Source: Cellulomonas shaoxiangyii
GTDB lineage: Bacteria > Actinomycetota > Actinomycetes > Actinomycetales > Cellulomonadaceae
Reading direction: 5' to 3'
Assembly: GCF_004798685.1 (NCBI RefSeq)
Contig: NZ_CP039291.1
Span: forward strand, 620,001 to 684,000
DNA: 64,000 bases
Shown here: positions 1 to 64,000 of the stretch, piece by piece
How positions within the stretch are numbered: the stretch's first letter is position 1
How the letters are laid out: each line of letters begins with the position of its first letter
The notes under the pieces: generated by a model
What the model saw: the letters and a program-made list of their open reading frames with translations, nothing else
Told to the model about the DNA's origin: nothing
The model's database searches: none
Translations under genes and position numbers: made by a program

Positions 1-1
1 C

Positions 2-331
2 GCCGGCGCCGTCGGCTTCGTGCGCGGCGCCGGGGAGTGGTGGCTCGCCCACCGCGACGACCCCGGCACCCCCGACCGCGAGGTGCTGACCGCCCAGGTC
101 GCCGCGTGGCTGTGGGCCGGCCCGGTCGGCCTGCTCGCGCGCGACCGGCCGCCGCGCGACCGATCCACCCCCGATGCACCCGCACCCGACGCACCCGCAC
201 CCGACGCACCCGCACCCGACGCACCCGCACCCGACGCACCGACCGACGACGTACCGGCACCCGCCCACCAGGCACCGACCCGCCCGACCGGCAGCGACCA
301 CGCGGCCGGCACCCCGAGGGAGCAGCGATGA
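2..331 (+). CDS. TetR-family regulator, C-terminal part (start outside window)
   Basis: The frame is open from the window edge and ends at the TGA at 329-331. The first ~50 residues (AGAVGFVRGAGEWWL, then AAWLWAGPVGLLARDRP) look like the last helices of a TetR/AcrR ligand-binding domain; the DNA-binding part lies outside the window. From about residue 59 the protein turns into a low-complexity Ala-Pro-Asp tail encoded by a 15-bp tandem repeat. The stop overlaps the ATG of the acyl-CoA oxidase (ATGA), so the two are probably co-transcribed and the regulator may control fatty-acid oxidation. The family call comes from a short stretch and is only moderately sure. Confidence 0.6.
   Translation, partial: AGAVGFVRGAGEWWLAHRDDPGTPDREVLTAQVAAWLWAGPVGLLARDRPPRDRSTPDAPAPDAPAPDAPAPDAPAPDAPTDDVPAPAHQAPTRPTGSDHAAGTPREQR
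176..240 (+). repeat. 15-bp tandem repeat in the regulator tail
   Basis: Four identical copies of GCACCCGCACCCGAC lie at 176-190, 191-205, 206-220 and 221-235, followed by a partial copy. Because the unit is a multiple of three it encodes the pentapeptide Ala-Pro-Ala-Pro-Asp over and over without breaking the frame. Copy number is likely to vary by slippage. Confidence 0.9.
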
Positions 332-2418
332 CCACCACGACCGCCCGCCCCGCGGCCCGTCCCGCACCGTCCGGCGCCGCGAAGGACCAGCCCACCGACC
401 GTGTGGACGTCGCCGCGCTCGAGAACCTGCTGCTCGGCCAGTACGCGCAGCTGCGCCGCGAGGCGCGCGCCGTCACCGCCGACCCCGACTTCCAGAAGAT
501 CGAGGGCATGCCGGCGGCGGAGCACCGCGAGCGCGTGCTGCACCAGCTGCGCCGCCTCGAGGCCGAGCACGACGTGCTGCGCTCGTTCCCTGCGCGGCAC
601 GGCGGTGCGGACGACCACGGCGGTTCGCTCGCACGGTTCGAGGAGCTCGTCGCCGGCGACCCGTCGCTGCAGATCAAGGCGGGCGTGCAGTGGGGGCTGT
701 TCGCGTCCGCGATCCTGCACCTCGGCACCGAGTACCACCACGAGACGTTCCTGCCGGGCGCGATGCACCTGCAGGTGCCCGGCGCGTTCGCCATGACGGA
801 GACGGGCCACGGCTCGGACGTCGCGTCGATCGGCACGACCGCCGAGTACGACGCCGAGGCGCAGGAGTTCGTGATCCACACGCCGTTCCGCGGGGCGTGG
901 AAGGACTACCTCGGCAACGCGGCGCAGCACGGCACGGCCGCCGTGGTGTTCGCGCAGCTCGTCACCGCCGCACCGGGCGGACCGAAGGTCAACCACGGCG
1001 TGCACGCCTTCTACACGCCGATCCGCGACCCGCAGACGCACGAGTTCCTGCCCGGGATCGCCGGGGAGGACGACGGCGTCAAGGGCGGCCTGAACGGCAT
1101 CGACAACGGGCGGCTGCACTTCGACCGCGTCCGCGTGCCGCGCACGAACCTGCTCAACCGGTACGGCGACGTCGCGCCCGACGGCACGTACTCGTCGCCG
1201 ATCGCGAGCCCCGGTCGCCGGTTCTTCACGATGCTCGGCACGCTCGTGCAGGGCCGCGTCTCGCTCGACGGCGCGGCGGTCAACGCGAGCAAGATCGCGC
1301 TCGCCATCGCCGTGACGTACGGGAACCAGCGCCGGCAGTTCGCCGGCGGCGGGTCGGACGAGGTCACGCTCCTCGACTACGGGCAGCACCGCCGCCGCCT
1401 CCTGCCGCTCGTCGCGGAGGCGTACGCGGCGACGTTCGCGCACGAGGAGCTGCTCGCCGCGTTCGACGACGTCTTCTCGGGACGCGGGGACACGCCCGAG
1501 GCCCGCGAGGACCTCGAGACGCTCGCCGCGGCGCTCAAGCCGACGTCCACGTGGGGCGCGCTGCGCACGATCCAGACGGCGCGCGAGGCGTGCGGCGGGC
1601 AGGGGTTCCTGGCCGAGAACCGGCTCACCGGCCTGCGCGCCGACCTCGACGTGTACGTGACCTTCGAGGGCGACAACACGGTGCTCTACCAGCTCGTCGC
1701 GAAGCGCCTGCTCGGGGACTACGCCAAGTCGCTGACGGCGCTGCAGAGCGACCGCGGCGACATGGCGCGGTTCGTCGCGGAGCGCGTCGCCGACGCCGCG
1801 CTGCACCGCACGCCGCTCGTGCGTGCCGTGCAGGCGCTGGGGGACCTCGGGGACGCACGCCGGTCCGTCGGCCGGCTGCGCGACGAGGAGACGCAGCGCG
1901 ACCTGCTCACGGACCGCGTGGAGACGATGGTCGCGCAGGTGGCCCAGGCCCTGGCGCCCGCGCGCACGATGAGCCCCGAGAAGGCGGCGGCGCTGTTCGA
2001 CACGCACCAGCACGACCTGATCGAGGCCGCCGCGGCGCACGCCGAGCGCGTCCAGTGGGAGGCGTTCACGCGCGCGCTCGCGGGCGTCGAGGACCCCGCC
2101 ACCCGGCAGGTCCTCACGTGGGTGCGCGACCTGTTCGGCCTCTCGCTGGTCGAGCGCAACCTCGCCTGGTACCTCATCAACGGGCGCCTGTCGGCCGGGC
2201 GTGCGCGCACCGTGACGTCGTACATCGACCGCCTGCTGGTCCGCCTGCGCCCGCACGCGCAGGACCTGGTCGACGCCTTCGGCTACCGGCAGGAGCACCT
2301 GCGTGCGCCCATCTCCTCGGGCGCTGAGCACGAGCGGCAGGAGCAGGCGCGGGCGCACTACCGCGCCCAGCGGGCGTCGGGCGCGGCGCCGATCCCGGAG
2401 AAGCACGTCCGGGGCTGA
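328..2418 (+). CDS. acyl-CoA oxidase / acyl-CoA dehydrogenase family
   Basis: A 696-residue flavoprotein of the acyl-CoA oxidase type, expected to catalyse the first, FAD-dependent desaturation of acyl-CoA in beta-oxidation. The N-terminal and middle domains carry the flavin/substrate signature TETGHGSDVASIGTTA (around residue 160) and the family segment VTFEGDNTVLYQLVAKRLL, whose Glu (about residue 446) is the usual catalytic base. A long C-terminal domain follows, giving the typical oxidase length rather than the ~380 residues of a simple dehydrogenase. The ATG at 328 is chosen because GAGGGAGC lies just upstream and it overlaps the TetR stop; longer open frames upstream are only the repeat read in another frame. 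Oxidase versus dehydrogenase cannot be decided from sequence alone. Confidence 0.88.
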   Translation: MTTTTARPAARPAPSGAAKDQPTDRVDVAALENLLLGQYAQLRREARAVTADPDFQKIEGMPAAEHRERVLHQLRRLEAEHDVLRSFPARHGGADDHGGSLARFEELVAGDPSLQIKAGVQWGLFASAILHLGTEYHHETFLPGAMHLQVPGAFAMTETGHGSDVASIGTTAEYDAEAQEFVIHTPFRGAWKDYLGNAAQHGTAAVVFAQLVTAAPGGPKVNHGVHAFYTPIRDPQTHEFLPGIAGEDDGVKGGLNGIDNGRLHFDRVRVPRTNLLNRYGDVAPDGTYSSPIASPGRRFFTMLGTLVQGRVSLDGAAVNASKIALAIAVTYGNQRRQFAGGGSDEVTLLDYGQHRRRLLPLVAEAYAATFAHEELLAAFDDVFSGRGDTPEAREDLETLAAALKPTSTWGALRTIQTAREACGGQGFLAENRLTGLRADLDVYVTFEGDNTVLYQLVAKRLLGDYAKSLTALQSDRGDMARFVAERVADAALHRTPLVRAVQALGDLGDARRSVGRLRDEETQRDLLTDRVETMVAQVAQALAPARTMSPEKAAALFDTHQHDLIEAAAAHAERVQWEAFTRALAGVEDPATRQVLTWVRDLFGLSLVERNLAWYLINGRLSAGRARTVTSYIDRLLVRLRPHAQDLVDAFGYRQEHLRAPISSGAEHERQEQARAHYRAQRASGAAPIPEKHVRG

Positions 2419-2433
2419 CGGCCCGGCGACGGG

Positions 2434-2880
2434 TCAGGACGCCCGTTCCCACGGTTCGACGTCGCCCGGGACGACGACGAACAGCGGGTGCGGCGACGGC
2501 CGTCCGACGGCGGCGACCCAGCGGTGCCGGTCCGGGGAGCGCCCCGCCAGCTTGGTGAGCAGGTGGCGCCACTCGAGCTCGAGCTGCCCGGACGTGACCG
2601 GCAGGCGGGCCGTGCCGCGCGTGCGGGCGTCGTCGGGCAGGTGCACGCGCGCGGCGTCGTACCGGTAGCCGCGCCGGGTGGCCTCGTCGCGCAGCCCGTG
2701 CAGGTACGCGGCGACGGCGACGGCAGGCTCCGGCTGGGCGCGGAACCGGTCGAGCTGCGGGTGCCTCGTGTACCCCCGCGTGCGGCCCAGCAGCACGGCC
2801 TGCGCCAGCAGCGCCTCGCGCCAGCACGCGGTCAGGCCCTGCCGGTCGAGCAGCGCGGGGTGCAGCGACCACAGCCTCAT
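2434..2880 (-). CDS. pyrimidine dimer DNA glycosylase/endonuclease V family protein
   Basis: A 148-residue protein beginning MRLWSLHPALLDRQGL and continuing ACWREALLAQAVLLG, the recognisable N-terminus of the bacterial Pyr_excise family related to phage T4 endonuclease V. Family members cut the glycosylic bond at UV-induced cyclobutane dimers; activity of this short actinobacterial branch is inferred, not known. It converges on the acyl-CoA oxidase with only 15 bp between stops and lies 10 bp downstream of the alpha/beta hydrolase, so it is probably the second gene of that minus-strand unit. The ATG at 2880 gives the conserved start of the family. Confidence 0.75.
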   Translation of the reverse strand: MRLWSLHPALLDRQGLTACWREALLAQAVLLGRTRGYTRHPQLDRFRAQPEPAVAVAAYLHGLRDEATRRGYRYDAARVHLPDDARTRGTARLPVTSGQLELEWRHLLTKLAGRSPDRHRWVAAVGRPSPHPLFVVVPGDVEPWERAS

Positions 2881-2890
2881 CGGCCCGGCG

Positions 2891-3724
2891 TCACCGGACG
2901 TTGCCGAGCACGGCCGCGGCGACGTCGGCGGGCCGGTGCTCGGGCAGCCAGTGGTCGGCGTCGAGGTCGACCCGCAGGTACGGGCCGTCGACGTGGCGGG
3001 CGGTCGCGGCGACGGACGCGGGCGCGAAGAACGGGTCGCGGCGGGCCGCGACGTACGTCGTCGGGACCTCGACGCGGGCCGTGCCGCCACCGCTCGGGAC
3101 CGGCAGGGCCCGGTACCAGGCGAGCGCGGCGGTGAGCGCGCCGGGCTCGCGCATGCGCGCGACGTAGCGCTCCGCGCGGTCCGGCTCGAGGCCCGCCGTG
3201 GTGAGCGACCGGCGCAGGCGCGCGCCGCCGTCGGCGAGCAGCAGCCGCTCGGGCACCCCCGGCAGCTGGAAGAAGCCGACGTAGGACGAGCGCACGGCCT
3301 GGCTGCCGCGCAGCAGCCCCGCGCGCATCGCCGCCGGGTGCGGTGTGCCGAGCGCGGTGAGGGACGCGGTCCGGTCGGGCACGCGCGCCGCGACGGCCCA
3401 CGCGACGGCGCCGCCCCAGTCGTGCCCGACCACGTGCGCCTCGTCGACCCCCGCCGCGTCGAGCAGCGCGACGACGTCGGCGACGAGCTCGGGCACCGCG
3501 TACGGCCGGCGGCCGGGCGGCCGGGCACCCGGGGAGTAGCCGCGCTGGTCCGGGACCAGCACGCGCACACCGGCCCGCGTGAGCAGCGGGACCACGGCGT
3601 CGTAGGCGGAGGCGTCCTGCGGGAAGCCGTGCAGCAGCACCGCGACGGGCGCGTCGTGGCCCGGGTCGGCCGGCGGGTGGTCGCGCACGTCGAACCGGAG
3701 GCCGTCCCGGGTGAAGTGGTCCAT
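2891..3724 (-). CDS. alpha/beta-fold hydrolase, epoxide-hydrolase-like
   Basis: A 277-residue alpha/beta hydrolase. The oxyanion-hole motif HGFPQD begins at residue 32, the nucleophile elbow VGHDWGG places an Asp at 103, and the likely catalytic His is in DADHWLPEH (about residue 258). An Asp nucleophile in G-H-D-W-G-G is the pattern of soluble epoxide hydrolases and haloalkane dehalogenases; DQRGYSPGARP fits the epoxide hydrolase branch. I start at MDHFTRDG rather than 12 codons earlier because family members begin there. No signal peptide, so cytoplasmic. Substrate unknown. Confidence 0.8.
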   Translation of the reverse strand: MDHFTRDGLRFDVRDHPPADPGHDAPVAVLLHGFPQDASAYDAVVPLLTRAGVRVLVPDQRGYSPGARPPGRRPYAVPELVADVVALLDAAGVDEAHVVGHDWGGAVAWAVAARVPDRTASLTALGTPHPAAMRAGLLRGSQAVRSSYVGFFQLPGVPERLLLADGGARLRRSLTTAGLEPDRAERYVARMREPGALTAALAWYRALPVPSGGGTARVEVPTTYVAARRDPFFAPASVAATARHVDGPYLRVDLDADHWLPEHRPADVAAAVLGNVR

Positions 3725-3817
3725 CCCGGCAGCACAGCACCGCTCGGGACGGCGTGCCACCGGGTCAGCGGCGGGCGTTCCGGACGCCCCGGTCCGGGTG
3801 GGGCGAGGGGGCGCAGC

Positions 3818-3833
3818 ATGAGAGTTCTCTCAT
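3818..3833. promoter_or_regulatory. 16-bp inverted repeat, possible operator
   Basis: ATGAGAG-TT-CTCTCAT is a perfect 7-bp inverted repeat. It lies about 94 bp upstream of the alpha/beta hydrolase start and next to the degraded region to its right. Size and symmetry fit a PadR, GntR or TetR-type dimer site; the regulator is unknown. Confidence 0.4.
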
Positions 3834-3869
3834 CTCCCGCGTCGGGAGTGGCGAGTACGGACGAATCGG

Positions 3870-4087
3870 GTGAATCGCGACACCAGCGCCGACCTGCGCC
3901 GATGCAGCCGCGTCCGTGCGAGCGCCGCCCCGGCGCCGGTCGACGCGTGCGTGGGAGCGATCTCGCGACGCGGGCGACGCCTGCATGGCTCGAGCAGCTG
4001 CTGGCGAAAGGCTGGACGAGAGTGCGAGGGAACGCGGAGATTGCGCCGGACGACATCGTGATCTTCACTCGAGGCGCCGCGGAATGA
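3870..4087 (+). pseudogene. possible toxin-region gene fragment
   Basis: One frame ends at 4087 with AWLEQLLAKGWTRV followed by NAEIAPDDIVIFTRG, which reads like the end of a small globular domain, but no convincing start or upstream domain precedes it and base composition is less GC-biased than the neighbours. Its position just before the Hint remnant suggests debris of the same polymorphic-toxin locus. The reading is by eye and tentative; chance ORF is the alternative. Confidence 0.25.
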
Positions 4088-4293
4088 GCGGCACGCATCT
4101 CGGCCGTCCCGCCGGGACGATCGTCCCGTCTCGCGTGGCTGTCGTCATGCCGGGGCAGGCCAGATCCTTGTGGTCCCTGTCGACGCACGGGGACAGATCC
4201 ACGTGGGAACGGTCAACCCGTTGGCCGGTTCGGCGTCGAGAGCCGCGCAGGAGGCGAGACCGTCGCCAACGCTCCGGCACCGGGCGCACCTGA

Positions 4294-4735
4294 CGACTTC
4301 TGGCCTGCTCGCGGCTCCGGCTCGCCCGCCGGGCGTTGTCGGAGATCCCGAAGGCGTCCCCCGCGAAGGTGGTGCCGGACACCGCGGCGGTGCAGAAGGC
4401 GAACACCGCGGTCTCCCAGGCCAGGAACGCGGCCACCGAGTCACGCCAGGTCGCGGCGCGCACGTCCAAGGAAGTCGACTCGCCCAAGAAGGCCAACCAG
4501 CAGGCCCGCAAGCAGGCCGAGAACCAGAAGAAGGAGTGCAACTCCTTCACGCCCGCCACCCGGGTGGTGCTGGCCGACGGGTCGACGAAGGCGATCTCGG
4601 ACGTCCGGGTCGGCGACACGTCCGGGCCCTGTCTGCCGACGGCACCGCCACCGCCCGGCAGGTCGTGGCGACGATCACCGGCCGCGGCGCCAACGACCTG
4701 GTCGACCTCACCCTCGTCGGCTCCGGCGCCCGGCG
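4294..4735 (+). pseudogene. frameshifted Hint-domain (polymorphic toxin) remnant
   Basis: A linker rich in Ala, Lys and Gln (ending KQAENQKKE) leads to CNSFTPATRVVLADGSTKAI and SDVRVGDT, the classic start of a Hint/intein domain as found before C-terminal toxins of RHS or WXG polymorphic toxins, including the N-terminal Cys of the splicing/cleavage block. The continuation, ALSADGTATARQVVATI then GRGANDLVDLTLVG, is in a different frame beginning at 4620. Restoring one base between ACG and TCC near 4620 (ACG-GTC) joins the halves, so a single-base deletion explains the break. There is no N-terminal RHS or secretion domain and no toxin or immunity gene. A sequencing error could mimic the shift, but the missing ends still argue for a remnant. 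Confidence 0.65.
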
Positions 4736-4737
4736 GC

Positions 4738-4743
4738 TACCGT
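4738..4743 (+). promoter_or_regulatory. -10 element for a leaderless start
   Basis: TACCGT lies 6 nt before the GTG at 4750 and no Shine-Dalgarno sequence is visible, which places the expected transcription start at the start codon of the DUF2599 lipoprotein. Confidence 0.5.
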
Positions 4744-4749
4744 CGCGAC

Positions 4750-5529
4750 GTGGTCCGGTGGGGGTGGGGTCGAGGCGTCCTCGTGGCGGGCGTCGCGGTG
4801 GGCGTCGCCGCGTGCGGGGTGGCGGCCGACGGCCCGGGCCCGAGCGTCTCGGTGGCGACGTCGCCGGCGGCCGTGCCGACCCCGGAGGTCCCGGCCGCGG
4901 GGGAGGTGCGGGACTCCGGCGTGCCGCTCGGGACGGCGGCCGGGGCGCTCCTGCCCGCGGCGGACGCGGTGCAGGTCGACGTGCCTGCGCCGGCGGAGGG
5001 GGCGAGCACCGTCACCGTGACGGGGCCGGCGGGCGTGCTCGCGTGGGCCGCGCCCCCGCGGGGAGGGACCGTCGAGTCGCAGGTGGACGGCTCGGTCGTG
5101 CTGCGCGACGCGGACGGTGCGGTCCTCGCGGCGCTCGCTGCGCCGACGGCCGCCGGCGCAGGACGCGCCTCCTGGCGCGTCGAGGGTGACGTGGTCGCGC
5201 TCGACGCCGGGTCCGGCGCCGCCTCGTTCGTGCTCGGGACCACGGCGCTGGTGTCCGCGACCTGGGGCGAGGCGGAGGGCGGGCGCTCCCTCGCCGTCGT
5301 GCCGGCCGGGTGGGTGCGGGGCGGCGCGCTGGCTGCGCAGGAGGCGCTCGCCGCCCAGCTCGCCGCCGCGGAGCCCGAGGCGGCGTCGGCCTCCATGCGG
5401 GCGCAGCTGTGGTGCCACGCGCTCGGCGCACCCGAGAAGGACGCGTGGAACCTCGAGCCGTGGCGGCCCGACGTCGACACGGTCACGATGCTCGCGACGC
5501 GCTGCAACCCCACGGACGCCGACGCCTGA
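4750..5529 (+). CDS. DUF2599-domain lipoprotein
   Basis: A 259-residue exported protein. The GTG start gives a short basic N-region (MVRWGWGRG), a hydrophobic core and a lipobox-like GVAAC with Cys22, so it should be lipid-anchored outside the membrane. A Pro/Ala/Val-rich stretch follows. The C-terminus, QLWCHALGAPEKDAWNLEP then WRPDV and ending in RCNP, is recognisably the DUF2599 domain with its two conserved Cys. Family function is unknown. The same frame is open further left through the Hint remnant, but that is coincidental; the leaderless -10 and the signal peptide support 4750. Confidence 0.75.
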   Translation: MVRWGWGRGVLVAGVAVGVAACGVAADGPGPSVSVATSPAAVPTPEVPAAGEVRDSGVPLGTAAGALLPAADAVQVDVPAPAEGASTVTVTGPAGVLAWAAPPRGGTVESQVDGSVVLRDADGAVLAALAAPTAAGAGRASWRVEGDVVALDAGSGAASFVLGTTALVSATWGEAEGGRSLAVVPAGWVRGGALAAQEALAAQLAAAEPEAASASMRAQLWCHALGAPEKDAWNLEPWRPDVDTVTMLATRCNPTDADA

Positions 5530-5683
5530 GCCCCTGCGCGGCGTCGGTCCTCCGCCGTCGTGGGCCGTATCCGAGGAGCAGCCCCGCCCACCACCACGGC
5601 AGGGTCCGACGCCGCGGGGCGGGCGATGGGACGGACACGGCGTGGCCCGGGTCATGCGGGCGGGCGGTGTCGGACCGCACTAC

Positions 5684-5689
5684 TAGCGT
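5684..5689 (+). promoter_or_regulatory. -10 element for a leaderless start
   Basis: TAGCGT is separated by 7 nt from the GTG at 5697 of the winged-helix gene, with no ribosome binding site between. Confidence 0.5.
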
Positions 5690-5696
5690 CCGCGGT

Positions 5697-6893
5697 GTGA
5701 CGAGTCCTGGGCCCCGCACCGTGACCGCCGAGGAGCGGCGTGCCCGGCTCGGGCGCCGCCACGCGCTCGCGCCCGGGCACGCCGCCGCCGACCCGGTGGG
5801 CGCCGCGCGCGCCGTGGTCGCGCTGCATAGCACCGACCCGGCGTCGACCGTGCTCTCCGCGCTCGCGCGGGCCCCGGGCACCACGGCCGCCGACGTCGAG
5901 CGCGCCCTCTACGACGATCGCGACCTCCTCCGCGTGCTCGCGATGCGCCGCACGCTCTTCGCGGTGCCGCACGACCTCGCCGCGACGGCGCTGGCCGCCG
6001 CGGGTGACACGGTCGCCGCGCAGCAACGCCGGCTGCTGCACCAGCTGCTCGTCGCGTCGGGCGTCACGGACGCCCCCGAGCCGTGGGTCGCCCGGGCCGA
6101 GCGCGCCCTCCTCGACGCGCTCGCGTCCGCCGGCGAGGCCACCGCACCGGAGCTCGCCGCCGCCGACGCGCTGCTCGCGCAACGCGTCACGCTCGAGCGC
6201 GGCACGAGGTACGAGACGACCCAGAGCGTCGCCAGCCGGCTGCTCACCGTCCTCTCGGCCGAGGGGCGCGTGCTGCGCGGCCGGCAGGTCGGCGGGTGGG
6301 CCACGCCGCAGTTCCGCTGGACCACGCCGCAGCACTGGCGCGACCTCGGGCCCGCTCCCGCGACGGCCGACGCCGCGGCGGTGCTCGCCGAGCGGTGGCT
6401 GCGCGCGTACGGCCCGGCCCGTCCGGCGGACCTGCAGTGGTGGGCAGGGTGGACCGTCGCCCGCACGCGCGCCGCGCTGGCCGCGCTCGACACCGTGGAC
6501 GTCGTGCTCGAGGACGGCGCGCCGGGTCTGCTGCTGGCGGACGACGCGGACGCCGTCGCGCCGCCCGACCCGTGGGTCGCGCTGCTGCCGGCGCTGGACC
6601 CGACCGCGATGGGCTGGAAGCACCGGGACCCGTTCCTCGGCGCCCACCGCGAGCAGGTGTACGACCGCAACGGCAACGCCGGTCCGACCGTCTGGGTGGA
6701 CGGGCGGGTCGTCGGCGGCTGGGTGCAGCGCGCCGACGGCGAGGTGGTCGTCGAGCTGCTCGACGACGTCGGTCGCGAGGCCGCCGAGGCCGTGACGGAG
6801 CGGGCGGCGGCGCTCACGGCGTCGCTCGGCGACGTGCGCCTCGCCGCCCGGGCCCGGGGGTGGACGGCCGTCGAGCGTCGGCTGCGCGCCTGA
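5697..6893 (+). CDS. winged-helix DNA-binding domain protein (HTH_42 / AlkZ-like)
   Basis: A 398-residue cytoplasmic protein of the HTH_42 family: LGRRHALAP, then ALHSTDPAS, and in the middle VGGWATPQFRWTTPQHW (repeat winged-helix module), ending with LLPALDPTAMGWKHRD and RNGNAGPTVWVDGRVVGGW. The family includes the DNA glycosylases AlkZ/YcaQ, which unhook interstrand crosslinks, but many actinobacterial members are uncharacterised; whether this copy keeps the catalytic QxQ or QxD motif is not evident to me. The GTG at 5697 follows a leaderless promoter. It stands alone between the DUF2599 gene and the GH5 cellulase. Confidence 0.75.
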   Translation: MTSPGPRTVTAEERRARLGRRHALAPGHAAADPVGAARAVVALHSTDPASTVLSALARAPGTTAADVERALYDDRDLLRVLAMRRTLFAVPHDLAATALAAAGDTVAAQQRRLLHQLLVASGVTDAPEPWVARAERALLDALASAGEATAPELAAADALLAQRVTLERGTRYETTQSVASRLLTVLSAEGRVLRGRQVGGWATPQFRWTTPQHWRDLGPAPATADAAAVLAERWLRAYGPARPADLQWWAGWTVARTRAALAALDTVDVVLEDGAPGLLLADDADAVAPPDPWVALLPALDPTAMGWKHRDPFLGAHREQVYDRNGNAGPTVWVDGRVVGGWVQRADGEVVVELLDDVGREAAEAVTERAAALTASLGDVRLAARARGWTAVERRLRA

Positions 6894-6966
6894 CGCCGGG
6901 TGCCGGTGTCCCACGGGCTGTCCCGGGCGCCGGCGGGATCACGTCCGGCGGCCACCCGATCGGGGA

Positions 6967-6978
6967 CGAATCGATTCG
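6967..6978. promoter_or_regulatory. 12-bp palindrome upstream of the GH5 cellulase
   Basis: CGAATCGATTCG is a perfect palindrome 131 bp before the cellulase ATG, immediately followed by GTAGGCC, which could be a -10 region. It may be the operator for this gene; it is not the GAAGCGCTTC-type site seen before cenA. Confidence 0.4.
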
Positions 6979-7109
6979 GTAGGCCCCGGCGTGCCGTGCG
7001 CCCTGGCAACGCGCGCCCACGCGGCGCACCCTCGACTCCCGAGGCGGCGATCCGCTGCGCGAGCCCGCAGCGGAGCGGGACGCGGCGCCGCGCACACACG
7101 AGGAGACGC

Positions 7110-8546
7110 ATGTCCCAGCGCACCAGGGCGGTCGCCCTGCTGGCCGCGGCACTGCTGGCGATGACGGGGATCGGTGCCGGCACCGCCACGTCCGCGCAGG
7201 CCGCAGCCGGCTGCAGGGTCGACTACGCCATCACGAACCAGTGGGGTGGCGGCTTCGGCGCCAACGTCACGATCACCAACGTCGGCGACCCGCTCACCGG
7301 CTGGACCGTCGGCTGGACGTTCGGCTCCGGCCAGCGGATCACGCAGGCGTGGAACGGCACGGCCACCCAGTCCGGCAGCACGGTCACCGTCAAGGACGCC
7401 GGCTGGAACGGCACGCTGCGCACCGGTGGCACCGCGAGCTTCGGCTTCAACGGCTCGTGGAGCGGCTCCAACCCCGTCCCGACGCAGTTCACCGTCAACG
7501 GCGTCGCCTGCACCGGCTCGGCCACGGCCACGCCGACCCCGACGCCCACGCGGACGCCGACCCCCACGCCCACCCCGACGCAGACGACGACCCCCCCGCC
7601 GCCCACCGGCACCACGCCCGTCGCGATCAACGGCCAGCTCCGCGTCTGCGGCGTCAACCTCTGCAACCAGTACGGCAACCCGATCCAGCTGCGCGGCATC
7701 AGCTCGCACGGCCTGCAGTGGTTCCCCGGCTGCTACAACACCGCCTCGCTGGACACGCTCGCGAACGACTGGAAGGCCGACGTCTTCCGCATCGCCATGT
7801 ACGTCAACGAGGACGGCTACGTCACGAACCCGGCCGGGTTCACGTCCCGCGTCAACGGGCTCGTCGACGAGGCCGAGAAGCGCGGCATGTACGCCATCGT
7901 GGACTTCCACACCCTCACGCCCGGTGACCCGAACGTGAACCTCGAGAACGCCAAGACGTTCTTCCGCAACGTCGCCACGCGCAACGCCGCGAAGACGAAC
8001 GTGATCTACGAGATCGCGAACGAGCCGAACGGCGTCTCGTGGGAGCAGATCCGCACCTACGCCAACCAGATCATCCCGATCATCCGCGCGGCGGACCCGG
8101 ACGCGGTGATCCTGGTCGGCACGCGGGGCTGGTCCTCGCTCGGCGTCTCCAACGGCTCGACCTCCGCGGAGATCGTGGCCAACCCGCTGACGTTCTCCAA
8201 CATCATGTACACGTTCCACTTCTACGCGGCGTCGCACCTCGACAACTACCGCGCGGAGGTCCGCAACGCCGCCGGCAAGATCCCGCTGTTCGTCTCCGAG
8301 TGGGGCACCACCAGCGCGACCGGCGGCGGCACGGTCGACCTCGCCAGCTCGACGGCGTGGCTCGACCTGCTCGACGAGCTCAAGATCAGCCACGTGAACT
8401 GGACGTACTCGGACGCGAACGAGAGCAGCGCCGCGTTCCGCCCGGGCACGTGCGCGGGCTCGAGCTACGGGACGTCGCAGCTGACGCAGTCCGGGCAGTT
8501 CGTCCGCAGCCGCATCATGACGGCGGACAACTTCCCGACGCGCTGA
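7110..8546 (+). CDS. secreted endo-1,4-beta-glucanase, CBM2-linker-GH5
   Basis: A 478-residue secreted cellulase. Residues 1-32 are a signal peptide ending ATSAQA-A; residues ~33-135 form a family 2 cellulose-binding module (GCRVDYAITNQWGGGFGANV, SWSGSNPVPTQF, with a Cys pair at its ends); residues ~136-165 are a Pro-Thr linker; the rest is GH5. The proton donor Glu305 is in YEIANEPNGV and the nucleophile Glu397 in LFVSEWGT. It should cut internal beta-1,4 bonds of cellulose outside the cell. GAGGAGA precedes the ATG. Close in design to Cellulomonas endoglucanases. It is monocistronic, with a hairpin terminator downstream and a palindrome upstream. Confidence 0.93.
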   Translation: MSQRTRAVALLAAALLAMTGIGAGTATSAQAAAGCRVDYAITNQWGGGFGANVTITNVGDPLTGWTVGWTFGSGQRITQAWNGTATQSGSTVTVKDAGWNGTLRTGGTASFGFNGSWSGSNPVPTQFTVNGVACTGSATATPTPTPTRTPTPTPTPTQTTTPPPPTGTTPVAINGQLRVCGVNLCNQYGNPIQLRGISSHGLQWFPGCYNTASLDTLANDWKADVFRIAMYVNEDGYVTNPAGFTSRVNGLVDEAEKRGMYAIVDFHTLTPGDPNVNLENAKTFFRNVATRNAAKTNVIYEIANEPNGVSWEQIRTYANQIIPIIRAADPDAVILVGTRGWSSLGVSNGSTSAEIVANPLTFSNIMYTFHFYAASHLDNYRAEVRNAAGKIPLFVSEWGTTSATGGGTVDLASSTAWLDLLDELKISHVNWTYSDANESSAAFRPGTCAGSSYGTSQLTQSGQFVRSRIMTADNFPTR

Positions 8547-8568
8547 CCGGCCCGGGCCGGCAGCACGT

Positions 8569-8611
8569 CACCGCCGCCCCGGTGGGCCCCGCGCCCGCCG
8601 GGGCGGCGGTG
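8569..8611 (+). terminator. hairpin terminator after the GH5 gene
   Basis: A perfect 14-bp stem (CACCGCCGCCCCGG at 8569-8582 with its complement at 8598-8611) encloses a 15-nt loop, 22 bp after the cellulase stop. No T-run follows, as is usual in high-GC actinobacteria. Confidence 0.65.
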
Positions 8612-8752
8612 CGTGCGCGCCGCGCCCACGTGCCGGGACGGTGCGGTGGTCGGCCCACCCGGCGCCGGTACGCTGAGCGCGTCTGCCGACCCGCGGCGCG
8701 GGACCGGTGAGGGCGAGCCGCCCCCGGACCCGGGCCCCCACCGAGGGAACCG

Positions 8753-11155
8753 ATGACCACCGCACCTGTGCGCCCCGCCGCCGCGCCCGCCCCGCAGCAC
8801 GCGTCCGACACGGTCGAGAACGCCGCCGCGACCCCCGACCAGGCCCAGCCGTTCGCCGAGCTCGGCCTCAAGCCGGACGAGTACCAGCGCATCCGCGACA
8901 TCCTCGGCCGGCGTCCCACGGCCGCCGAGCTCGCCATGTACTCCGTCATGTGGTCGGAGCACTGCTCGTACAAGTCGTCGAAGACGCACCTGCGCCAGTT
9001 CGGCGAGAAGACGACGCCGGCGATGCGGGAGCACCTGCTCGTCGGCATCGGCGAGAACGCCGGCGTCGTCGACATCGGCGACGGCTGGGCCGTCACGTTC
9101 AAGGTCGAGTCGCACAACCACCCGTCGTACGTCGAGCCGTACCAGGGCGCCGCGACGGGCGTCGGCGGCATCGTCCGCGACATCATCTCGATGGGCGCGC
9201 GGCCCGTCGCGGTCATGGACCAGCTGCGGTTCGGTGCGGTCGACCACCCCGACACGGCGCGCGTCGTGCACGGCGTCGTCTCCGGCGTCGGGGGGTACGG
9301 CAACAGCCTCGGCCTGCCGAACATCGGCGGCGAGCTCGTGTTCGACGCCTGCTACCAGGGCAACCCGCTCGTCAACGCGCTGTGCCTGGGCGTGCTGCGG
9401 CACGAGGACATCCACCTGGCCAACGCGTCGGGCGTCGGCAACAAGGTCGTCCTGTTCGGCGCGCGCACGGGCGGCGACGGCATCGGCGGGGCCTCGATCC
9501 TCGCGTCGGAGACGTTCGACGACACCAAGCCGAGCAAGCGCCCGAGCGTGCAGGTCGGCGACCCGTTCATGGAGAAGGTGCTCATCGAGTGCTGCCTCGA
9601 GCTGTACGCCGCCCGGGTGGTGGAGGGCATCCAGGACCTCGGCGCGGCCGGCATCTCGTGCGCGACGAGCGAGCTCGCCTCGAACGGTGACGGCGGCATG
9701 CACGTCGACCTCGAGAACGTGCTGCTGCGCGACCCGACGCTCACCGCCGGCGAGATCCTCATGTCGGAGTCGCAGGAGCGCATGATGGCCGTGGTCCGGC
9801 CGGAGAAGCTCGAGGAGTTCCTCGCGATCACGGGGAAGTGGGACGTCGAGACCGCCGTCATCGGCGAGGTCACCGGCACCGGCCGCCTGACGATCGACCA
9901 CTTCGGGCAGCGCATCGTCGACGTCGACCCGAAGACCGTGGCGCACGAGGGGCCCGTCTACGACCGGCCGTACGCGCGCCCCGCGTGGCAGGACGCGCTC
10001 GTCGCCGACTCGCTCAGCACCCCCGAGGGGCAGCAGCGGTACGCGCGCCCGTCCACCCAGGCGGAGCTGCGCGAGACCGTGCTGCGCCTGCTCGGCTCGC
10101 CGAACCTCGCGTCCCCGGCGTGGGTCACCGACCAGTACGACCGGTTCGTGCAGGGCAACACCGCCCTCGCGCAGCCCGACGACGCGGGCGTGGTCCGCGT
10201 CGACGAGACGACGGGCCTCGGCGTCGCCCTGGCGACCGACGCGAACGGCCGGTTCGCCAAGCTCGACCCGTACACGGGTGCGCAGCTCGCGCTCGCGGAG
10301 GCGTACCGCAACGTCGCGACGTCGGGTGCCCGTCCGCTCGCCGTGACCGACTGCCTCAACTTCGGCAGCCCCGAGCACCCGGACTCGATGTGGCAGCTCG
10401 TCGAGGCGATCCGCGGCCTCGCCGACGCGTGCCGGACGCTCGAGGTGCCCGTCACCGGCGGCAACGTCTCGCTCTACAACGGCACGGGGGAGCCCGGTCA
10501 GCTCGACTCCTCGATCCACCCGACGCCGGTCGTCGGCGTGCTGGGCGTGCTCGACGACGTGGCCCACGCGGTCGCGTCGGGCTGGCGCGCACCCGGCCAG
10601 GCCGTCTACCTGCTCGGCACGACGCGCGGCGAGCTCGACGGGTCCGCGTGGGCCGACGTCGTGCACGACCACCTCGGCGGCACCCCGCCGCGCGTCGACC
10701 TCGACGCCGAGCGCCGGCTCGCGCAGGTGCTCGCCACGGCGGCCCGCGACGACCTGGTGGACGCGGCGCACGACCTGTCGGAGGGCGGCCTCGCGCAGGC
10801 CCTCGTGGAGTCGAGCCTGCGGTACGGCATGGGCGTGCAGGTCACCCTCGACGGCGTGTGCGCGCGCGACGGCGTCACGCCGTTCGAGGCGCTGTTCGCC
10901 GAGTCCACGGCACGCGCGCTCGTCGCCGTGCCGCGGTCGGAGGAGGTCCGCTTCGCCGACCTGTGCACCGCGCGCGGCGTGCCGGTGATCCGCCTGGGCG
11001 AGACCGCCGAGACGTGCGAGCCCGGCGCCGGCACGGTCGCGGGCGACCCCGAGCACGCGCACGAGGCCGCGGTCGAGATCGCGGGGCTGTTCACGCTGCC
11101 GCTGTCCGAGGGCCGTGAGGTCTGGGAGGGCACGCTGCCGCGCCTGTTCGGCTGA
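8753..11155 (+). CDS. purL: phosphoribosylformylglycinamidine synthase, PurL subunit
   Basis: An 800-residue small-type PurL, catalysing ATP-dependent conversion of FGAR to FGAM in purine synthesis together with PurQ and PurS (not in this window). Signature stretches are [38 protein letters not shown], a second half with [15 protein letters not shown] and [10 protein letters not shown], giving the duplicated PurM-like fold. ATG 8753 is preceded by GAGGGAACC. It is a single gene here; the other purine genes, purF and purM, lie 6.4 kb downstream, separated by RNA and cell-wall genes and cenA. Confidence 0.97.
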
Positions 11156-11270
11156 CGCCGGCGTACGCGCGCAGGACCGCACCAGGGGTGGGCAGGGTCA
11201 GGTCGGTCACGAGGTCGTCCGGGTCAGGGCTGGTGGGCGGCGGCGGCGCGGGGACGGCGACATCGCCCCG

Positions 11271-11338
11271 CGACCGGCGCCCCCGCCCGACCGGCGCCCC
11301 CGCCCGACCGGCGCCCCCGCCCGACCGGCGCACCCGCC
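11271..11338. repeat. 17-bp tandem repeat between purL and the RNase gene
   Basis: Four head-to-tail copies of CGACCGGCGCCCCCGCC (11271-11287, 11288-11304, 11305-11321, 11322-11338, the last with one mismatch) end about 10 bp before the -10 element of the ribonuclease gene. The unit length is not a multiple of three, consistent with it being non-coding. Confidence 0.9.
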
Positions 11339-11348
11339 CGCCGCCACC

Positions 11349-11354
11349 TAGAGT
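11349..11354 (+). promoter_or_regulatory. -10 element for a leaderless start
   Basis: TAGAGT sits 6 nt upstream of the GTG at 11361. The tandem repeat fills the -35 side, so its copy number could influence promoter strength. Confidence 0.5.
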
Positions 11355-11360
11355 CGGCGC

Positions 11361-12896
11361 GTGCCCGGCCGCCCCGTCCGTCTTGCCGCTGCGCCCGCCG
11401 ACGCCGCCGAGGTCGCCGCGGGCCTGGAGTCCCTGCGTGCCGAGGTGGGGGTGGTCAGCGACTGGCCCGCCGACGCGCTCGCCGAGGCCGAGCACGCGGC
11501 CCGCACCGGCGCGGCACCGGGCGCCGAGGAGCGCGCGGAGCTGCACGCGCGCGCCGACCGCACCGACATCCCGTTCGTCACCGTCGACCCGGCCGGCTCC
11601 ACGGACCTCGACCAGGCCGTGCACGTGGCGCCGCACGGTCGCGGCTGGCGCGTCCACTACGCGATCGCGGACGTCGCGTCGTTCGTGCGGCCCGGCGGCG
11701 CGCTGGACGCCGCGACGCAGGAGCGCGGCACCACGGTCTACGCGCCCGACGGTCGCGTGCCGCTGCACCCCGAGGTGCTCTCGGAGGGGGCGGCGAGCCT
11801 CCTGCCCGGGCAGGCGCGCCCCGCCGTGCTGTGGCGCGTCGACCTCGACGCCGACGGCGAGCCGGTGGACGTCCAGGTCGAGCGCGCCGTGGTCCGCAGC
11901 CGGGCGCAGCTGACGTACGAGGGCGTGCAGGAGGCGCTCGACGCCGGCACGGCCGACGACGTGCTCGCCGGCGTCCGGGCCGTCGGGCTGCTGCGCGAGG
12001 AGCGCGAGCGTGCCCGCGGCGGCGTCTCGCTCGACGTCCCGGAGCAGGAGGTCGTGCCCGACCCCGCCGGGGGCTGGTCGCTCCGGTTCCGCCGCACCCT
12101 GCCGGTCGAGGGGTGGAACGCCCAGATCTCCCTGCTCACGGGCGCCGTCGCGGCGCGCATCATGCTCGACGCCGGGGTCGGCGTGCTGCGCACCCTGCCG
12201 CCGGCGGACGCCCGCGACGTCGACCGGCTGCGCCGCACGGCCGCGGCCCTGGAGATCCCGTGGGACGCCGACGAGCCGTACGGCGACCTGCTGCCGCGCC
12301 TGGACTCGGCGGTCGACGGCCACGCCGCCTTCCTGCAGGAGGCGACGTCGCTCTTCCGTGGCGCCGCCTACGTCGCCTTCGGCGGCGCCGACGGCGCACC
12401 GGCACCCGCGGGCGAGGCGGCCGAGCACGCCGCGATCCGGCTGCCGTACGCGCACGTCACCGCGCCCCTGCGGCGCCTCGTGGACCGCTACGGCACGGAG
12501 GTCTGCCTCGCCGTGACGGCGGGACGGGAGGTGCCCGCGTGGGTGCGCGACGCCCTGCCCGGGCTGCCCGCGACCATGGCGGGCACCGGGCGGCGGGCGA
12601 GCGCGTTCGACCGCGGGGTGCTCGACCTGGTCGAGGCCGTCGTGCTCGCCCCGTCCGTGGGCCGCACGTTCGTCGGCGTGGTCGTCGACGCCGACGAGCC
12701 GCGGGACGGGGAGGCCCGGGGGCAGCTGCAGCTGCGCGAGCCGGCCGTGCGTGCGCGCGTGACGGGGGCGGCCCCCCTGCCCCTGGGCGACGCCGTCGAG
12801 GCGCGGCTGACCGAGGCGTCGGTGCCACACCGTCGGGTGGTGTTCGCGCTCGAACGTCCGGTTCGTCCCGAATCGCGCCTAGCATCGCGCGGGTGA
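11361..12896 (+). CDS. RNB-domain ribonuclease (RNase II/R family)
   Basis: A 511-residue 3'-5' exoribonuclease-like protein. The RNB catalytic core is clear: TVDPAGSTDLDQAVHV with the Asp cluster that binds Mg, YAIADVASFVRPG, DGRVPLHPEVLSEGAASLLP, and near the end RLPYAHVTAPLRRLVDRYG. It is shorter than RNase R and lacks visible cold-shock and S1 domains at the ends, as in the short actinobacterial RNB proteins. Probably degrades RNA in the cytoplasm. Its last codons contain the -10 of the next gene, with which it overlaps by 4 nt (GTGA). Confidence 0.88.
   Translation: MPGRPVRLAAAPADAAEVAAGLESLRAEVGVVSDWPADALAEAEHAARTGAAPGAEERAELHARADRTDIPFVTVDPAGSTDLDQAVHVAPHGRGWRVHYAIADVASFVRPGGALDAATQERGTTVYAPDGRVPLHPEVLSEGAASLLPGQARPAVLWRVDLDADGEPVDVQVERAVVRSRAQLTYEGVQEALDAGTADDVLAGVRAVGLLREERERARGGVSLDVPEQEVVPDPAGGWSLRFRRTLPVEGWNAQISLLTGAVAARIMLDAGVGVLRTLPPADARDVDRLRRTAAALEIPWDADEPYGDLLPRLDSAVDGHAAFLQEATSLFRGAAYVAFGGADGAPAPAGEAAEHAAIRLPYAHVTAPLRRLVDRYGTEVCLAVTAGREVPAWVRDALPGLPATMAGTGRRASAFDRGVLDLVEAVVLAPSVGRTFVGVVVDADEPRDGEARGQLQLREPAVRARVTGAAPLPLGDAVEARLTEASVPHRRVVFALERPVRPESRLASRG
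12880..12885 (+). promoter_or_regulatory. -10 element inside the RNase gene end
   Basis: TAGCAT lies within the last codons of the ribonuclease gene, 7 nt before the GTG at 12893, so the VanY-like gene may have its own leaderless transcript besides read-through. Confidence 0.45.
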
Positions 12897-13717
12897 CCCC
12901 CTCGCGTGGACGCCTGACCGTCGTGGTGCTGGCCGCAGCGGCGGTGCTCGTGGTCGCCGGCGCGGTGCTGTGGCCGCGCGTGGACGACGCCCTGACGGTG
13001 GGCACGGCGCTCGGGCGCACGCACGAGCCCAAGCCGTGGGCTGCCGCGCTGTCGGCGCCGACGGTGCCCACCCGCGAGAGTGCGGGCACCGCCGCCCCGA
13101 CGTCGGCGCCGACGCCGGCGTTCGACCTGGCCCAGCACTCGTCGTCCGACCCCGCGTCGCCGTGGGTCGTCGTCAACAAGCAGCACCCGCTGCCCGCGGA
13201 CCACGTCCCGCCGGACATCGTGGAGGTCGAGGGCGTGCAGGTCCGCGGGCTGGCCGCGGCCGACCTGACGGCGATGCTGACGACCGCCCGCGCCGAGGGC
13301 GTCGCGCTGGGCGTGCGCAGCGGCTACCGGTCCTACGACGTGCAGGCGGCGGCGCGCGCCGACATCGAGGCACGCCGGGGCTTCGCGCACGCCGAGCGCT
13401 ACAGCGCGCGGCCCGGGCACTCGGAGCACCAGACGGGCCTGGCCGTCGACGTGGTCAGCGGCTCCACCCCGTCCTGCGACCTGCAGACGTGCTTCGCGAC
13501 CACGCCCGAGGGCACGTGGGTCGCCGCGCGCGCCGGCGAGTTCGGCTTCGTCGTGCGGTACACCGAGCAGAACACCGACGTCACGGGTTACGCGCCGGAG
13601 GGCTGGCACCTGCGCTGGGTCGGCCGTGAGCTCACGGCGTGGCTGGCGGCCAACGGCACGCCGTCGCTCGAGGAGGCGCTCGGCGTCACCGGGGGACCGG
13701 AGTACGTGGGCGGCTGA
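12893..13717 (+). CDS. D-alanyl-D-alanine carboxypeptidase, VanY family (M15)
   Basis: A 274-residue extracytoplasmic zinc peptidase. Residues ~7-27 are a hydrophobic membrane anchor or signal segment (RLTVVVLAAAAVLVVAGAVL), followed by an Ala/Pro/Thr linker and the M15B/VanY core: VNKQHPLPADHVPPDI, GVRSGYRSYDVQ, the metal-binding SEHQTGLAVD and EGWHLRWVG. It should trim terminal D-Ala from peptidoglycan stem peptides. No van resistance genes are near, so a housekeeping cell-wall role is likely. The unusual partner upstream is the RNB ribonuclease. Confidence 0.87.
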   Translation: MTPSRGRLTVVVLAAAAVLVVAGAVLWPRVDDALTVGTALGRTHEPKPWAAALSAPTVPTRESAGTAAPTSAPTPAFDLAQHSSSDPASPWVVVNKQHPLPADHVPPDIVEVEGVQVRGLAAADLTAMLTTARAEGVALGVRSGYRSYDVQAAARADIEARRGFAHAERYSARPGHSEHQTGLAVDVVSGSTPSCDLQTCFATTPEGTWVAARAGEFGFVVRYTEQNTDVTGYAPEGWHLRWVGRELTAWLAANGTPSLEEALGVTGGPEYVGG

Positions 13718-13795
13718 CGGCCCCGTCCCGGTTCGCCCGGCAGGTGCCCGTCGCGCCGGCGGAAAATGCGCGTGCCGCGTCGTCCGCGGCGCGCC

Positions 13796-13801
13796 TACCG
13801 T
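13796..13801 (+). promoter_or_regulatory. -10 element for a leaderless start
   Basis: TACCGT is 7 nt before the ATG at 13809 of rsgA; the region between shows no purine-rich ribosome binding site. Confidence 0.5.
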
Positions 13802-13808
13802 CGCCGGC

Positions 13809-14855
13809 ATGACCTCCGCGGAGCCGCCGGCCCGACCGGCCCGCGTGACCGGCCCGTGCCGCGTCGTGCGCGCCGACCGCGGCGCGCTCCTCGTCGTCCC
13901 CGCGGACGACCTCGGCGCCGCCCCGGTGCGCGTCGGGCTCGACCGGGACGGGCTCGTCCCGCTGGACGCGTCGCGCGTGCCGCCGACCGTGGGGGACCTC
14001 GTCGAGGTCGAGCAGCCGGACGACCGGACGCCCGCCCACGTCGCCCGGCTGCACCCGCGGCGCACGGCGCTCGTCCGCGACTCCGCGGGCCGCACGTCCC
14101 TCCCGCAGGTCCTCGCGGCGAACGTCGACGTGGTCCTGGTCGTCGAGCACCTCGACCCCGACCCGGACCTCGGTCGGGTCGAGCGGCTCCTGACGCTCGC
14201 GTGGCGGTCCGGCGCGACGCCGGTCGTGGTCCTGACGAAGGCCGACCTGGTGCCCGACCCCGCGGGGATGGCCGCCGACGTGGCGGGTGTGGCGCTCGGC
14301 GTCGACGTCCACGCGGTGGGCGTGCCGACGGGGTACGGCCTCGAGCCGCTGCGGGCGCTCCTGGGCCCGGGCGTCGCGCTCGTCGCCGTCGGGCCGTCGG
14401 GGGCCGGCAAGTCGACGCTGGTGAACGCGCTCGCGGGCCGCGAGGTGATGGCCACGGGGGAGCGCCGCGGGGACGGCCGGGGCCGGCACACGACGACGCA
14501 CCGCGAGCTGGTCCCGCTCGCGGGCGGCGCGGTGCTCGTCGACACCCCCGGCATCCGTGGCGTCGGCCTCGTCGCCGACGCGGACGCCCTCGACGCGACG
14601 TTCGCCGACGTGGCGGCGCTCGCGGCGCGCTGCCGCTTCCGCGACTGCGCGCACCGGGCCGAGCCGGGGTGCGCGGTCCGGGAGGCGCTCGAGAGCGGTG
14701 CGCTCGACGCCCGCCGCTACGACAGCTGGCGGCGCCTCGCCAAGGAGGCCGCGTGGCAGGCCCGGCGCTCCGACGCGCGGCTCGCCGCGGAGGAGCGGGC
14801 GCGCTGGCGGCGTGCCACGCGGGAGTACCACCGCGACGTCCGCACGCGTCCCTGA
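13809..14855 (+). CDS. rsgA: ribosome small subunit-dependent GTPase A
   Basis: A 348-residue circularly permuted GTPase that helps mature the 30S subunit. The G motifs appear in the permuted order: TKADLV (G4), then GPSGAGKSTLVNAL (P-loop, about residue 195), GRHTTTHRELV, and DTPGIRGVGL (G3). A C-terminal zinc-binding segment CRFRDCAHRAEPGC and a basic tail follow. The N-terminal ~90 residues would be the OB-fold. It ends 251 bp before cenA and starts from its own promoter. Confidence 0.93.
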   Translation: MTSAEPPARPARVTGPCRVVRADRGALLVVPADDLGAAPVRVGLDRDGLVPLDASRVPPTVGDLVEVEQPDDRTPAHVARLHPRRTALVRDSAGRTSLPQVLAANVDVVLVVEHLDPDPDLGRVERLLTLAWRSGATPVVVLTKADLVPDPAGMAADVAGVALGVDVHAVGVPTGYGLEPLRALLGPGVALVAVGPSGAGKSTLVNALAGREVMATGERRGDGRGRHTTTHRELVPLAGGAVLVDTPGIRGVGLVADADALDATFADVAALAARCRFRDCAHRAEPGCAVREALESGALDARRYDSWRRLAKEAAWQARRSDARLAAEERARWRRATREYHRDVRTRP

Positions 14856-14915
14856 CGGGCGGCACCGGCGTCCGACCCGTCCGGAGGTCGCGCCGCCGGG
14901 TCCCGGCGGCCGCGG

Positions 14916-14925
14916 GAAGCGCTTC
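14916..14925. promoter_or_regulatory. GAAGCGCTTC palindrome upstream of cenA
   Basis: A perfect 10-bp palindrome, GAAGCGCTTC, lies 182 bp before the cenA start. The central AGCGCT resembles LacI/CebR-type operators that control cellulase genes in actinobacteria by response to cello-oligosaccharides. AT-richer sequence with a possible promoter (TGACAAAACGATTAGG) lies 20-35 bp downstream. Confidence 0.5.
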
Positions 14926-15106
14926 GATGTCGCGGGCTTCGTGACAAAACGATTAGGGAACCGCCGTGCGCTCGCCCCGGCGGAGGTTCGTCGGGTTTGC
15001 TCAGGGCGATCGCGCGAGGCGCCGACGTCATCGACGACGGCCGCTCCCCGCGCCACCGGTGCCCGCGCCTCGCGCGGAGCTCACCCTCCCGACCCGAGGA
15101 GCGCAC

Positions 15107-16507
15107 ATGTCCCCCCGCACGACGACGGTGACGTCCGTCCGCCGGAAGGTGGCCGCCGCGGTCGCCGCCGCCGCGGTCGTCACCGCGGGCCTCACGGCCC
15201 TGACCAGCACCGCCGCCCAGGCCGCACCCGGCTGCCGCGTCTCCTACGCCGTCAGCAGCCAGTGGCCCGGCGGCTTCGGCGCCAACGTCACCGTGACCAA
15301 CCTCGGCGACCCCCTGACGAGCTGGGACCTGCGCTGGACGCTCGCGTCCGGGCAGCAGATCGGCCAGCTCTGGAACGGCGCGCTGACGACCTCCGGCTCG
15401 CAGGTCTCGGTGCGCAACATCGGCTGGAACGGCTCGGTGCCCACCAACGGCACCGTTACGTTCGGCTTCAACGGGTCGTGGTCGGGGAGCAACCCCGTGC
15501 CGTCGCAGTTCACGCTGAACGGCACCGTCTGCACCGGCACGGTCGGTACGCCGCCCGCCACGCCCACGGCCACGCCGACCCCCACGCGGACGTCGACCCC
15601 GACGCCGACCCCCACGCGGACGCCGACGCCGACCCCCACGCCGACGACGACGCCGCCGCCCGTGACGTCCGGCTCGCTCTACGTCGACACGGCCAACCAG
15701 TCCTACCGCGCGTGGCAGGCCGCGTCGGGCGCGGACAAGGCGCTGCTCGAGAAGATCGCCCTGACGCCGCAGGCGTACTGGGTGGGCAACTGGTCCGACG
15801 CGTCGGTCGCGCAGGCGGAGCTGCGCGACTACACGGGCCGGGCGCTCGCGGCCGGCAAGACGGCGACGATCGTCTTCTACGCCATCCCGGGCCGTGACTG
15901 CGGCTCGCACTCGGGCGGCGGCGTCGCCGAGTCCGAGTACGCCCGCTGGGTCGACCAGGTCGCCCAGGGCATCCAGGGCCGCCCGATCCTCATCCTCGAG
16001 CCGGACGCCCTCGCCCAGCTCGGCGACTGCGCCGGCCAGGGCGACCGCATCGGCTTCCTCAAGTACGCGGCTCGCGCGCTGACCCAGGCGGGTGCGCGCG
16101 TCTACATCGACGCCGGGCACTCGGCGTGGCTGACGGCCGCCGAGGCCGCCCGCCGCCTCCAGCTCGTCGGCTTCGAGCACGCGGTCGGCTTCGCGCTGAA
16201 CACGTCGAACTACCGCACGACCGCGGAGTCCATCGCGTACGGCCAGGAGATCTCCCGCCTGACCGGCGGCAGGACGTTCGTGATCGACACCTCGCGCAAC
16301 GGCAACGGCTCGAACGGCGAGTGGTGCAACCCGCGCGGGCGGGCGCTCGGTGAGCGACCCACCACGAGCACCGGCGTGGCCGGCCTCGACGCGCTGCTCT
16401 GGGTGAAGCTGCCCGGCGAGTCGGACGGCGCCTGCAACGGCGGCCCGGCCGCGGGTCAGTGGTGGCAGGAGATGGCCCTCGAGCTCGCCCGCAACGCGCG
16501 CTGGTGA
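15107..16507 (+). CDS. cenA: endoglucanase A, CBM2-linker-GH6
   Basis: A 466-residue secreted cellulase that strongly resembles Cellulomonas fimi CenA as I remember it. Order: signal peptide (residues 1-41, ending TAAQA-A), CBM2 (~42-147, beginning PGCRVSYAVSSQWPGGFGAN), Pro-Thr linker (~148-188), GH6 catalytic domain to the end. Two candidate catalytic Asp are visible, Asp264 in AIPGRDCGSHSGGG and Asp300 in LILEPDALAQLG; the ends GNGSNGEWCNPRGRALGERP and WVKLPGESDGACNGG are also typical of GH6. It hydrolyses internal cellulose bonds with inversion. CGAGGAGCG precedes the ATG. A strong hairpin follows, so it is probably monocistronic. Confidence 0.95.
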   Translation: MSPRTTTVTSVRRKVAAAVAAAAVVTAGLTALTSTAAQAAPGCRVSYAVSSQWPGGFGANVTVTNLGDPLTSWDLRWTLASGQQIGQLWNGALTTSGSQVSVRNIGWNGSVPTNGTVTFGFNGSWSGSNPVPSQFTLNGTVCTGTVGTPPATPTATPTPTRTSTPTPTPTRTPTPTPTPTTTPPPVTSGSLYVDTANQSYRAWQAASGADKALLEKIALTPQAYWVGNWSDASVAQAELRDYTGRALAAGKTATIVFYAIPGRDCGSHSGGGVAESEYARWVDQVAQGIQGRPILILEPDALAQLGDCAGQGDRIGFLKYAARALTQAGARVYIDAGHSAWLTAAEAARRLQLVGFEHAVGFALNTSNYRTTAESIAYGQEISRLTGGRTFVIDTSRNGNGSNGEWCNPRGRALGERPTTSTGVAGLDALLWVKLPGESDGACNGGPAAGQWWQEMALELARNARW

Positions 16508-16530
16508 GCTGACGCCGGCTCGCCGGCACC

Positions 16531-16571
16531 CGACGAGGCCGCGGACGTCCCCGACGTCCGCGGCCTCGTCG
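16531..16571 (+). terminator. strong hairpin terminator after cenA
   Basis: A perfect 19-bp stem (16531-16549 and 16553-16571) with a 3-nt CCC loop starts 24 bp after the cenA stop. Confidence 0.85.
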
Positions 16572-16606
16572 CGTCGGTCCCGACGGTCGGGCCCCGGGGC
16601 GTGCGG

Positions 16607-16612
16607 CAGGAT
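16607..16612 (+). promoter_or_regulatory. weak -10 element for a leaderless start
   Basis: CAGGAT lies 6 nt before the ATG at 16619, the same spacing as the other leaderless genes though the first base departs from TANNNT. Confidence 0.35.
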
Positions 16613-16618
16613 CGGCCC

Positions 16619-16996
16619 ATGCCACCGCGCCGCCGCACCGACCCCGCCGACGGGCGGGCCGCGCTCGCCGCCTGGCGGGCCGACCCGGAGGCGGCCACCG
16701 TCCGGGACCGCCGCACCGCCGTGCGGTTCACGCTCGAGGAGCTGGCCGACGTGGCGCCCGGCAACTCGGTCGAGGTCCGCGTGCCCCCGGACGGCGCGGT
16801 GCAGGCCGTCGAGGGCCCGCGGCACACCCGCGGCACCCCGCCGAACGTCGTCGAGACCGACCCGGCCACGTGGCTCGCCCTCGCGACCGGCCGCACGACG
16901 TGGCACGAGGCGGTGGCCGCCGGCCGCGTGCACGCGTCGGGGGAGCGGGCGGACCTGTCGGTGCTCCTGCCCCTGCAGGCGGCCCGCGAGCGCTGA
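16619..16996 (+). CDS. SCP2-like (sterol carrier family) protein
   Basis: A 125-residue cytoplasmic protein beginning [19 protein letters not shown], with the stretch [20 protein letters not shown] and later [20 protein letters not shown] and [18 protein letters not shown], which matches the bacterial SCP ortholog family found beside purF in many actinobacteria. The fold is that of small sterol/lipid carrier proteins; the ligand in bacteria is unknown. The neighbouring purF-purM location fits the family's usual context. Confidence 0.75.
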
Positions 16997-17023
16997 CGAC
17001 CGGCCGTCGCGCGGCCCCTCGCC

Positions 17024-17029
17024 TACGAT
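17024..17029 (+). promoter_or_regulatory. -10 element for a leaderless start
   Basis: TACGAT lies 6 nt before the GTG at 17036 of the small membrane protein gene. Confidence 0.5.
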
Positions 17030-17035
17030 CGACGT

Positions 17036-17512
17036 GTGCCCGAGCCCCACGCCGACGACGACCGGCCCACCCCCGACCGCCCCGCGGGCCTGCCCGCGGA
17101 CGCCGTCGACGGCGGCGCCGGGGCCCCGGCGGACCCGCGCCCCGTCGCGGACCCCTCCGGTGCCACGGCGTCCGCTGCGGCACCGGCCACGGACGGCCCA
17201 CCCGCCCCGGCCGTCCCGTCGGAGGAGGAGCTCGAGCGCGTCGCCACGCCCGCGACGGTCCGCCGCGCCCCGCGGTACGGCGCCTTCCTGGTGACGGGTG
17301 CGCTGGTCGGGGCCGTCCTCGGGCTCGTCCTCGCGGCGGTGCTCGCGCCCGACGGCGCGGCGGCGGGCGGCGACGGCGGGGTGCTGCCGTTCCTCGGCGG
17401 CGAGAACGCCGTGCGCGCGTTCTGCGCGGTGGCCGGCGCGTTCCTCGGCGTGCTCGTCGGGGGCCTGCTCGCGGTGCTCGCGGACCGGCGCAGCACGCGC
17501 CGGCAGCGCTGA
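17036..17512 (+). CDS. small two-helix membrane protein of unknown function
   Basis: A 158-residue protein with a disordered acidic and Pro/Ala-rich N-terminal half (residues 1-75), then two membrane helices (FLVTGALVGAVLGLVLAAVL, and AFCAVAGAFLGVLVGGLLAVL) joined by a Gly-rich loop, and a short basic end RRSTRRQR that should face the cytoplasm. Such proteins are often found next to purF in actinobacteria, but no function is known to me. Transcription starts at the GTG; purF follows after 76 bp. Confidence 0.75.
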   Translation: MPEPHADDDRPTPDRPAGLPADAVDGGAGAPADPRPVADPSGATASAAAPATDGPPAPAVPSEEELERVATPATVRRAPRYGAFLVTGALVGAVLGLVLAAVLAPDGAAAGGDGGVLPFLGGENAVRAFCAVAGAFLGVLVGGLLAVLADRRSTRRQR

Positions 17513-17576
17513 CCGGGCAGCCGACCCGCGTCCCCCCGTACGGCGACCGGGCAGGGCCTGGCAGCGTGAGGTGTGC

Positions 17577-17582
17577 CACCAT
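17577..17582 (+). promoter_or_regulatory. possible -10 element for purF
   Basis: CACCAT stands 6 nt before the GTG at 17589. The same TGCCACCAT context and spacing recurs before rtcB at 40502, which makes a leaderless start plausible for both. Confidence 0.35.
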
Positions 17583-17588
17583 GGTCGC

Positions 17589-19136
17589 GTGGCCCCCCGC
17601 GCAGACGGACGTCTGAACCACGACCTCCTTCCCGGCGAGAAAGGCCCGCAGGACGCCTGCGGCGTCTTCGGCGTCTGGGCTCCCGGCGAAGAGGTCGCCA
17701 AGCTCACCTACTTCGGGCTCTACGCGCTGCAGCACCGCGGGCAGGAGTCGGCGGGCATCGCGACCTCGAACGGCCGGCAGCTGCTCGTCTACAAGGACAT
17801 GGGCCTCGTCTCCCAGGTCTTCGACGAGACGGCGCTGAACGCCCTGCAGGGGCACATCGCCATCGGGCACGCGCGCTACTCCACGACCGGCCGGTCCACC
17901 TGGGAGAACGCGCAGCCGACGCTCGGCGCCACGGCAGCCGGCACGGTCGCCCTCGGGCACAACGGCAACCTCACGAACTCGGCGGAGCTGGTCCAGCTCG
18001 TCGAGGAGCGGTACGGGCCGCAGCGCCGCGGTGAGCTCGCCCGCGGCAACACCACCGACACCGCGCTCATCACCGCGCTGCTCGCGGGCGACCCCGACCA
18101 CACGCTCGAGGCCACGGCGCTCGAGGTGCTGCCGCGCCTGCGCGGCGCGTTCTGCCTCGTCTTCATGGACGAGCGCACGCTGTACGCCGCGCGTGACCCG
18201 CAGGGCGTGCGCCCGCTCGTGCTCGGGCGGCTGGAGCGCGGGTGGGTCGTCGCGTCGGAGACGTCGGCGCTCGACATCGTCGGCGCCTCGTTCGTGCGGG
18301 AGGTCGAGCCCGGCGAGTTCATCGCGATCGACGCGGACGGCCTGCGCTCGCAGCGGTTCGCCCCGGTCGACCGCGCCGGGTGCGTCTTCGAGTACGTCTA
18401 CCTGGCGCGCCCCGACACGTCGATCAAGGGCCGCTCGGTGCACGCCGCGCGGGTGGCGATGGGCCGCCGCCTGGCGCAGGAGCACCCGGTCGAGGCCGAC
18501 CTCGTCATCCCGGTGCCCGAGTCGGGCACGCCCGCGGCGGTCGGCTACGCCGCCGAGTCCGGCATCCCGTTCGGGCAGGGCCTGACCAAGAACGCGTACG
18601 TGGGGCGCACGTTCATCCAGCCGTCGCAGACCCTGCGCCAGCTCGGCATCCGGCTCAAGCTCAACCCGCTGCGCGACGTCATCCGCGGCAAGCGCCTCGT
18701 CGTCGTGGACGACTCGATCGTCCGCGGCAACACGCAGCGCGCCCTCGTGCGGATGCTGCGCGAGGCGGGTGCGGCCGAGGTGCACGTGCGCATCAGCTCG
18801 CCCCCGGTGAAGTGGCCGTGCTTCTACGGCATCGACTTCGCCTCGCGCGCCGAGCTCATCGCCAACGGGCTCTCGCCGGAGGAGATCGGGTCGTCCCTCG
18901 GGGCCGACTCCCTCGGCTACATCTCGGAGGCGGGCATGGTCGCCGCGACGGAGCAGCCCGCGACGCAGCTGTGCACGGCGTGCTTCAGCGGCCGCTACCC
19001 GATCGAGCTGCCGTCGGGCGAGGAGCTCGGCAAGCACCTGCTCGAGCAGAACCAGCTGCCCCTCGGCGCGCCCGAGGACGGCCTGCTGTCGATCGTCCCC
19101 ACGGCCGGTGGCGCGAGCGCGCTGGAGCACCCGTGA
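17589..19136 (+). CDS. purF: amidophosphoribosyltransferase
   Basis: A 515-residue enzyme for the first committed purine step, transferring glutamine amide nitrogen to PRPP. A 23-residue propeptide precedes Cys24 of QDACGVFGVW, the N-terminal nucleophile of the glutaminase domain after processing. The C-terminal phosphoribosyltransferase half has the PRPP motif RLVVVDDSIVRGNTQ, and Cys residues near the end (QLCTACFSGRYPIELP) fit the Fe-S type PurF. GTG 17589 is chosen because it gives the normal propeptide. Overlaps purM by 4 nt. Confidence 0.96.
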   Translation: MAPRADGRLNHDLLPGEKGPQDACGVFGVWAPGEEVAKLTYFGLYALQHRGQESAGIATSNGRQLLVYKDMGLVSQVFDETALNALQGHIAIGHARYSTTGRSTWENAQPTLGATAAGTVALGHNGNLTNSAELVQLVEERYGPQRRGELARGNTTDTALITALLAGDPDHTLEATALEVLPRLRGAFCLVFMDERTLYAARDPQGVRPLVLGRLERGWVVASETSALDIVGASFVREVEPGEFIAIDADGLRSQRFAPVDRAGCVFEYVYLARPDTSIKGRSVHAARVAMGRRLAQEHPVEADLVIPVPESGTPAAVGYAAESGIPFGQGLTKNAYVGRTFIQPSQTLRQLGIRLKLNPLRDVIRGKRLVVVDDSIVRGNTQRALVRMLREAGAAEVHVRISSPPVKWPCFYGIDFASRAELIANGLSPEEIGSSLGADSLGYISEAGMVAATEQPATQLCTACFSGRYPIELPSGEELGKHLLEQNQLPLGAPEDGLLSIVPTAGGASALEHP

Positions 19137-20257
19137 GCGCCGTGACGCAGCCCGTGACGTACGCGTCGGCGGGCGTCGACACGCACGCGGGCGACAGGGC
19201 CGTCGAGCTCATGAAGGACGCCGTGCGCGCGACCCACGGGCCGCAGGTGCTCGGCGGGGTAGGCGGGTTCGCCGGCCTGTTCGACGCGAGCGCGCTGACG
19301 GCGTACCGGCGGCCGCTGCTGGCGACCTCGACCGACGGGGTCGGCACGAAGGTCGCCATCGCGCAGGCGCTCGACGTGCACGACACGATCGGCTTCGACC
19401 TGGTCGGCATGGTCGTCGACGACATCGTCGTGGTGGGCGCGAAGCCGCTGTTCATGACCGACTACATCGCGTGCGGGCGCGTCGTGCCCGAGCGGATCGC
19501 GGACGTGGTGCGCGGCATCGCGGCGGCGTGCTCCGTCGCGGGGACGGCCCTGGTCGGCGGCGAGACCGCCGAGCACCCGGGACTGCTAGGCCCCGACGAG
19601 TACGACGTGGCCGGTGCGGCGACGGGCGTCGTCGAGGCCGACGGGCTGCTCGGCCCGGACCGGGTCCGAGCCGGCGACGTGCTCGTCGCGCTCGGGTCCT
19701 CGGGGCTGCACTCCAACGGCTACTCGCTGGTGCGCCGCGTCATCCAGGTCGCCGGGTGGGGCCTCGAGCGGCACGTCGACACCCTCGGCCGGACGCTGGG
19801 CGAGGAGCTGCTCGAGCCCACGCGCGTCTACGCCGCCGACTGCCTCGCGCTGGTCGACGCGTTCGGCGCCGATCAGGTGCACGCGTTCAGTCACGTGACG
19901 GGTGGCGGACTCGCCGCGAACGTCGCGCGCGTGCTGCCGCCCGGACTGGTCGCCGACGTCGACCGCGCGGCGTGGGAGCTCCCGCCGGTGTTCGGCCTCG
20001 TGCAGCAGCTGGGCCGGGTGCCGTGGGGCGACCTGGAGGGGACCCTGAACCTCGGCGTCGGCATGGTCGCCATCGTCGCGCCGGACGTCGCGGAGGACGT
20101 GCAGCGGGCCGCTCGCGACCGTGGCGTGCCCGCGTGGGTGCTGGGCGCCGTGCGTCCGCCGACGGACGACGACGCGGCGTCACCGGACGTGGTGGCGGGC
20201 ACCAAGGGCGTGCAGGGCGGCGCCGTGCGCATGCGCGGGGCCTACCGGGCCGGCTGA
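19133..20257 (+). CDS. purM: phosphoribosylformylglycinamidine cyclo-ligase (AIR synthetase)
   Basis: A 374-residue enzyme converting FGAM to aminoimidazole ribotide. Family motifs are YASAGVDTHAGDRAVELMK, STDGVGTKVAIAQAL, DDIVVVGAKPLFMTDYIACG, GGETAEHPGL and SSGLHSNGYSLVR, with HVTGGGLAANVARVLP near the ATP site. The GTG overlaps the purF stop (GTGA), so the two are translationally coupled. It converges on the DUF3073 gene across ~230 bp that hold an imperfect hairpin. Confidence 0.96.
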   Translation: MSAVTQPVTYASAGVDTHAGDRAVELMKDAVRATHGPQVLGGVGGFAGLFDASALTAYRRPLLATSTDGVGTKVAIAQALDVHDTIGFDLVGMVVDDIVVVGAKPLFMTDYIACGRVVPERIADVVRGIAAACSVAGTALVGGETAEHPGLLGPDEYDVAGAATGVVEADGLLGPDRVRAGDVLVALGSSGLHSNGYSLVRRVIQVAGWGLERHVDTLGRTLGEELLEPTRVYAADCLALVDAFGADQVHAFSHVTGGGLAANVARVLPPGLVADVDRAAWELPPVFGLVQQLGRVPWGDLEGTLNLGVGMVAIVAPDVAEDVQRAARDRGVPAWVLGAVRPPTDDDAASPDVVAGTKGVQGGAVRMRGAYRAG

Positions 20258-20353
20258 CGGGCTGCGGGCGCCCGTCGCGCCGAGCGGGCACGGGTGACGA
20301 GGCCCGGACCCCGCCCGGGCGCCCCGGGCGTCACGGCGGCGGCAGGACGGCAG

Positions 20354-20392
20354 CCCGCCCTGCCTGCCGCGGTGGTGCGGCGGGCGGGACGG
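20354..20392. terminator. imperfect GC hairpin between purM and DUF3073
   Basis: CCCGCCCTGCC-TGCCGC pairs with GCGGC-GGGCGGGACGGG across a 6-nt loop with bulges. Located between converging genes, it could end transcripts from both sides. Confidence 0.4.
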
Positions 20393-20487
20393 GCCACCGA
20401 CGGCGCCAGGACGGCGACGACGTGAGGAGTGACGCGATCATCGAGCCGCGTCACCGCGTACGAGATCGGGGCGGTGTGCCGAGCGCG

Positions 20488-20700
20488 TCAGCGCTCGTCG
20501 TCACCCGGGGACCAGGGGTCCCAGCTCCTGGGGTCGTCGTCGTCCGTGCTGACCGCGCTGCGGCGGCTGTCCGTGACGACATCGTTTCGGCTACGCGACG
20601 AGAGCTCCTGCTCGAGGGCCCTGTAGTTGGTGTCCGGGCTGAAGTACTTCAGCTCCCGGGCCACCTTCGTCTGCTTTGCCTTCTGACGGCCGCGCCCCAT
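20488..20700 (-). CDS. DUF3073-domain protein
   Basis: A 70-residue protein starting MGRGRQKAKQTKVARELKY with FSPDTNYRALEQEL, the hallmark of the actinobacterial DUF3073 family; the rest is acidic and low complexity. The basic N-terminus suggests nucleic acid contact but no function is established. GAGGGGG lies just before the ATG. In Streptomyces and relatives this gene sits between purM and bldC, as here. Confidence 0.9.
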   Translation of the reverse strand: MGRGRQKAKQTKVARELKYFSPDTNYRALEQELSSRSRNDVVTDSRRSAVSTDDDDPRSWDPWSPGDDER

Positions 20701-21190
20701 GGCATCGACCCCCTCTAACGTGGAAGCGGGGCGGCTCCGTGCTGACACGAGCGGCCCCGGGGTGCTGTTGAGTCTCTTCGTGTGGCAACGGTACATGGTC
20801 GCGATCCATTCCGACCACCGGCGCGCCCTTCGCGGGCGCCGTGGGCGCCGGGGGTCCTGCTGTCGCGTCCCGGCCGCCCGCACCGGGGCCCGGCGTCGGC
20901 ACCGCGGGCGCGGCCGGTCGCGGCGTGTCCACCGACGCTGCGGAGCCGGAGCGTCGGGCCGAGCGACCTGCGGGCCGCCGGGCGGAGGCACGGGGGCGCC
21001 TGGGTGCTGCGTCCCACGTACTGATACGCATGAGTAACGGAGATGCCTCCGAGTGGGTGAAACGTGAGTGACGTGCGTCGCCTGATCGGCTGAACGCCGC
21101 AGATCGGTGAGCTCTCCGGCCCGCCCGAACGCTGTCCGAGGCGCATCTGCGCTGATCAGAGGGTTGAAGCCCGGGTCACACGGCGGGTTG

Positions 21191-21211
21191 GCGGGGCCCG
21201 CCGGGCCCCGC
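21191..21211. other. GC hairpin upstream of bldC
   Basis: GCGGGGCCC (21191-21199) and GGGCCCCGC (21203-21211) form a perfect 9-bp stem with a 3-nt loop. It lies upstream of the putative bldC promoter and may be a terminator for an upstream transcript. Confidence 0.45.
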
Positions 21212-21244
21212 GCTACGCCCTCGGCGGAAAGGAAGCCACTCAGG

Positions 21245-21274
21245 TTGGCTGTCCGGATTGGGCAGGTTTACGCT
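21245..21274 (+). promoter_or_regulatory. putative bldC promoter
   Basis: TTGGCT (21245-21250) and TACGCT (21269-21274) with an 18-bp spacer fit a housekeeping-sigma promoter; transcription from about 21281 would give a leader of ~195 nt. Confidence 0.4.
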
Positions 21275-21475
21275 GGATCACACGGCGCCCGACGGGACGC
21301 CGGAGGGAGGTCGGACGTGCGACGCCGGCCACGCGAGGCGCCACCTCGCTGTGTCCAGGACTGCCGCATGTGTCAGATTCGTCCATGCTAAAAGGAGCAC
21401 GCGGCGCCGCGAGCTCACCACGGTCAGTCAGCGGAAGAAGCCCGTCGCCTGCCCGAACCGACAGAGGAGGAATCC

Positions 21476-21685
21476 ATGTCCGCTCACTCGCCAGAGTCGG
21501 AGACTTTGCTCACGCCCTCGGAGGTCGCCACCCTCTTCCGGGTCGACCCGAAGACGGTGACCCGGTGGGCCAAGTCCGGGAAGCTCTCGTCCATCCGGAC
21601 GCTCGGCGGTCACCGCCGCTATCGGGAGTCCGAGGTCCGGGACCTGCTCAACGGCGTCCCGCAGCCCCGGCAGACCGCGTCCTGA
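21476..21685 (+). CDS. bldC: BldC, MerR-like developmental regulator
   Basis: A 69-residue protein that is essentially a single MerR-type winged helix: LLTPSEVATLFRVDPKTVTR, WAKSGKLSSIRTLGGHRRYR, ESEVRDLLNG. It lacks an effector domain. In Streptomyces BldC binds DNA cooperatively at direct repeats and holds back development; in a non-sporulating Cellulomonas its targets are unknown. AGAGGAGGAATCC gives a strong ribosome binding site. A 17-bp hairpin follows 134 bp downstream. Confidence 0.93.
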   Translation: MSAHSPESETLLTPSEVATLFRVDPKTVTRWAKSGKLSSIRTLGGHRRYRESEVRDLLNGVPQPRQTAS

Positions 21686-21819
21686 CCCCGTCCGCGACCG
21701 TCGCCGAGGTCGGGGCACGCGCACCGCGGGGGAGTGCGTGGGCCGACGGAACGGGTGACGGCCGTCCGGACGGGTCGGCGACGCGGCGCGGCGGTCACGC
21801 CGCGGACGAGCAGTGAGCC

Positions 21820-21857
21820 GCGAAGGCCGCGTCGGCACCAGCCGACGCGGCCTTCGC
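21820..21857 (+). terminator. hairpin terminator after bldC
   Basis: A perfect 17-bp stem (21820-21836 and 21841-21857) with the 4-nt loop ACCA, between bldC and the convergent DUF3618 gene. Confidence 0.8.
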
Positions 21858-21884
21858 CTGCGCCGGCCAGGCGCCGGGCGCGAC

Positions 21885-21938
21885 GAGACCTCCGGCCCGA
21901 GCCCGGTGCCCGAGGGCCCGGCTCGACCCGGAGGTCTC
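21885..21938 (-). terminator. second hairpin facing the DUF3618 operon
   Basis: GAGACCTCCGG (21885-21895) pairs with CCGGAGGTCTC (21928-21938) and an inner CGAGCC/GGCTCG stem forms in between; it probably ends the minus-strand transcript. Nothing else is seen in the gene-free stretch 21686-21999. Confidence 0.55.
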
Positions 21939-21999
21939 TCGTCTGTCGACGACGGTCCTTCGACGACGCCCCTGGACGGGCCCGTCGTGCTCAGGACGC

Positions 22000-22290
22000 C
22001 TAGCGCGTCACCTTGCGCACGATGCCGGCCACGACGAGCGCCGCCACGCCCCCGGCGACGGCGAAGATCTTGCGCGCCCGCGACCGGTCCTCCGGCAGGG
22101 CGGCGGCGTCGGTTGCGTCGAACACCAGGCGCTTGCCGTCGGCGACCAGCTTGTCCTTCTGCACGCGCGGGTCCAGGCGCTCGGCGAGCGCGTCGACCGT
22201 GGACGCCAGCTGGCCGCGGCTGACGACCACCTCGGCCTCCAGCTCGGTGATCTTCGGCGTCGTGATCCTCGTCGCCTCGTCCTCGCTCAT
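22000..22290 (-). CDS. DUF3618-domain membrane protein
   Basis: A 96-residue protein: acidic N-terminus, KITELEAEVVVSRGQLASTV then DALAERLDPR (the DUF3618 helix), a linker and one C-terminal membrane helix (IFAVAGGVAALVVAGIV) ending in basic RKVTR. Function unknown; such genes nearly always accompany an actinobacterial holin-family gene, as here, where the two overlap by 4 nt. Confidence 0.85.
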   Translation of the reverse strand: MSEDEATRITTPKITELEAEVVVSRGQLASTVDALAERLDPRVQKDKLVADGKRLVFDATDAAALPEDRSRARKIFAVAGGVAALVVAGIVRKVTR

Positions 22291-22721
22291 CCTCCGAACC
22301 CCTTCTTCACGGCGTCGACGTCCTCGTGCACGTTCTCCTTGGCCCGCTCGGGCGTGGGCGGCATGCCCTTCTGCAGACGCTTGACGCCCAGCAGGGCGAG
22401 CACGCCGGTCACGACCAGCAGCACCACGGTCACGATGAGCGCGGCGAGCCAGGCGTCGACGACGTTCGCGAGCGCGATGATGATCGTCGCGAGCAGCGTG
22501 CCGAACGCGTAGAGGCCGAGCACGCCCGCGGCGGCGAGAAGGCCCGCACCGATGCCGGCCTGCTTGGCCTTGGCGGCCATCTCGGCCTTGGCGAGGTCGA
22601 TCTCCGCGCGGACGAGGCGCGACGCCTGCTCGCTGAGGTCGCTGACCAGCTGGCCGAGGGACCGGTGGTCCTGGGGTGCGTCGGGGCGTGTGTCGCTCGC
22701 CCACCCGGAGTGCGTGACCAT
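22287..22721 (-). CDS. phage holin family (actinobacterial) membrane protein
   Basis: A 144-residue protein with an N-terminal amphipathic stretch (LGQLVSDLSEQASRLVRAEI, DLAKAEMAAKAKQ) and two membrane helices (AGLLAAAGVLGLYAFGTLLA, and AALIVTVVLLVVTGVLALLG), then a hydrophilic tail. This is the Phage_holin_3_6 family, which despite the name is chromosomal and not tied to lysis. ATG 22721 is preferred over the GTG two codons earlier because AGGAAGG then lies 8 nt upstream. Confidence 0.82.
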   Translation of the reverse strand: MVTHSGWASDTRPDAPQDHRSLGQLVSDLSEQASRLVRAEIDLAKAEMAAKAKQAGIGAGLLAAAGVLGLYAFGTLLATIIIALANVVDAWLAALIVTVVLLVVTGVLALLGVKRLQKGMPPTPERAKENVHEDVDAVKKGFGG

Positions 22722-22850
22722 CTCCACGACCTTCCTGCGATGTGCCCGCGCGGGGCGGGTCCCGGAGTGCTCAGTCTGCCGGTGCAGCCGCCGTCGCGCG
22801 AGGTCAGGGACCCGCAGACGTCGGGGGAGGGTCGTCGCCCCTGCGGGTGG

Positions 22851-23000
22851 TCAGTCGATCCAGGGGTGGACGAGGTCGCCGGCGGGGTGCGTCACCGCCG
22901 GCACCGGGATGACCGGCCCCGTGAGCCCCGGGGTGCCGGGCTGGGGGCGCGGGTCGAGCGGACGCGGCTGGGGACGGTCGGTGGTCGTCGTCATCGTCAC
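22851..23000 (-). CDS. likely 49-residue small protein
   Basis: A short frame with good codon bias encodes MTMTTTTDRPQPRPLDPRPQ, then PGTPGLTGPVIPVPAVTHPA and GDLVHPWID. It is Pro-rich, has no membrane segment and ends in a neat aromatic-acidic tail. AAGGAC lies 6 nt before the GTG at 23000; ATG 22994 is an alternative start. I recognise no family. A DosR-like box lies 68-81 bp upstream. Confidence 0.5.
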   Translation of the reverse strand: MTMTTTTDRPQPRPLDPRPQPGTPGLTGPVIPVPAVTHPAGDLVHPWID

Positions 23001-23067
23001 GGGACGGTCCTTCGTGCAGGGATCGGTCGGTACGACCCACGCTACGAGCGTCCCCGTGCACGGAGCC

Positions 23068-23090
23068 GGGACGTGAGTCCCGATCGGGAC
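23068..23090. promoter_or_regulatory. DosR-like box and overlapping palindrome
   Basis: GGGAC-GTGA-GTCCC (23068-23081) matches the core of the dormancy-regulator DosR/DevR site, and GTCCCGATCGGGAC (23077-23090) is a perfect 14-bp palindrome sharing one arm. Both are upstream of the small minus-strand gene. Confidence 0.45.
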
Positions 23091-23237
23091 ACGCCGGGCG
23101 CTGCTCGACCCGGACGGGGAGCGGAGGGAGGCGAGAGCCGGCGCTGCACGGTCCCGGACGCACCGACGGCCCTGGACACACCGACGGCCCTGGACGCACT
23201 GACGGCCCCGGCGGGCGTCCCGCGGGGCCGTCTGAGG

Positions 23238-23310
23238 TGGCTCCGACCGGCGTCGATCCGGTGACCTTTCGATTTTCAGTCGAACGCTCTACCAACTGAG
23301 CTACAGAGCC
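23238..23310 (-). tRNA. tRNA-Phe (GAA)
   Basis: A 73-nt cloverleaf on the minus strand: 5' GGCTCTGTAGCTCAGTTGG, anticodon loop CTGAAAA, T-arm with the ATCGACG loop, discriminator A. The acceptor stem pairs fully with one U-G. CCA is not encoded. Confidence 0.96.
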
Positions 23311-23349
23311 TCGCAGCGAGAGCGCCGGTCCGAAGACCGGCCCTCGCAG

Positions 23350-23423
23350 CGACCCCGACGGGACTTGAACCCGCGACCTCCGCCGTGACAGGGCGGCGCG
23401 CTAACCAACTGCGCTACGGGGCC
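23350..23423 (-). tRNA. tRNA-Asp (GTC)
   Basis: A 74-nt cloverleaf on the minus strand: 5' GGCCCCGTAGCGCAGTTGG, anticodon loop CTGTCAC, GGTTCAAGTCC T-loop, discriminator G. Confidence 0.96.
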
Positions 23424-23479
23424 TTGAAGCGGCCGTGACCGCTCAAAACCTACTGCTGATCCTGCTCTCGCAGGGTCCG

Positions 23480-23552
23480 TACCCCCAACGGGATTCGAAC
23501 CCGTGCTACCGCCGTGAAAGGGCGGGGTCCTAGGCCGCTAGACGATGAGGGC
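23480..23552 (-). tRNA. tRNA-Glu (TTC)
   Basis: A 73-nt cloverleaf on the minus strand: 5' GCCCTCATCGTCTAGCGG, anticodon loop CTTTCAC, GGTTCGAATCC T-loop, discriminator A. First in transcription order of the Glu-Asp-Phe cluster. The acceptor stem has wobble pairs at positions 1 and 5. Confidence 0.95.
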
Positions 23553-23725
23553 GTTTCCGCCCCGGACGTCGAGGCGTCGGATGACCGGTGTTAACCATAC
23601 GGGGTGGTCGGCCGGAACTCCAAAGCGAGCCTCCTCCAGGGCTGTCACCAGCGCAGATACCCCGCGGACGCGCGCCCACGGGTACCGGGGCGCGCCGTGG
23701 CCGCCCGCTCGGGGAGGATGGTCCC

Positions 23726-24079
23726 GTGGCCGACATGACGCGCGAGGAGTTCGAGGACGCGGTCCGCGACGCCCTCGACGAGATCCCGGCAGAGCTAGCG
23801 GCGATGATGGACAACGTCGTGGTGCTCGTCGAGGACCACGCACCCGCGGACGACCCCGAGCTGCTGGGCCTGTACGAGGGCACGCCGCTGACCGAGCGCG
23901 GGGAGTTCTGGGCCGCGGGGTCGCTGCCGGACCGCATCACGATCTACCGCCACCCGACGCTCGCCCTGTGCGCGGACCGCGACGAGGTCGTCGAGGAGGT
24001 CGCCGTGACGGTCGTCCACGAGATCGCCCACCACTTCGGCATCGACGACGACCGGCTGCACGCCCTCGGCTGGGGCTGA
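23726..24079 (+). CDS. zincin-like metallopeptidase family protein
   Basis: A 117-residue minimal metallopeptidase: MTREEFEDAVRDALDEIP, a middle segment EGTPLTERGEFWAAGSLPDR, and near the C-terminus VVHEIAHHFGIDDDRLHALG, an HExxHxxGxxD zinc-binding motif. This is the small zincin family (PF06262 type). Substrate unknown; no signal peptide. GTG 23726 is chosen because GGGGAGG lies 8 nt upstream; ATG 23735 is possible. Confidence 0.82.
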   Translation: MADMTREEFEDAVRDALDEIPAELAAMMDNVVVLVEDHAPADDPELLGLYEGTPLTERGEFWAAGSLPDRITIYRHPTLALCADRDEVVEEVAVTVVHEIAHHFGIDDDRLHALGWG

Positions 24080-24131
24080 CCGCGCCCGGCGCCGGCCGTG
24101 GTGCGGCGCTACGGCGGTCAGGCTCCGGGCA

Positions 24132-24171
24132 CGCGTGCACCCCGGGACGAGGGCGTCCCGGGGTGCACGCG
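24132..24171. terminator. bidirectional hairpin terminator
   Basis: A perfect 17-bp stem (24132-24148 and 24155-24171) with a 6-nt loop lies between the converging metallopeptidase and S1 protease genes. Confidence 0.85.
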
Positions 24172-24181
24172 CGGGGGCGGG

Positions 24182-25321
24182 TCAGCTGGTGAGCAGGCGC
24201 AGGCCGTAGGCCTGCAGGATCTCGTTCACCGGCTGGAAGTACGTCGTGCCGCCGGTGCGGCAGTTGCCGTTGCCGCCCGACGTGACGCCCTGTGCCTGGT
24301 TGCCCGCGAGCAGCGAGCCCCCGGAGTCGCCGGGCTCGGCGCAGACCGTCGTGCGGATCAGCCCGGACACCGTCCCCTGCGAGTAGCGGACGGAGGCGTT
24401 GTAGGCCTGCACGGTCCCGCAGCGCCAGCCCGTGGTGCTGCCCGAGCGGCAGACGTAGGCGCCGACGACCGCCTGGGTCGACCCGCGGACCGCGACACGG
24501 CCGCCGGAGTAGTTGTTCACCGCGCCGATCAGCGTGTTGCCCGAGCCGACCTGCACCCAGGCGTAGTCGTTGCCGGGGAAGGACGAGCCGCGGAACGTGC
24601 CGTTCGGGCTGCTGGTCGTGGCGCCCGTGCGGCCGCAGTGGCCGGCGGTCACGAAGCCGCCCTGGACCGTGAACCCGACCGAGCAGCGGCTCCCGCTGCC
24701 GATGTAGTAGGCGTTGCCGCCGAGCACGTTGATGAAGGTCGTGGGCGCGGTGGCCGTGGTGGACAGCCGCACCGCCTCGGCCGGTACCCCGGCCGCGGCG
24801 ACGAGCGCGGCCGCGGCCGCGGTGTCCTGCCCGACGGCCTCGACGACCACCGTGTTGGCGGGGACGTCGACGTACCAGGTGGCGACGTCGGCGGGCAGGC
24901 CGGCGGCGTCGAGCCGCGCGCCGACGGCCTCGAGCTGGGCGAGGGAGCGCGACGCGGCGACGGCCGTCACGCCCTGTGCCATGGGGCCCCGCACGCGCTG
25001 GGGTGCGGTCGACGCGACGTGGACCGTGCCGGCGGCCGGGTCGAGCCACGCGCCGGCGTAGGTGTCGCCGAGCGCCTGGGACAGCGTCCGGACGCGGGTC
25101 GCGGCGTCGGCCTGGAAGCTGAGCCGCTGGAGGGCCTTCTCCCGGGGGACGCCGAGGTCGCGCTCCAGCGCGTCGATCATCTCGGCGGGGACGTCGGACG
25201 CCGGCGCCGGTCCGGCGGCCGGGGCGGGGGCCGCGCCGCTCCCGGCGGCGAGCGGTCCGAGCAGCATGGCGAGTGCCGCGGTGGCGGTGATCGCGATGCG
25301 CCTGGGGCGGTTCAGGTTCAT
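24182..25321 (-). CDS. secreted S1-family serine protease with pro-domain
   Basis: A 379-residue chymotrypsin-like protease of the streptogrisin/alpha-lytic type. Signal peptide to about residue 31, a pro-region of ~160 residues (foldase type, with YAGAWLDPAAGTVHVAST), then the mature enzyme: His in FVTAGHCGRTG (about 228), Asp in GNDYAWVQV (about 254), Ser in AEPGDSGGSLLAG (about 332). Six Cys can form disulfides. ATG 25321 gives the clean signal peptide; the upstream in-frame ATG does not. A -10-like TAGCGT lies at 25359-25364 (minus) and an inverted repeat GTGAC-N7-GTCAC at 25344-25360. Confidence 0.92.
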   Translation of the reverse strand: MNLNRPRRIAITATAALAMLLGPLAAGSGAAPAPAAGPAPASDVPAEMIDALERDLGVPREKALQRLSFQADAATRVRTLSQALGDTYAGAWLDPAAGTVHVASTAPQRVRGPMAQGVTAVAASRSLAQLEAVGARLDAAGLPADVATWYVDVPANTVVVEAVGQDTAAAAALVAAAGVPAEAVRLSTTATAPTTFINVLGGNAYYIGSGSRCSVGFTVQGGFVTAGHCGRTGATTSSPNGTFRGSSFPGNDYAWVQVGSGNTLIGAVNNYSGGRVAVRGSTQAVVGAYVCRSGSTTGWRCGTVQAYNASVRYSQGTVSGLIRTTVCAEPGDSGGSLLAGNQAQGVTSGGNGNCRTGGTTYFQPVNEILQAYGLRLLTS

Positions 25322-25343
25322 GGGGGGCTGCCTCTCGTCGGTG

Positions 25344-25360
25344 GTGACCGTGCGTGTCAC
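25344..25360. promoter_or_regulatory. inverted repeat at the S1 protease promoter
   Basis: GTGAC-N7-GTCAC lies directly downstream of the -10-like TAGCGT (25364 to 25359, minus strand) and 22 bp before the ATG, where a repressor would block transcription. Confidence 0.4.
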
Positions 25361-25443
25361 GCTAGGTCATGACCGACGTCACACCACATCCCGCCTGGGT
25401 CATACCGCGGGTGCGCTGCCCGGGCGCACGGGGCTGCGCGACG

Positions 25444-26388
25444 TCACACGGCCCGCACGGCCTGCGGCGCGACGGCGAGGCCTCGCGGTCCGGCGGCCGC
25501 CGCGAGGCCGTCCGTGCGGGCGGCGCGCGCCGCCGCGAGCAACGCGGCCCGGAGCGTCTCCGGCACGGTGTCGTGCACCGCGAGCCACGTCGACCACAGC
25601 AGCGGACGCCCGCGCAGCGCGACGGCGCGAACCCCGTCGAGCGGGGCGCCGAACGGCTGCGCGAGGCCCACCCCGGCCCCCGAGCGGACCAGCTCGAGGC
25701 CTGCCGACCGGTCGCACTCGCTCGGCGCGTGCGGCGCGAAGCCCGCGCGGGCGCACGCCGCCACGAAGCACGCCGTGAAGCAGCTGTCGCCGGGCGCCTT
25801 CAGCCACCGCTCGTCGGCGAACGCGGCCAGGTCGGCCTCGTCGGGGCTCGCGTGGTCCGTCGGCACCAGGACCTGCACGGCGTCCGTGCCGACGAGCCAC
25901 CAGTGCACGCCGGACGCCGCCGGCGGCAGCGCGTCGGCGCACATGCCGACCAGCAGGGCGTCGTGCGTGCCCGAGGCGAGGTCGTTCGTGGCGCCCGCCG
26001 CCGACCACGCGGTGCGCAGGACGGCCCGGCCGGAGCAGCCGCCGTCGACCCGGCGGGCGAACGCCGCGGCGAGCGCGGACCCGACCACGGCGACCCGCAG
26101 TCCGTCCGGCACCTGGCCGCACCGCGCGAGCCGGTGCGCGTCCAGCACCAGGGCGTCCATGGCGGGCAGGAGCGTGCGTGCGCGCTCGAGCACGAGTGCG
26201 CCGAGCGGTGTGAGGTGCACGCCCCGGTGGTCGCGCACGAAGACGGGACCGCCGAGCGTGCGGTCGATGCGCGAGAGCTGGGCGCTGAGGGCCGGCTGGG
26301 CGAGGCCCAGGGCCGCGGCCGCCTTGGTCACGCTGCCGTGCTCGGCGACCGTGGCGACCATCCGGAGGTGCCGCACCTCGAGCTCCAT
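25444..26388 (-). CDS. LysR-family transcriptional regulator
   Basis: A 314-residue LTTR. The winged helix is at residues 1-60 (HLRMVATVAEHGSVTKAAAA, LGLAQPALSAQLSRIDRTLG), followed by the linker and a periplasmic-binding-like effector domain. It is divergent from the LLM oxidoreductase gene, its probable target, with a perfect inverted repeat between them. Effector unknown. A TACCCT element 8 nt before the ATG could make its own transcript leaderless. Confidence 0.88.
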   Translation of the reverse strand: MELEVRHLRMVATVAEHGSVTKAAAALGLAQPALSAQLSRIDRTLGGPVFVRDHRGVHLTPLGALVLERARTLLPAMDALVLDAHRLARCGQVPDGLRVAVVGSALAAAFARRVDGGCSGRAVLRTAWSAAGATNDLASGTHDALLVGMCADALPPAASGVHWWLVGTDAVQVLVPTDHASPDEADLAAFADERWLKAPGDSCFTACFVAACARAGFAPHAPSECDRSAGLELVRSGAGVGLAQPFGAPLDGVRAVALRGRPLLWSTWLAVHDTVPETLRAALLAAARAARTDGLAAAAGPRGLAVAPQAVRAV

Positions 26389-26418
26389 GACGCTTGAGGG
26401 TAGGACGACGGGTGGGTG

Positions 26419-26438
26419 GTGTCACGATTCCGTGACAC
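26419..26438. promoter_or_regulatory. LysR-type operator
   Basis: GTGTCAC-GATTCC-GTGACAC is a perfect 7-bp inverted repeat with a 6-bp centre and contains the T-N11-A pattern. It sits 31 bp from the LysR start and 46 bp from the LLM gene start. Confidence 0.65.
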
Positions 26439-26471
26439 AACGGTGCGCATGCTGCGTGACCCCCCGTCGGC

Positions 26472-26477
26472 TAGCGT
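26472..26477 (+). promoter_or_regulatory. -10 element for a leaderless start
   Basis: TAGCGT lies 6 nt before the GTG at 26484 and about 34 bp after the LysR-type operator, a good position for activation. Confidence 0.5.
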
Positions 26478-26483
26478 GCCGGT

Positions 26484-27383
26484 GTGGTGAGGGTCGGGAT
26501 CGTGCTGCTGCCCCAGGAGCGGTGGTCGACGGCGCGCGAGCGCTGGCGACGCGCCGAGGACTACGGCTTCGACCACGCGTGGACCTACGACCACCTGGCC
26601 TGGCGCGACCTCGCCGACGAGCCGTGGTTCGCCACGGTGCCGCTGCTGGCCGCCGCCGCGGCGGTCACCGAGCGCATCGGCCTCGGTACGTGGGTCGCGT
26701 CGCCGAACTTCCGTCACCCCGTGCCGTTCGCGAAGGACGTCATGGGTCTCGACGACGTGTCCGGCGGGCGGTTCGTGCTGGGCGTGGGGGCGGGCGGCGA
26801 GGGGTGGGACGCCGGGGTCCTGGGCCCCGCGCCGACCCGCGGTGAGCGCACGCGCCGGTTCGCGGAGTTCCTCGAGGTGCTCGACGCGCTGCTCACGCAG
26901 CCCGTCACCGAGCACGCCGGCGAGTTCTACACGGCGCACGCGGCGCGCATGGTGCCGGGCACGCTCGCGCGGCCCCGCACGCCGTTCGTCGTCGCGGCCA
27001 ACGGGCCGCGCGGCATGGCGCTCGCGGCGCGGCACGGGCAGGGCTGGGCCACCTACGGGCCTGTCGCCGGCGACGAGGGCGTCGGCGCGCAGGAGGCGTG
27101 GTGGGACGGGCTCGCGCAGATGGCGGACGCCTTCGACGCGGTCGAGCGCGCGGCGGGCGTGCACGTGCCGCGGTGGCTGAGCCTCGACGGCGCGCCGACG
27201 TTCTCGCTGACGGACGCCGACCTCGCGGCCGAGGGCGTCGAGCGGGCCGCCGCGCTCGGCTTCGGCGACGTGGTCGTGCACTGGCCGCGCGCGGAGGGCG
27301 TCTACGCCGGTGACGAGCGCGAGCTCGAGCGGTTCGCGGGGATGCTGCCGCGCCTGCGGGCGCTGGAGCCGGCCGCGCGCTGA
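26484..27383 (+). CDS. LLM-class flavin-dependent oxidoreductase
   Basis: A 299-residue TIM-barrel enzyme of the bacterial luciferase/F420 family: VRVGIVLLPQERW, AEDYGFDHAWTYDHLAWRDL, TERIGLGTWVASPNFRHPVP, DDVSGGRFVLGVGAGGEGWD and PFVVAANGPRGMALAARHGQ. It would use FMNH2 or F420; cofactor and substrate cannot be told. GTG 26484 (or 26487) follows a leaderless promoter. It is convergent with galE, and a short GC hairpin lies in the 39-bp gap. Confidence 0.82.
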   Translation: MVRVGIVLLPQERWSTARERWRRAEDYGFDHAWTYDHLAWRDLADEPWFATVPLLAAAAAVTERIGLGTWVASPNFRHPVPFAKDVMGLDDVSGGRFVLGVGAGGEGWDAGVLGPAPTRGERTRRFAEFLEVLDALLTQPVTEHAGEFYTAHAARMVPGTLARPRTPFVVAANGPRGMALAARHGQGWATYGPVAGDEGVGAQEAWWDGLAQMADAFDAVERAAGVHVPRWLSLDGAPTFSLTDADLAAEGVERAAALGFGDVVVHWPRAEGVYAGDERELERFAGMLPRLRALEPAAR

Positions 27384-27422
27384 GGCCGCGGCCGGCTCCC
27401 CTCCCGCAGGGGGAGGCCGCCG

Positions 27423-28409
27423 TCAGGCGCTCGCGCGCCGGTGCGCGTCCCAGGCGCTCGCGACCATGTCGGCGGCCGTGTGCCGCATCCGCCAGTCGAG
27501 GTCGCGCGCGGCGGCCTCGCCGGAGGCGACGATGCGCGCGGGGTCGCCGGGGCGGCGCGGTGCGAGCTCCGGCTCGAACGCGATGCCGGTGACCTCGGCG
27601 ACCGTCGTCATGACCTGCCGGACGGAGAGGCCGTCGCCCGAGCCGAGGTTGTAGACGCGCTCCAGCTCGCGGCCGGCCGCGAGCGCCTGCGCCGCGGCGA
27701 CGTGCGAGACGGCGAGGTCCCCGACGTGGACGTAGTCGCGCACGCACGTGCCGTCGGGCGTCGGGTAGTCGGTGCCGTTGATGCGCGGCGTGCGACCGGA
27801 CGCGAGCGCGTCGAGCACGAGCGGGAAGAGGTTGTGCGGGCTGGAGTCGAACAGGTCGGCGTGGCCCGAGCCGACGACGTTGAAGTAGCGCAGCGACGTG
27901 TGGCGCAGGCCCGTGGCGCGGCCCTGGTCGCGCAGCAGCCACTCGCCGATGAGCTTCGACTCGCCGTAGGGCGACTCGGGCGCGGTGGCGGTCGCCTCGG
28001 TCACGACGTCGACGTCCGGGGTGCCGTAGACGGCGGCGGAGGAGGAGAAGACGATGCTGCCGACGCCCGCGTCGGCCATCGCGGCGAGCAGGTGCGCCGT
28101 GCCGGTGACGTTCTGCTCGTACGTGTGCAGCGGCCGCTGGACCGAGACGCCCGCGTACTTGAAGCCGGCGAGGTGCACCACGCCCGTGACGCCGTGCTGG
28201 AGGAGCGCCGCCCGCACCGCGTCGGTGTCGACCACGGACGCCTCGACGAGCGGCACGCCGTCGGGGACGAAGCCCCGGTGGCCGCTCGAGAGGTCGTCGA
28301 GCACGACCGGTGCCAGCGTGGTGTCACCGGTCCGCTCCACCGCGTCGAGGAGCGCCCGCACCACGTGCGCCCCGATGTATCCCGCTCCGCCCGTCACCAT
28401 CCACGTCAT
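27423..28409 (-). CDS. galE: UDP-glucose 4-epimerase
   Basis: A 328-residue short-chain dehydrogenase-type epimerase. MTWMVTGGAGYIGAHVVRAL is the NAD-binding start, followed by VVLDDLSSGHRGFV, VVHLAGFKYAGVSVQRPL, FSSSAAVYGTPD and the catalytic SPYGESKLIGEW (Tyr-x-x-x-Lys). Interconverts UDP-glucose and UDP-galactose for cell-envelope sugars and galactose use. ATG 28409 is preferred to an upstream in-frame ATG because it gives the canonical N-terminus and a TACCCT -10 lies exactly 6 nt before it. Divergent from the carotenoid cluster. Confidence 0.93.
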   Translation of the reverse strand: MTWMVTGGAGYIGAHVVRALLDAVERTGDTTLAPVVLDDLSSGHRGFVPDGVPLVEASVVDTDAVRAALLQHGVTGVVHLAGFKYAGVSVQRPLHTYEQNVTGTAHLLAAMADAGVGSIVFSSSAAVYGTPDVDVVTEATATAPESPYGESKLIGEWLLRDQGRATGLRHTSLRYFNVVGSGHADLFDSSPHNLFPLVLDALASGRTPRINGTDYPTPDGTCVRDYVHVGDLAVSHVAAAQALAAGRELERVYNLGSGDGLSVRQVMTTVAEVTGIAFEPELAPRRPGDPARIVASGEAAARDLDWRMRHTAADMVASAWDAHRRASA

Positions 28410-28415
28410 GGCACC

Positions 28416-28421
28416 AGGGTA
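28416..28421 (-). promoter_or_regulatory. -10 element for galE
   Basis: On the minus strand TACCCT is followed by 6 nt and the galE ATG, with no Shine-Dalgarno sequence. Confidence 0.5.
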
Positions 28422-28450
28422 GCCCGCGCGGGGCGGGTTTCCAACAGGAT

Positions 28451-28546
28451 CGAACATGACCGAACAGTTCTACACATCCTGCATCCGGCGGACGTCGGCG
28501 CCCGGAAGCACCCTGTGGCGGCGATGCACATGCTCAGTATGCTGAG
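28451..28546. promoter_or_regulatory. control region of the carotenoid operon
   Basis: The divergent galE-crtE gap is AT-richer than its surroundings. It contains GAAC-N6-GAACAGTTC (28452-28470), where GAAC-A-GTTC is an inverted repeat, and CTCAG-TATG-CTGAG (28533-28546) 25 bp before the crtE ATG. Either may bind a regulator of the crt genes; no regulator gene lies in the cluster. Confidence 0.45.
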
Positions 28547-28571
28547 TAATCCGAGCGGGGGACGGTGGCGC

Positions 28572-29801
28572 ATGGACGAGCGGGACGCGCAGGACGGCAC
28601 GGCGGTGGGCGACGCGCCCACCGGTCTGGCGGGTCGGGGCCTCGTCGCTCCCGGGGGCACGGCGGCGGCCGCGGACCTGCGCGGCGCGCACGCCCGGGAC
28701 GCGCAGGCCCCCGGCGCGCACGCCCGTGACGCGCAGGCCCGGGCCGCGCTCGCGCACCGCGTCGAGCACGTCACCGCGGCCGCCGAGCGGCTGCTGGTGC
28801 AGGCCGTCGAGGACCGCGTGCGCCACGGCCGGGACCTCGCCCCCGAGCACGGCCGGCTGTGGTCCGACCTCGGGTCCGTGCTGGGCGGCAAGCTCATGCG
28901 GCCCCGCCTGACCGTCACCGCCTACCTCGGGCTCGGCGGCACCGACGTCGACGCGGTGGCGCCCGTCGCCGCGGCGCAGGAGATGCTGCACACCGCGATG
29001 CTCGTCCACGACGACCTGCTGGACCACGACGAGGTCCGCCGCGGCCGGCCCAACGTCGCCGGGGTGACCCGCGCCCGCCTGGCCGCCGCGGGCGTCACGG
29101 GCACGGCGCAGCACGAGCAGGCCGGTGCCGCCGCGCTGCTCGCGGGGGACGCCGCGCTCGCGCAGGCCTTCGCCCTCGTGGCGGGGGCGGCGGTGCCCGC
29201 GCACCTCGTCGGCGAGCTCGTCCGGCTGCTGGCCGCCGGGGTGGACACGACGGTCGCCGGCGAGCTGCTCGACGTGCGCGCCGAGGTGCAGGCGCTCGCC
29301 GACGTCGACACGCTGCTCGTCGCGCAGCTCAAGACCGCGGCCTACTCGTTCCGCGTGCCCCTCGAGTCCGGTGCCGTCCTGGCCGGCGCGTCGCGCGCGC
29401 ACCGGATCGCGCTCGCGCTGGTCGGCACCGCGCTGGGCCTGGCCTACCAGCTCACCGACGACGACCTCGGGGTCTTCGGCGACCCCGCGGCGACGGGCAA
29501 GTCCGTGCTGTCCGACCTGCGCTCGGGCAAGCGGACCGAGCTCCTGCGGCTGACCTGGGCACGCACGGGCGCGTCGGGGCGGGCGGTGCTGCGCGCGCAC
29601 GTCGGGCTGTCCGACCTCGACGACGCCGGCGCGGCTCGCGTGCGCGACGTCATGCGCAGCTGCGGGGCGCTCGACGAGGCCCGCGCGCTCACCCGCCGGA
29701 CCGCCGGCATCGCGCGTACCCTCGCGACCACGACGTTGCCCGAGCCGCTCGCGGGGTACCTCGCGGGGGTCGTGGACGACCTCGTGGCACGGGGGCACTG
29801 A
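28572..29801 (+). CDS. crtE: geranylgeranyl (polyprenyl) diphosphate synthase
   Basis: A 409-residue prenyltransferase making the C20 precursor of carotenoids. The two Asp-rich motifs are LVHDDLLDHDEVRRG (first, DDxxD) and YQLTDDDLGVFGD (second), with GGKLMRPRL as the diphosphate-binding segment. An N-terminal extension of ~60 residues is low complexity and contains a duplicated HARDAQA block, so the core starts near residue 65. GGGGGACGG lies upstream of the ATG. First gene of the crt operon. Confidence 0.9.
   Translation: MDERDAQDGTAVGDAPTGLAGRGLVAPGGTAAAADLRGAHARDAQAPGAHARDAQARAALAHRVEHVTAAAERLLVQAVEDRVRHGRDLAPEHGRLWSDLGSVLGGKLMRPRLTVTAYLGLGGTDVDAVAPVAAAQEMLHTAMLVHDDLLDHDEVRRGRPNVAGVTRARLAAAGVTGTAQHEQAGAAALLAGDAALAQAFALVAGAAVPAHLVGELVRLLAAGVDTTVAGELLDVRAEVQALADVDTLLVAQLKTAAYSFRVPLESGAVLAGASRAHRIALALVGTALGLAYQLTDDDLGVFGDPAATGKSVLSDLRSGKRTELLRLTWARTGASGRAVLRAHVGLSDLDDAGAARVRDVMRSCGALDEARALTRRTAGIARTLATTTLPEPLAGYLAGVVDDLVARGH
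28683..28740 (+). repeat. two-copy 30-bp repeat in the crtE N-terminal extension
   Basis: The 28-nt block at 28683-28710 recurs at 28713-28740 with one mismatch, encoding GAHARDAQA twice. In-frame and without effect on the catalytic core. Confidence 0.85.
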
Positions 29802-29804
29802 CCG

Positions 29805-30899
29805 GTGCGGACGGACGCGAGGCACGCGGACGACCCGCCGGGACCGGCGTCCGCGCCGCCGCCGACGACCGGCGACGGCACGGACGAGCACGGGGACGGG
29901 CGCGGCGGGCACCGCCGCGCGGCACGGAGGGACGCCACGGACGGCATGCGCACACCCCACGACGGCGCAGCGGGCGCGCGCCTGTACGACGCCACCGCCG
30001 CCCGCGCGAGCGCGGTCGTGCTGCGCGCGTACTCGACGTCGTTCGGGGTGGGCACGCGCCTGCTCGGGCCGCGCACGCGCCGCGACATCGAGGCCGTGTA
30101 CGCGCTCGTGCGGCTCGCGGACGAGGTCGTCGACACCTACCGCGGACCGGACGCCGGCGCGGAGCTCGACGAGCTCGAGGCGCAGACGGCGCGGGCGCTC
30201 GTGAGCGGCTACTCGACCAACGTCGTCGTGCACGCGTTCGCGGGCACCGCCCGGCGCACGGGCATCGGCCACGCCGAGGTCGACCCGTTCTTCGCGTCGA
30301 TGCGCGCCGACCTGACCGTGCGCGCCCACGACCGCGCGAGCTACGAGCGGTACGTCTACGGCTCGGCGGAGGTCGTCGGGCTCATGTGCCTGCGCGTGTT
30401 CCTCGACGCCGAGCGCGGCCCGGGCGACCCGCCCGCCGAGCCCACCGCCACCGCCGTCGCGGGCGCCCGCGGGCTCGGCGCCGCGTTCCAGAAGATCAAC
30501 TTCCTGCGCGACCTGGGCGCGGACCGCGGCGACCTCGGGCGCAGCTACTTCCCCGGCGTCGACCCCGAGCACCTGACCGACGCGGACGTGCGCGCGGTGC
30601 TCGACGAGGTCGCGCAGGACCTCGCCGTCGCGCGCGCCGGCCTGCCCGAGCTGCCGGCGCGCGCGCGGGTCGCGGTGGCGGCGACGCTCGCGCTGTACGA
30701 GCGGCTGCTCGACCGCCTGGCGGACACGCCGGCGCAGGACCTGGAGGGACGACGCGTGCGGGTGCCGGGACGGGAGAAGGCGGTGGTGGTCGGCGGCGTC
30801 GTCGGCCGGGCGGTGGCCGGGGCGGCGGTGCGGCGCGGGCGGCCGGTGGTGTCGCGGGTGACGACGGCCGTGCGCTCGGCGGCGGGGTGGCGCGCGTGA
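29805..30899 (+). CDS. crtB: phytoene synthase
   Basis: A 364-residue squalene/phytoene synthase joining two GGPP to phytoene. Motifs: LRAYSTSFGVGTRLL, VYALVRLADEVVDTYRG (first Asp-rich motif), YVYGSAEVVGLMCLRVF, and AFQKINFLRDLGADRGDLGR (second Asp-rich motif). The GTG at 29805 is 3 bp after crtE, fitting coupling, but residues 1-47 are disordered; ATG 29946 would give a 317-residue protein of normal family length. Overlaps crtI by 4 nt. Confidence 0.9.
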   Translation: MRTDARHADDPPGPASAPPPTTGDGTDEHGDGRGGHRRAARRDATDGMRTPHDGAAGARLYDATAARASAVVLRAYSTSFGVGTRLLGPRTRRDIEAVYALVRLADEVVDTYRGPDAGAELDELEAQTARALVSGYSTNVVVHAFAGTARRTGIGHAEVDPFFASMRADLTVRAHDRASYERYVYGSAEVVGLMCLRVFLDAERGPGDPPAEPTATAVAGARGLGAAFQKINFLRDLGADRGDLGRSYFPGVDPEHLTDADVRAVLDEVAQDLAVARAGLPELPARARVAVAATLALYERLLDRLADTPAQDLEGRRVRVPGREKAVVVGGVVGRAVAGAAVRRGRPVVSRVTTAVRSAAGWRA

Positions 30900-32554
30900 G
30901 CGGGCCCGTGCGGGTCGTCGTCGTCGGCGGCGGTGTCGGCGGGCTGACGACGGCGGCGCTGCTCGCGCGCGGCGGTGCGCACGTCACGCTCCTGGAGCGG
31001 CACGAGCGCGTGGGCGGGCGCGCGGGCACGTGGGAGGTCGACGGCTTCCGGTTCGACACCGGGCCGTCGTGGTGGTTCATGCCCGAGGTCATGGAGCACA
31101 CGTTCGCCCTGCTCGGGCGGCGGCTGTCCGACGAGCTGGACCTCGTGCCCCTCGACCCGGCCTACCGGCTGTTCCCGGAGCCGGGGACGGAGCCGGCCGT
31201 CGAGCCGTTCGACGTCACGGCCGACCGGGACGCGAACGCCGCACGCTTCGAGGCGCTCGAGCCCGGCGCCGGCGACGCGATGCGGCGGTTCGTCGACGAG
31301 GCCTCCGACGCGTACCGCGTCGCGCTCGACCACTTCCTCTACACGACGTTCGAGCGGCCCGACCGGGCGCTGTCGGCCGACGTCCTGCGCCGCGGCGGCG
31401 CGCTGGCCCGGCTCCTGACGCAGTCGCTCGCCGACAAGGTCGCGGGGACCGTGCAGCACCCGGTGCTGCGGCAGGTGCTCAGCTACCACGCGGTGTTCCT
31501 CGGCTCGTCGCCGTACCGCGTGCCGGCGCTGTACAGCCTCATGACGCACCTCGACCTCGCGGCGGGCGTCTCCTACCCGCGGGGCGGGGTGTACCGGCTC
31601 GTCGAGGCGCTGGAGAAGGCGGCCGTGGAGGAGGGCGTCGACGTGCGGACGGGCGCCGACGTGGTCGCGATCGACGTCGAGGACGCGCCCCGCTCGCTCC
31701 GCCACCCCCGCCGCACGGGCCGGGCTCGGGGCGTCCACCTGGCCGACGGGACGTTCGTGCCGGCGGACGTCGTGGTGTCGGGCGCCGACCGGCACCACAC
31801 CGAGACGGCGCTGCTCGACGCGCGGCACGCGGACCTGCCCGACGCGGCGTGGGGCGCCCGCGGGCCGGGCATCTCCGCGCTGCTCGTGATGGCCGGGGTG
31901 CGCGGGGAGCTGCCGGAGCTGCGCCACCACTCGCTGTTCTTCACGCGGGACTGGCCGGCGAACTTCGAGGCCATCCTCGGCACGGGCCGCTCGACACCGG
32001 CGGACGGGCTGCGCGTGCCGGACGTCGCGTCCGTCTACGTCTCGCGCACCACCGCGACCGACCCGACGGCCGCGCCGCCCGGGCACGAGAACGTCTTCCT
32101 GCTCGTCCCGTTCCCCGCGGACGCGTCGATCGGCGCCCGGCCGGGCGAGCTCGACGCGCACGCCGACCGGTTCCTCGACCAGGTGGGCGCCTGGGCGGGG
32201 GTGCCGGACCTGCGCTCGCGGGTCGTCGTGCGGCGCGTCGTGGGCCCGGCCGACTTCGCCCGCGACCTGCACGCGTGGCGCGGCACCGCGCTCGGCATGG
32301 AGCACACGCTGCGCCAGTCCGCGATGTTCCGGCCGGGCGTCAGCTCGCGGCACGTGCCGAACCTGCTGCACGTGGGCGGCGGGACGATGCCCGGCGTCGG
32401 AGTGCCGATGGTGCTCATCGGCGCCGAGCTGGTCGCGAAGCGGCTGCTCGGGGAGACGTCGGCGCGCCCGCTGCCGGCGCCGCTGCGGCCCGGGTACCTC
32501 GCTGCCGCGCTGCCGCGGGGCCTGTGGAGCGACGTCGCGGCGGACCGCGGGTGA
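30896..32554 (+). CDS. crtI: phytoene desaturase
   Basis: A 552-residue FAD-dependent desaturase that turns phytoene into lycopene. N-terminal dinucleotide-binding motif VVVVGGGVGGLTTAALLARG and ERVGGRAGTWEVDGFRFDTG; GVSYPRGGVYRLVEALEKAA and, at the C-terminus, NLLHVGGGTMPGVGVPMVLI are the bacterial CrtI signature. Starts at GTG in a GTGA overlap with crtB and ends in a GTGA overlap with crtYe. Confidence 0.93.
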   Translation: MSGPVRVVVVGGGVGGLTTAALLARGGAHVTLLERHERVGGRAGTWEVDGFRFDTGPSWWFMPEVMEHTFALLGRRLSDELDLVPLDPAYRLFPEPGTEPAVEPFDVTADRDANAARFEALEPGAGDAMRRFVDEASDAYRVALDHFLYTTFERPDRALSADVLRRGGALARLLTQSLADKVAGTVQHPVLRQVLSYHAVFLGSSPYRVPALYSLMTHLDLAAGVSYPRGGVYRLVEALEKAAVEEGVDVRTGADVVAIDVEDAPRSLRHPRRTGRARGVHLADGTFVPADVVVSGADRHHTETALLDARHADLPDAAWGARGPGISALLVMAGVRGELPELRHHSLFFTRDWPANFEAILGTGRSTPADGLRVPDVASVYVSRTTATDPTAAPPGHENVFLLVPFPADASIGARPGELDAHADRFLDQVGAWAGVPDLRSRVVVRRVVGPADFARDLHAWRGTALGMEHTLRQSAMFRPGVSSRHVPNLLHVGGGTMPGVGVPMVLIGAELVAKRLLGETSARPLPAPLRPGYLAAALPRGLWSDVAADRG

Positions 32555-32907
32555 TCGGGTTCGCGTACCTGGCGGCGCTGCTCGTCTCGCTCGGCTGCCT
32601 CGCGCTGTGCGACCACCGGTGGCGGCTGGCGTTCTTCGCCGACGCGCGCCGGGCGGCGTGGACCGTGGGGACCGGGGTCGTCGCGTTCCTGCTGTGGGAC
32701 GTCGCCGGGCTGCTGCTGGGGATCTTCGCCCGCGGGGACTCGCCGCACCTGACGGGCCTGCTGCTGGCGCCGGAGCTGCCGGTCGAGGAGGCGTTCTTCC
32801 TGACGCTGCTCTGCTACGTGTCCCTGCTCGCGTGGCGAGGGCTCGAGCGGGCGGCGTCGGCACGCGCCGAGCGGGCGCGGGGCGTCGGCGCGGGGGGCGC
32901 CCGGTGA
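32551..32907 (+). CDS. crtYe: C50 carotenoid epsilon-cyclase subunit, CrtYe-like
   Basis: A 118-residue membrane protein with three helices and the cyclase motif PELPVEEAFFLTLLCY (PVEE). It is one half of the heterodimeric lycopene-type cyclase found in C50 carotenoid producers such as Corynebacterium and Micrococcus; the partner is the next gene. Coupled on both sides by 4-nt overlaps. Epsilon versus gamma ring specificity cannot be read from the sequence. Confidence 0.82.
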   Translation: MIGFAYLAALLVSLGCLALCDHRWRLAFFADARRAAWTVGTGVVAFLLWDVAGLLLGIFARGDSPHLTGLLLAPELPVEEAFFLTLLCYVSLLAWRGLERAASARAERARGVGAGGAR

Positions 32908-33233
32908 CGAACATCGTGCTCAACGCGATCGTGCTCGCGGTGCTGCTCGCCGTGTCGTGGCCCGTCCTGCGCCGGCTGCGCGGCGGTCCGGTGCTCGGCG
33001 CGGTCGCGTTCGTCTGCGTGCTCACCGCGGTGTTCGACACGCTCATGATCGAGGTGGGCCTCTACGTGTTCGACCCGGACAAGATCCTCGGCGTGCACGT
33101 CTGGGGCGCGCCGCTCGAGGACTTCGCGTACGCCATCGCCGCCGCCGTGGGCATGCCCGTGCTCTGGACGGCGCTGGGCCGGACCCGGTGGGGCTCGCGG
33201 CGCGCCGCGGAGGAGGACGCCCCCGGTGCGTGA
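32904..33233 (+). CDS. crtYf: C50 carotenoid epsilon-cyclase subunit, CrtYf-like
   Basis: A 109-residue membrane protein, the second cyclase subunit: helices at the N-terminus (NIVLNAIVLAVLLAVSWPVL) and middle, then FDPDKILGVHVWGAPLEDFA with the PLED motif of heterodimeric cyclases. Acts with CrtYe on the elongated lycopene. Overlaps crtEb by 8 nt. Confidence 0.82.
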   Translation: MTNIVLNAIVLAVLLAVSWPVLRRLRGGPVLGAVAFVCVLTAVFDTLMIEVGLYVFDPDKILGVHVWGAPLEDFAYAIAAAVGMPVLWTALGRTRWGSRRAAEEDAPGA

Positions 33234-34095
33234 GGTGCTCGCCGCGTCGCGGCCGTTCTCGTGGATCAACACCGCCTACCCGTTCGCCGCCGGCTGGCTG
33301 CTCGCGACCGGCGGGCGCGTCGACGTGGCGTTCGTCGTCGGGACGCTGTTCTTCCTCGTCCCCTACAACCTGCTGATGTACGGCGTCAACGACGTCTTCG
33401 ACTACGCCTCCGACCTGCGCAACCCGCGCAAGGGCGGCATCGAGGGCGGGCTCGTCGACCCGGCCCGCGCCCGGAGCGTGCACCGGCGGATCCTCGTCGC
33501 GTGCGTCGTCACGACCGTGCCGTTCGTGGTCTGGCTGCTCGCGCTCGGGTCCCCCGCCGCGGGGCTCGTGCTCGCCGTCGTGCTGTTCGCCGTCGTGGCG
33601 TACTCCGCGCCCGGGCTGCGGTTCAAGGAGCGGCCGGTCCTCGACTCGCTGACGTCGGCGACCCACTTCGTCGGGCCGCTGCTGTACGCGCTCGTGCTCG
33701 CCGACGCGCCGCTGACGGCACGCACGACGTGGCCCGTGCTCGTCGCGTTCGTGCTGTGGGGGATGGCGTCGCACGCGTTCGGTGCGGTGCAGGACGTCCG
33801 CGCGGACCGCGAGGGCGGCATCGCGTCGGTGGCGACCGTGCTGGGCGCGCGGCCCACCGTGCGGGCGGCCACCGCCACGTACGTGCTGGCCGCCGCGGTG
33901 CTGCTGGCCCTGCCGTGGCCCGGTGTGCTCGCCGCGCTGCTGCCGCTGCCGTACGCGGTGAGCACGTGGCGATTCCGCGGCGTCACGGACGCCGACTGCG
34001 AGCGCGCGAACGCCGGCTGGCGCACCTTCCTGTGGCTGAACCTCGTGACCGGGTTCCTCGTGACGATGCTGCTGCTCGCGGTCGCGCTGACCTGA
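33226..34095 (+). CDS. crtEb: lycopene elongase, UbiA prenyltransferase family
   Basis: A 289-residue integral membrane prenyltransferase with about eight helices. The Asp-rich motif YGVNDVFDYASDLRNPRKGG and the second, AVQDVRADREGGIASVATVL, are the UbiA/elongase sites. It adds two C5 units to lycopene (C40) to give flavuxanthin-type C50 carotenoids before cyclisation. Last gene of the crt operon; GTG start within crtYf. Confidence 0.88.
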   Translation: MREVLAASRPFSWINTAYPFAAGWLLATGGRVDVAFVVGTLFFLVPYNLLMYGVNDVFDYASDLRNPRKGGIEGGLVDPARARSVHRRILVACVVTTVPFVVWLLALGSPAAGLVLAVVLFAVVAYSAPGLRFKERPVLDSLTSATHFVGPLLYALVLADAPLTARTTWPVLVAFVLWGMASHAFGAVQDVRADREGGIASVATVLGARPTVRAATATYVLAAAVLLALPWPGVLAALLPLPYAVSTWRFRGVTDADCERANAGWRTFLWLNLVTGFLVTMLLLAVALT

Positions 34096-34231
34096 GCGCG
34101 TGCGCGTGCCCGCCGCGTCAGACGAGGCGGCCCAGCTCGGGCAGCGTCACGCCCGGGTCGGCGACGGGGGCGCGCGGCTGCGAGACGGTCGCCCACCGCC
34201 GCTCTCCTCGGTGCGCGCACCGACCGGCCGG

Positions 34232-34909
34232 TCAGACCTCGCGGACGGCCTCGCCGCTGATCTCGACCTTCACGCGCTTGCCCACCAGCCAGCCGCCCGC
34301 CTCGAGGGCCACGTTCCACGACAGGCCGAAGTCCTCGCGGTTGACGTCGGTCGTCGCGGAGAACCCGAAGATGTCGCGACCGTACGGGTCGCGGCGGGCG
34401 CCGCCGAAGTGCATGTCGAGCGGGACCTCACGGGTCACGCCGCAGACGGTCAGGTCACCGACGACCGTGAACCGGCCGCCCACGCTGACGGTCCGCTCGA
34501 CGAGCTCCGTCGCCACCCGCGACCGCTCCGGCAGGTGGTTGCGCAGCCGCGCCCACTGCGCGATCGCGTCCTCCGCGACCCGGCGCTCGACGCGGCTGCT
34601 GCGGAACTCGATCGTCGGCCAGCGCTCGACGTCGAGGAAGTCCGCGCTGCGCAGGTGCGTGTCGCGGTCCTCGTTCTGCGTCGTCAGGGTGCGGGTGCGG
34701 ATCGTCGCGGTCACCTGGGAGTCCAGCGGGTCGTCGCCGACGCGGATCGTCGCCGCAGCCGCGGAGAACTCGCCCCGGACCTGGCTCACCATCATGTGGT
34801 GCGCCGTGAACCCGACGCGCTTGTGCGCGGCGTCGAGCACGTACGTGCCCGCCGCGGGGATGACCATCCCCTTCCACCGTCGCGTCGTCCCCTGCGTGCC
34901 CTCGGTCAT
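34232..34909 (-). CDS. YceI-family lipocalin-like protein
   Basis: A 225-residue YceI protein: GTYVLDAAHKRVGFTAHHMM (family start), HLRSADFLDVERWPTIEFRS, GDLTVCGVTREVPLDM and, late, REDFGLSWN. The fold binds isoprenoid-like lipids. No signal peptide is seen from ATG 34909, so it is probably cytoplasmic, as in other actinobacteria. Adjacent to the carotenoid operon but convergent with it; a link to polyisoprenoid handling is speculation. Confidence 0.87.
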   Translation of the reverse strand: MTEGTQGTTRRWKGMVIPAAGTYVLDAAHKRVGFTAHHMMVSQVRGEFSAAAATIRVGDDPLDSQVTATIRTRTLTTQNEDRDTHLRSADFLDVERWPTIEFRSSRVERRVAEDAIAQWARLRNHLPERSRVATELVERTVSVGGRFTVVGDLTVCGVTREVPLDMHFGGARRDPYGRDIFGFSATTDVNREDFGLSWNVALEAGGWLVGKRVKVEISGEAVREV

Positions 34910-35130
34910 CGTGTCGTCCCCGCTCTCGTCGCGTCGTGCAGCCGGCCTGCGACCCGGGCCGCGCCCCGGGGCGCGCCGCTGACGGTGCGGGTGAGCGGGG
35001 GTGCGACCCACGGAGCGCGCCCGGCGGTGCCGGAGCGTCCGTGTGCGGCTCATCGTCCGTCACCCGGACGGATCACGCCACATCGCCCGAAAGGCGGACA
35101 AAACGTCACGAACGCGTGACGCCGATGCGC

Positions 35131-35164
35131 ACCGGCCCCGGACCGGGCGGTCCGGGGCCGGTGG
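35131..35164 (-). terminator. hairpin terminator after the GH16 gene
   Basis: A perfect 14-bp stem (35131-35144 and 35151-35164) with a 6-nt loop lies 36 bp past the stop of the minus-strand glucanase gene. Confidence 0.8.
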
Positions 35165-35199
35165 TACGTGCGGGTCGTGCGGTCGGGCAGGGGGACCGG

Positions 35200-36534
35200 T
35201 CAGAAGGTCCAGCGCTGGTTGCCGGCGCCGGAGCAGTCCCACAGGTGCACGCGCTGCCCGTCGTGGACGGGGGTGCCGCCCGCGGCGTCCAGGCAGCGAC
35301 CGGCCTGCGGGTTGCGCAGCGTCCGGGCGCCCGCGTCGTAGGTCCAGCGCTGCGCGGGCGTGCCGTTGCACGTCCACAGCTGCACGACCGTGCCGTTGGC
35401 CGTGCCGCCGCCGCTCACGTCGAGGCACTTGCCGAGCGCGCGGATCGTGCCGTCCGTGCCGCGCGTCCACTGCTGCGCGGCGTTGCCGTTGCAGCCGGCC
35501 ACCTGGATCGGGTTGCCGTCGCGCGGGTCCGCCCACGGGACGTCGAGGCACAGGCGGTCGTCGACGCGGATCGTGCCCGTGCCGGTCGGCAGCGCGCCGC
35601 CGTTCCCGCCGCCGTTCCCGCCACCCGTCGCGCCGTTGTCGTAGACGCGGACGTAGTCGACCCGCATCTGCTGCGGCAGCTGCGTCGAGCCGTCGGGGTA
35701 GCCGGGCCACTGGCCGCCCACGGCGACGTTCAGGATGAGGAAGAACGGCTTGTCGAACACCCACTGCCGCCCGCCGAGGCTCGCCGGCGTCACCCGGTGG
35801 TAGACCTGCCCGTCGACCGACCACGTGATCTCGCCGGGCTTCCAGTCGACCGCGAACGTGTGGAAGGTGTCCGCGAACGACCAGCCCTGCGGGTGCTGGT
35901 ACGTGCCCAGCAGGCCCGCGCCGCCGGAGTACCCGGGCCCGTGGATCGTGCCGTGCACCAGGTGGGGCTCGCGGCCGATGTTCTCCATGATGTCGATCTC
36001 GCCCGAACCCGGCCACGCGTTCTGCGGGAAGTCCGCGCCGAGCATCCAGAACGCCGGCCAGATGCCCTGACCGCGCGGGATCTGGATGCGCGCCTCGACG
36101 CGGCCGTAGCGGATCTCGGCCTTGTCGTTGGTCTGCAGGCGGGCGGACGTGTACCGGCCGTCGGCCTCGCGGCGGGCCGTGATGACGAGGTTGCCGGCGC
36201 CGTCGAGCGCGGAGTTCGCGCGGGACGACGTGTACTCCTGCAGCTCCGCGTTGCCCCAGCCGCCGGCGCCGAGGTCGTGGTTCCAGACCCGGCTGTCGGG
36301 GGCCGACCCGGCGGGGCCGTCGAACTCCTGCTGCCAGACGACGTCGCCGGGGACGGCGCTCGCGGACGTGGCGGAGGTGACCGCCGCCAGGGCCCCCGCG
36401 CCAGCCACGAGGGCGGCCGTGAGGGCGGCCGTCAGCCGGCGGGTGCGGAGCTGTCGGGTGCGGGGCCGTCGGCGGCGGCCGGCGGGGTGGGTCGCCCGGG
36501 GTGCGGGGGCGGGGTGGACGGGTGCAGCGCGCAC
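35200..36534 (-). CDS. secreted GH16 beta-glucanase with C-terminal CBM13
   Basis: A 444-residue exported enzyme. A long basic n-region and hydrophobic core (AALTAALVAGAGALAAVTSA) form the signal peptide, cleaved near SASA-V. GH16 follows: WQQEFDGPAGSAPDSRVWNH, GIWPAFWMLGADFP, and the catalytic GSGEIDIMENIG (ExDxxE, about residue 177-182). After a Gly-Asn linker comes a ricin-type CBM13 with three Q-x-W repeats (QQW, QRW, QRW). Probably a beta-1,3- or mixed-linkage glucanase. GTG 36534 is chosen: GAAGGAGG lies 5 nt upstream; the frame extends further but without coding character. Confidence 0.9.
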   Translation of the reverse strand: MRAAPVHPAPAPRATHPAGRRRRPRTRQLRTRRLTAALTAALVAGAGALAAVTSATSASAVPGDVVWQQEFDGPAGSAPDSRVWNHDLGAGGWGNAELQEYTSSRANSALDGAGNLVITARREADGRYTSARLQTNDKAEIRYGRVEARIQIPRGQGIWPAFWMLGADFPQNAWPGSGEIDIMENIGREPHLVHGTIHGPGYSGGAGLLGTYQHPQGWSFADTFHTFAVDWKPGEITWSVDGQVYHRVTPASLGGRQWVFDKPFFLILNVAVGGQWPGYPDGSTQLPQQMRVDYVRVYDNGATGGGNGGGNGGALPTGTGTIRVDDRLCLDVPWADPRDGNPIQVAGCNGNAAQQWTRGTDGTIRALGKCLDVSGGGTANGTVVQLWTCNGTPAQRWTYDAGARTLRNPQAGRCLDAAGGTPVHDGQRVHLWDCSGAGNQRWTF

Positions 36535-36652
36535 GGGATCCTCCTTCGCGGTCCGGTGGGACCGTCGGGTGAATCCGCCCTGTGCCGCCTCGGCCGCCTG
36601 GGGTCGCGGCCCGACGCGAGCGGGTCCGGGTCTCCGTCGACCCGGCGTGGCG

Positions 36653-36682
36653 AGGCTAGGCCGGAGCCGCTGCGCGTGGCAA
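36653..36682 (-). promoter_or_regulatory. promoter of the GH16 gene
   Basis: On the minus strand TTGCCA (36682-36677), an 18-nt spacer and TAGCCT (36658-36653) form a good promoter with a ~110-nt leader. A second TTGCCA lies 14 nt further upstream, making a direct repeat. Confidence 0.5.
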
Positions 36683-36802
36683 CAGAGGGATGGCAACGGA
36701 TCCGTGGCAGCAGATCGGTGGCGACAGGCGGCGACGCCGGCAGGTGGCGCCGCTACGGTCGCGGGCGGCCGCCCACGTCCCGCCGCACCGAGGAGCCTGC
36801 CC

Positions 36803-37219
36803 GTGCACCGTCCGCCCGCCGGTCCCGTCCGTCACACGTGGCGCGGACCGTTCGCCGACCACGAGGTGGACGCGCTGCACGCCGAGGCGTTCGGGCACGA
36901 CCCCACCGGCGAGGGCTGGGGCAGCCGGCTCGACCGGTTCAGCCTCGGGTGGGTCACGGCGCGCGACGACCGGGGCCTCGTCGGGTTCGTCAACGTCGTC
37001 TGGGACGGCGGCGCGCACGCCTTCGTCGTGGACACGGCCGTCGCGCTGCGCGCACGCGGCGGCGGGATCGGCGCGGGACTCGTCGCGGTGGCCCGCGAGC
37101 AGGCCCGCGCCGCGGGCTGCGAGTGGCTGCACGTCGACTTCGAGGACCGGCTGCGCGGCTTCTACCTCGACGCGTGCGGCTTCGTCCCGACCGCCGCCGG
37201 GCTCATGAGGCTGCGGTAG
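36803..37219 (+). CDS. GNAT-family N-acetyltransferase
   Basis: A 138-residue acetyltransferase: FADHEVDALHAEAFGHDPTG, LVGFVNVVWDGGAHAFVVDT, the acetyl-CoA loop ALRARGGGIGAGLVAVAREQ, and CEWLHVDFEDRLRGFYLDAC. Substrate unknown. GAGGAG lies 8 nt before the GTG, and a TACGGT -10 at 36754-36759 would give a short leader. Divergent from the GH16 gene. Confidence 0.82.
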   Translation: MHRPPAGPVRHTWRGPFADHEVDALHAEAFGHDPTGEGWGSRLDRFSLGWVTARDDRGLVGFVNVVWDGGAHAFVVDTAVALRARGGGIGAGLVAVAREQARAAGCEWLHVDFEDRLRGFYLDACGFVPTAAGLMRLR

Positions 37220-37281
37220 GGCGGGCGGGCGTGCGGCGTGGCGGCGGGGGCGTTGTCGGTGGTCGGGGCGAGGGTGTGGCC

Positions 37282-37617
37282 ATGGTCGTCGTCTCGTGCT
37301 CCTGCGGTGAGGTCTCCTACCCCTCGCACAACCCCCTCCGTGCCCTGCCCGTGGCGGTGCGCGCGCGTCTCGCCGCGACCGCCGGCGAGCGTGGCACCGT
37401 CGTCGTCGACATCGACCCGGACTGGCACCCCGGCGGTGCGAGCCTGCACGTCTCGTGCGTGTGGCTCGTCGCCGAGGTCTCGCTCGAGGCCCTCGTGGCC
37501 GGCCTGGACCCCGCCGACGCCGCGCTCGTGCGCGCGGCATGGGTGCTCCCGCGCGCGGACGCGCTCGAGGTCGCCGCGCCCGAGCCCGCCGCAGCACGGC
37601 TCGCGGTCGGCGCCTGA
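37282..37617 (+). CDS. hypothetical protein, 111 residues
   Basis: Begins MVVVSCSCGEVSYPSHNPLR and continues RGTVVVDIDPDWHPGGASLH and VWLVAEVSLEALVAGLDPAD. The codon pattern looks coding and GAGGG lies 10 nt upstream. The N-terminal Cys-Ser-Cys-Gly is suggestive of a small metal site but no family is recognised and no membrane segment is present. Lies between the GNAT gene and the GyrI-like gene on the same strand. Confidence 0.55.
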   Translation: MVVVSCSCGEVSYPSHNPLRALPVAVRARLAATAGERGTVVVDIDPDWHPGGASLHVSCVWLVAEVSLEALVAGLDPADAALVRAAWVLPRADALEVAAPEPAAARLAVGA

Positions 37618-37698
37618 CGCGCTGACGCGACCGGTCGTCGTGCCCGCCGCCGCGGGACGGTGCGCCGCGCGGCACCGGACCGGCACCGGGAGGGACCG

Positions 37699-38319
37699 AT
37701 GAAGGTCGACCTGAAGAAGCAGATCCCGACGTACACCGCCCGGCGGGGCCGGTTCGACGTCGTGGAGGTCCCGCCGCTGGGCTACCTGATGGTCGACGGG
37801 CACGGCGACCCGAACACCGCGCCCGGGTACCGGGACGCCGTCGCGTCGCTCTACCCGCTGGCCTACCGGCTGAAGTTCCTGCTGCGCGACGAGATCGGGC
37901 TCGACCACGTCGTCATGCCGCTCGAGGCGCTGTGGTGGGCCGACGACATGGCGGCGTTCACGACGGCACGCGACAAGGCGCGCTGGGACTGGACCCTGAT
38001 GATCGCCGTCCCGGACGTCGTCACGGGCGCGCACCTGGCGGCGGCCCGGGCCGCGGCGGCGCGCGGGACGCACGGCCCGCTGCTCGACGCGGTCCGGCTC
38101 GAGCGGCTCGACGAGGGGCTGTGCGTGCAGACGCTGCACGTCGGGCCCTACGACGCCGAGGGCCCCGTGCTCGCCGAGCTGCACGAGCGCGTCGTGCCCG
38201 GGCACGGGCTGCGCCTGCGGGGCAGGCACCACGAGATCTACCTGGGGGACGCGCGCCGGACGGCGCCCGAGAAGCTGCGGACGATCCTGCGCCAGCCGGT
38301 CGAGCGGCCGCCGGCGTAG
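37699..38319 (+). CDS. GyrI-like small-molecule-binding domain protein
   Basis: A 206-residue protein starting MKVDLKKQIPTYTARRGRFD, with VVEVPPLGYLMVDGHGDPN, LEALWWADDMAAFTTARDKA and ending with QTLHVGPYDAEGPVLAELHE and RHHEIYLGDARRTAPEKLRT. This is the stand-alone GyrI-like fold (SOUL/effector-binding superfamily), whose members bind cationic or planar small molecules; some hydrolyse thioester-like toxins. GGAGGGACC precedes the ATG. It converges on the three-gene minus-strand module. Confidence 0.82.
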   Translation: MKVDLKKQIPTYTARRGRFDVVEVPPLGYLMVDGHGDPNTAPGYRDAVASLYPLAYRLKFLLRDEIGLDHVVMPLEALWWADDMAAFTTARDKARWDWTLMIAVPDVVTGAHLAAARAAAARGTHGPLLDAVRLERLDEGLCVQTLHVGPYDAEGPVLAELHERVVPGHGLRLRGRHHEIYLGDARRTAPEKLRTILRQPVERPPA

Positions 38320-38369
38320 CTCCGCGTCACGGCCAGCGGCGTCAGGGCTCCGGCGTCAGGGCGCCGGCG

Positions 38370-38771
38370 TCACGGCTCCGGCGTGCCCGACTCCCACGGC
38401 CCCACGTCGACCGGGAGGCCGGCCGCGCCCAGCCGCGCGACGACGTCGTCGACGACCGTGCGCACGAGGCGGCCCGCGCGGAGCTCGTCCTTGCCGCGGT
38501 CGACGGTCAGGCGCAGCGTGCACCCCCTGCCGGCCGGTGCGGACGTCACGTCGACCCGCGCGGTGACGGGCATCGGCAACTTCTGCGCCAGCAGGTTCGA
38601 CCACTGCGTCCGCCGTCCCAGCAGCGTCGTGGTGCCGGCGGCGTGCTCCACCGCGAAGCGGTGCGAGCGCAGCACCTCGGACGCCGTGGCGAGGAGCGGG
38701 TCCGCCGGGCCGTCGGTCGCGAGGGCGATCGACGGCCGGACCGTCGAGACGCCCCATGCCGGCACGCTCAC
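38370..38771 (-). CDS. unknown protein, third gene of the WxG module
   Basis: A 133-residue soluble alpha/beta protein with no recognised family: PSIALATDGPADPLLATASE, EHAAGTTTLLGRRTQWSNLL, PMPVTARVDVTSAPAGRGCT and RLVRTVVDDVVARLGAAGLP. Two strands pairs flanked by helices are predicted by eye. It overlaps the middle gene by 4 nt (GTGA), so it belongs to the module headed by the WxG protein and could be a chaperone or immunity-type partner; that is inference. Confidence 0.65.
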   Translation of the reverse strand: MSVPAWGVSTVRPSIALATDGPADPLLATASEVLRSHRFAVEHAAGTTTLLGRRTQWSNLLAQKLPMPVTARVDVTSAPAGRGCTLRLTVDRGKDELRAGRLVRTVVDDVVARLGAAGLPVDVGPWESGTPEP

Positions 38772-39160
38772 GGGCGGCCCACGCCCCCGGACCAGCGCCG
38801 GCGCAGGGCGTCGAGGGCGTCGAGCGCCTCCGCCGTCGTCTCGGGCAGCTGGTCGCGCGGCTCGGCGGCGAGCGCCTGCAGGCGCGCGCGGGAGCCGGCG
38901 CGCAGGGCGACCGCCTCGGGGCTGTCGTCCTGCCCGCCGAAGACCGCGTCGAGGGACGTGCGTCCGGCGTCGACGCGCCGCTGCACGGCCTGCCAGTCGG
39001 CGCCGAGCGCGCCCTTGCGCGCCGCCTCGGCGCGCGCGTCGCCCTCCTGCGCGCGGCGGGTCTCCAGCTCCGCCCCCAGGCGCTGGATCTCGCCCAGGGC
39101 CGCGCGGATCCGGGCCTCGGGCGTCGGTGCGTCCGCCGGGAGGCCGGTGCCCGCGGTCAT
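38768..39160 (-). CDS. helical coiled-coil-like protein, middle gene of the WxG module
   Basis: A 130-residue, almost wholly helical protein rich in Ala, Arg and Glu: PEARIRAALGEIQRLGAELE, RADWQAVQRRVDAGRTSLDA-type segments (read as GADWQAVQRRVDAGRTSLDA), and TTAEALDALDALRRRWSGG. No membrane helix or signal peptide. Start and stop overlap both neighbours (ATGA and GTGA). It may pair with the helical N-terminus of the WxG protein. Confidence 0.7.
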   Translation of the reverse strand: MTAGTGLPADAPTPEARIRAALGEIQRLGAELETRRAQEGDARAEAARKGALGADWQAVQRRVDAGRTSLDAVFGGQDDSPEAVALRAGSRARLQALAAEPRDQLPETTAEALDALDALRRRWSGGVGRP

Positions 39161-40365
39161 GCCGCCACCGGCGTGCGCGCCGCGAGGCCGCTGACGAGGT
39201 CCTCGACCAGGTCGATCGCGTCGAGGACCGACGTCTTGGCGTCGACGAACGACGCGATGGCGTCCGCCAGCCCCTCGAGGATGTTGTAGATCATGCGCAC
39301 GATCCCCACCACCTTCTCGATCTTCCACCAGATGGTCGCGGCGCCGACCGCCCAGCCGACGACCGGGACGGACGCCTCCGCGGCGAGCTGCGTGAGCACC
39401 TCCGCGATGGTGCGCAGCCCGAGCCCGATGCCCGAGCACGCCAGGCTCGAGACGAGCGCGATGTTCGAGACCAGGCCCGACACGTGGTCGCACGCGGCCT
39501 GCAGGCCCGCGCACGCGGCGGCGTACGCCGCCATGGTCACGCGGAACGCGTCACCCGCCGCGCCCTGCCAGCCGGCGGTCGTCGAGGCGACCAGCCCGGC
39601 GCAGTTGCGCCCCGTCGCGGCGTACGCCTCACCCGCGAACCCCCACGCCGCCGCGGAGCACTTGATGGCCCGCCAGTCGCCGCCGAGCGGCTTGAACACG
39701 CACTCGGCGAGGACCGAGATACCGAGGAGCTTCTCCGCGACCCAGTCGATCGAGCCGAGCAGGACGCCGGCGTTCCAGCGCAGGTCCTGCACGGGGTTGT
39801 CGGTCGCCTGGGGCACGACCAGGTAGGACGACGCGTCGACGACCTCGACCACCTGGCCGGGCGAGCCCCAGCGGCTGACGTCCTCGCCGATCCCGCGCGC
39901 GTCGGCCACGGCGTCGCGGACGGAGGTGCCGACGCCCTGCGCCTTGGAGCCGAGCCACGAGTCCGCGTCGCCGTGGTCGGAGGGCGCGGACTCCTGGGCC
40001 GCGCCGAGCGGCGGCACGCCGCCGCGCGGGTCCTGCCACGGCGCGGGCGCGGAGCCGAGGCCCGTGGCGAGGTCGTCCAGGTTCGCGCAGGCCGCCTGGT
40101 CCGCCTCCGCGTACGTCGTCGACGTGGCGCGCACGTGGTCGGCGGTCAGCTCGGCGACGCGGGCCGCGCCGCGCGCGACCTGGGCGCCCAGCTCCACGGT
40201 GGCCATGGAGAGCGGGACGAGCAGCGCCAGCAGCGCGCCGGTCGAGTCGCGGATGTCGCCGTGGCTGCGCAGGTACGGCTCGACGGCCCGCAGGTGTTGC
40301 GCCTGCCGGTCGAGCAGCTGCTCGCTGCGGCCCAGGGTGGTGTAGTCCACCACGATCGCGCTCAT
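39157..40365 (-). CDS. WxG-type, type VII secretion-like protein
   Basis: A 402-residue protein. The N-terminal 100 residues are helical (TLGRSEQLLDRQAQHLRAVE, VARGAARVAELTADHVRATS) like ESX substrate/EspC modules. A second helical pair near residue 270 has a W-x-G turn, ASTTAGWQGAAGDAFRVTMA, and the C-terminal part is hydrophobic (VPVVGWAVGAATIWWKIEKV, VGIVRMIYNILEGLADAIAS), possibly membrane-inserting. It resembles LXG/WXG100 effectors but no toxin domain is recognised. GGGGAG precedes ATG 40365, and TAGCAT at 40425-40420 (minus) may be its -10. No eccC or other secretion gene is in the window. Confidence 0.7.
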   Translation of the reverse strand: MSAIVVDYTTLGRSEQLLDRQAQHLRAVEPYLRSHGDIRDSTGALLALLVPLSMATVELGAQVARGAARVAELTADHVRATSTTYAEADQAACANLDDLATGLGSAPAPWQDPRGGVPPLGAAQESAPSDHGDADSWLGSKAQGVGTSVRDAVADARGIGEDVSRWGSPGQVVEVVDASSYLVVPQATDNPVQDLRWNAGVLLGSIDWVAEKLLGISVLAECVFKPLGGDWRAIKCSAAAWGFAGEAYAATGRNCAGLVASTTAGWQGAAGDAFRVTMAAYAAACAGLQAACDHVSGLVSNIALVSSLACSGIGLGLRTIAEVLTQLAAEASVPVVGWAVGAATIWWKIEKVVGIVRMIYNILEGLADAIASFVDAKTSVLDAIDLVEDLVSGLAARTPVAA

Positions 40366-40501
40366 CGGTCTCCCCGTGTCGATGCCACCCGCCCCCCGTG
40401 CCGGGTGGGCTCGGTCCGGATGCTAATGGCCGCGCGGAGCGTCGTCGCAGGTCATGGGGCTGTTGTCCCGGATTGCCCGCGACGTCGGGGCCGCGCGGTG
40501 C

Positions 40502-40507
40502 CACCAT
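40502..40507 (+). promoter_or_regulatory. possible -10 element for rtcB
   Basis: CACCAT lies 6 nt before the GTG at 40514, matching the arrangement before purF. Confidence 0.35.
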
Positions 40508-40513
40508 CGCGGT

Positions 40514-41695
40514 GTGCCGTACACCCGACTCTCCGACCGGCTCGTCAGCTGGGCCTCGGTCCTCGACCCCGTGACGCGCGAGCAGGCCGAACGGACCGCC
40601 GAGCTGCCGATCGTCCACCCGCACGTCGCGCTCATGCCCGATGCGCACCTCGGCAAGGGCGCGACCGTGGGCAGCGTCATCCCGACCCTGCGTGCGCTGA
40701 TCCCCGCCGCCGTCGGCGTCGACATCGGCTGCGGCATGATCGCGGTCCGCACGCAGTGGACGCAGGACGAGCTGCGCGGAGCCAGGAAGCCCCTGCGCGC
40801 GCTGCGCGAGGACGTCGAGCGGCGCGTGCCGGTGTCGGCGGGCGCGGCGAACAGGCGGCTCACCGAGAGCGCGGCCGCGCGCGTCGGCGTGCTCGAGGAG
40901 GCGGCCGCGGCGGTCGGGCTCACGCCCGACCGGTACGTCGCCGGGTGGCGTCTGCAGCTCGGGACGCTCGGCTCGGGCAACCACTTCATCGAGGTGTCCG
41001 TCGACGAGACCGGGCGGGTGTGGCTGTTCCTGCACTCGGGCTCGCGGGGCGTCGGCAACAAGCTCGCGCAGCACCACATCCGGGTCGCGGCGGACGTGTG
41101 CCGCCGGCGTGGGATCACGCTGCCCGACCGGGACCTCGCGTACGTCGAGGAGGGCACCGACGAGTTCGACGCGTACGTGCGCGAGCTGCGCTGGGCGCAG
41201 GACTACGCCGTCGCGAACCGCGAGGAGATGATGGACCGGGTCGTGGCCGCGCTCGCGCAGCACGTGGGCGCCGACGTCGTCGAGCACGAGCGCGTCAACT
41301 GCCACCACAACTTCACCGAGCTCGAGCACCACCACGGCGCGGACGTCTGGGTCTCCCGCAAGGGCGCGATCCGCGCGCGGGCCGGCGACGCGGGGCTCAT
41401 CCCGGGGTCCATGGGCACGGCGTCGTACGTGGTGGTCGGCAGGGGCGAGCCGGAGTCGCTGTGCTCGAGCCCGCACGGGGCCGGCCGGGCGTACTCGCGG
41501 TCGGCGGCGCGGCGGACGTTCACGCGCGCGCAGCTGCGGGAGGCGATGGCCGGCATCGAGTACCGCGACACCGACGCGTTCCTCGACGAGATCCCGGCCG
41601 CGTACAAGGACATCGACCAGGTGATGGCGGACGCCGCCGACCTCGTCGAGGTCCGCCACGTGCTGCGGCAGGTGGTGAACGTCAAGGGGGACTGA
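40514..41695 (+). CDS. rtcB: RtcB-family RNA ligase
   Basis: A 393-residue RNA 3'-phosphate/5'-OH ligase. Mn-binding and active-site motifs: MPDAHLGKGATVGSVIP, VGVDIGCGMIAV, LGSGNHFIEVSVDE, LHSGSRGVGNKLAQHH, NCHHNFTELEH, and SSPHGAGRAYSR, whose His (about residue 320) is guanylylated. GTG 40514 gives the family N-terminus PYTRLSDRLVSWASVLDP; an ATG 20 codons upstream is less likely. Stand-alone, with no archease or RtcR-type regulator nearby. Acts in RNA repair. Confidence 0.93.
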   Translation: MPYTRLSDRLVSWASVLDPVTREQAERTAELPIVHPHVALMPDAHLGKGATVGSVIPTLRALIPAAVGVDIGCGMIAVRTQWTQDELRGARKPLRALREDVERRVPVSAGAANRRLTESAAARVGVLEEAAAAVGLTPDRYVAGWRLQLGTLGSGNHFIEVSVDETGRVWLFLHSGSRGVGNKLAQHHIRVAADVCRRRGITLPDRDLAYVEEGTDEFDAYVRELRWAQDYAVANREEMMDRVVAALAQHVGADVVEHERVNCHHNFTELEHHHGADVWVSRKGAIRARAGDAGLIPGSMGTASYVVVGRGEPESLCSSPHGAGRAYSRSAARRTFTRAQLREAMAGIEYRDTDAFLDEIPAAYKDIDQVMADAADLVEVRHVLRQVVNVKGD

Positions 41696-41812
41696 GACGC
41701 GACGCGTCGTCCTGCGGACCGCGTCTGCACCCAGGCCGCGGTCGCGTCCGGCGCCGTTGTATCGTTTCACCGCTGTGCTGCTCGATGACGCGCCACACAG
41801 GTTGGAGCCCCG

Positions 41813-43207
41813 GTGACCGACCGCCAGAACCCCTCGGGGCGCAGTCCGAGCCCGGTGGCGCCCCGCCCTGCGGTCAGCGCGCCCTCGCCCTTCCGGTCCC
41901 GCAGCTTCCTCCTCCTGCTCGTCGCCCAGCTGCTCGGCGGGAGCGGCATGTGGATGCTGCGGATGGCCGCCGACTGGCTGGTGCTCGACCTCACGGGCAG
42001 CTCGGAGGCGGTCGGTGTCCTCGTCGCGCTGCAGTTCCTCCCGCTGCTGCTCGTCGGCCCGTGGGGCGGGGTCCTGGCCGACCGGCACGACAAGCGCAGA
42101 CTGGTCGAGCTCGCCCAGGGTGCGCAGGCGCTGCTCGCCGTATCGCTCGCCGCGCTGACGTTCACCGGCGCGATCGCGGTCTGGCACCTCTACGTCGCCG
42201 CGGCGCTCATGGGGCTGGTCAGCGCGGTCGACCAGCCCGCGCGGCAGGTCCTCGTGGGGGAGACCGTCGGCGACGCCCACCTGCAGCCGGCCGTGTCGGC
42301 GATGAACGCGCTCAACCAGGCCGGCGGCATGATCGGCCCGGCGGTCGCCGGCCTCGTGATCCACCAGTGGGGCGAGGGATGGGCATTCACGACGAACGCC
42401 GTCGTAGCCGTGTGCGTGGTCTCACTCGTGCTGACGATGCGCACCCGCGACCTCCACCTGACGCCGCGCGTCCCGCCCAGCAAGGGCCAGGTGCGGGAGG
42501 GCGTCCGGTACGTGCGCGAGCGTCCCCGTCTGTCGTGGGTCATCGTGCTCGCCGGGCTCATGGGCGCGCTCGGCATGAACGGCCCGGTGGTGCTCACCGC
42601 GTTCGCGCAGGACGTCTGGGACACCGGGCCCGCGGGCTTCGGGCTGTACAACAGCGTCAGCGCGGTGGGGGCCTTCGTCGGCGTGGTGGTCGCGGCCCGG
42701 TATGTCCGGGTCCGCGCACGCTCCGTCGTCGTCGCGTCGGGGGCGTTCGCGGTGACCGAGGTCGTCGCCGCGCTGGCCCCCTCCCCGGCGGCGTTCCTCG
42801 TGATGCTCGCCCTCGTCGGGGCGGCGACCCTGGTGTTCCTCACGACCGCGGCGACGCTGGTCCAGCTCACGGCGGAACCGTCGGTGCGCGGCCGCGTGCT
42901 GGCGCTGTACACGCCCCTGCTGCTGGGCGGGCACGCCTGCGGCGGCCTGCTGCAGGGCTGGCTCACCGAGGAGCTCGGCGTCCGGACGGGCCTCGTCGTG
43001 ACCGGGGCGTTCGCGCTCGCGGCGACGACGTGCGTCGCGATCGCTCTCGCCCGGGTCCGCCGCGACGGTGCGTCGTGGTCGTCGTCGTCCGGACCGGCAC
43101 GGACGGCTCCGGTCGGATCCGTGACCCCGGATCCTCGCCGGTCCGCAGGGCGCTGCCGTGCGGCGCCGCGCGCGACGGACCCGCGCGGTGGTATCCCGGA
43201 CGCATGA
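41813..43207 (+). CDS. MFS transporter
   Basis: A 464-residue permease with about twelve membrane helices between residues 28 and 410. LLLLVAQLLGGSGMWMLRMA opens helix 1; GGVLADRHDKRRLVELAQG is the loop 2-3 MFS motif. It resembles the EntS/Bcr-type exporters with unknown substrate. The last ~50 residues (after IALARVRRDGASW) are low complexity and probably cytoplasmic. Starts at GTG; a possible -10 (TATCGT) is at 41760-41765. Overlaps the YchJ-like gene by 4 nt. Confidence 0.87.
   Translation: MTDRQNPSGRSPSPVAPRPAVSAPSPFRSRSFLLLLVAQLLGGSGMWMLRMAADWLVLDLTGSSEAVGVLVALQFLPLLLVGPWGGVLADRHDKRRLVELAQGAQALLAVSLAALTFTGAIAVWHLYVAAALMGLVSAVDQPARQVLVGETVGDAHLQPAVSAMNALNQAGGMIGPAVAGLVIHQWGEGWAFTTNAVVAVCVVSLVLTMRTRDLHLTPRVPPSKGQVREGVRYVRERPRLSWVIVLAGLMGALGMNGPVVLTAFAQDVWDTGPAGFGLYNSVSAVGAFVGVVVAARYVRVRARSVVVASGAFAVTEVVAALAPSPAAFLVMLALVGAATLVFLTTAATLVQLTAEPSVRGRVLALYTPLLLGGHACGGLLQGWLTEELGVRTGLVVTGAFALAATTCVAIALARVRRDGASWSSSSGPARTAPVGSVTPDPRRSAGRCRAAPRATDPRGGIPDA
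43192..43197 (+). promoter_or_regulatory. -10 element inside the MFS gene end
   Basis: TATCCC lies 6 nt before the ATG at 43204, so the YchJ-like gene may also be transcribed separately. Confidence 0.35.
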
Positions 43208-43608
43208 CCACGACGCCACCGCCCGACGACACCCGCTGCCCCTGCGGTTCCGGGGACACCTACGGCGGCTGCTGCGGCCGGTTCCTCGGGGGTGCGGCGC
43301 ACGCCCCGACGGCCGAGGCGCTCATGCGCTCGCGGTACACGGCCTTCGCGACCGGCGACGCGGCGTACCTGCGTGCGACGTGGCACCCGAGCCGGCGGCC
43401 CGCCCGCGTCGACCTCGACGACGGCACGGTGTGGCGGCGCCTCGACGTGCTGCGCACCGACGCCGGCGGGCCGTTCGACGACGCCGGCGTGGTCGAGTTC
43501 GTCGCGCGGTACCGGGGCCCCGACGGGCCGGGGCTGCTGCACGAGCGCAGCCGGTTCGTCCGCGAGGGCGGGCGGTGGTTCTACGTCGACGGTGCCGCCG
43601 GCCGCTGA
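43204..43608 (+). CDS. YchJ-family SEC-C motif protein
   Basis: A 134-residue protein with an N-terminal zinc-binding SEC-C-like motif, CPCGSGDTYGGCCGRFL, then EALMRSRYTAFATGDAAYLR, ATWHPSRRPARVDLDD and FVREGGRWFYVDG. This is the UPF0225/YchJ architecture (NTF2-like fold plus zinc tail), here with the zinc motif at the start. Function unknown. ATGA overlap with the MFS gene. Confidence 0.87.
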   Translation: MTTTPPPDDTRCPCGSGDTYGGCCGRFLGGAAHAPTAEALMRSRYTAFATGDAAYLRATWHPSRRPARVDLDDGTVWRRLDVLRTDAGGPFDDAGVVEFVARYRGPDGPGLLHERSRFVREGGRWFYVDGAAGR

Positions 43609-43637
43609 GCGCCACCGACGGTCGCCCCGGTCGTCCG

Positions 43638-44837
43638 TCAGCGGCCGGCGGGTGCGGCCGCCCGGGCGCGCAGGTAGGCGCGCACGTCCGCGTCGTCCGT
43701 GAGCTCGGCCGCCCGCGCCCACGCCGTGGACGCCTCGGCGGCGTGCCCGCCGCGCGCGAGCAGGTCGGCGCGCGCCGCCCACCAGGGCTGGAACGCCGGC
43801 ACCGGCTCGGGGGGCAGTGCGGCGAGGCCCGCGTCCGGCCCGTCGAGCCGGCCGACGACCGGGGCGAGCGCCACGCGGGCGCCCAGGCTCGGCGCCACCG
43901 CGTCCAGCGCGCGGTACAGCGTGCGCAGCGCCGCCCAGTCGGTGGTGCCCGTGCGTCGGCGGTCGCAGTGCACCGCCTGGATCGCCGCCTCCAGCCGGAA
44001 CCGCCCGGGCGGGCCCGGCCGGTCGGCGCGGAGCAGGTACGCCTCGGCCTCGGCGACCAGCGCCGGGTCCCACGCGGTCGCGTCCTGCTCGTCCAGCGGG
44101 ACGAACGGGCCGGGGAGCCGGCGCGCCAGCGCGAACGTGACCAGCGCCGCGAGCGCCCACGCCTCCGGCTCGTCGTCGAGCAGGGCCGCCAGCGTGACCG
44201 CCAGGTGCTGCACCTCGCCGGCGAGCCCCCGGCCGTCCTGCCGCCACGTCGCCGCGGCACCGCCGTAGACCGCCTCCAGCACGGCGGGCAGCCGCTCCGT
44301 CAGCGCCGACCGGTCCGGCACGGCGAACGGGATGCGTGCGGCCGTGATCCGGCGCTTCGCACGCACGAGCCGCTGCGCCATCGTCGCCGGCGCGACGGCG
44401 AACAGCCCGGCGACCTGCGCCGCCTCGAGCCCGAGGACGGTCTGCAGCATGAGCGGCGTGCGGACGTCCGCCGCGATCGCGGGGTGCGCGCACACCAGGA
44501 GCAGCGCGAGCCGGCGGTCGGGGACCGCGTCGGGGTCGACGTCGGCCAGCGGGTCGGCGGTCGCGGCGGCCGCCTCGTCGAGCGGGGTCGACGTGCGGTG
44601 GGCGGCGGAGCGCCACACGTCGCGGACGCGGTTGCGGGCCACGGTCAGGAGCCAGCCGTCGGGGTTGCGCGGGACGCCGGCGCCCGGCCACGTGCGTAGC
44701 GCCTGCTCGAAGGCCGTCGCGAGCGCGTCCTCGGCGAGGGTGACGTCCCCGGCGGCCGCGGCGAGCAGCGCCAGCAGGCGGCCGTACGAGTCCCGGGCGG
44801 CGCGCTCGGCGGCCGCCCGGGCCTCGTCGGCGCTCAC
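43638..44837 (-). CDS. ECF sigma factor, ECF42-type with C-terminal extension
   Basis: A 399-residue sigma factor. Residues ~1-70 hold region 2 (EDALATAFEQALRTWPGAGV, PRNPDGWLLTVARNRVRDVW), ~110-160 region 4 (LMLQTVLGLEAAQVAGLFAV, TMAQRLVRAKRRI), and the rest is the long DUF6596 extension typical of ECF42. These lack a classical anti-sigma factor and are encoded with a DGPF/YCII protein, exactly as here (GTGA overlap). Region 3 signals and targets are unknown. GTG 44837 is chosen for the overlap. Confidence 0.88.
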   Translation of the reverse strand: MSADEARAAAERAARDSYGRLLALLAAAAGDVTLAEDALATAFEQALRTWPGAGVPRNPDGWLLTVARNRVRDVWRSAAHRTSTPLDEAAAATADPLADVDPDAVPDRRLALLLVCAHPAIAADVRTPLMLQTVLGLEAAQVAGLFAVAPATMAQRLVRAKRRITAARIPFAVPDRSALTERLPAVLEAVYGGAAATWRQDGRGLAGEVQHLAVTLAALLDDEPEAWALAALVTFALARRLPGPFVPLDEQDATAWDPALVAEAEAYLLRADRPGPPGRFRLEAAIQAVHCDRRRTGTTDWAALRTLYRALDAVAPSLGARVALAPVVGRLDGPDAGLAALPPEPVPAFQPWWAARADLLARGGHAAEASTAWARAAELTDDADVRAYLRARAAAPAGR

Positions 44838-45211
44838 GCGTTCGGCACCCAGGCGCCGTCGACGGTGTGGGTCGCGCCGGGCCGCACCTCGACGGGGCCC
44901 CACTCGACGGACGGTGCCCGGCGCGCCCACGCGAGCGCCGCGTCGAGCTCCGGGACGTCGATGACGAACGTGCCGCCGAGCTGCTCCTTCGTGTCCGCGA
45001 AGGGCCCGTCCTGCACCTGCAGGACGCCGTCGACCGTGCGCAGCGTGGTCGTCGCCACCGACGGCTGGAGCACCTCCGCGCTCACCAGCGCGCCCGCGGC
45101 CTGCAGCGTCGCCGCGTACGCGGTGAAGGCGCGCTGCCCGTACTCCATGCCCTCGGGGCCCAGGGCCTCGGCGCTCATCTCGGGGTAGTGCAGCAGGAGC
45201 GTGTACCGCAT
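44834..45211 (-). CDS. YCII/DGPF-domain protein
   Basis: A 125-residue protein: MRYTLLLHYPEMSAEALGPE, LQPSVATTTLRTVDGVL, and the eponymous QVQDGPFADTKEQLGGTFVI, then ELDAALAWARRAPSVEWGPV. DGPF proteins accompany ECF42 sigma factors and may act as their signal partner. A strong GAGGAGG lies 5 nt before the ATG. First gene of the two-gene unit. Confidence 0.9.
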   Translation of the reverse strand: MRYTLLLHYPEMSAEALGPEGMEYGQRAFTAYAATLQAAGALVSAEVLQPSVATTTLRTVDGVLQVQDGPFADTKEQLGGTFVIDVPELDAALAWARRAPSVEWGPVEVRPGATHTVDGAWVPNA

Positions 45212-45377
45212 GGCGTCCTCCTCGGACGGTGCGTGCCGACCTCGTCGACAGGGTAGGCCGCGGGCGTCCCGGTGGGCGGTCCGCGGTCGAGCGGGCCGCT
45301 CGACGTGGGGATGACGATGTCGGCGCGCGCCGATCGACAGCCACCACCGGCACGCGTGGACCGACGGCGCGGGTGGG

Positions 45378-46847
45378 CTACGCGAGCCCGGCGAGGTCGC
45401 CCAGCGGGACCGGCTTGACCGGCAGGTGCGCCGTGAACGGCCCGACCTGCTCCATCGGCCGGCCGGTGCGGGCGGCGACGAGCGCGCCGACGGTCGCCTC
45501 GCAGTACCGGCCCTGGCAGGTCCCCATCCCCGTGCGGCACTCGAGCTTGACGGCGTTGGCGGTCGAGACGTGGGGGTTCGCCGCCAGCGTCTCCTCCACG
45601 GTCGCGCGCGTGACGGACTCGCACCGGCAGACGAGCGTGCCGGGGGTCGCGAGGGAGGCGAGCGCCGCCCGGTCCGGCGCGAACGTGCGCTGCACGACGT
45701 CGGAGAACCGTCGCGCGCGGGCCACGTCGCGGCGCGCGCGGCGCAGTGCGGGCCCGTCGGCGGGGGAGGTGCCGCGCAGGTCGCACGCGGTGACGAGCCC
45801 CGCGAGGTGACCCTCCGCGCGCGCCTGCTCGGCGCCACGGACGCCGGCCGGCTCGCCGGCGACGAGCACGTCGGGCACCGACGTGCGCTGGTCGCCGTCG
45901 TGCGTGACGACCCACCCGCCGCCGGCGTCGTCCCACCGGGTCGCGCAGCCGGCCTGGCGGGCCAGCTCCGTCGAGCCGTGGAAGCCGAACCCGAGCACGA
46001 GCGCGTCGGCCTCGACCGTCCGGCCCCGGCCGACCGGGCGCCACGCCGCGTCGACGCGGCACAGCTCGACCCCCTCGACGCGGTCGGTCCCGAGCACGCG
46101 GGTCGGCACGGTGCGGGTCCGCACGCGGACGCCGGCACGCAGCAGGCGGCCGAGGGCGGCGGTGCTCGACGCGAGCAGGCCGGTGTGCCCCGGCACGGCC
46201 GGCAGGGCACGCAGCGCCTCGGCCGGGCCCGGCAGGCCGCGGGCGAGCGCGACCTCGGCGACGTGCGCCCCCGCCGCGACGAGCTGGTCGGCGACGAGCA
46301 GCAGGAGGGGATGGGCCCCCGCGAGGACGGGCCGGTGCCCGACGAGGACGCGCTGCGACTTCAGCAGCCCCTGCGCGGCACCCGCCGTGACGACGCCGGG
46401 CAGCGTCCACCCGGGCAGGGCGACGGGCATGTCGTACGCGCCCGTCGCCACCAGCAGGCGCCGTGCCCGCAGCGTCGCCGTGCCGTCGGGGCCGCTGACG
46501 GCGAGCCGCACCGGGGCCCCCGGCTCGTCCCGCAGGACGCCGAGCGCGGTCGTGTCCCACCGCCACGACACGTCCGACGCCGTGGCGTCGGCCACGAGGC
46601 CCGGCCCCCACGGGTACCCCGCCGGCCAGGTGTGCCGCGCGGTGGCGACGCCGCCGTGCGGGCGGCGGAAGACCTGGCCGCCCGGCCGCTGCTGCTCGTC
46701 GACCACGACGACGTCGAGACCGCGGCCGCGGGCGGCGAGCGCGGCCGCCATCCCGGCGGGCCCGGCGCCGACGACGACGAGGTCGTGCAGGGGCCCGGTG
46801 CTCATCGGCTCGGTGCTCATCGGCCCGCTGCTCGGCTCAGTGCTCAT
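45378..46847 (-). CDS. FAD/2Fe-2S oxidoreductase, HcnB / D-hydroxyproline dehydrogenase alpha-like
   Basis: A 489-residue subunit with an N-terminal FAD-binding fold (LHDLVVVGAGPAGMAAALAA), an NAD-type second nucleotide domain, ARRLLVATGAYDMPVALPGW, and a C-terminal Cys cluster CRCESVTRATVEETL with CRTGMGTCQGRYC, the BFD-like [2Fe-2S] site. With the next two genes it forms an HcnABC-like heterotrimer. The N-terminus MSTEPSSGPMSTEPMSTGP contains three repeated start-like ATGAGCAC blocks, so initiation at 46847, 46820 or 46805 is possible; 46847 overlaps the upstream stop by 11 nt. Confidence 0.85.
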   Translation of the reverse strand: MSTEPSSGPMSTEPMSTGPLHDLVVVGAGPAGMAAALAARGRGLDVVVVDEQQRPGGQVFRRPHGGVATARHTWPAGYPWGPGLVADATASDVSWRWDTTALGVLRDEPGAPVRLAVSGPDGTATLRARRLLVATGAYDMPVALPGWTLPGVVTAGAAQGLLKSQRVLVGHRPVLAGAHPLLLLVADQLVAAGAHVAEVALARGLPGPAEALRALPAVPGHTGLLASSTAALGRLLRAGVRVRTRTVPTRVLGTDRVEGVELCRVDAAWRPVGRGRTVEADALVLGFGFHGSTELARQAGCATRWDDAGGGWVVTHDGDQRTSVPDVLVAGEPAGVRGAEQARAEGHLAGLVTACDLRGTSPADGPALRRARRDVARARRFSDVVQRTFAPDRAALASLATPGTLVCRCESVTRATVEETLAANPHVSTANAVKLECRTGMGTCQGRYCEATVGALVAARTGRPMEQVGPFTAHLPVKPVPLGDLAGLA

Positions 46848-47133
46848 CGCTGCGCCGGACCTCCGCACCGGGCGTCGCGGGTGCCAGGCACGCGCGCACG
46901 GTCCGCCCGTCGACGCGCACCACGCACTCGAAGCACGTGCCCATGTGGCAGAACGGCGCGCGCGGCGCGCCGTCGCGGGCCGTGCGGAAGGCGTCGACGC
47001 CCGCGGCGAGGAGGGCCGTGGCGACGCTCTCGCCGTCGTGCGCGGGCACCGCACGCCCGTCGACGCTCAGGGCGAACGCGGAGCCGCGCGCCCCCGGGAG
47101 GCGTGCGGGGCCGCGCGTCGTGCTGTCGTTCAT
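46837..47133 (-). CDS. (2Fe-2S)-binding small subunit, HcnA-like
   Basis: A 98-residue ferredoxin-like subunit: ALSVDGRAVPAHDGESVATA, LLAAGVDAFRTARDGAPRAP, and the cluster ligands FCHMGTCFECVVRVDGR with a fourth Cys in VRACLAP. This is the gamma/HcnA subunit of D-amino-acid or hydroxyproline dehydrogenase complexes, carrying electrons between the two flavin subunits. ATGA overlap with the DadA-like gene. Confidence 0.87.
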   Translation of the reverse strand: MNDSTTRGPARLPGARGSAFALSVDGRAVPAHDGESVATALLAAGVDAFRTARDGAPRAPFCHMGTCFECVVRVDGRTVRACLAPATPGAEVRRSDEH

Positions 47134-48314
47134 GCCCACCGCCGGGGGTCGTAGGGGCTGACGTCGACGGCCGCGGGACGCCCTTGGACGAGGTCGCCGA
47201 GGACCTGCGCGAAGCTCGGGGCGAGCGTGAACGCCGACCCGCCGGTCGCGACGAACGCCCCGGGGGCGCCGGGCACGGGGCCGACGAGCGGGAGCTGGTC
47301 GGGCCCGACCGTGGTGGCGCCGACCCACGTGCGCAGCGTCTGCAGGTGGGCCAGGCGCGGGACCGCGCGGACGGCGGCGCGCGCGTTGCCCGCCAGCGAC
47401 GCGGGCACGACGGTGCCGCGGCCCGTGCGGTCGGGCGTGCCGTCGGCGTCCCGCACGAGGGCCGCGGGCCAACCGCCGCCGACGAGCACGTTGCCGTCCG
47501 CGGTCTGCTTCAGGGACAGGCGGGTGCCGGCGTGCTGCACGAGGTGGGGCAGGAAGGCGCGCGTGCGCTCGGTGACGCTCATCATCAGGCCGAGCACCGT
47601 CACGGGGAGCTCGACGCCGAGCATGCGGCCGAGCGTGCGCGTCCAGACGCCCGCGGCCAGCACGACCGCGTCCGCGCGCAGCGCACCGGGCTGCACGTCG
47701 CTCGGGGTGCGGGTGCTGGTGCCGAGGGTCCAGGTGCGCCCGTCGCGGCGCAGGGAGTCGACGCCGGTGCGCGTCCGGATCCGGGCGCCGTGGGCGGCGG
47801 CGGCGCGGGCGAGCGCCGGCGCGGCGGTGCGCGCGTTGGCGCGGCCCTCGGACGGGCAGTAGGCGGCCGCCAGGACGGCGGGGGACAGGTAGGGCGCGAG
47901 GTCGTGCACCTCGCGCGTGCCGAGCACGTGGACGTCGAGCCCACGTTCCCGCTCGAGGGCGGCCTTGGCCTCGAGCAGCCGCACGGTGGCGTCGTCGTCG
48001 GCGAGCATGAGTCCGCCGTGGCGGGCCACGCCGAGGGCGGGGCCGATCTCGGCGGCCAGGGCGTCCCAGCGGGCCGAGGCGTCGAGGTGCAGGGGCATCG
48101 CCTCGGCCGCGGTGCGGGCGGCGTCGAGGCCGGCCTCGATCATGCGGTACTCGAGCTGGAAGTGCAGGCTGCCGGCGTTCTGCCCGGACGCGTGCTGGTT
48201 CACCTGGTCGCGCTCGAGCAGGACGACGTCCGCGCCCTCCCGGGCGAGCAGGTGGGCCGTGGCGCAGCCGAGCAGGCCGCCGCCGACCACCGCGACGTCG
48301 CAGCGCTCGCTCAT
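47130..48314 (-). CDS. DadA/HcnC-like FAD-dependent oxidoreductase (catalytic beta subunit)
   Basis: A 394-residue amine oxidase-fold protein: MSERCDVAVVGGGLLGCATA opens the FAD-binding domain; ASGQNAGSLHFQLEYRMIE is the flavin-contact segment of the DadA/glycine oxidase family, and GATTVGPDQLPLVGPVPGAP with ATGGSAFTLAPSFAQ close the C-terminus. It should oxidise a secondary or D-amino acid such as cis-4-hydroxy-D-proline or D-proline. Coupled by ATGA overlaps to the lyase upstream and HcnA-like subunit downstream. Confidence 0.85.
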   Translation of the reverse strand: MSERCDVAVVGGGLLGCATAHLLAREGADVVLLERDQVNQHASGQNAGSLHFQLEYRMIEAGLDAARTAAEAMPLHLDASARWDALAAEIGPALGVARHGGLMLADDDATVRLLEAKAALERERGLDVHVLGTREVHDLAPYLSPAVLAAAYCPSEGRANARTAAPALARAAAAHGARIRTRTGVDSLRRDGRTWTLGTSTRTPSDVQPGALRADAVVLAAGVWTRTLGRMLGVELPVTVLGLMMSVTERTRAFLPHLVQHAGTRLSLKQTADGNVLVGGGWPAALVRDADGTPDRTGRGTVVPASLAGNARAAVRAVPRLAHLQTLRTWVGATTVGPDQLPLVGPVPGAPGAFVATGGSAFTLAPSFAQVLGDLVQGRPAAVDVSPYDPRRWA

Positions 48315-49243
48315 GCGAGGGGGACGGTCGCCACGCCGAGCGAGTGCAGCGTCCCGGCGACGACCGCGACCTCGTCCTCGGTGAGCTCCAGCAGCGGCCG
48401 GCGCACGTACCCCGCGGGCACCCCGCGCAGCCGCAGCGCGGTCTTCATGATCGCCTGGGCGTTGCCGAAGCGGGCGCCGTAGTCGGGGCGGAACCAGCTC
48501 TCCATGAGGACGCGGTCCCGCGCGCCCAGCGTGAGCGCGCGCTCACGGTCGCCCGCGGCGACGGCGCGCCAGAAGTCCGGGTGGTCGGCCCCGAGGACGC
48601 CGCCGGCGCCCATGAGCCCGTCGCCGTGCCCGAGGCCCGCCAGGTCCGCGCCCAGCGGGCTCGTCGGCACGCCGAAGTAGCGCACGCGGTCCTCGAGCGC
48701 GTACATCCCGCGCCAGAACGCGGCGGCGTCCCCCGTGGAGTTCTTCACCGCCACGACCGTGTCGATCGCCGCGAGCTCGCCGAGCAGGTCGGTGCCCATG
48801 TCGACGACGCAGCCGCGCGGCCAGTTGTAGACGCACAGCGGCATGTCGCTGCCCGCGGCGACGTCGCGGTAGAAGCGGACGATCTCGCGGTCCGTGGGCA
48901 CGACGTAGGGCGGCGGCGTGACCAGCACGCCGTCGAGGCCGGCGGCCTGCGCGGCGCGGGCGTGCCGCACGGACTCGTCGGCGGTGTAGGCGTTGCAGCC
49001 GCCCAGCACGGTGACCCGGCCGTCGACGACGCGGGCGCCCTCGCGGAACAGGGTGGCGCGCTCCTGCTCGGTCAGCGCGAACCACTCACCGGTCGTGCCG
49101 GCGAGGACGACGCCGTGCATGCCCTGGCCGACGAGCCACTCCAGCTGGTGGCCGAGGGCGTCGAGGTCGAGCGCGCCGTCGCGGTCGAAGGGCGTCGTGA
49201 CGGCCGGCACGTAGCCGGCCCAGTCGACGTCGTGGCGGTCCAT
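48311..49243 (-). CDS. DHDPS/NAL-family lyase, candidate pyrroline-hydroxycarboxylate deaminase
   Basis: A 310-residue class I aldolase-fold enzyme: GYVPAVTTPFDRDGALDLDA, VVLAGTTGEWFALTEQER, GLDGVLVTPPPYVVPTDREI, VYNWPRGCVVDMG (Tyr of the active site) and the Schiff-base lysine in VVAVKNSTGDAAAF (about residue 167). Members of this family include LhpC, which removes ammonia from pyrroline-4-hydroxy-2-carboxylate in hydroxyproline breakdown; next to a D-hydroxyproline dehydrogenase-like trio this role is likely but unproved. CCAGGAG lies upstream of the ATG. Confidence 0.82.
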   Translation of the reverse strand: MDRHDVDWAGYVPAVTTPFDRDGALDLDALGHQLEWLVGQGMHGVVLAGTTGEWFALTEQERATLFREGARVVDGRVTVLGGCNAYTADESVRHARAAQAAGLDGVLVTPPPYVVPTDREIVRFYRDVAAGSDMPLCVYNWPRGCVVDMGTDLLGELAAIDTVVAVKNSTGDAAAFWRGMYALEDRVRYFGVPTSPLGADLAGLGHGDGLMGAGGVLGADHPDFWRAVAAGDRERALTLGARDRVLMESWFRPDYGARFGNAQAIMKTALRLRGVPAGYVRRPLLELTEDEVAVVAGTLHSLGVATVPLA

Positions 49244-49277
49244 GGTGCTCCTGGTGCGCGGCGCGGTACGGGCGAGG

Positions 49278-49814
49278 TCAGGGGGTGGGCGGGGAGACGG
49301 TGAGCAGGAACGACGCCGGGGCACCCGAGGTGTTGGCGTAGCGGTGCGGCTCGCGGGAGTCGAACGTGACGGCGTCGCCGGCGCCGAGGTGGTGCGTCTG
49401 CGCGCCCACCTCCACGACGACCTCGCCGGTGAGCACGTAGACGCACTCGGTGGAGTCGTGGCCCCACGCGTGCTCGGAGCTGACGTCACCCGGCGCGAGC
49501 TCGGCGCGCAGCACCTCGAAGTCGCCGCGGCCCGGGGTGATGCGCTCGTAGGTGATGAGCCCGGCGGGGGCGGCCATCCGGAACCGCTCGCCGGGGCGCG
49601 AGACGTGCACGGCGGGTGCGTCGGGGTCGCGGAACAGCGAGGCCATGTCCGCCTCGAACACCCGCGCGAGCTTGCGCAGCGTGGTGACGCTGGGGTCGGT
49701 GCGCCCGTTCTCGATCTGGCTGAGGAGGGCGGTCGACAGGCCGGTCGCGTCCGCGACCTGCCGCAGGGTGAGCCCGTGCTGGTGGCGCAGCGCGCGCAGG
49801 CGGTCGCCGAGCAT
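49278..49814 (-). CDS. XRE-family regulator with cupin domain
   Basis: A 178-residue regulator: helix-turn-helix at residues 1-60 (LRQVADATGLSTALLSQIEN, GRTDPSVTTLRKLARVF) and a C-terminal cupin with AWGHDSTECVYVLTGEVVVE and GDAVTFDSREPHRYANT. Such proteins sense small metabolites and usually repress catabolic operons. It is the first gene of the leftward operon and is divergent from the peptide transporter operon, so it probably governs both. Confidence 0.9.
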   Translation of the reverse strand: MLGDRLRALRHQHGLTLRQVADATGLSTALLSQIENGRTDPSVTTLRKLARVFEADMASLFRDPDAPAVHVSRPGERFRMAAPAGLITYERITPGRGDFEVLRAELAPGDVSSEHAWGHDSTECVYVLTGEVVVEVGAQTHHLGAGDAVTFDSREPHRYANTSGAPASFLLTVSPPTP

Positions 49815-49859
49815 GCGCCCTCCTCGTGGTCGGTGGCGGGCCGGTGCCCGTCGCGGCCA

Positions 49860-49880
49860 GTGTTTCATCTTGGTGAACAC
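49860..49880. promoter_or_regulatory. candidate operator of the XRE-cupin regulator
   Basis: GTGTTTCA-TCTTGG-TGAACAC is a near-perfect inverted repeat in the 194-bp divergent control region, 46 bp from the regulator start and 129 bp from the transporter start. The rest of the region is AT-richer than average. Confidence 0.5.
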
Positions 49881-50008
49881 GTTTGATGGAACTGTACATC
49901 TGCCCAAATGCTGTGGTGTCATCTGGCGGACACGGCGTCTCATCGCCGCCCGACACCAGCAACAGCGCCGACCCGCAGGGCCGCGGACCACGGCACGGAC
50001 GGAGAACC

Positions 50009-51643
50009 ATGCAGCGACACACCAGCCGAGGCCGAGCGGTCCTCGCACTGGCCGCGGTGGGCGCACTGACGCTCACGGCGTGCACGGCGGGCTCCTCCGG
50101 CGGTGCCGGCGGGACGGGCGGCGGCGGCACGGACGCCGACGGCGGCGACGGCGGCGGCACGCTCACCGTCGCCAACTCGTTCGTCGTCAAGAGCCTCGAC
50201 CCCGCCCAGGTGTACGAGGCCACGGGCGTCATGACCGTGCACGCCCTCTACGACACGCTCACGACCTTCGAGGGCTCGGACGTCTCCACGCCCGTGCCGC
50301 TGGTGGCCGAGAGCTGGGAGGCGAACGAGGACTCCACGCAGTTCACGTTCCGGCTGCGCGACGACGTGACGTTCTCCGACGGCTCGGAGCTGACGGCCGA
50401 CGACGTCGTGTTCAGCCTCAACCGGCTCGTCGCGCTCAAGGGCAGCCCCTCGGTCACCGTCGCCGGCTTCAGCGCGTCCTCGCCCGAGGACGGCGTCGTC
50501 GTCGTGACGACCGAGGCCCCGAACCCCAACGTGCCCACGATCCTGGCCATGCCGTCCACCGGCATCGTCAACGCCGACGTCGCCCGCGAGAACGGCGCGA
50601 CGGACGCGGCGGACGCGCCCGAGGCCGACTCGGCGACCGCCTTCCTCGACGGGGAGTCGCTCGGCTCCGGCCCGTACGTCCTCGACTCCTTCGACCCGGC
50701 GTCCGAGATCGTCCTGACCGCGAACCCCGAGTACTGGGGCGAGGCGCCCGCGTACGAGCGGGTCGTCGTCCAGAACGTCGAGGCGCAGAACCAGAAGATG
50801 AGCGTCGAGCGCGCCGGGGGCGACTACGTCGCGCTCGACCTGTCCGGGCGCATGCTCGAGGGGCTCGACGACGCGCTGCAGGTGTCCAGCACGCAGGACA
50901 CGTTCTACTTCCTGACGCTGCACCAGGACCCCGCCGTCAGCGACGTCACGTCCAACCTCGAGTTCGTCCGGGCGCTGCGCGCGTCCATCGACTACGAGGG
51001 CCTCGCCGCGCTGTTCGGGGCCGAGGCACGCCCCGCCGCGGGCATGGTCCCGACCGCGTTCGCCGGTGCCCTGCCCGAGTCCGAGTCGAAGGCGCAGGAC
51101 CTCGACGCCGCCGCCGAGCACCTGGCCGCCTCCGGCCTGGCCGACCCGAGCGTCACGCTCATGTTCCCCGCGATGACCTACCGTGGCGTCGACCTGGCCA
51201 CCATCGCCACGAAGGTGCAGAACGACGCGGCCCAGGCCGGCATCACCGTGCAGCTCGACCCGCAGCCCATCGCGTCGTTCCTCGACGCCCAGAGCGCGGG
51301 CAACGTCGCGTTCCGGTTCAGCCCGCAGTCGCTGAACTACCCCGTCGCGTCGTCCCTGGTGAACAACTTCCACCCGGGGCACCCGAGCGCGGTGCGCACC
51401 GGCTGGACGCTCGAGCGCGCCACCCCGGAGGTCGTGGCCGCCGGCGAGCGCGTCATGGCGGCCGTCGAGAGCGACGAGGAGCTCGCGGCGGTGCAGGACT
51501 GGCAGCGCGCGCTCGACCAGGACGGGCCGTACATCCCGCTCGCCTACAACTCGGGCGTCGTGGTGTCCACCCCCGACCTCGTCGGGGCGGACTACTCGCC
51601 CGCCGGCTGGCAGGTCGACCTGCGCGACGTGGCGCGCCGATGA
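50009..51643 (+). CDS. peptide ABC transporter substrate-binding lipoprotein (family 5)
   Basis: A 544-residue solute-binding protein of the OppA/DppA family. Signal peptide with lipobox LTLTAC (Cys25), a Gly-rich tether, then TLTVANSFVVKSLDPAQVYE, FTFRLRDDVTFSDGSELTAD (the SBP_bac_5 signature), and SGPYVLDSFDPASEIVLTAN. Anchored outside the membrane, it delivers di- or oligopeptides to the permease pair downstream. First gene of a ten-gene chain. CGGAGAACC lies before the ATG. Confidence 0.92.
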   Translation: MQRHTSRGRAVLALAAVGALTLTACTAGSSGGAGGTGGGGTDADGGDGGGTLTVANSFVVKSLDPAQVYEATGVMTVHALYDTLTTFEGSDVSTPVPLVAESWEANEDSTQFTFRLRDDVTFSDGSELTADDVVFSLNRLVALKGSPSVTVAGFSASSPEDGVVVVTTEAPNPNVPTILAMPSTGIVNADVARENGATDAADAPEADSATAFLDGESLGSGPYVLDSFDPASEIVLTANPEYWGEAPAYERVVVQNVEAQNQKMSVERAGGDYVALDLSGRMLEGLDDALQVSSTQDTFYFLTLHQDPAVSDVTSNLEFVRALRASIDYEGLAALFGAEARPAAGMVPTAFAGALPESESKAQDLDAAAEHLAASGLADPSVTLMFPAMTYRGVDLATIATKVQNDAAQAGITVQLDPQPIASFLDAQSAGNVAFRFSPQSLNYPVASSLVNNFHPGHPSAVRTGWTLERATPEVVAAGERVMAAVESDEELAAVQDWQRALDQDGPYIPLAYNSGVVVSTPDLVGADYSPAGWQVDLRDVARR

Positions 51644-52782
51644 CGGGCGGTGTCGCCCCGACGGGGAGCGGCACCACCGCCCGGCAGGACCGTGCGGAGG
51701 GCGGGGTGAGCACCACCCCGCCCTCCGGCGGCGCTCCTGCGCGGGAGCGGTGGCGCGGCACCACCCGCGCGGTCCGGTACGTCTCCCGCCGCGTCGCCAT
51801 CACGGCGGCGCTGCTGCTCGGCGTCACCGTCATGACGTTCCTCATCGTGCAGGCCGTGCCCGGGGACGCCGCGACGGCGAACCTCTCCGAGACCGCGCTC
51901 AACGACCCCGAGGTCGTCGCGGCGTACCGCGCCAAGTGGGGCCTCGACCAGCCGCTGCCCGTGCAGTACTGGGTGTACCTGACGCACGTCCTGCAGGGCG
52001 ACCTGGGCATCTCCCAGCAGACGGGTCGCCCCGTCCTCGGCGACCTCATGACCTACGTGCCCGCGACGCTCGAGATCGCGCTGCCGGCGATGCTCCTCGC
52101 GATCGTCATCGGCACCGCGGTCGGGCTGTACGCCGCCGTGCACCACGACCGCGCCGGCGACCAGGTCGTGCGCTTCGGCACCCTGCTCGGCCTGTCGACG
52201 CCGTCGTTCTGGCTGTCGCTCGTCGTGCTGTACGTCTTCTTCTACGTGCTCGGGGTCGCGCCGTCGGGCGGGCGGCTCAGCACCTGGCTGACGCCACCGC
52301 CGCGCGTCACCGGGATGTTCACGGTCGACGCCGCGCTCGCGGGCCGGTGGGACGTGTGGTGGGACGCCGTGCAGCACCTGGCGCTGCCGGTCCTCGTCCT
52401 GACCTTCCTCACGGTCGCGATCCTCACGCGGTTCGTGCGCTCCGCCATGCTCGAGGTGCTCGACGCGGACTACATCCGTGCCGCGCGCGCCAAGGGGCTG
52501 CCCGAGCGCACCGTGCTGCGCCACCACGTGCTGCGCGCCGGCCTCGTGCCCGTCATCACCGTCAGCGGCCTGGCGTTCGCCTCGCTGCTGTCCGGGACCG
52601 TGCTGGTCGAGCAGATCTTCGGCTGGCCGGGTGTGGGCCAGTACGCGTACCGGGCCGCGAGCGGCCTCGACATGCCCGCCATCATGGGGGTCAGCCTCTT
52701 CGTGGCGCTCGTGTACACGGCCGTCAACCTCGCCGTGGACCTCCTCTACGGCGTCATCGACCCGCGGATCAGGGTGTCATGA
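51640..52782 (+). CDS. ABC transporter permease, DppB-like
   Basis: A 380-residue inner-membrane permease with six helices: RRVAITAALLLGVTVMTFLI begins helix 1, and the EAA loop reads AARAKGLPERTVLRHHVLRA, with GTVLVEQIFGWPGVGQYAYR after it, typical of DppB/OppB. The first ~40 residues are disordered; an internal GTG near 51706 with GGAGG upstream could give a shorter protein. ATGA overlap with the binding protein. Confidence 0.92.
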   Translation: MTGGVAPTGSGTTARQDRAEGGVSTTPPSGGAPARERWRGTTRAVRYVSRRVAITAALLLGVTVMTFLIVQAVPGDAATANLSETALNDPEVVAAYRAKWGLDQPLPVQYWVYLTHVLQGDLGISQQTGRPVLGDLMTYVPATLEIALPAMLLAIVIGTAVGLYAAVHHDRAGDQVVRFGTLLGLSTPSFWLSLVVLYVFFYVLGVAPSGGRLSTWLTPPPRVTGMFTVDAALAGRWDVWWDAVQHLALPVLVLTFLTVAILTRFVRSAMLEVLDADYIRAARAKGLPERTVLRHHVLRAGLVPVITVSGLAFASLLSGTVLVEQIFGWPGVGQYAYRAASGLDMPAIMGVSLFVALVYTAVNLAVDLLYGVIDPRIRVS

Positions 52783-53744
52783 GCTTCGAGGTGCAGCGTC
52801 CCGCCCCCGTCCCGACCGAGGTGCCCGCGCAGGCCCCGGACGGTGCGGCGACCCCCGCGGACCGGCGTGCGGCGCGCGCCCTGGGCCGCGGGCGCTGGCC
52901 CCAGCGCCTGCGGGTGCGGTCGGTGCACGGCATCTGGCGCCAGCCCGCCGTCGTCCTCGCGATCACGCTCATCGTCGGCTGGCTCGCGGTCGCCGCCACC
53001 GCGTCGTGGCTGGCCCCGTACGACCCGGTCGCCCAGTCGCCCGAGCTGTACGCCGCACCCTCCGGCGCGCACGCCTTCGGCACCGACGAGCTGGGCCGCG
53101 ACGTGCTGAGCCGCGTGCTGCACGGTGCGCGCCTGTCCCTGCCGCTCGCGTTCGTCATCGTCCTCGGGTCGCTCGCCATCGGCGGGCTGCTCGGCCTCGT
53201 CGCCGGCTACCTCGGCAAGGCCGTCGACGAGGTGATCATGCGCGTGACCGACCTGTTCTTCGCGTTCCCGCAGATCATCCTCGCGATGGCGGTCTCCGCC
53301 GCGTTCGGCCCGAGCACCCGCAACGCCGTCCTCGCGCTGATCCTCGTGTCCTGGCCGACGTACACGCGGGTCATCCGGTCCGCCGTCCTGAGCATCCGCG
53401 GGTCGGACTACCTCGCCGCGGCCCGCATGCTCGGCGTCGGGCCGGTGCGGGCGCTGCGCCGCGACGTCGTGCCCAACTCGGTGGGTCCCGCCGTCGTGCT
53501 GGCCACGCTCGAGCTCGGCAACGCCGTCCTCATGCTCGCCGCGCTCTCGTTCCTCGGTCTCGGCCCCCGTCCCCCGGCGGCCGAGTGGGGCGCGATGATC
53601 GCCGGTGGCTCGCGCGACCTGTCGATGTGGTGGGTCAGCGTCTTCCCCGGTCTGGCGATCCTCACCGTCGTGCTCGCGTTCAACGTGCTCGGCGACGCGC
53701 TGCGCGACCGCCTCGACCCCCGGCACGCGAAGGGCATGTCATGA
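52779..53744 (+). CDS. ABC transporter permease, DppC-like
   Basis: A 321-residue second permease subunit: N-terminal OppC segment with a first helix (PAVVLAITLIVGWLAVAATA), HAFGTDELGRDVLSRVLHGA (OppC signature), and the EAA loop AARMLGVGPVRALRRDVVPN. Pairs with the DppB-like subunit. Coupled by 4-nt overlaps on both sides. Confidence 0.92.
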   Translation: MSFEVQRPAPVPTEVPAQAPDGAATPADRRAARALGRGRWPQRLRVRSVHGIWRQPAVVLAITLIVGWLAVAATASWLAPYDPVAQSPELYAAPSGAHAFGTDELGRDVLSRVLHGARLSLPLAFVIVLGSLAIGGLLGLVAGYLGKAVDEVIMRVTDLFFAFPQIILAMAVSAAFGPSTRNAVLALILVSWPTYTRVIRSAVLSIRGSDYLAAARMLGVGPVRALRRDVVPNSVGPAVVLATLELGNAVLMLAALSFLGLGPRPPAAEWGAMIAGGSRDLSMWWVSVFPGLAILTVVLAFNVLGDALRDRLDPRHAKGMS

Positions 53745-54751
53745 CCCGTCTGCTCGACGTCCAGGACCTGGCGGTCGCGCTGCCCGCGGCCGGCGGCGGG
53801 ACGGTCCCGGTCATCCACCAGGCGTCCCTGCACGTCGACGAGGGCGAGATCGTCGGCATCGCCGGGGAGTCCGGGTCGGGCAAGTCCATGACGGCCCAGG
53901 CCCTGCTGGGCCTGCTGCCCGCCGGCGCCCGGGTCAGCGGCCGTGCGTCCCTCGGCGGCACCGACCTGCTGGCCCTGCGCGGCAAGCAGTGGAACGCGGT
54001 GCGCGGCGCGCAGGTCGCGATGGTGTTCCAGGACGCCACGTCGGCGCTGCACCCCATGCTGACGATCGGGCGCCAGCTCACCGAGCACATGCGTCTGCAC
54101 CTGGGCGTGGACCGGCGCACCGCGAACCGGCGCGCGGCCGAGCTGCTCGACCGCGTCCGCATCCCGGAGCCGGAGCGCGCGCTGCGCGCGTACCCGCACC
54201 AGTTCTCGGGCGGCATGCGCCAGCGCGTCGCCATCGCCGCGGCCCTGGCGTGCAACCCGCGCCTGCTCATCGCCGACGAGCCGACCACCGCCCTCGACGT
54301 GACCGTGCAGGCCGGCATCCTCGAGCTGCTGGACGAGCTGCGCCGCGACATGGGGCTCGCCGTCCTGTTCATCACGCACGACCTCGGCGTGCTCGCGGCG
54401 CTGACGTCGCGCGCGTACGTGTTCTACGCCGGGCGGGTCATGGAGTCGGCGGCGACGACGGACCTGCTGCTCGACCCCCGGCACCCGTACACGGCGGCGC
54501 TGCTGCGGGCGCGCCCGCACGCCGACGACTCCTGGCACACCGCGACCGGCGCACCGGGCGCCGGTCGGCTGCAGACGATCCCGGGGGCGCCCGCGACGCC
54601 GGCCACCGCGGGCCCGGGCTGCCCGTTCGCGCCGCGCTGCACGTTCCGCCAGGACCGCTGCACGGACGCCCCGCCGCCGCTCGTCGCGGTCGGCCCCGAC
54701 CGGGGCGCGGCGTGCGTCGTCCTGCCCGACCTGCAGGAGGTGCCGGCATGA
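53741..54751 (+). CDS. ABC transporter ATP-binding protein, DppD-like
   Basis: A 336-residue ATPase: Walker A GESGSGKSMT, Q-loop MVFQDATSALHP, signature FSGGMRQRVAIAAALA, Walker B LLIADEPTTALDV, and switch His in FITHDLGVLA. The oligopeptide-transporter C-terminal extension with a CPFAPRCTFRQDRC cluster (four Cys, 4Fe-4S type) is present. Forms the ATPase dimer with the next gene. Confidence 0.93.
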   Translation: MTRLLDVQDLAVALPAAGGGTVPVIHQASLHVDEGEIVGIAGESGSGKSMTAQALLGLLPAGARVSGRASLGGTDLLALRGKQWNAVRGAQVAMVFQDATSALHPMLTIGRQLTEHMRLHLGVDRRTANRRAAELLDRVRIPEPERALRAYPHQFSGGMRQRVAIAAALACNPRLLIADEPTTALDVTVQAGILELLDELRRDMGLAVLFITHDLGVLAALTSRAYVFYAGRVMESAATTDLLLDPRHPYTAALLRARPHADDSWHTATGAPGAGRLQTIPGAPATPATAGPGCPFAPRCTFRQDRCTDAPPPLVAVGPDRGAACVVLPDLQEVPA

Positions 54752-55746
54752 GCCTGCTCGAGGTACGCGACGTCGAGGTCCGGTTCCGCAGCCGCAGCCG
54801 CGGCGCGGTGCGCGCGGTCGACGGCGTCAGCCTGACCGTCGAGCGCGGCCAGGTCGTCGGGCTCGTCGGGGAGTCCGGCTGCGGCAAGTCGTCCCTGGCG
54901 CGTGCCGTGGTGGGGCTCGAGCACGTCAGCGCGGGGCAGGTCCTCCTCGACGGGGCCCCCGTGGCGCCGCTCGGCTGGCGGCGCCGGACCGCGCACGACG
55001 TCCGGCTGCAGATGGTGTTCCAGAACCCGTACGGCTCCCTGAACCCGCGCCGGACCATCGGCTCGCAGCTGCGTGACGGCCTGCGCACGCCCGCCGGCGC
55101 GGCCGACCCGGCGGGCGAGGTGCGGCGGCTGCTCGACCTCGTGGGCCTCGACGCGGAGGCGGCCGAGCGGTACCCGCACCAGTTCTCCGGCGGTCAGCGC
55201 CAGCGGGTCGTCATCGCGCGGGCGCTCGCGGCCGACCCCGACGTGCTGGTCGCGGACGAGCCGGTGACAGCGCTGGACGCCTCCTCGCAGGCGCAGGTCG
55301 TGAACCTGCTGGTGCGGCTCGTCGACGAGCTGGGCCTGGGCATGCTCTTCATCTCCCACGACCTGGCGCTCGTGCGCGAGATCGCCGACGTCACGGCGGT
55401 GATGTACCTGGGGCGGATCGTCGAGGCGGGTCCGACGGCGCAGGTGTGGTCGTCCCCGCAGCACCCCTACACGCGGGCGCTCATCGACGCCCTGCCGCGC
55501 ATCTCGGCGGCGCCGACGCTGCCCGTCAGCCTGCTCGGGGAGGTGCCGGACGCGGCGCGCATCCCCGTGGGCTGCCGGTTCCGGCCGCGGTGCCCGCACG
55601 CGATGGACGTGTGCCGGACCGACCCGCCCGTCGTGCAGCTCGGTGCGCAGTGGTCGGCGTGCTGGCTGCCCGCGCACGGGGCGACGCCGACGACGACGCA
55701 GGACACGGCCGGCGTGAGCGCCGGCACGACGGAGGGACGGGCATGA
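54748..55746 (+). CDS. ABC transporter ATP-binding protein, DppF-like
   Basis: A 332-residue ATPase: Walker A GESGCGKSSL, QMVFQNPYGSLNPRRTIG, signature FSGGQRQRVVIARALA, Walker B VLVADEPVTALDA, FISHDLALV, and a C-terminal RFRPRCPHAMDVCRTDPP segment. Partner of the DppD-like ATPase. Overlaps the amidohydrolase start by 4 nt. Confidence 0.93.
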   Translation: MSLLEVRDVEVRFRSRSRGAVRAVDGVSLTVERGQVVGLVGESGCGKSSLARAVVGLEHVSAGQVLLDGAPVAPLGWRRRTAHDVRLQMVFQNPYGSLNPRRTIGSQLRDGLRTPAGAADPAGEVRRLLDLVGLDAEAAERYPHQFSGGQRQRVVIARALAADPDVLVADEPVTALDASSQAQVVNLLVRLVDELGLGMLFISHDLALVREIADVTAVMYLGRIVEAGPTAQVWSSPQHPYTRALIDALPRISAAPTLPVSLLGEVPDAARIPVGCRFRPRCPHAMDVCRTDPPVVQLGAQWSACWLPAHGATPTTTQDTAGVSAGTTEGRA

Positions 55747-56987
55747 GCACGACGGTGGGGTCGGTCCTGACGGGCTGTGCGGTGTGGGACGGCGTCGCGG
55801 ACGCGACGGCGCCCGGCTGGGCGGTGCACGTGCGCGCCGACGGCACGCTGGGCGCGGTCGGCCCGGAGGCGGAGGTGCTCGCCGCCGCGCCGGACGCCGA
55901 CCGCGTCGACCTCGGCGGAGGCGTCGTCGTGCCCGGCCTGCTGAACATGCACGTGCACCTCGGGCTCGCGCTGCCCGGGGCGATGCAGGACGCGGCGCGC
56001 GGTGCCGGCGAGGCCACGCAGACGCTGCTCATGACGGGCAACGCCGCGCAGACCCTGCGGGCGGGCGTGACCACGGTGCGGCTCGTGGGCGAGACGGGCT
56101 TCACCGACATGGCGCTGCGGGCCGCCGTCCGGGCGGGCCACGTCCCGGGCCCCCGGATCTTCACCGCCGGCCACGCGCTGTGCTGCACCGGCGGGCACGG
56201 CCACGACGCGGACGCCATGGAGGCCGACGGTGCGGACGGGTTCCGCCGCGCCACGCGCGTGCAGCTGCGCGCGGGCGCCGACCTCATCAAGGTGTGCATC
56301 TCCGGGGGCATCGCGGGCCTGCACGAGACGATCGACTCCCCCCAGATGACGGACGAGGAGATGGCCGCGGTCATCTCGACCGCGCACGACTGGGGGCGCA
56401 AGGTCACCGCGCACGCGGGGCCGACGCCCGTCGTGCGGCGGGCGGTCGAGCTGGGCCTCGACTGCGTCGAGCACGGGTACGAGCTCGACGCCGAGGTCTG
56501 CGCGCTCATGGCCGAGCGCGGCGTCGCGTACGTGCCGACCATCACCGTCAGCCGCTGCGAGGAGTTCTTCCGCGCCAACGGCGTGCCGCAGTGGATGATC
56601 GACCGGGCGCTGGGTGCCGGACCGCGCCACTGGGAGAGCCTGCAGCACGCGATCGCCGCCGGCGTGACGATCATGATGGGCACCGACATGCCGCCGCAGG
56701 CGGAGTACGACGGGACCACCGCAACCGTGCGGGAGATGGAGTTCATGGTCGACGCGGGCATGTCCCCGCTGCAGGTCATGCGCTCGGCGACCGGCGTGCC
56801 CGCCGACTGGCTGGGCGGGGAGGACGTCCTCGGCCGGCTCGTGCCGGGAGCCGTCGCGGACCTGCTCGTGCTCGACGCGGACCCCGTCGCCGACGTGTCC
56901 GCGCTGCGCGGCCTGCACGCCGTCGTGCAGGGCGGGCGCACGGTGCGCGACGACCGCGGCCTGCTGACCGCGCTGGGGCGCCCGTGA
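55743..56987 (+). CDS. amidohydrolase, COG1228 prolidase/imidazolonepropionase-like
   Basis: A 414-residue TIM-barrel metal hydrolase. Metal-binding motifs: PGLLNMHVHLGLALPG (HxH), the carboxylated-lysine segment GADLIKVCISGGIAG, KVTAHAGPTPVVRRAVE (His), DCVEHGYELDAE (His) and IMMGTDMPPQ (Asp). The subgroup includes cytoplasmic dipeptidases acting on Xaa-Pro or Xaa-Arg/Lys peptides. In the peptide-importer operon a dipeptidase (prolidase) role is likely; hydrolysis of another cyclic amide is the alternative. Confidence 0.85.
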   Translation: MSTTVGSVLTGCAVWDGVADATAPGWAVHVRADGTLGAVGPEAEVLAAAPDADRVDLGGGVVVPGLLNMHVHLGLALPGAMQDAARGAGEATQTLLMTGNAAQTLRAGVTTVRLVGETGFTDMALRAAVRAGHVPGPRIFTAGHALCCTGGHGHDADAMEADGADGFRRATRVQLRAGADLIKVCISGGIAGLHETIDSPQMTDEEMAAVISTAHDWGRKVTAHAGPTPVVRRAVELGLDCVEHGYELDAEVCALMAERGVAYVPTITVSRCEEFFRANGVPQWMIDRALGAGPRHWESLQHAIAAGVTIMMGTDMPPQAEYDGTTATVREMEFMVDAGMSPLQVMRSATGVPADWLGGEDVLGRLVPGAVADLLVLDADPVADVSALRGLHAVVQGGRTVRDDRGLLTALGRP

Positions 56988-57316
56988 CGGCCGGCGGGAG
57001 CCCGCCCGCGACGACCGACCTGTACGACCTGCGGGTCGTCGTCGAGCGCATCGAGGGCCGGTCCGTGTGCGGCATGCAGGTGGGGGACTGCCTGGAGCTG
57101 TCGCAGTCGCGCGTCACGATCCCCGACGGGCGGCACTTCTGCCTGTACGCCCTGTCCGCGGTGCTGCCGCTGCTGCCCGCCAAGCAGCGCGACCTCGCGC
57201 CGGGCGACTGGCTCGCGGCCGACGCCCACGTCGCCTGCCCCGACCCGGAGGAGCGGCTCGTCATGCGGATCGAGCGCACGGGCCGCTCGTCCGTCCCCAC
57301 CGAGGAGCTCACGTGA
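56984..57316 (+). CDS. TIGR04076-family protein
   Basis: A 110-residue protein: LYDLRVVVERIEGRSVCGMQ, VGDCLELSQSRVTIPDGRHF, CLYALSAVLPLLPAKQRDL and VACPDPEERLVMRIERTG, which is the TIGR04076 pattern with its conserved Cys residues. Function unknown. Always short, soluble and often in redox or catabolic operons; here coupled by 4-nt overlaps between the amidohydrolase and the LLM enzyme. Confidence 0.8.
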   Translation: MTAGGSPPATTDLYDLRVVVERIEGRSVCGMQVGDCLELSQSRVTIPDGRHFCLYALSAVLPLLPAKQRDLAPGDWLAADAHVACPDPEERLVMRIERTGRSSVPTEELT

Positions 57317-58365
57317 CCGGCACGACCGACCGGCCGGTGCGCGTCACCGTCGCCCTGCAGTCCGACAAGACGACGGCCGAGTACCGCGCGCTCGCCGAGC
57401 GCGTCGAGGGGCACGGCTTCGACGGCCTGTCCGTGTACGCCGACCTGGGCTTCCAGCCGCCGTTGCCCGCGCTGCTCACGGCGGCCGCGCACACGCGGCA
57501 CCTGACGCTGGGGCCCGCGTGCCTCAACCCGTACCTCACGCACCCCGTGGAGATCGCGGGGCAGGCGGCGGCGCTCGACGAGGCCAGCGGCGGGCGCTCG
57601 TACCTGGGCCTCGCGCGGGGGTCGTGGCTGGACCGGGCGGGGGTCGCGCAGGAACGCCCGCTGCGGGCGCTGGAGGACACCGTCGCGATCGTGCGCCGGC
57701 TGCTGGCCGGTGACGACTCCGGCTACGAGGGCACCGTCCACCACCTGCCGGCGGGCACCGCGCTGCACTACCGCCCGCTGCGCCCCGCGGTCGAGCTGCT
57801 GCTCGGCGTGTGGGGCCCGCACGGCGCGCGGCTCGCGGGCCGCCTCGCGGACGAGGTGAAGATCGGTGGCTCGACGAACCCGGACATGGTGCGCCTCATG
57901 CGCGGCTGGCTGGACGAGTCCGCCGCGGCCGCCGGGCGGCCCGCCGGGTCGGTCGGCGTGGTCGCCGGCGCCGTGACGGTCGTCGACGAGGACGGCGCGC
58001 TGGCACGGCGGGTGGCCCGCCGCGAGGTCGCGATGTACGTGGACGTCGTGGCGGCGCTCGACCGGACCGTCGACGTCGACCCGGAGCTGCTGCGCCGCCT
58101 GCACGCCCTGCTGGCCGCCGGGGCCCTGGACGAGGCCGGTGCGCTGCTGCCGGACGACGTGCTCGACCGGTTCTGCTTCGCCGGCACCCCGCAGGCCGTG
58201 GCCGAGCGGACGATCGCGCTCGCCGAGGCGGGCGCGACGCGCGTCGAGTTCGGCACGCCGCACGGCCTGACCGGTCCGGGCGGCATCGACCTGCTCGGTA
58301 CCGCGGTGCTGCCCGCGGTCCGGGAGGCGCTCGGCGCCCGCGCGGTCGCGGGGGTGGGCGCGTGA
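57313..58365 (+). CDS. LLM-class flavin-dependent oxidoreductase (Mer-like)
   Basis: A 350-residue TIM-barrel flavin or F420 enzyme: VRVTVALQSDKTTAEYRALA, GHGFDGLSVYADLGFQPPLP, LGPACLNPYLTHPVEIAGQA, SGGRSYLGLARGSWLDRAGV and VELLLGVWGPHGARLAGRLA. It resembles methylenetetrahydromethanopterin-reductase-type LLM proteins. Substrate unknown; in this operon it might oxidise or reduce a product of imported peptides. 4-nt overlaps on both sides. Confidence 0.82.
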   Translation: MTGTTDRPVRVTVALQSDKTTAEYRALAERVEGHGFDGLSVYADLGFQPPLPALLTAAAHTRHLTLGPACLNPYLTHPVEIAGQAAALDEASGGRSYLGLARGSWLDRAGVAQERPLRALEDTVAIVRRLLAGDDSGYEGTVHHLPAGTALHYRPLRPAVELLLGVWGPHGARLAGRLADEVKIGGSTNPDMVRLMRGWLDESAAAAGRPAGSVGVVAGAVTVVDEDGALARRVARREVAMYVDVVAALDRTVDVDPELLRRLHALLAAGALDEAGALLPDDVLDRFCFAGTPQAVAERTIALAEAGATRVEFGTPHGLTGPGGIDLLGTAVLPAVREALGARAVAGVGA

Positions 58366-58409
58366 GCGCGCCGGAGACCTCGCGCGTGAGCGCGGCGGAG
58401 ACCTCGCCG
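58362..58409 (+). repeat. 24-bp duplication across the DUF885 start codon
   Basis: 58362-58385 and 58386-58409 match at 22 of 24 positions, so GTGAGCGCG and the following six codons occur twice (MSAPETSR, VSAAETSP). Confidence 0.85.
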
Positions 58410-60095
58410 GTGCGCGCGGTCCTCGACGGCTACGTCGCCGAGCTGGCCACGCTCGACCCGGACGCCGCGGAGGCGCTCGGCCGCACCGACGTCCTGCGCG
58501 TGGCCGACCTGTCGCCGGACGCGTTCGCCGCCCGGGCGGACCTGGACCGGCGCACGCTCGCCGCCCTGACGGCCGCGCCGGCCGACGGCCCCGACGCGAC
58601 GCTGAGGCTCGCGGCGCTCGAGCGCCTGGGGAGCGACGTCGCGCTCGACGAGGTCGGGTTCACCCGGCGCCTCCTCGCGCCCCTCGCCACCCCGGTCCAC
58701 CTGGTGCGGCAGGTGTTCGACGGGCTGCCGCGCTCGTCCGAGGACGACTGGCGGCGGGTCGCGGCGCACCTGGCGGAGGTCCCGCGGGCGCTGGCCCAGT
58801 ACCGGGCGACGCTCGAGCAGGCGGCCGACCGCGGGCACGTCGTCGCGGTCCGGCAGGTCGAGGTCGTCGCCGGCCAGTGCGACGCGTGGGTCGCCGGCGG
58901 CTTCTACCCGGGCGTGGCCGCCGGGTACGGCGGCGCCGACGCGGCGCTGGCGCGCACGCTCGCGGCACGGGCCGACGACGCGGCGGCGGCGACGGCCGCC
59001 TTCGCCGCCGACCTGCGGACGCGGCTGGCGCCCCGGGCGGGGCGCGCCGACGGGGTGGGCCGCGAGACCTACTCCGTCACGAGCGCCGCGTTCCTCGGCA
59101 CGAGCGTCGACCTCGACGACCTGTACGCGTGGGGGTGGGCGGAGATCGCCCGGCTGCAGGGCCGTGCGCGCGACCTCGCCCGTGCGGTCGTCGGCACCCC
59201 GGACGTCGCCGCCGCGGTCGCGGCGCTCGACGCGGACCCGGCGCGCCGCGTGGACGTCGGGGCGCCGCTCGAGGCGTGGCTCCAGGGCCGTCTCGACGCC
59301 GTGACGGACGCGGTCGACGGCCGCTGGTTCGACCTTCCGGCACGCCACCGGCGGGTGGAGGCGCGGCTGACCACCGCCGCGTCGGGCGTCATGTACTACA
59401 CGCCGCCGGACGCCGGGGGGACGCGGCCCGGGCGCGTGTGGTGGACCGTGCCCGCGGGCACGCAGCACGTCGCGACGTGGCGCGACGTGAGCACCGTGCA
59501 CCACGAGGGCGTGCCGGGGCACCACCTGCAGCACGCGGTCACCTACGGGCTCGACCTGCACCCGTGGCAGCGCCTGCTGTGCCACGTGCACGGCTACGCG
59601 GAGGGGTGGGCGCACTACGCCGAGCACCTCGCGGAGGAGATCGGGCTGCTCGACGACCCCGGCGAGCGGCTGGGCGCCGTGTTCGCCCAGCTGTGGCGCG
59701 CGTGCCGCATCGTCGTCGACATCGGTCTGCACCTCGACCTCCCCGTCCCGGCCGGCACCGGCGTGCGCTGCCTCGACGGCCGGGACCGCTGGACGCCGGA
59801 GCTCGGCGTGCAGGTGCTGCGCGAGGTCGCCGAGGTCGACGCGACCACCGCCGCCTTCGAGGTGGACCGCTACCTCGGCTGGCCGGGCCAGGCGCTCGCG
59901 TTCAAGGTCGGCGCGCGGCTGTGGCAGCAGGTGCGCGCGGACGCGCAGGCCCGTACCGACCGCCTCGACCTGCGCGACTTCCACATGACCGCGCTCGGCC
60001 TGGGCCCCATGGGTCTCGGACCGCTGCGCACGGCCCTCGCCACGACCCTCGGCGCCCGCCCGGACGCCCCGTCACGACAGGACGCACCCGCATGA
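58362..60095 (+). CDS. DUF885-family putative zinc peptidase
   Basis: A 577-residue DUF885 protein. The zinc motif is TVHHEGVPGHHLQHAVTYG (HExxxH-type HEGVPGHH, about residue 379) with a downstream EGWAHYAEHLAEEIG (about 413); the final part ALGLGPMGLGPLRTAL is also typical. The family is thought to be carboxypeptidase-like and no signal peptide is present, so it acts in the cytoplasm. The first 16 codons are a 24-bp tandem duplication containing two start codons (GTG 58362 and GTG 58386). Confidence 0.85.
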   Translation: MSAPETSRVSAAETSPVRAVLDGYVAELATLDPDAAEALGRTDVLRVADLSPDAFAARADLDRRTLAALTAAPADGPDATLRLAALERLGSDVALDEVGFTRRLLAPLATPVHLVRQVFDGLPRSSEDDWRRVAAHLAEVPRALAQYRATLEQAADRGHVVAVRQVEVVAGQCDAWVAGGFYPGVAAGYGGADAALARTLAARADDAAAATAAFAADLRTRLAPRAGRADGVGRETYSVTSAAFLGTSVDLDDLYAWGWAEIARLQGRARDLARAVVGTPDVAAAVAALDADPARRVDVGAPLEAWLQGRLDAVTDAVDGRWFDLPARHRRVEARLTTAASGVMYYTPPDAGGTRPGRVWWTVPAGTQHVATWRDVSTVHHEGVPGHHLQHAVTYGLDLHPWQRLLCHVHGYAEGWAHYAEHLAEEIGLLDDPGERLGAVFAQLWRACRIVVDIGLHLDLPVPAGTGVRCLDGRDRWTPELGVQVLREVAEVDATTAAFEVDRYLGWPGQALAFKVGARLWQQVRADAQARTDRLDLRDFHMTALGLGPMGLGPLRTALATTLGARPDAPSRQDAPA

Positions 60096-60478
60096 GCACC
60101 GCCGCACGCGACGAGGTCGTCGCCCACATCGCCTCCCTGTACGACGCCCTCGGCGACCGGCCCCGGTTCGACGCGCACCTGGACCCCGACGTGCTGATGT
60201 GGGAGTCCGACGCGCCCGGCGTCCTGCGCGGCCTGCGGGCGCTGGACGCGCTGCGGGACGTGCGCCGCGAGCGGGCCTCCGACGGTCCCCGGCCGGTGTC
60301 GGTGGCGCCCGAGGTCGTCGCGGCGGACGCGTGGGGCGACACCGGCGTCGTGCGCTACGAGCTGCGCGCCCGCTACGAGGGCGCCACGCCCGACGAGGTG
60401 TACCGCGTCACCGACGTGCTGCGGCGCGGCGGCGAGGGCTGGCGGATCGTGCACCACCACTCCGAGCGCGTCGGCTGA
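60092..60478 (+). CDS. SnoaL/NTF2-like protein
   Basis: A 128-residue NTF2-fold protein: VVAHIASLYDALGDRPRFDA, HLDPDVLMWESDAPGVLRG, and WRIVHHHSERVG at the end, matching DUF4440/SnoaL_3 proteins. These are small ligand-binding or isomerase-like domains of open function. Last gene of the ten-gene chain, coupled by an ATGA overlap. Confidence 0.83.
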   Translation: MSTAARDEVVAHIASLYDALGDRPRFDAHLDPDVLMWESDAPGVLRGLRALDALRDVRRERASDGPRPVSVAPEVVAADAWGDTGVVRYELRARYEGATPDEVYRVTDVLRRGGEGWRIVHHHSERVG

Positions 60479-60542
60479 CCGCGGGCGGACCGGTGACCCC
60501 CGGCGTCGCGGGCGCCCGGCGGGCGTGGGTGCGGCGTCCGGG

Positions 60543-61088
60543 TCAGCCCCGGTAGCGCTCCAGCACCGTCGGGGCGTCGGCGGGGGCCGGGTCCACGACG
60601 ATCTCGTCGCCCGCCGTCACCGTGCCGCCGCGGACCACGCGCAGGTACGCGCCCAGCCGGCCCTCGGCGCCGAACCGCTTGACCCAGCCGCGCTCGTCCG
60701 CGCCGCCGACCCACCGCGCGAACGTCGCGCACGGCGTCCGCGGGCCCGTCACCTCGAGCACGACGCGGGCGCCGACGCGCCACCGCTCGCCGATCCGGGC
60801 GGCGTTGGGGTCGATGCCGGCGACCCGGAGGTTCTCGCCGAACCAGCCCGGGTGCAGGTCACGGTCCAGCTCGCCGGCCCAGAAGTCCGCGTCGTCCTGC
60901 CCGTACGCGTACACCGCCTGCTCGTGCCCGCCGTGGTACTTGCGGTTCGCCTGCACGTCGCCGCGCACGCCGTAGGGGCCCACCTTCACCGGACCGTCGA
61001 GCGTGCGCTTGTCGATGGCGGTGACGCCGTTCGAGCCGCTGTCGGGGCGCAGGGCGTGGACGGCACAGACGGCGAGCAGGGTGGGCAT
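60543..61088 (-). CDS. MOSC-domain protein
   Basis: A 181-residue MOSC protein: AIDKRTLDGPVKVGPYGVRG, DVQANRKYHGGHEQAVYAYG, HPGWFGENLRVAGIDPNAAR and GPRTPCATFARWVG, whose Cys is the conserved sulfur-carrier-like residue of MOSC domains. Related to YiiM, which detoxifies N-hydroxylated compounds with molybdenum cofactor. ATG 61088 gives the family N-terminus; an in-frame upstream start is less likely. Convergent with the peptide operon. Confidence 0.87.
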   Translation of the reverse strand: MPTLLAVCAVHALRPDSGSNGVTAIDKRTLDGPVKVGPYGVRGDVQANRKYHGGHEQAVYAYGQDDADFWAGELDRDLHPGWFGENLRVAGIDPNAARIGERWRVGARVVLEVTGPRTPCATFARWVGGADERGWVKRFGAEGRLGAYLRVVRGGTVTAGDEIVVDPAPADAPTVLERYRG

Positions 61089-61198
61089 GCGGGTCAGCGT
61101 AGGCGCGGGCCGGTGCGTGCTCACGACGCCGAGGAGGAGTGGCGCGGCTCACGTCACCCGGTCGTGGGCCACCGGAGGTGGGCGTCCGGGCACCGACA

Positions 61199-61204
61199 TA
61201 GCCT
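61199..61204 (+). promoter_or_regulatory. -10 element for a leaderless start
   Basis: TAGCCT lies 6 nt before the GTG at 61211 of the GH3-like gene. Confidence 0.5.
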
Positions 61205-61210
61205 GCAGCG

Positions 61211-62512
61211 GTGACGACGTTCCCGCCGACCCCGGCACCGCCGTTCGGCCCGGACGACGCCACGGACGGTCCGGACGACGCCACGCCGCGGCACGCGCGC
61301 CGCTCGCCGTGGGCGCGCCGGGCCCGCGGTGCGGGCCTCGCCGTGCTCGCGGTGGCGTGCCTCGGCGCGGGCTCGCTGGCGTCGGTCGCCCTGGAGGAGC
61401 CGTCCGCCGAGCCGGTCGTGCGGGGTGCCCCCGGCGCGACGTCCCGGTCCCCGCGCCCCACCCCGACTCCCACGTGCACCCCCGCACCGCTCGAGCAGCG
61501 CGCCGCGGCCACGCTCGTCGTGGGTCTGCCCGGCGTCCGCAGCGCCGACGAGCCGCTCGCGCAGGAGGTCGTGGGGCTGGGCGTCGGCGGGGTCTTCCTG
61601 TCCGAGGGCAACGTCGGCACGGCGGAGGAGGTCGCGGCGTTGTCGGCGGGCCTGCGCACCGCCGCCGGACGGCCGCTGCTCGTCTCGACCGACGAGGAGT
61701 CGGGCCGGGTGGCGCTCATGCGGGAGGTCGTCGGTGCCGGCCCGTCACCGCGCCGGATGGCGCAGCGCGACACGGCTGCGCAGGTGCGCGAGCGGGCGGC
61801 CGCCACGGGGACGGCGCTCGCGGGCGTGGGCGTCGACCTCGACCTGGCTCCCGTGCTCGACCTCGACGGCGGGCCGTCGGGCGGCGTGATCGGTGACCGG
61901 TCGTTCAGCGCCGACCCCGCGACCGCGGGGACCTACGGGCTCGCGTACGCCGCGGGCCTCGCCGACGCGGGCGTCACGCCGACGATGAAGCACTTCCCGG
62001 GCCACGGGCGCTCGAGCGTCGACTCGCACAGCGAGTCCTCGCTGGTCGAGGCGCCCCTCGACGAGCTGCACGCGACCGACCTGCTCCCGTTCCAGCAGGC
62101 GATCGACGCCGGTGCGCCGGTGGTCATGCTCAACCACCTGCAGTACGCGGCGCTCGACCCCGACCTGCCCGCGTCGCTGAGCCCCCGCGCGTACGCGCTG
62201 CTGCGCGACATGGGCTTCGAGGGCGTCACGATCACCGACTCCGTGGGCATGGGGGCGGTGAACCTGCGGTGGGACTTCCCGGAGGCGGCGGTCGCGGCCG
62301 TCGGTGCCGGTGCGGATGCCGTGCTGGCGACCGACGGGCGGCAGGCGGTGCGCATGCGCGACGCGCTCGTCGAGGCTGTGCGCTCGGGTGCGCTCCCCGA
62401 GGAGCGGGTCTCGGAGGCGGCCGCACGGGTGACCGCGCTGGCCGGCGGCGACCCGGTGGCGATGTCGTGCCTCGACGTGGAGCTGCCGACGTTCGAACCG
62501 CCCGCCGGCTGA
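61211..62512 (+). CDS. GH3-family glycosidase (NagZ-like), membrane-anchored or secreted
   Basis: A 433-residue protein. A basic stretch and one hydrophobic segment at residues ~41-60 (GAGLAVLAVACLGAGSLASV) act as a signal or anchor with a possible lipobox-like Cys, then a Pro-Thr linker and a GH3 domain: STDEESGRVALMREVVGAG, GVDLDLAPVLDLDGGPSGG, TPTMKHFPGHGRSSVDSH (about residue 259) and the nucleophile Asp in VTITDSVGMGAVN (about 341). These are the signatures of beta-N-acetylhexosaminidase-type GH3 enzymes that act on peptidoglycan or amino-sugar chains. Confidence 0.87.
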   Translation: MTTFPPTPAPPFGPDDATDGPDDATPRHARRSPWARRARGAGLAVLAVACLGAGSLASVALEEPSAEPVVRGAPGATSRSPRPTPTPTCTPAPLEQRAAATLVVGLPGVRSADEPLAQEVVGLGVGGVFLSEGNVGTAEEVAALSAGLRTAAGRPLLVSTDEESGRVALMREVVGAGPSPRRMAQRDTAAQVRERAAATGTALAGVGVDLDLAPVLDLDGGPSGGVIGDRSFSADPATAGTYGLAYAAGLADAGVTPTMKHFPGHGRSSVDSHSESSLVEAPLDELHATDLLPFQQAIDAGAPVVMLNHLQYAALDPDLPASLSPRAYALLRDMGFEGVTITDSVGMGAVNLRWDFPEAAVAAVGAGADAVLATDGRQAVRMRDALVEAVRSGALPEERVSEAAARVTALAGGDPVAMSCLDVELPTFEPPAG

Positions 62513-62581
62513 CGGCTCCACGGCGTCGCGGGACGCCGTCGTCCGGCGGCGTGCGCGCGCACCGGCCCGATGCCCCGGACG

Positions 62582-62600
62582 AAACGTTTGCAACGTTGCA
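62582..62600. promoter_or_regulatory. LacI-family operator-like palindromes
   Basis: AAACGTTT (62582-62589) and TGCAACGTTGCA (62589-62600, perfect 12-bp palindrome) share one base. Both have the central CG of LacI-family sites. They lie 208-227 bp before the GH43 start and after the GH3 gene. Confidence 0.5.
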
Positions 62601-62778
62601 GAACGGCCCCGCGCCGGAGTACAGGTAGACCACCCCGCGGCCTCGGCGCCCGGGCGCCCCGCAGTCGTGGCGCCCGCGCGCGCACCGCGGGCCCGCACCG
62701 GCGCCGGGCGTGACACGCGGGCCGGTGTGTCCCGCGTCCCCACCGCCCGACCCTTGCGCCCACTCGTCACGGCTCGGT

Positions 62779-62792
62779 TGTGAGCGCTCACA
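62779..62792. promoter_or_regulatory. 14-bp palindrome at the GH43 start
   Basis: TGTGAGCGCTCACA is a perfect palindrome 16 bp before the GH43 ATG, with the AGCGCT core of CebR/BxlR-type LacI repressor sites. Bound repressor would block transcription or early elongation. Confidence 0.6.
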
Positions 62793-62808
62793 CCACGAGG
62801 AGCCCGCC

Positions 62809-64000
62809 ATGCACCCCTCTCCACCGCCCGCCCCCGGCAGGACGCGCGCGACCGTCAGACGCCTCGCCGCGGTCCTGCTCACCGCCGTGCTCGCCGCGGC
62901 GGCCCTGGTCGCCGTGCCCGCGACCGCGACGGCCGTGGGGGAGGAGACCGTCCGCAACCCGCTGCTGCCCGACGGCGCCGACCCGTGGCTGCAGTTCCAC
63001 GACGGCAGCTACTACCTGGCGACGACCACGTGGAGCTCGCAGCTGGTCATGCGCAAGTCCCCGACCCTCGCCGGCCTGCGCTCGGCCGCGCCCGTGCACG
63101 TCTGGTCGGAGACGGCCGCCGACAGCGGCTTCAACTTCTGGGCGCCCGAGTTCCACCGCCTGACCGGCCCCAACGGCACGCGCTGGTACCTCATGTACAC
63201 CTCGGGCACGTCCGCGAACCTCGACGGGCAGAAGCTGCGCGTGCTCGAGAGCGCGGGCGACGACCCCATGGGCCCCTACACGTTCCGCAGCACCCCGATG
63301 CCGAGCACGTGGAACATCGACGGCACGTACCTCACGGTCGGCAGCCAGCTGTACCTGCTGTGGTCGGAGTGGCAGGGCGCGGACCAGAGCGTCTGGATCA
63401 CGCGCATGAGCAACCCGTGGACGGTCACGGGCGCGCGCGTGCTCATCTCACGCCCCACCCACTCCTGGGAGACGCAGGGCGGCCGGACCAACGAGGCGCC
63501 CGAGGTGATCCAGCGCAACGGCCGCACGCACGTCGTGTTCTCGGCCAGCTCGTGCAACACGCCGGACTACAAGCTCGGGCTGCTGACGCTGACGGGCAGC
63601 GACCCGATGTCCGCGTCGGCGTGGACGAAGCGGTCGACGCCCGTGTTCCAGCGGGCCAACGGGGTGTACGGGCCGGGCCACAACGGTTTCTTCCGGTCGC
63701 CCGACGGCACGCAGGACTGGCTCGTCTACCACGCGAACGCGACGACGTCCCAGGGCTGCGGCGACACCCGCTCGACGCGCGCCCAGCCGTTCACGTGGGC
63801 CTCCGACGGCACGCCGAGCTTCGGCGCGCCCGTGTCGACGTCCACCGACCTCGCGGTCCCGTCCGGTGAGATGGGCCCGATCACGGCGGCGGTCGAGGGC
63901 GCCGCGTGGACGCTGGTCAACCGCAGCTCCGGCCGCTGCGCCGGCGTCGCGGGCGGCTCCGCCACCGACGGTGCGGACGTCGCCCAGTACGGCTGCGACA
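62809..64000 (+). CDS. secreted GH43 glycosidase with CBM13-like module (3' end outside window)
   Basis: At least 397 codons, open to the window edge. Signal peptide to about residue 42 (LAAVLLTAVLAAAALVAVPA, then TATA). The GH43 five-bladed domain shows NPLLPDGADPWLQFHDGSYY with the catalytic Asp (DPW), WAPEFHRL and TEAPEVI-type NEAPEVIQRNGRTHVVFSAS with the catalytic Glu, and GVYGPGHNGFF. It resembles exo-arabinofuranosidases (GH43_26). Near residue 365 a ricin-type CBM13 begins: WTLVNRSSGRCAGVAGGSA. GAGGAGCCC lies before the ATG. Confidence 0.87.
   Translation, partial: MHPSPPPAPGRTRATVRRLAAVLLTAVLAAAALVAVPATATAVGEETVRNPLLPDGADPWLQFHDGSYYLATTTWSSQLVMRKSPTLAGLRSAAPVHVWSETAADSGFNFWAPEFHRLTGPNGTRWYLMYTSGTSANLDGQKLRVLESAGDDPMGPYTFRSTPMPSTWNIDGTYLTVGSQLYLLWSEWQGADQSVWITRMSNPWTVTGARVLISRPTHSWETQGGRTNEAPEVIQRNGRTHVVFSASSCNTPDYKLGLLTLTGSDPMSASAWTKRSTPVFQRANGVYGPGHNGFFRSPDGTQDWLVYHANATTSQGCGDTRSTRAQPFTWASDGTPSFGAPVSTSTDLAVPSGEMGPITAAVEGAAWTLVNRSSGRCAGVAGGSATDGADVAQYGCD

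Follow-up and report, generated by a model that had tools for sequence, protein, structure and literature searches.

Which substrate is served by a divergent locus that joins a peptide-type importer and candidate peptidases to an HcnABC-type dehydrogenase and a Schiff-base lyase of the DHDPS family? We addressed this question for 15 genes in the window, i.e., the whole 64,000-nucleotide stretch of DNA from the GC-rich bacterium Cellulomonas shaoxiangyii that was analyzed. The original prediction had assigned the enzyme pair to a hydroxyproline-type pathway while allowing for a different substrate.

Gene content and linkage of the two arms

Pfam and NCBIfam searches assigned the open frames of all 15 genes to families, and all genes named in the original prediction are present (Table 1). 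The XRE-cupin regulator, the lyase, and the three-subunit dehydrogenase form one arm; the importer, hydrolases, LLM-class protein, and small proteins form the other. With the starts as used, nine of the 15 genes have a ribosome-binding-like sequence at most 18 bases from the start, and the starts of the six genes without such a sequence (HcnA, HcnC, both permeases, TIGR04076, and DUF885) are uncertain.

Table 1. Features of the divergent locus (positions in the window)
Feature	Coordinates	Strand	Evidence
HcnB-type (alpha) subunit, NAD(P)/FAD fold and BFD [2Fe-2S]	45378..46847	-	Pfam Pyr_redox_2, Fer2_BFD; cysteine motif
HcnA-type (gamma) subunit, [2Fe-2S]; start uncertain	46837..47133	-	Pfam Fer2_4; four-cysteine motif
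HcnC-type (beta, catalytic) subunit, DAO family	47130..48314	-	Pfam DAO; clade separate from racemase-locus HcnC
DHDPS-family Schiff-base lyase, distinct subfamily (GT[TS]GEW, YNWP)	48311..49243	-	Pfam DHDPS; clade; motifs
XRE-cupin transcription regulator	49278..49814	-	HTH_31, Cupin_2
Candidate operator TCAA-N5-TT[ACG]A, divergent intergenic region	49874..49886	-	Motif kept in relatives
Solute-binding protein family 5	50009..51643	+	SBP_bac_5
Permease 1; alternative start 51706	51640..52782	+	BPD_transp_1
Permease 2	52779..53744	+	BPD_transp_1
ATPase 1, oligopeptide type	53741..54751	+	ABC_tran, oligo_HPY
ATPase 2, oligopeptide type	54748..55746	+	ABC_tran, oligo_HPY
Amidohydrolase, candidate dipeptidase	55743..56987	+	Amidohydro_1; NCBIfam; PDB relatives 2qs8, 3mtw
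TIGR04076 small protein	56984..57316	+	68.8 bits vs cut-off 33
LLM-class (luciferase-like) protein	57313..58365	+	Bac_luciferase
DUF885 protein, candidate metallopeptidase (HEGVPGH)	58362..60095	+	434.8 bits; PDB relative 3iuk; motif
SnoaL/NTF2-like small protein	60092..60478	+	SnoaL_3

The nucleotide-binding, Arg-X-Trp, and two [2Fe-2S] motifs of HcnABC-type enzymes are spread over the three subunits: HcnC contains GxGxxG and Arg-X-Trp, HcnA has four cysteines, and HcnB has CxC and further cysteines. In the other arm, a solute-binding protein (SBP) of family 5, two permeases, and two ATPases with oligo_HPY have the composition of an Opp-type importer. The best-scoring model for the SBP is a nickel SBP, far under its cut-off; that SBP family 5 also carries non-peptide cargo argues against a peptide-based reading.

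We examined 65 loci found via the lyase; some tests cover 68 window-type loci. HcnC is present in 62 of the 65, two of the misses (L040 and L065) being contigs that end at the lyase and one (L061) a true miss. In 17 of the 65 loci, the lyase and dehydrogenase are accompanied by the complete set of five importer genes and by the amidohydrolase, 9 of these loci being divergent and 8 running in one direction. Because of these two co-occurrences, the arrangement is not due to chance, and the importer arm and the lyase/dehydrogenase arm belong together.

Of 24 regions upstream of the regulator, 21 contain the operator-like motif TCAA-N5-TT[ACG]A, compared with a mean of 0.40 for shuffled sequences (n = 40, simplified method); the motif was picked once sequences had been viewed. 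These 24 regions exclude the window itself (L001), include two assigned to the importer group by lineage (L043 and L050), and hold near-copies (L011/L012/L047 and L026/L028/L031, with L003 and L040 taken as one contig). In the C. shaoxiangyii genome, the 19-base form spanning the candidate operator is unique, allowing up to three mismatches. Together with the 17 co-occurrences, the motif supports the predicted single divergent regulon, in which the XRE-cupin protein would sit on one operator between the arms and be released on ligand binding.

Members of three phyla, Actinomycetota, Pseudomonadota, and Bacillota, have the lyase and HcnCAB pair. While these enzymes are constant, the importer type varies, with NhaC-like, SSF, and SNF transporters confirmed once each (L009, L013, and L062). 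The Bacillaceae loci L053 and L064 contain M20 or M24 peptidases, and proteobacterial loci contain Rid-family and VOC proteins, as would be expected if an imine forms. We matched the amidohydrolase at only 24 of the 65 loci, of which 20 are actinomycetotal loci with identities of at least 39%; in the DNA around the lyase in the other 41 loci it was not matched, and the peptide step therefore lies outside the core. A search of a phage collection gave no lyase match at E 1e-40.

Comparison with enzymes of racemase loci

The published hydroxyproline pathway, as far as the account in PMC4113996 extends, uses a DAO-family oxidase and a DHDPS-family lyase. As in the window, the bacterial trans-4-hydroxy-L-proline pathway has a DAO-family three-subunit dehydrogenase adjoining a DHDPS-family lyase. 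However, that pathway comprises an epimerase, D-hydroxyproline dehydrogenase, Pyr4H2C deaminase, and KGSA dehydrogenase, whereas the genome analyzed here lacks the epimerase, the locus lacks an aldehyde dehydrogenase, and the dehydrogenase and lyase fall in other clades with other active-site motifs.

In the lyase tree, the 29 window-type rows (27 of the 65 loci, a plasmid copy, and the window) form a single clade with support of 100/99; of the nine racemase-locus rows, L083 lies outside the grouping of the other eight. In the HcnC tree, 27 window-type rows (25 of the 65 loci, the plasmid copy, and the window; L082 was below the score or length limit) are split from 8 racemase-locus rows with support of 98/95. 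Both trees carry long-branch warnings. The active-site motifs GT[TS]GEW and YNWP are present in 29 of 29 window-type lyases versus 0 of 9 racemase-locus lyases, and of the putative pocket residues Trp54, Trp141, and Arg143, the last is conserved in 24 of the 29 sampled rows. Judged by sequence, the lyase is thus a distinct subfamily of the DHDPS family, separate from the racemase-linked lyases.

The lyase has near-equal NCBIfam scores for DapA (dapA, 130.0 bits) and 5-dehydro-4-deoxyglucarate dehydratase (PRK03620, 127.7 bits), under both cut-offs. It shares the catalytic lysine of DHDPS-family enzymes, but has a PPP[YF] stretch where DapA carries its second active-site tyrosine. The structure model has a mean pLDDT of 83.6, with residues 194-197 and 201-211 under 50. 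The PDB matches of HcnC include, not as the best one, 1y56 chain B (E 5e-20), which is labelled sarcosine oxidase and belongs to the archaeal L-proline dehydrogenase complex; the resemblance is distant, and the gene context differs.

The absence of an epimerase noted at the locus extends to the complete genome, in which a PF05544 search gave no match. Racemase queries (14 frames, one of which, L072, is a chance motif match) gave no match within the sequence covered at the 68 window-type loci, while the same queries did find racemases in racemase regions. A racemase-family match above cut-off is present in 21 of 44 genomes holding a window-type lyase. We fetched 12 racemase regions from relatives; all 12 genomes also hold a window-type lyase, and 8 of the regions contain a DHDPS and an HcnC relative of their own. 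In local alignments, the racemase-region enzymes are 30-35% (DHDPS) and 25-33% (HcnC) identical to those of the window. A semialdehyde dehydrogenase is also absent from the locus, as originally noted; six Aldedh matches lie elsewhere in the genome, and two of the four strongest score highest as succinate semialdehyde dehydrogenases. Using two queries only, we matched an aldehyde dehydrogenase at 1 of 68 loci and in 5 of 12 racemase regions. Based on the missing racemase, the separate clades, the split motifs, and the paralogues of the racemase loci, hydroxyproline is unsupported as the substrate, and the caveat of a different substrate gains support. The route resembles the known hydroxyproline pathway, yet is probably not that pathway.

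Hydrolases and small proteins

The amidohydrolase is similar over most of its length to amidohydrolases with the names Xaa-Pro dipeptidase (2qs8) and L-arginine carboxypeptidase Cc2672 (3mtw) and carries HxH, Lys, and GTD motifs like enzymes of this type, but its score for the best NCBIfam model, Xaa-Pro dipeptidase NF051886, is half of the curated cut-off (250.1 versus 500 bits). Among its PDB relatives are, besides dipeptidases, other amide hydrolases, one of them an ochratoxinase. The PDB relative of the DUF885 protein is itself uncharacterized.

The LLM and TIGR04076 genes are both present in 7 of 18 genomes and both absent in the other 11; in one of the seven (G179), the pair is in another cluster. 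The TIGR04076 model has a pLDDT of 91.7 and matched no PDB structure at E ≤ 0.001; the part of PMC8667426 that concerns this family offers redox or iron-cluster roles as guesses. For the LLM protein, we considered F420 chemistry such as the pyrroline reduction by F420-dependent Apd6 enzymes outlined in PMC8498797. A search of the host genome for CofD, the one F420 biosynthesis protein checked, gave at best 19.6 bits against a cut-off of 257.45, and we therefore rejected F420 use as unlikely here. One Micromonospora genome groups amidohydrolase, SnoaL, TIGR04076, and LLM genes with Opp and HyuA/HyuB-like genes, and this cluster has neither lyase nor dehydrogenase; that module may therefore have a separate job.

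A proposed catabolic route and its alternatives

We somewhat favor the reading that the locus is a substrate-responsive peptide-scavenging regulon feeding an amino-acid oxidation and a lyase step, the amino acid most likely not being hydroxyproline. Based on family assignments, the Opp-type importer would take up a short peptide or amide, which the amidohydrolase and the DUF885 protein would cut in the cytosol. The FAD/[2Fe-2S] dehydrogenase, judging from its architecture, would oxidize one released alpha-amino acid at C2, and the lyase would dehydrate, deaminate, or cleave the resulting imine or 2-oxo acid via lysine 167; from the family chemistry, such action would imply a leaving or splittable group at C4. 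In the window, the amino acid probably arrives within peptides. Collagen-like peptides may be the source, given the similarity of some of the linked hydrolases to prolyl peptidases; nothing in the data requires them.

Among the alternatives, a hydroxyproline route without an epimerase fares best and is still improbable. The Xaa-Pro-dipeptidase-like amidohydrolase fits it, as do the M24 peptidases in L053 and L064 (the nearest models for L064 are aminopeptidase and PepQ models, under cut-offs), the lack of a racemase-family match in 11 of 16 full-importer genomes tested (of 17; L012 was left out), and one Ornithinimicrobium genome, in which the contigs with a window-type locus (L036) and a racemase locus (L083), both of 45,986 bases, were taken as one. 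However, L- and D-hydroxyproline would yield the same imine, and yet both enzymes differ jointly from the racemase-linked pair; a second lyase and HcnC in eight racemase regions, in genomes that hold the window-type lyase too, and the match of the two aldehyde dehydrogenase queries at only 1 of the 68 loci also argue against this route.

Two further readings are each rather unlikely. In opine-type catabolism, a flavin opine dehydrogenase would split an ABC-imported N-substituted amino acid; OdhABC, as far as described in PMC4575208, shares with the window the FAD, [2Fe-2S], and BFD-type subunits, the three-subunit design, the Arg-X-Trp motif, and nearby ABC transporter genes. Unlike OdhABC, the window dehydrogenase is linked to hydrolases and to a conserved Schiff-base lyase that opine splitting would not need. 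Alternatively, cyclic dipeptides, lactams, or hydantoins might be used, with the opened products feeding the dehydrogenase; L007 and L114 have HyuA/HyuB-like genes adjoining those for Opp and the amidohydrolase, and L061 has them near the lyase, but L007 and L061 are the sole Hyu matches in the 68 window-type loci, the window has none, L114 lacks lyase and dehydrogenase, and L078 is a racemase locus. The classical hydroxyproline pathway, with an epimerase from another protein family as the original prediction would need, matches PMC4113996 in its kinds of enzymes, but the lack of a PF05544 match in a complete genome, the racemase-free loci, and the separate clades, motifs, and paralogues make it very unlikely, and we rejected it.

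Returning to the peptide-scavenging regulon, we give about even chances to a broader proposal, namely that the YNWP-type lyase and HcnCAB are the core of an undescribed catabolic pathway in three phyla, with lineage-specific importers and peptide-fed in the window's lineage, for an amino acid without known bacterial breakdown. A literature search by title and start of abstract, which mostly covered literature outside subscription, found no paper describing this gene set. Family-only annotation would label the operon as hydroxyproline or HCN synthase; because the second enzyme pair is in its own clade, the design of a flavin dehydrogenase plus a DHDPS-family lyase has probably been reused for another amino acid. 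The identity of the substrate would give a function to a lyase subfamily spanning Cellulomonas, Pseudomonas, and Oceanobacillus and would also assign functions to the linked hydrolases and small proteins.

Gene layout and linkage of the two arms

The host genome comprises 3.91 Mb in one contig and is 100% complete according to the tool used; the GC content across the window is 72-80%. ORF, start and family scans confirmed that all genes named in the original prediction are present, and outside the cluster lie a MOSC gene on the opposite strand and a gene for a family 3 glycoside hydrolase.

Features of the cluster and of related loci
Feature	Position	Strand	Content or basis
Enzyme arm		minus	Outward from intergenic region: XRE-cupin regulator, DHDPS-family lyase, HcnC, HcnA and HcnB types
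Importer arm		plus	Solute-binding protein, two permeases, two ATPases, amidohydrolase, TIGR04076, LLM, DUF885, SnoaL-like
Candidate operator, window copy of TCAA motif	49874-49886		Motif match
TIGR04076 and LLM genes	56984-58365		
HyuA/HyuB-like genes (hydantoinase/oxoprolinase)	L007:2251-6005		Named by eye
HyuA/HyuB-like genes	L114:10745-16117		Named by eye
HyuA/HyuB-like genes	L061:18514-20891		Named by eye
Lyase and dehydrogenase subunits, plasmid pUSDA76	L087:15001-18792		

Scanning contigs from one genome per species with an alignment of 17 lyase orthologues yielded 65 loci (identity 42-88%), whose gene content was determined by tblastn with the 15 proteins of the cluster. Among the named loci, the closest lyase is that of Cellulomonas avistercoris (88%). 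The gene for HcnC, the catalytic dehydrogenase subunit, was found in 62 of the 65 loci; the exceptions are L061 as well as two loci that run into a contig end, L040 and L065. The amidohydrolase gene was detected in 24 loci, including all those with the complete five-gene importer set. The prediction of a divergent regulon joining both arms is supported by this linkage, which is kept, with all five importer genes, at 17 of the 65 loci: nine have the divergent layout of the window (L004, L035, L037, L041, L042, L044, L046, L048, and L049), and eight, all from Microbacteriaceae, have the importer, amidohydrolase, lyase and dehydrogenase genes in a single direction (L006, L011, L012, L023, L026, L028, L031, and L047). 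With 3 of 150 sampled genomes of the window's family, the host's included, encoding the lyase at an E value of 1e-40, the cluster is rare in this family.

The transporter type differs among loci. Pfam matches revealed NhaC-like, SSF and SNF transporters, each at a single locus (L009, L013, and L062), and alternatives at further loci were assigned by sequence clusters. Proteobacterial loci additionally encode a Rid-family protein and a VOC protein. Among three Bacillaceae loci, Pfam or NCBIfam matches confirmed two M24 proteins (L053 and L064) and, in L053, one M20 protein that belongs to the PepV group; the L055 peptidases were assigned by eye; using tblastn, we detected Opp permeases and ATPases in L064, only a weak solute-binding protein in L053, and no Opp genes in L055. 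A copy of the lyase and dehydrogenase genes is present on the Bradyrhizobium elkanii plasmid pUSDA76, which is typed as conjugative and in this stretch holds IS66 and other transposase genes.

Relation to hydroxyproline catabolism

The original prediction noted that a hydroxyproline epimerase is missing, and in agreement with this, the complete host genome had no match to the proline racemase family PF05544, which also includes enzymes other than 4-hydroxyproline epimerase, as described in PMC4113996. Among 44 genomes with a window-type lyase, 23 matched PF05544, 21 of them above the cut-off, and we fetched the racemase regions of 12 of these 21. No racemase was matched at any of 68 window-type loci in the flanking DNA covered, which was at most 10 kb on each side, while the same queries do match in the racemase regions. 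Based on two queries only, an aldehyde dehydrogenase was found in 1 of the 68 loci (L005) versus 5 of the 12 racemase regions. These 12 regions encode their own relatives of DHDPS (10 regions; 29-38% identity to the window's, some over partial length) and HcnC (9 regions; 25-33% identity), with both in eight (L075, L076, L077, L079, L082, L083, L084, and L085). In an Ornithinimicrobium genome, a window-type operon (L036) and a proline racemase locus (L083) lie roughly 20 kb apart, the two equal-sized contigs (45,986 bases) being taken as one.

In a tree that also included nine racemase-locus lyases and two of the host's own paralogues, the 29 window-type lyases formed one separate clade (support 100/99, branch 2.24), and eight of the nine racemase-locus lyases clustered, with L083 outside the group. 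Similarly, 27 window-type HcnC proteins split from 8 racemase-locus proteins (support 98/95); both trees gave long-branch warnings. The motifs GT[TS]GEW and YNWP (the latter counted from printed rows) are each present in 29/29 window-type and 0/9 racemase-locus lyases, whereas GS[LM]G[ED] and YNNP occur in 0/29 window-type and in 7/9 and 8/9 racemase-locus lyases, respectively. Given the lack of a racemase match, the separate clades, the different motifs and the relatives within racemase regions, the lyase and dehydrogenase were not upheld as the predicted hydroxyproline pair.

Candidate operator upstream of the regulator gene

Of 24 importer-type regions preceding the XRE-cupin gene, some of which are near-copies, 21 contain the pattern TCAA-N5-TT[ACG]A, picked post hoc after inspection (shuffle mean 0.40, maximum 2; missing in L003, L040, and L041). 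The pattern is also present in 2 of 22 other regulator upstream regions (shuffle mean 0.82). Because the motif is conserved and the 19-base form of the window site occurs once in the genome at ≤3 mismatches, the pattern fits one local regulator with one putative operator. A TGCAC/GTGCA dyad is found in 11 of the 22 other regions versus 0 of 24 importer-type regions, suggesting that DNA specificity may have shifted within one regulator family. The dyad-containing loci (L008, L010, L013-L016, L021, L022, L024, L030, and L038) have other importers.

Accessory genes and proposed chemistry

The TIGR04076 and LLM genes co-occur, with both in 7 and neither in 11 of 18 genomes, and in 6 of the 7 they are at the window-type locus. 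A Micromonospora genome (G179) has them with Opp, HyuA/HyuB-like, amidohydrolase and SnoaL genes and without the lyase or dehydrogenase. The best PDB relatives of LLM are methylene-tetrahydromethanopterin reductases. Since CofD had no match over the cut-off in the host, the window LLM probably does not use F420. At other loci, HyuA/HyuB-like genes adjoin Opp and amidohydrolase genes or sit near the lyase; these neighbors may point to cyclic amides or to cyclic dipeptides.

DHDPS-family lyases use Schiff-base chemistry on 2-oxo acids or cyclic imines. A DAO and DHDPS pair is described for hydroxyproline (PMC4113996), and three-subunit dehydrogenases built like the one in the cluster are known for D-hydroxyproline, for opines and, in archaea, for L-proline (PMC4575208). 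Based on this chemistry, pair and design, the best reading is that an amino acid would be oxidized at C2 and would then undergo C4 elimination or C3-C4 cleavage. The main rival is that hydroxyproline is used directly as the L form. The cluster is real, conserved and coherent; its enzyme design is already known, and the window cluster is a new form of that design, one that is readily mis-assigned.
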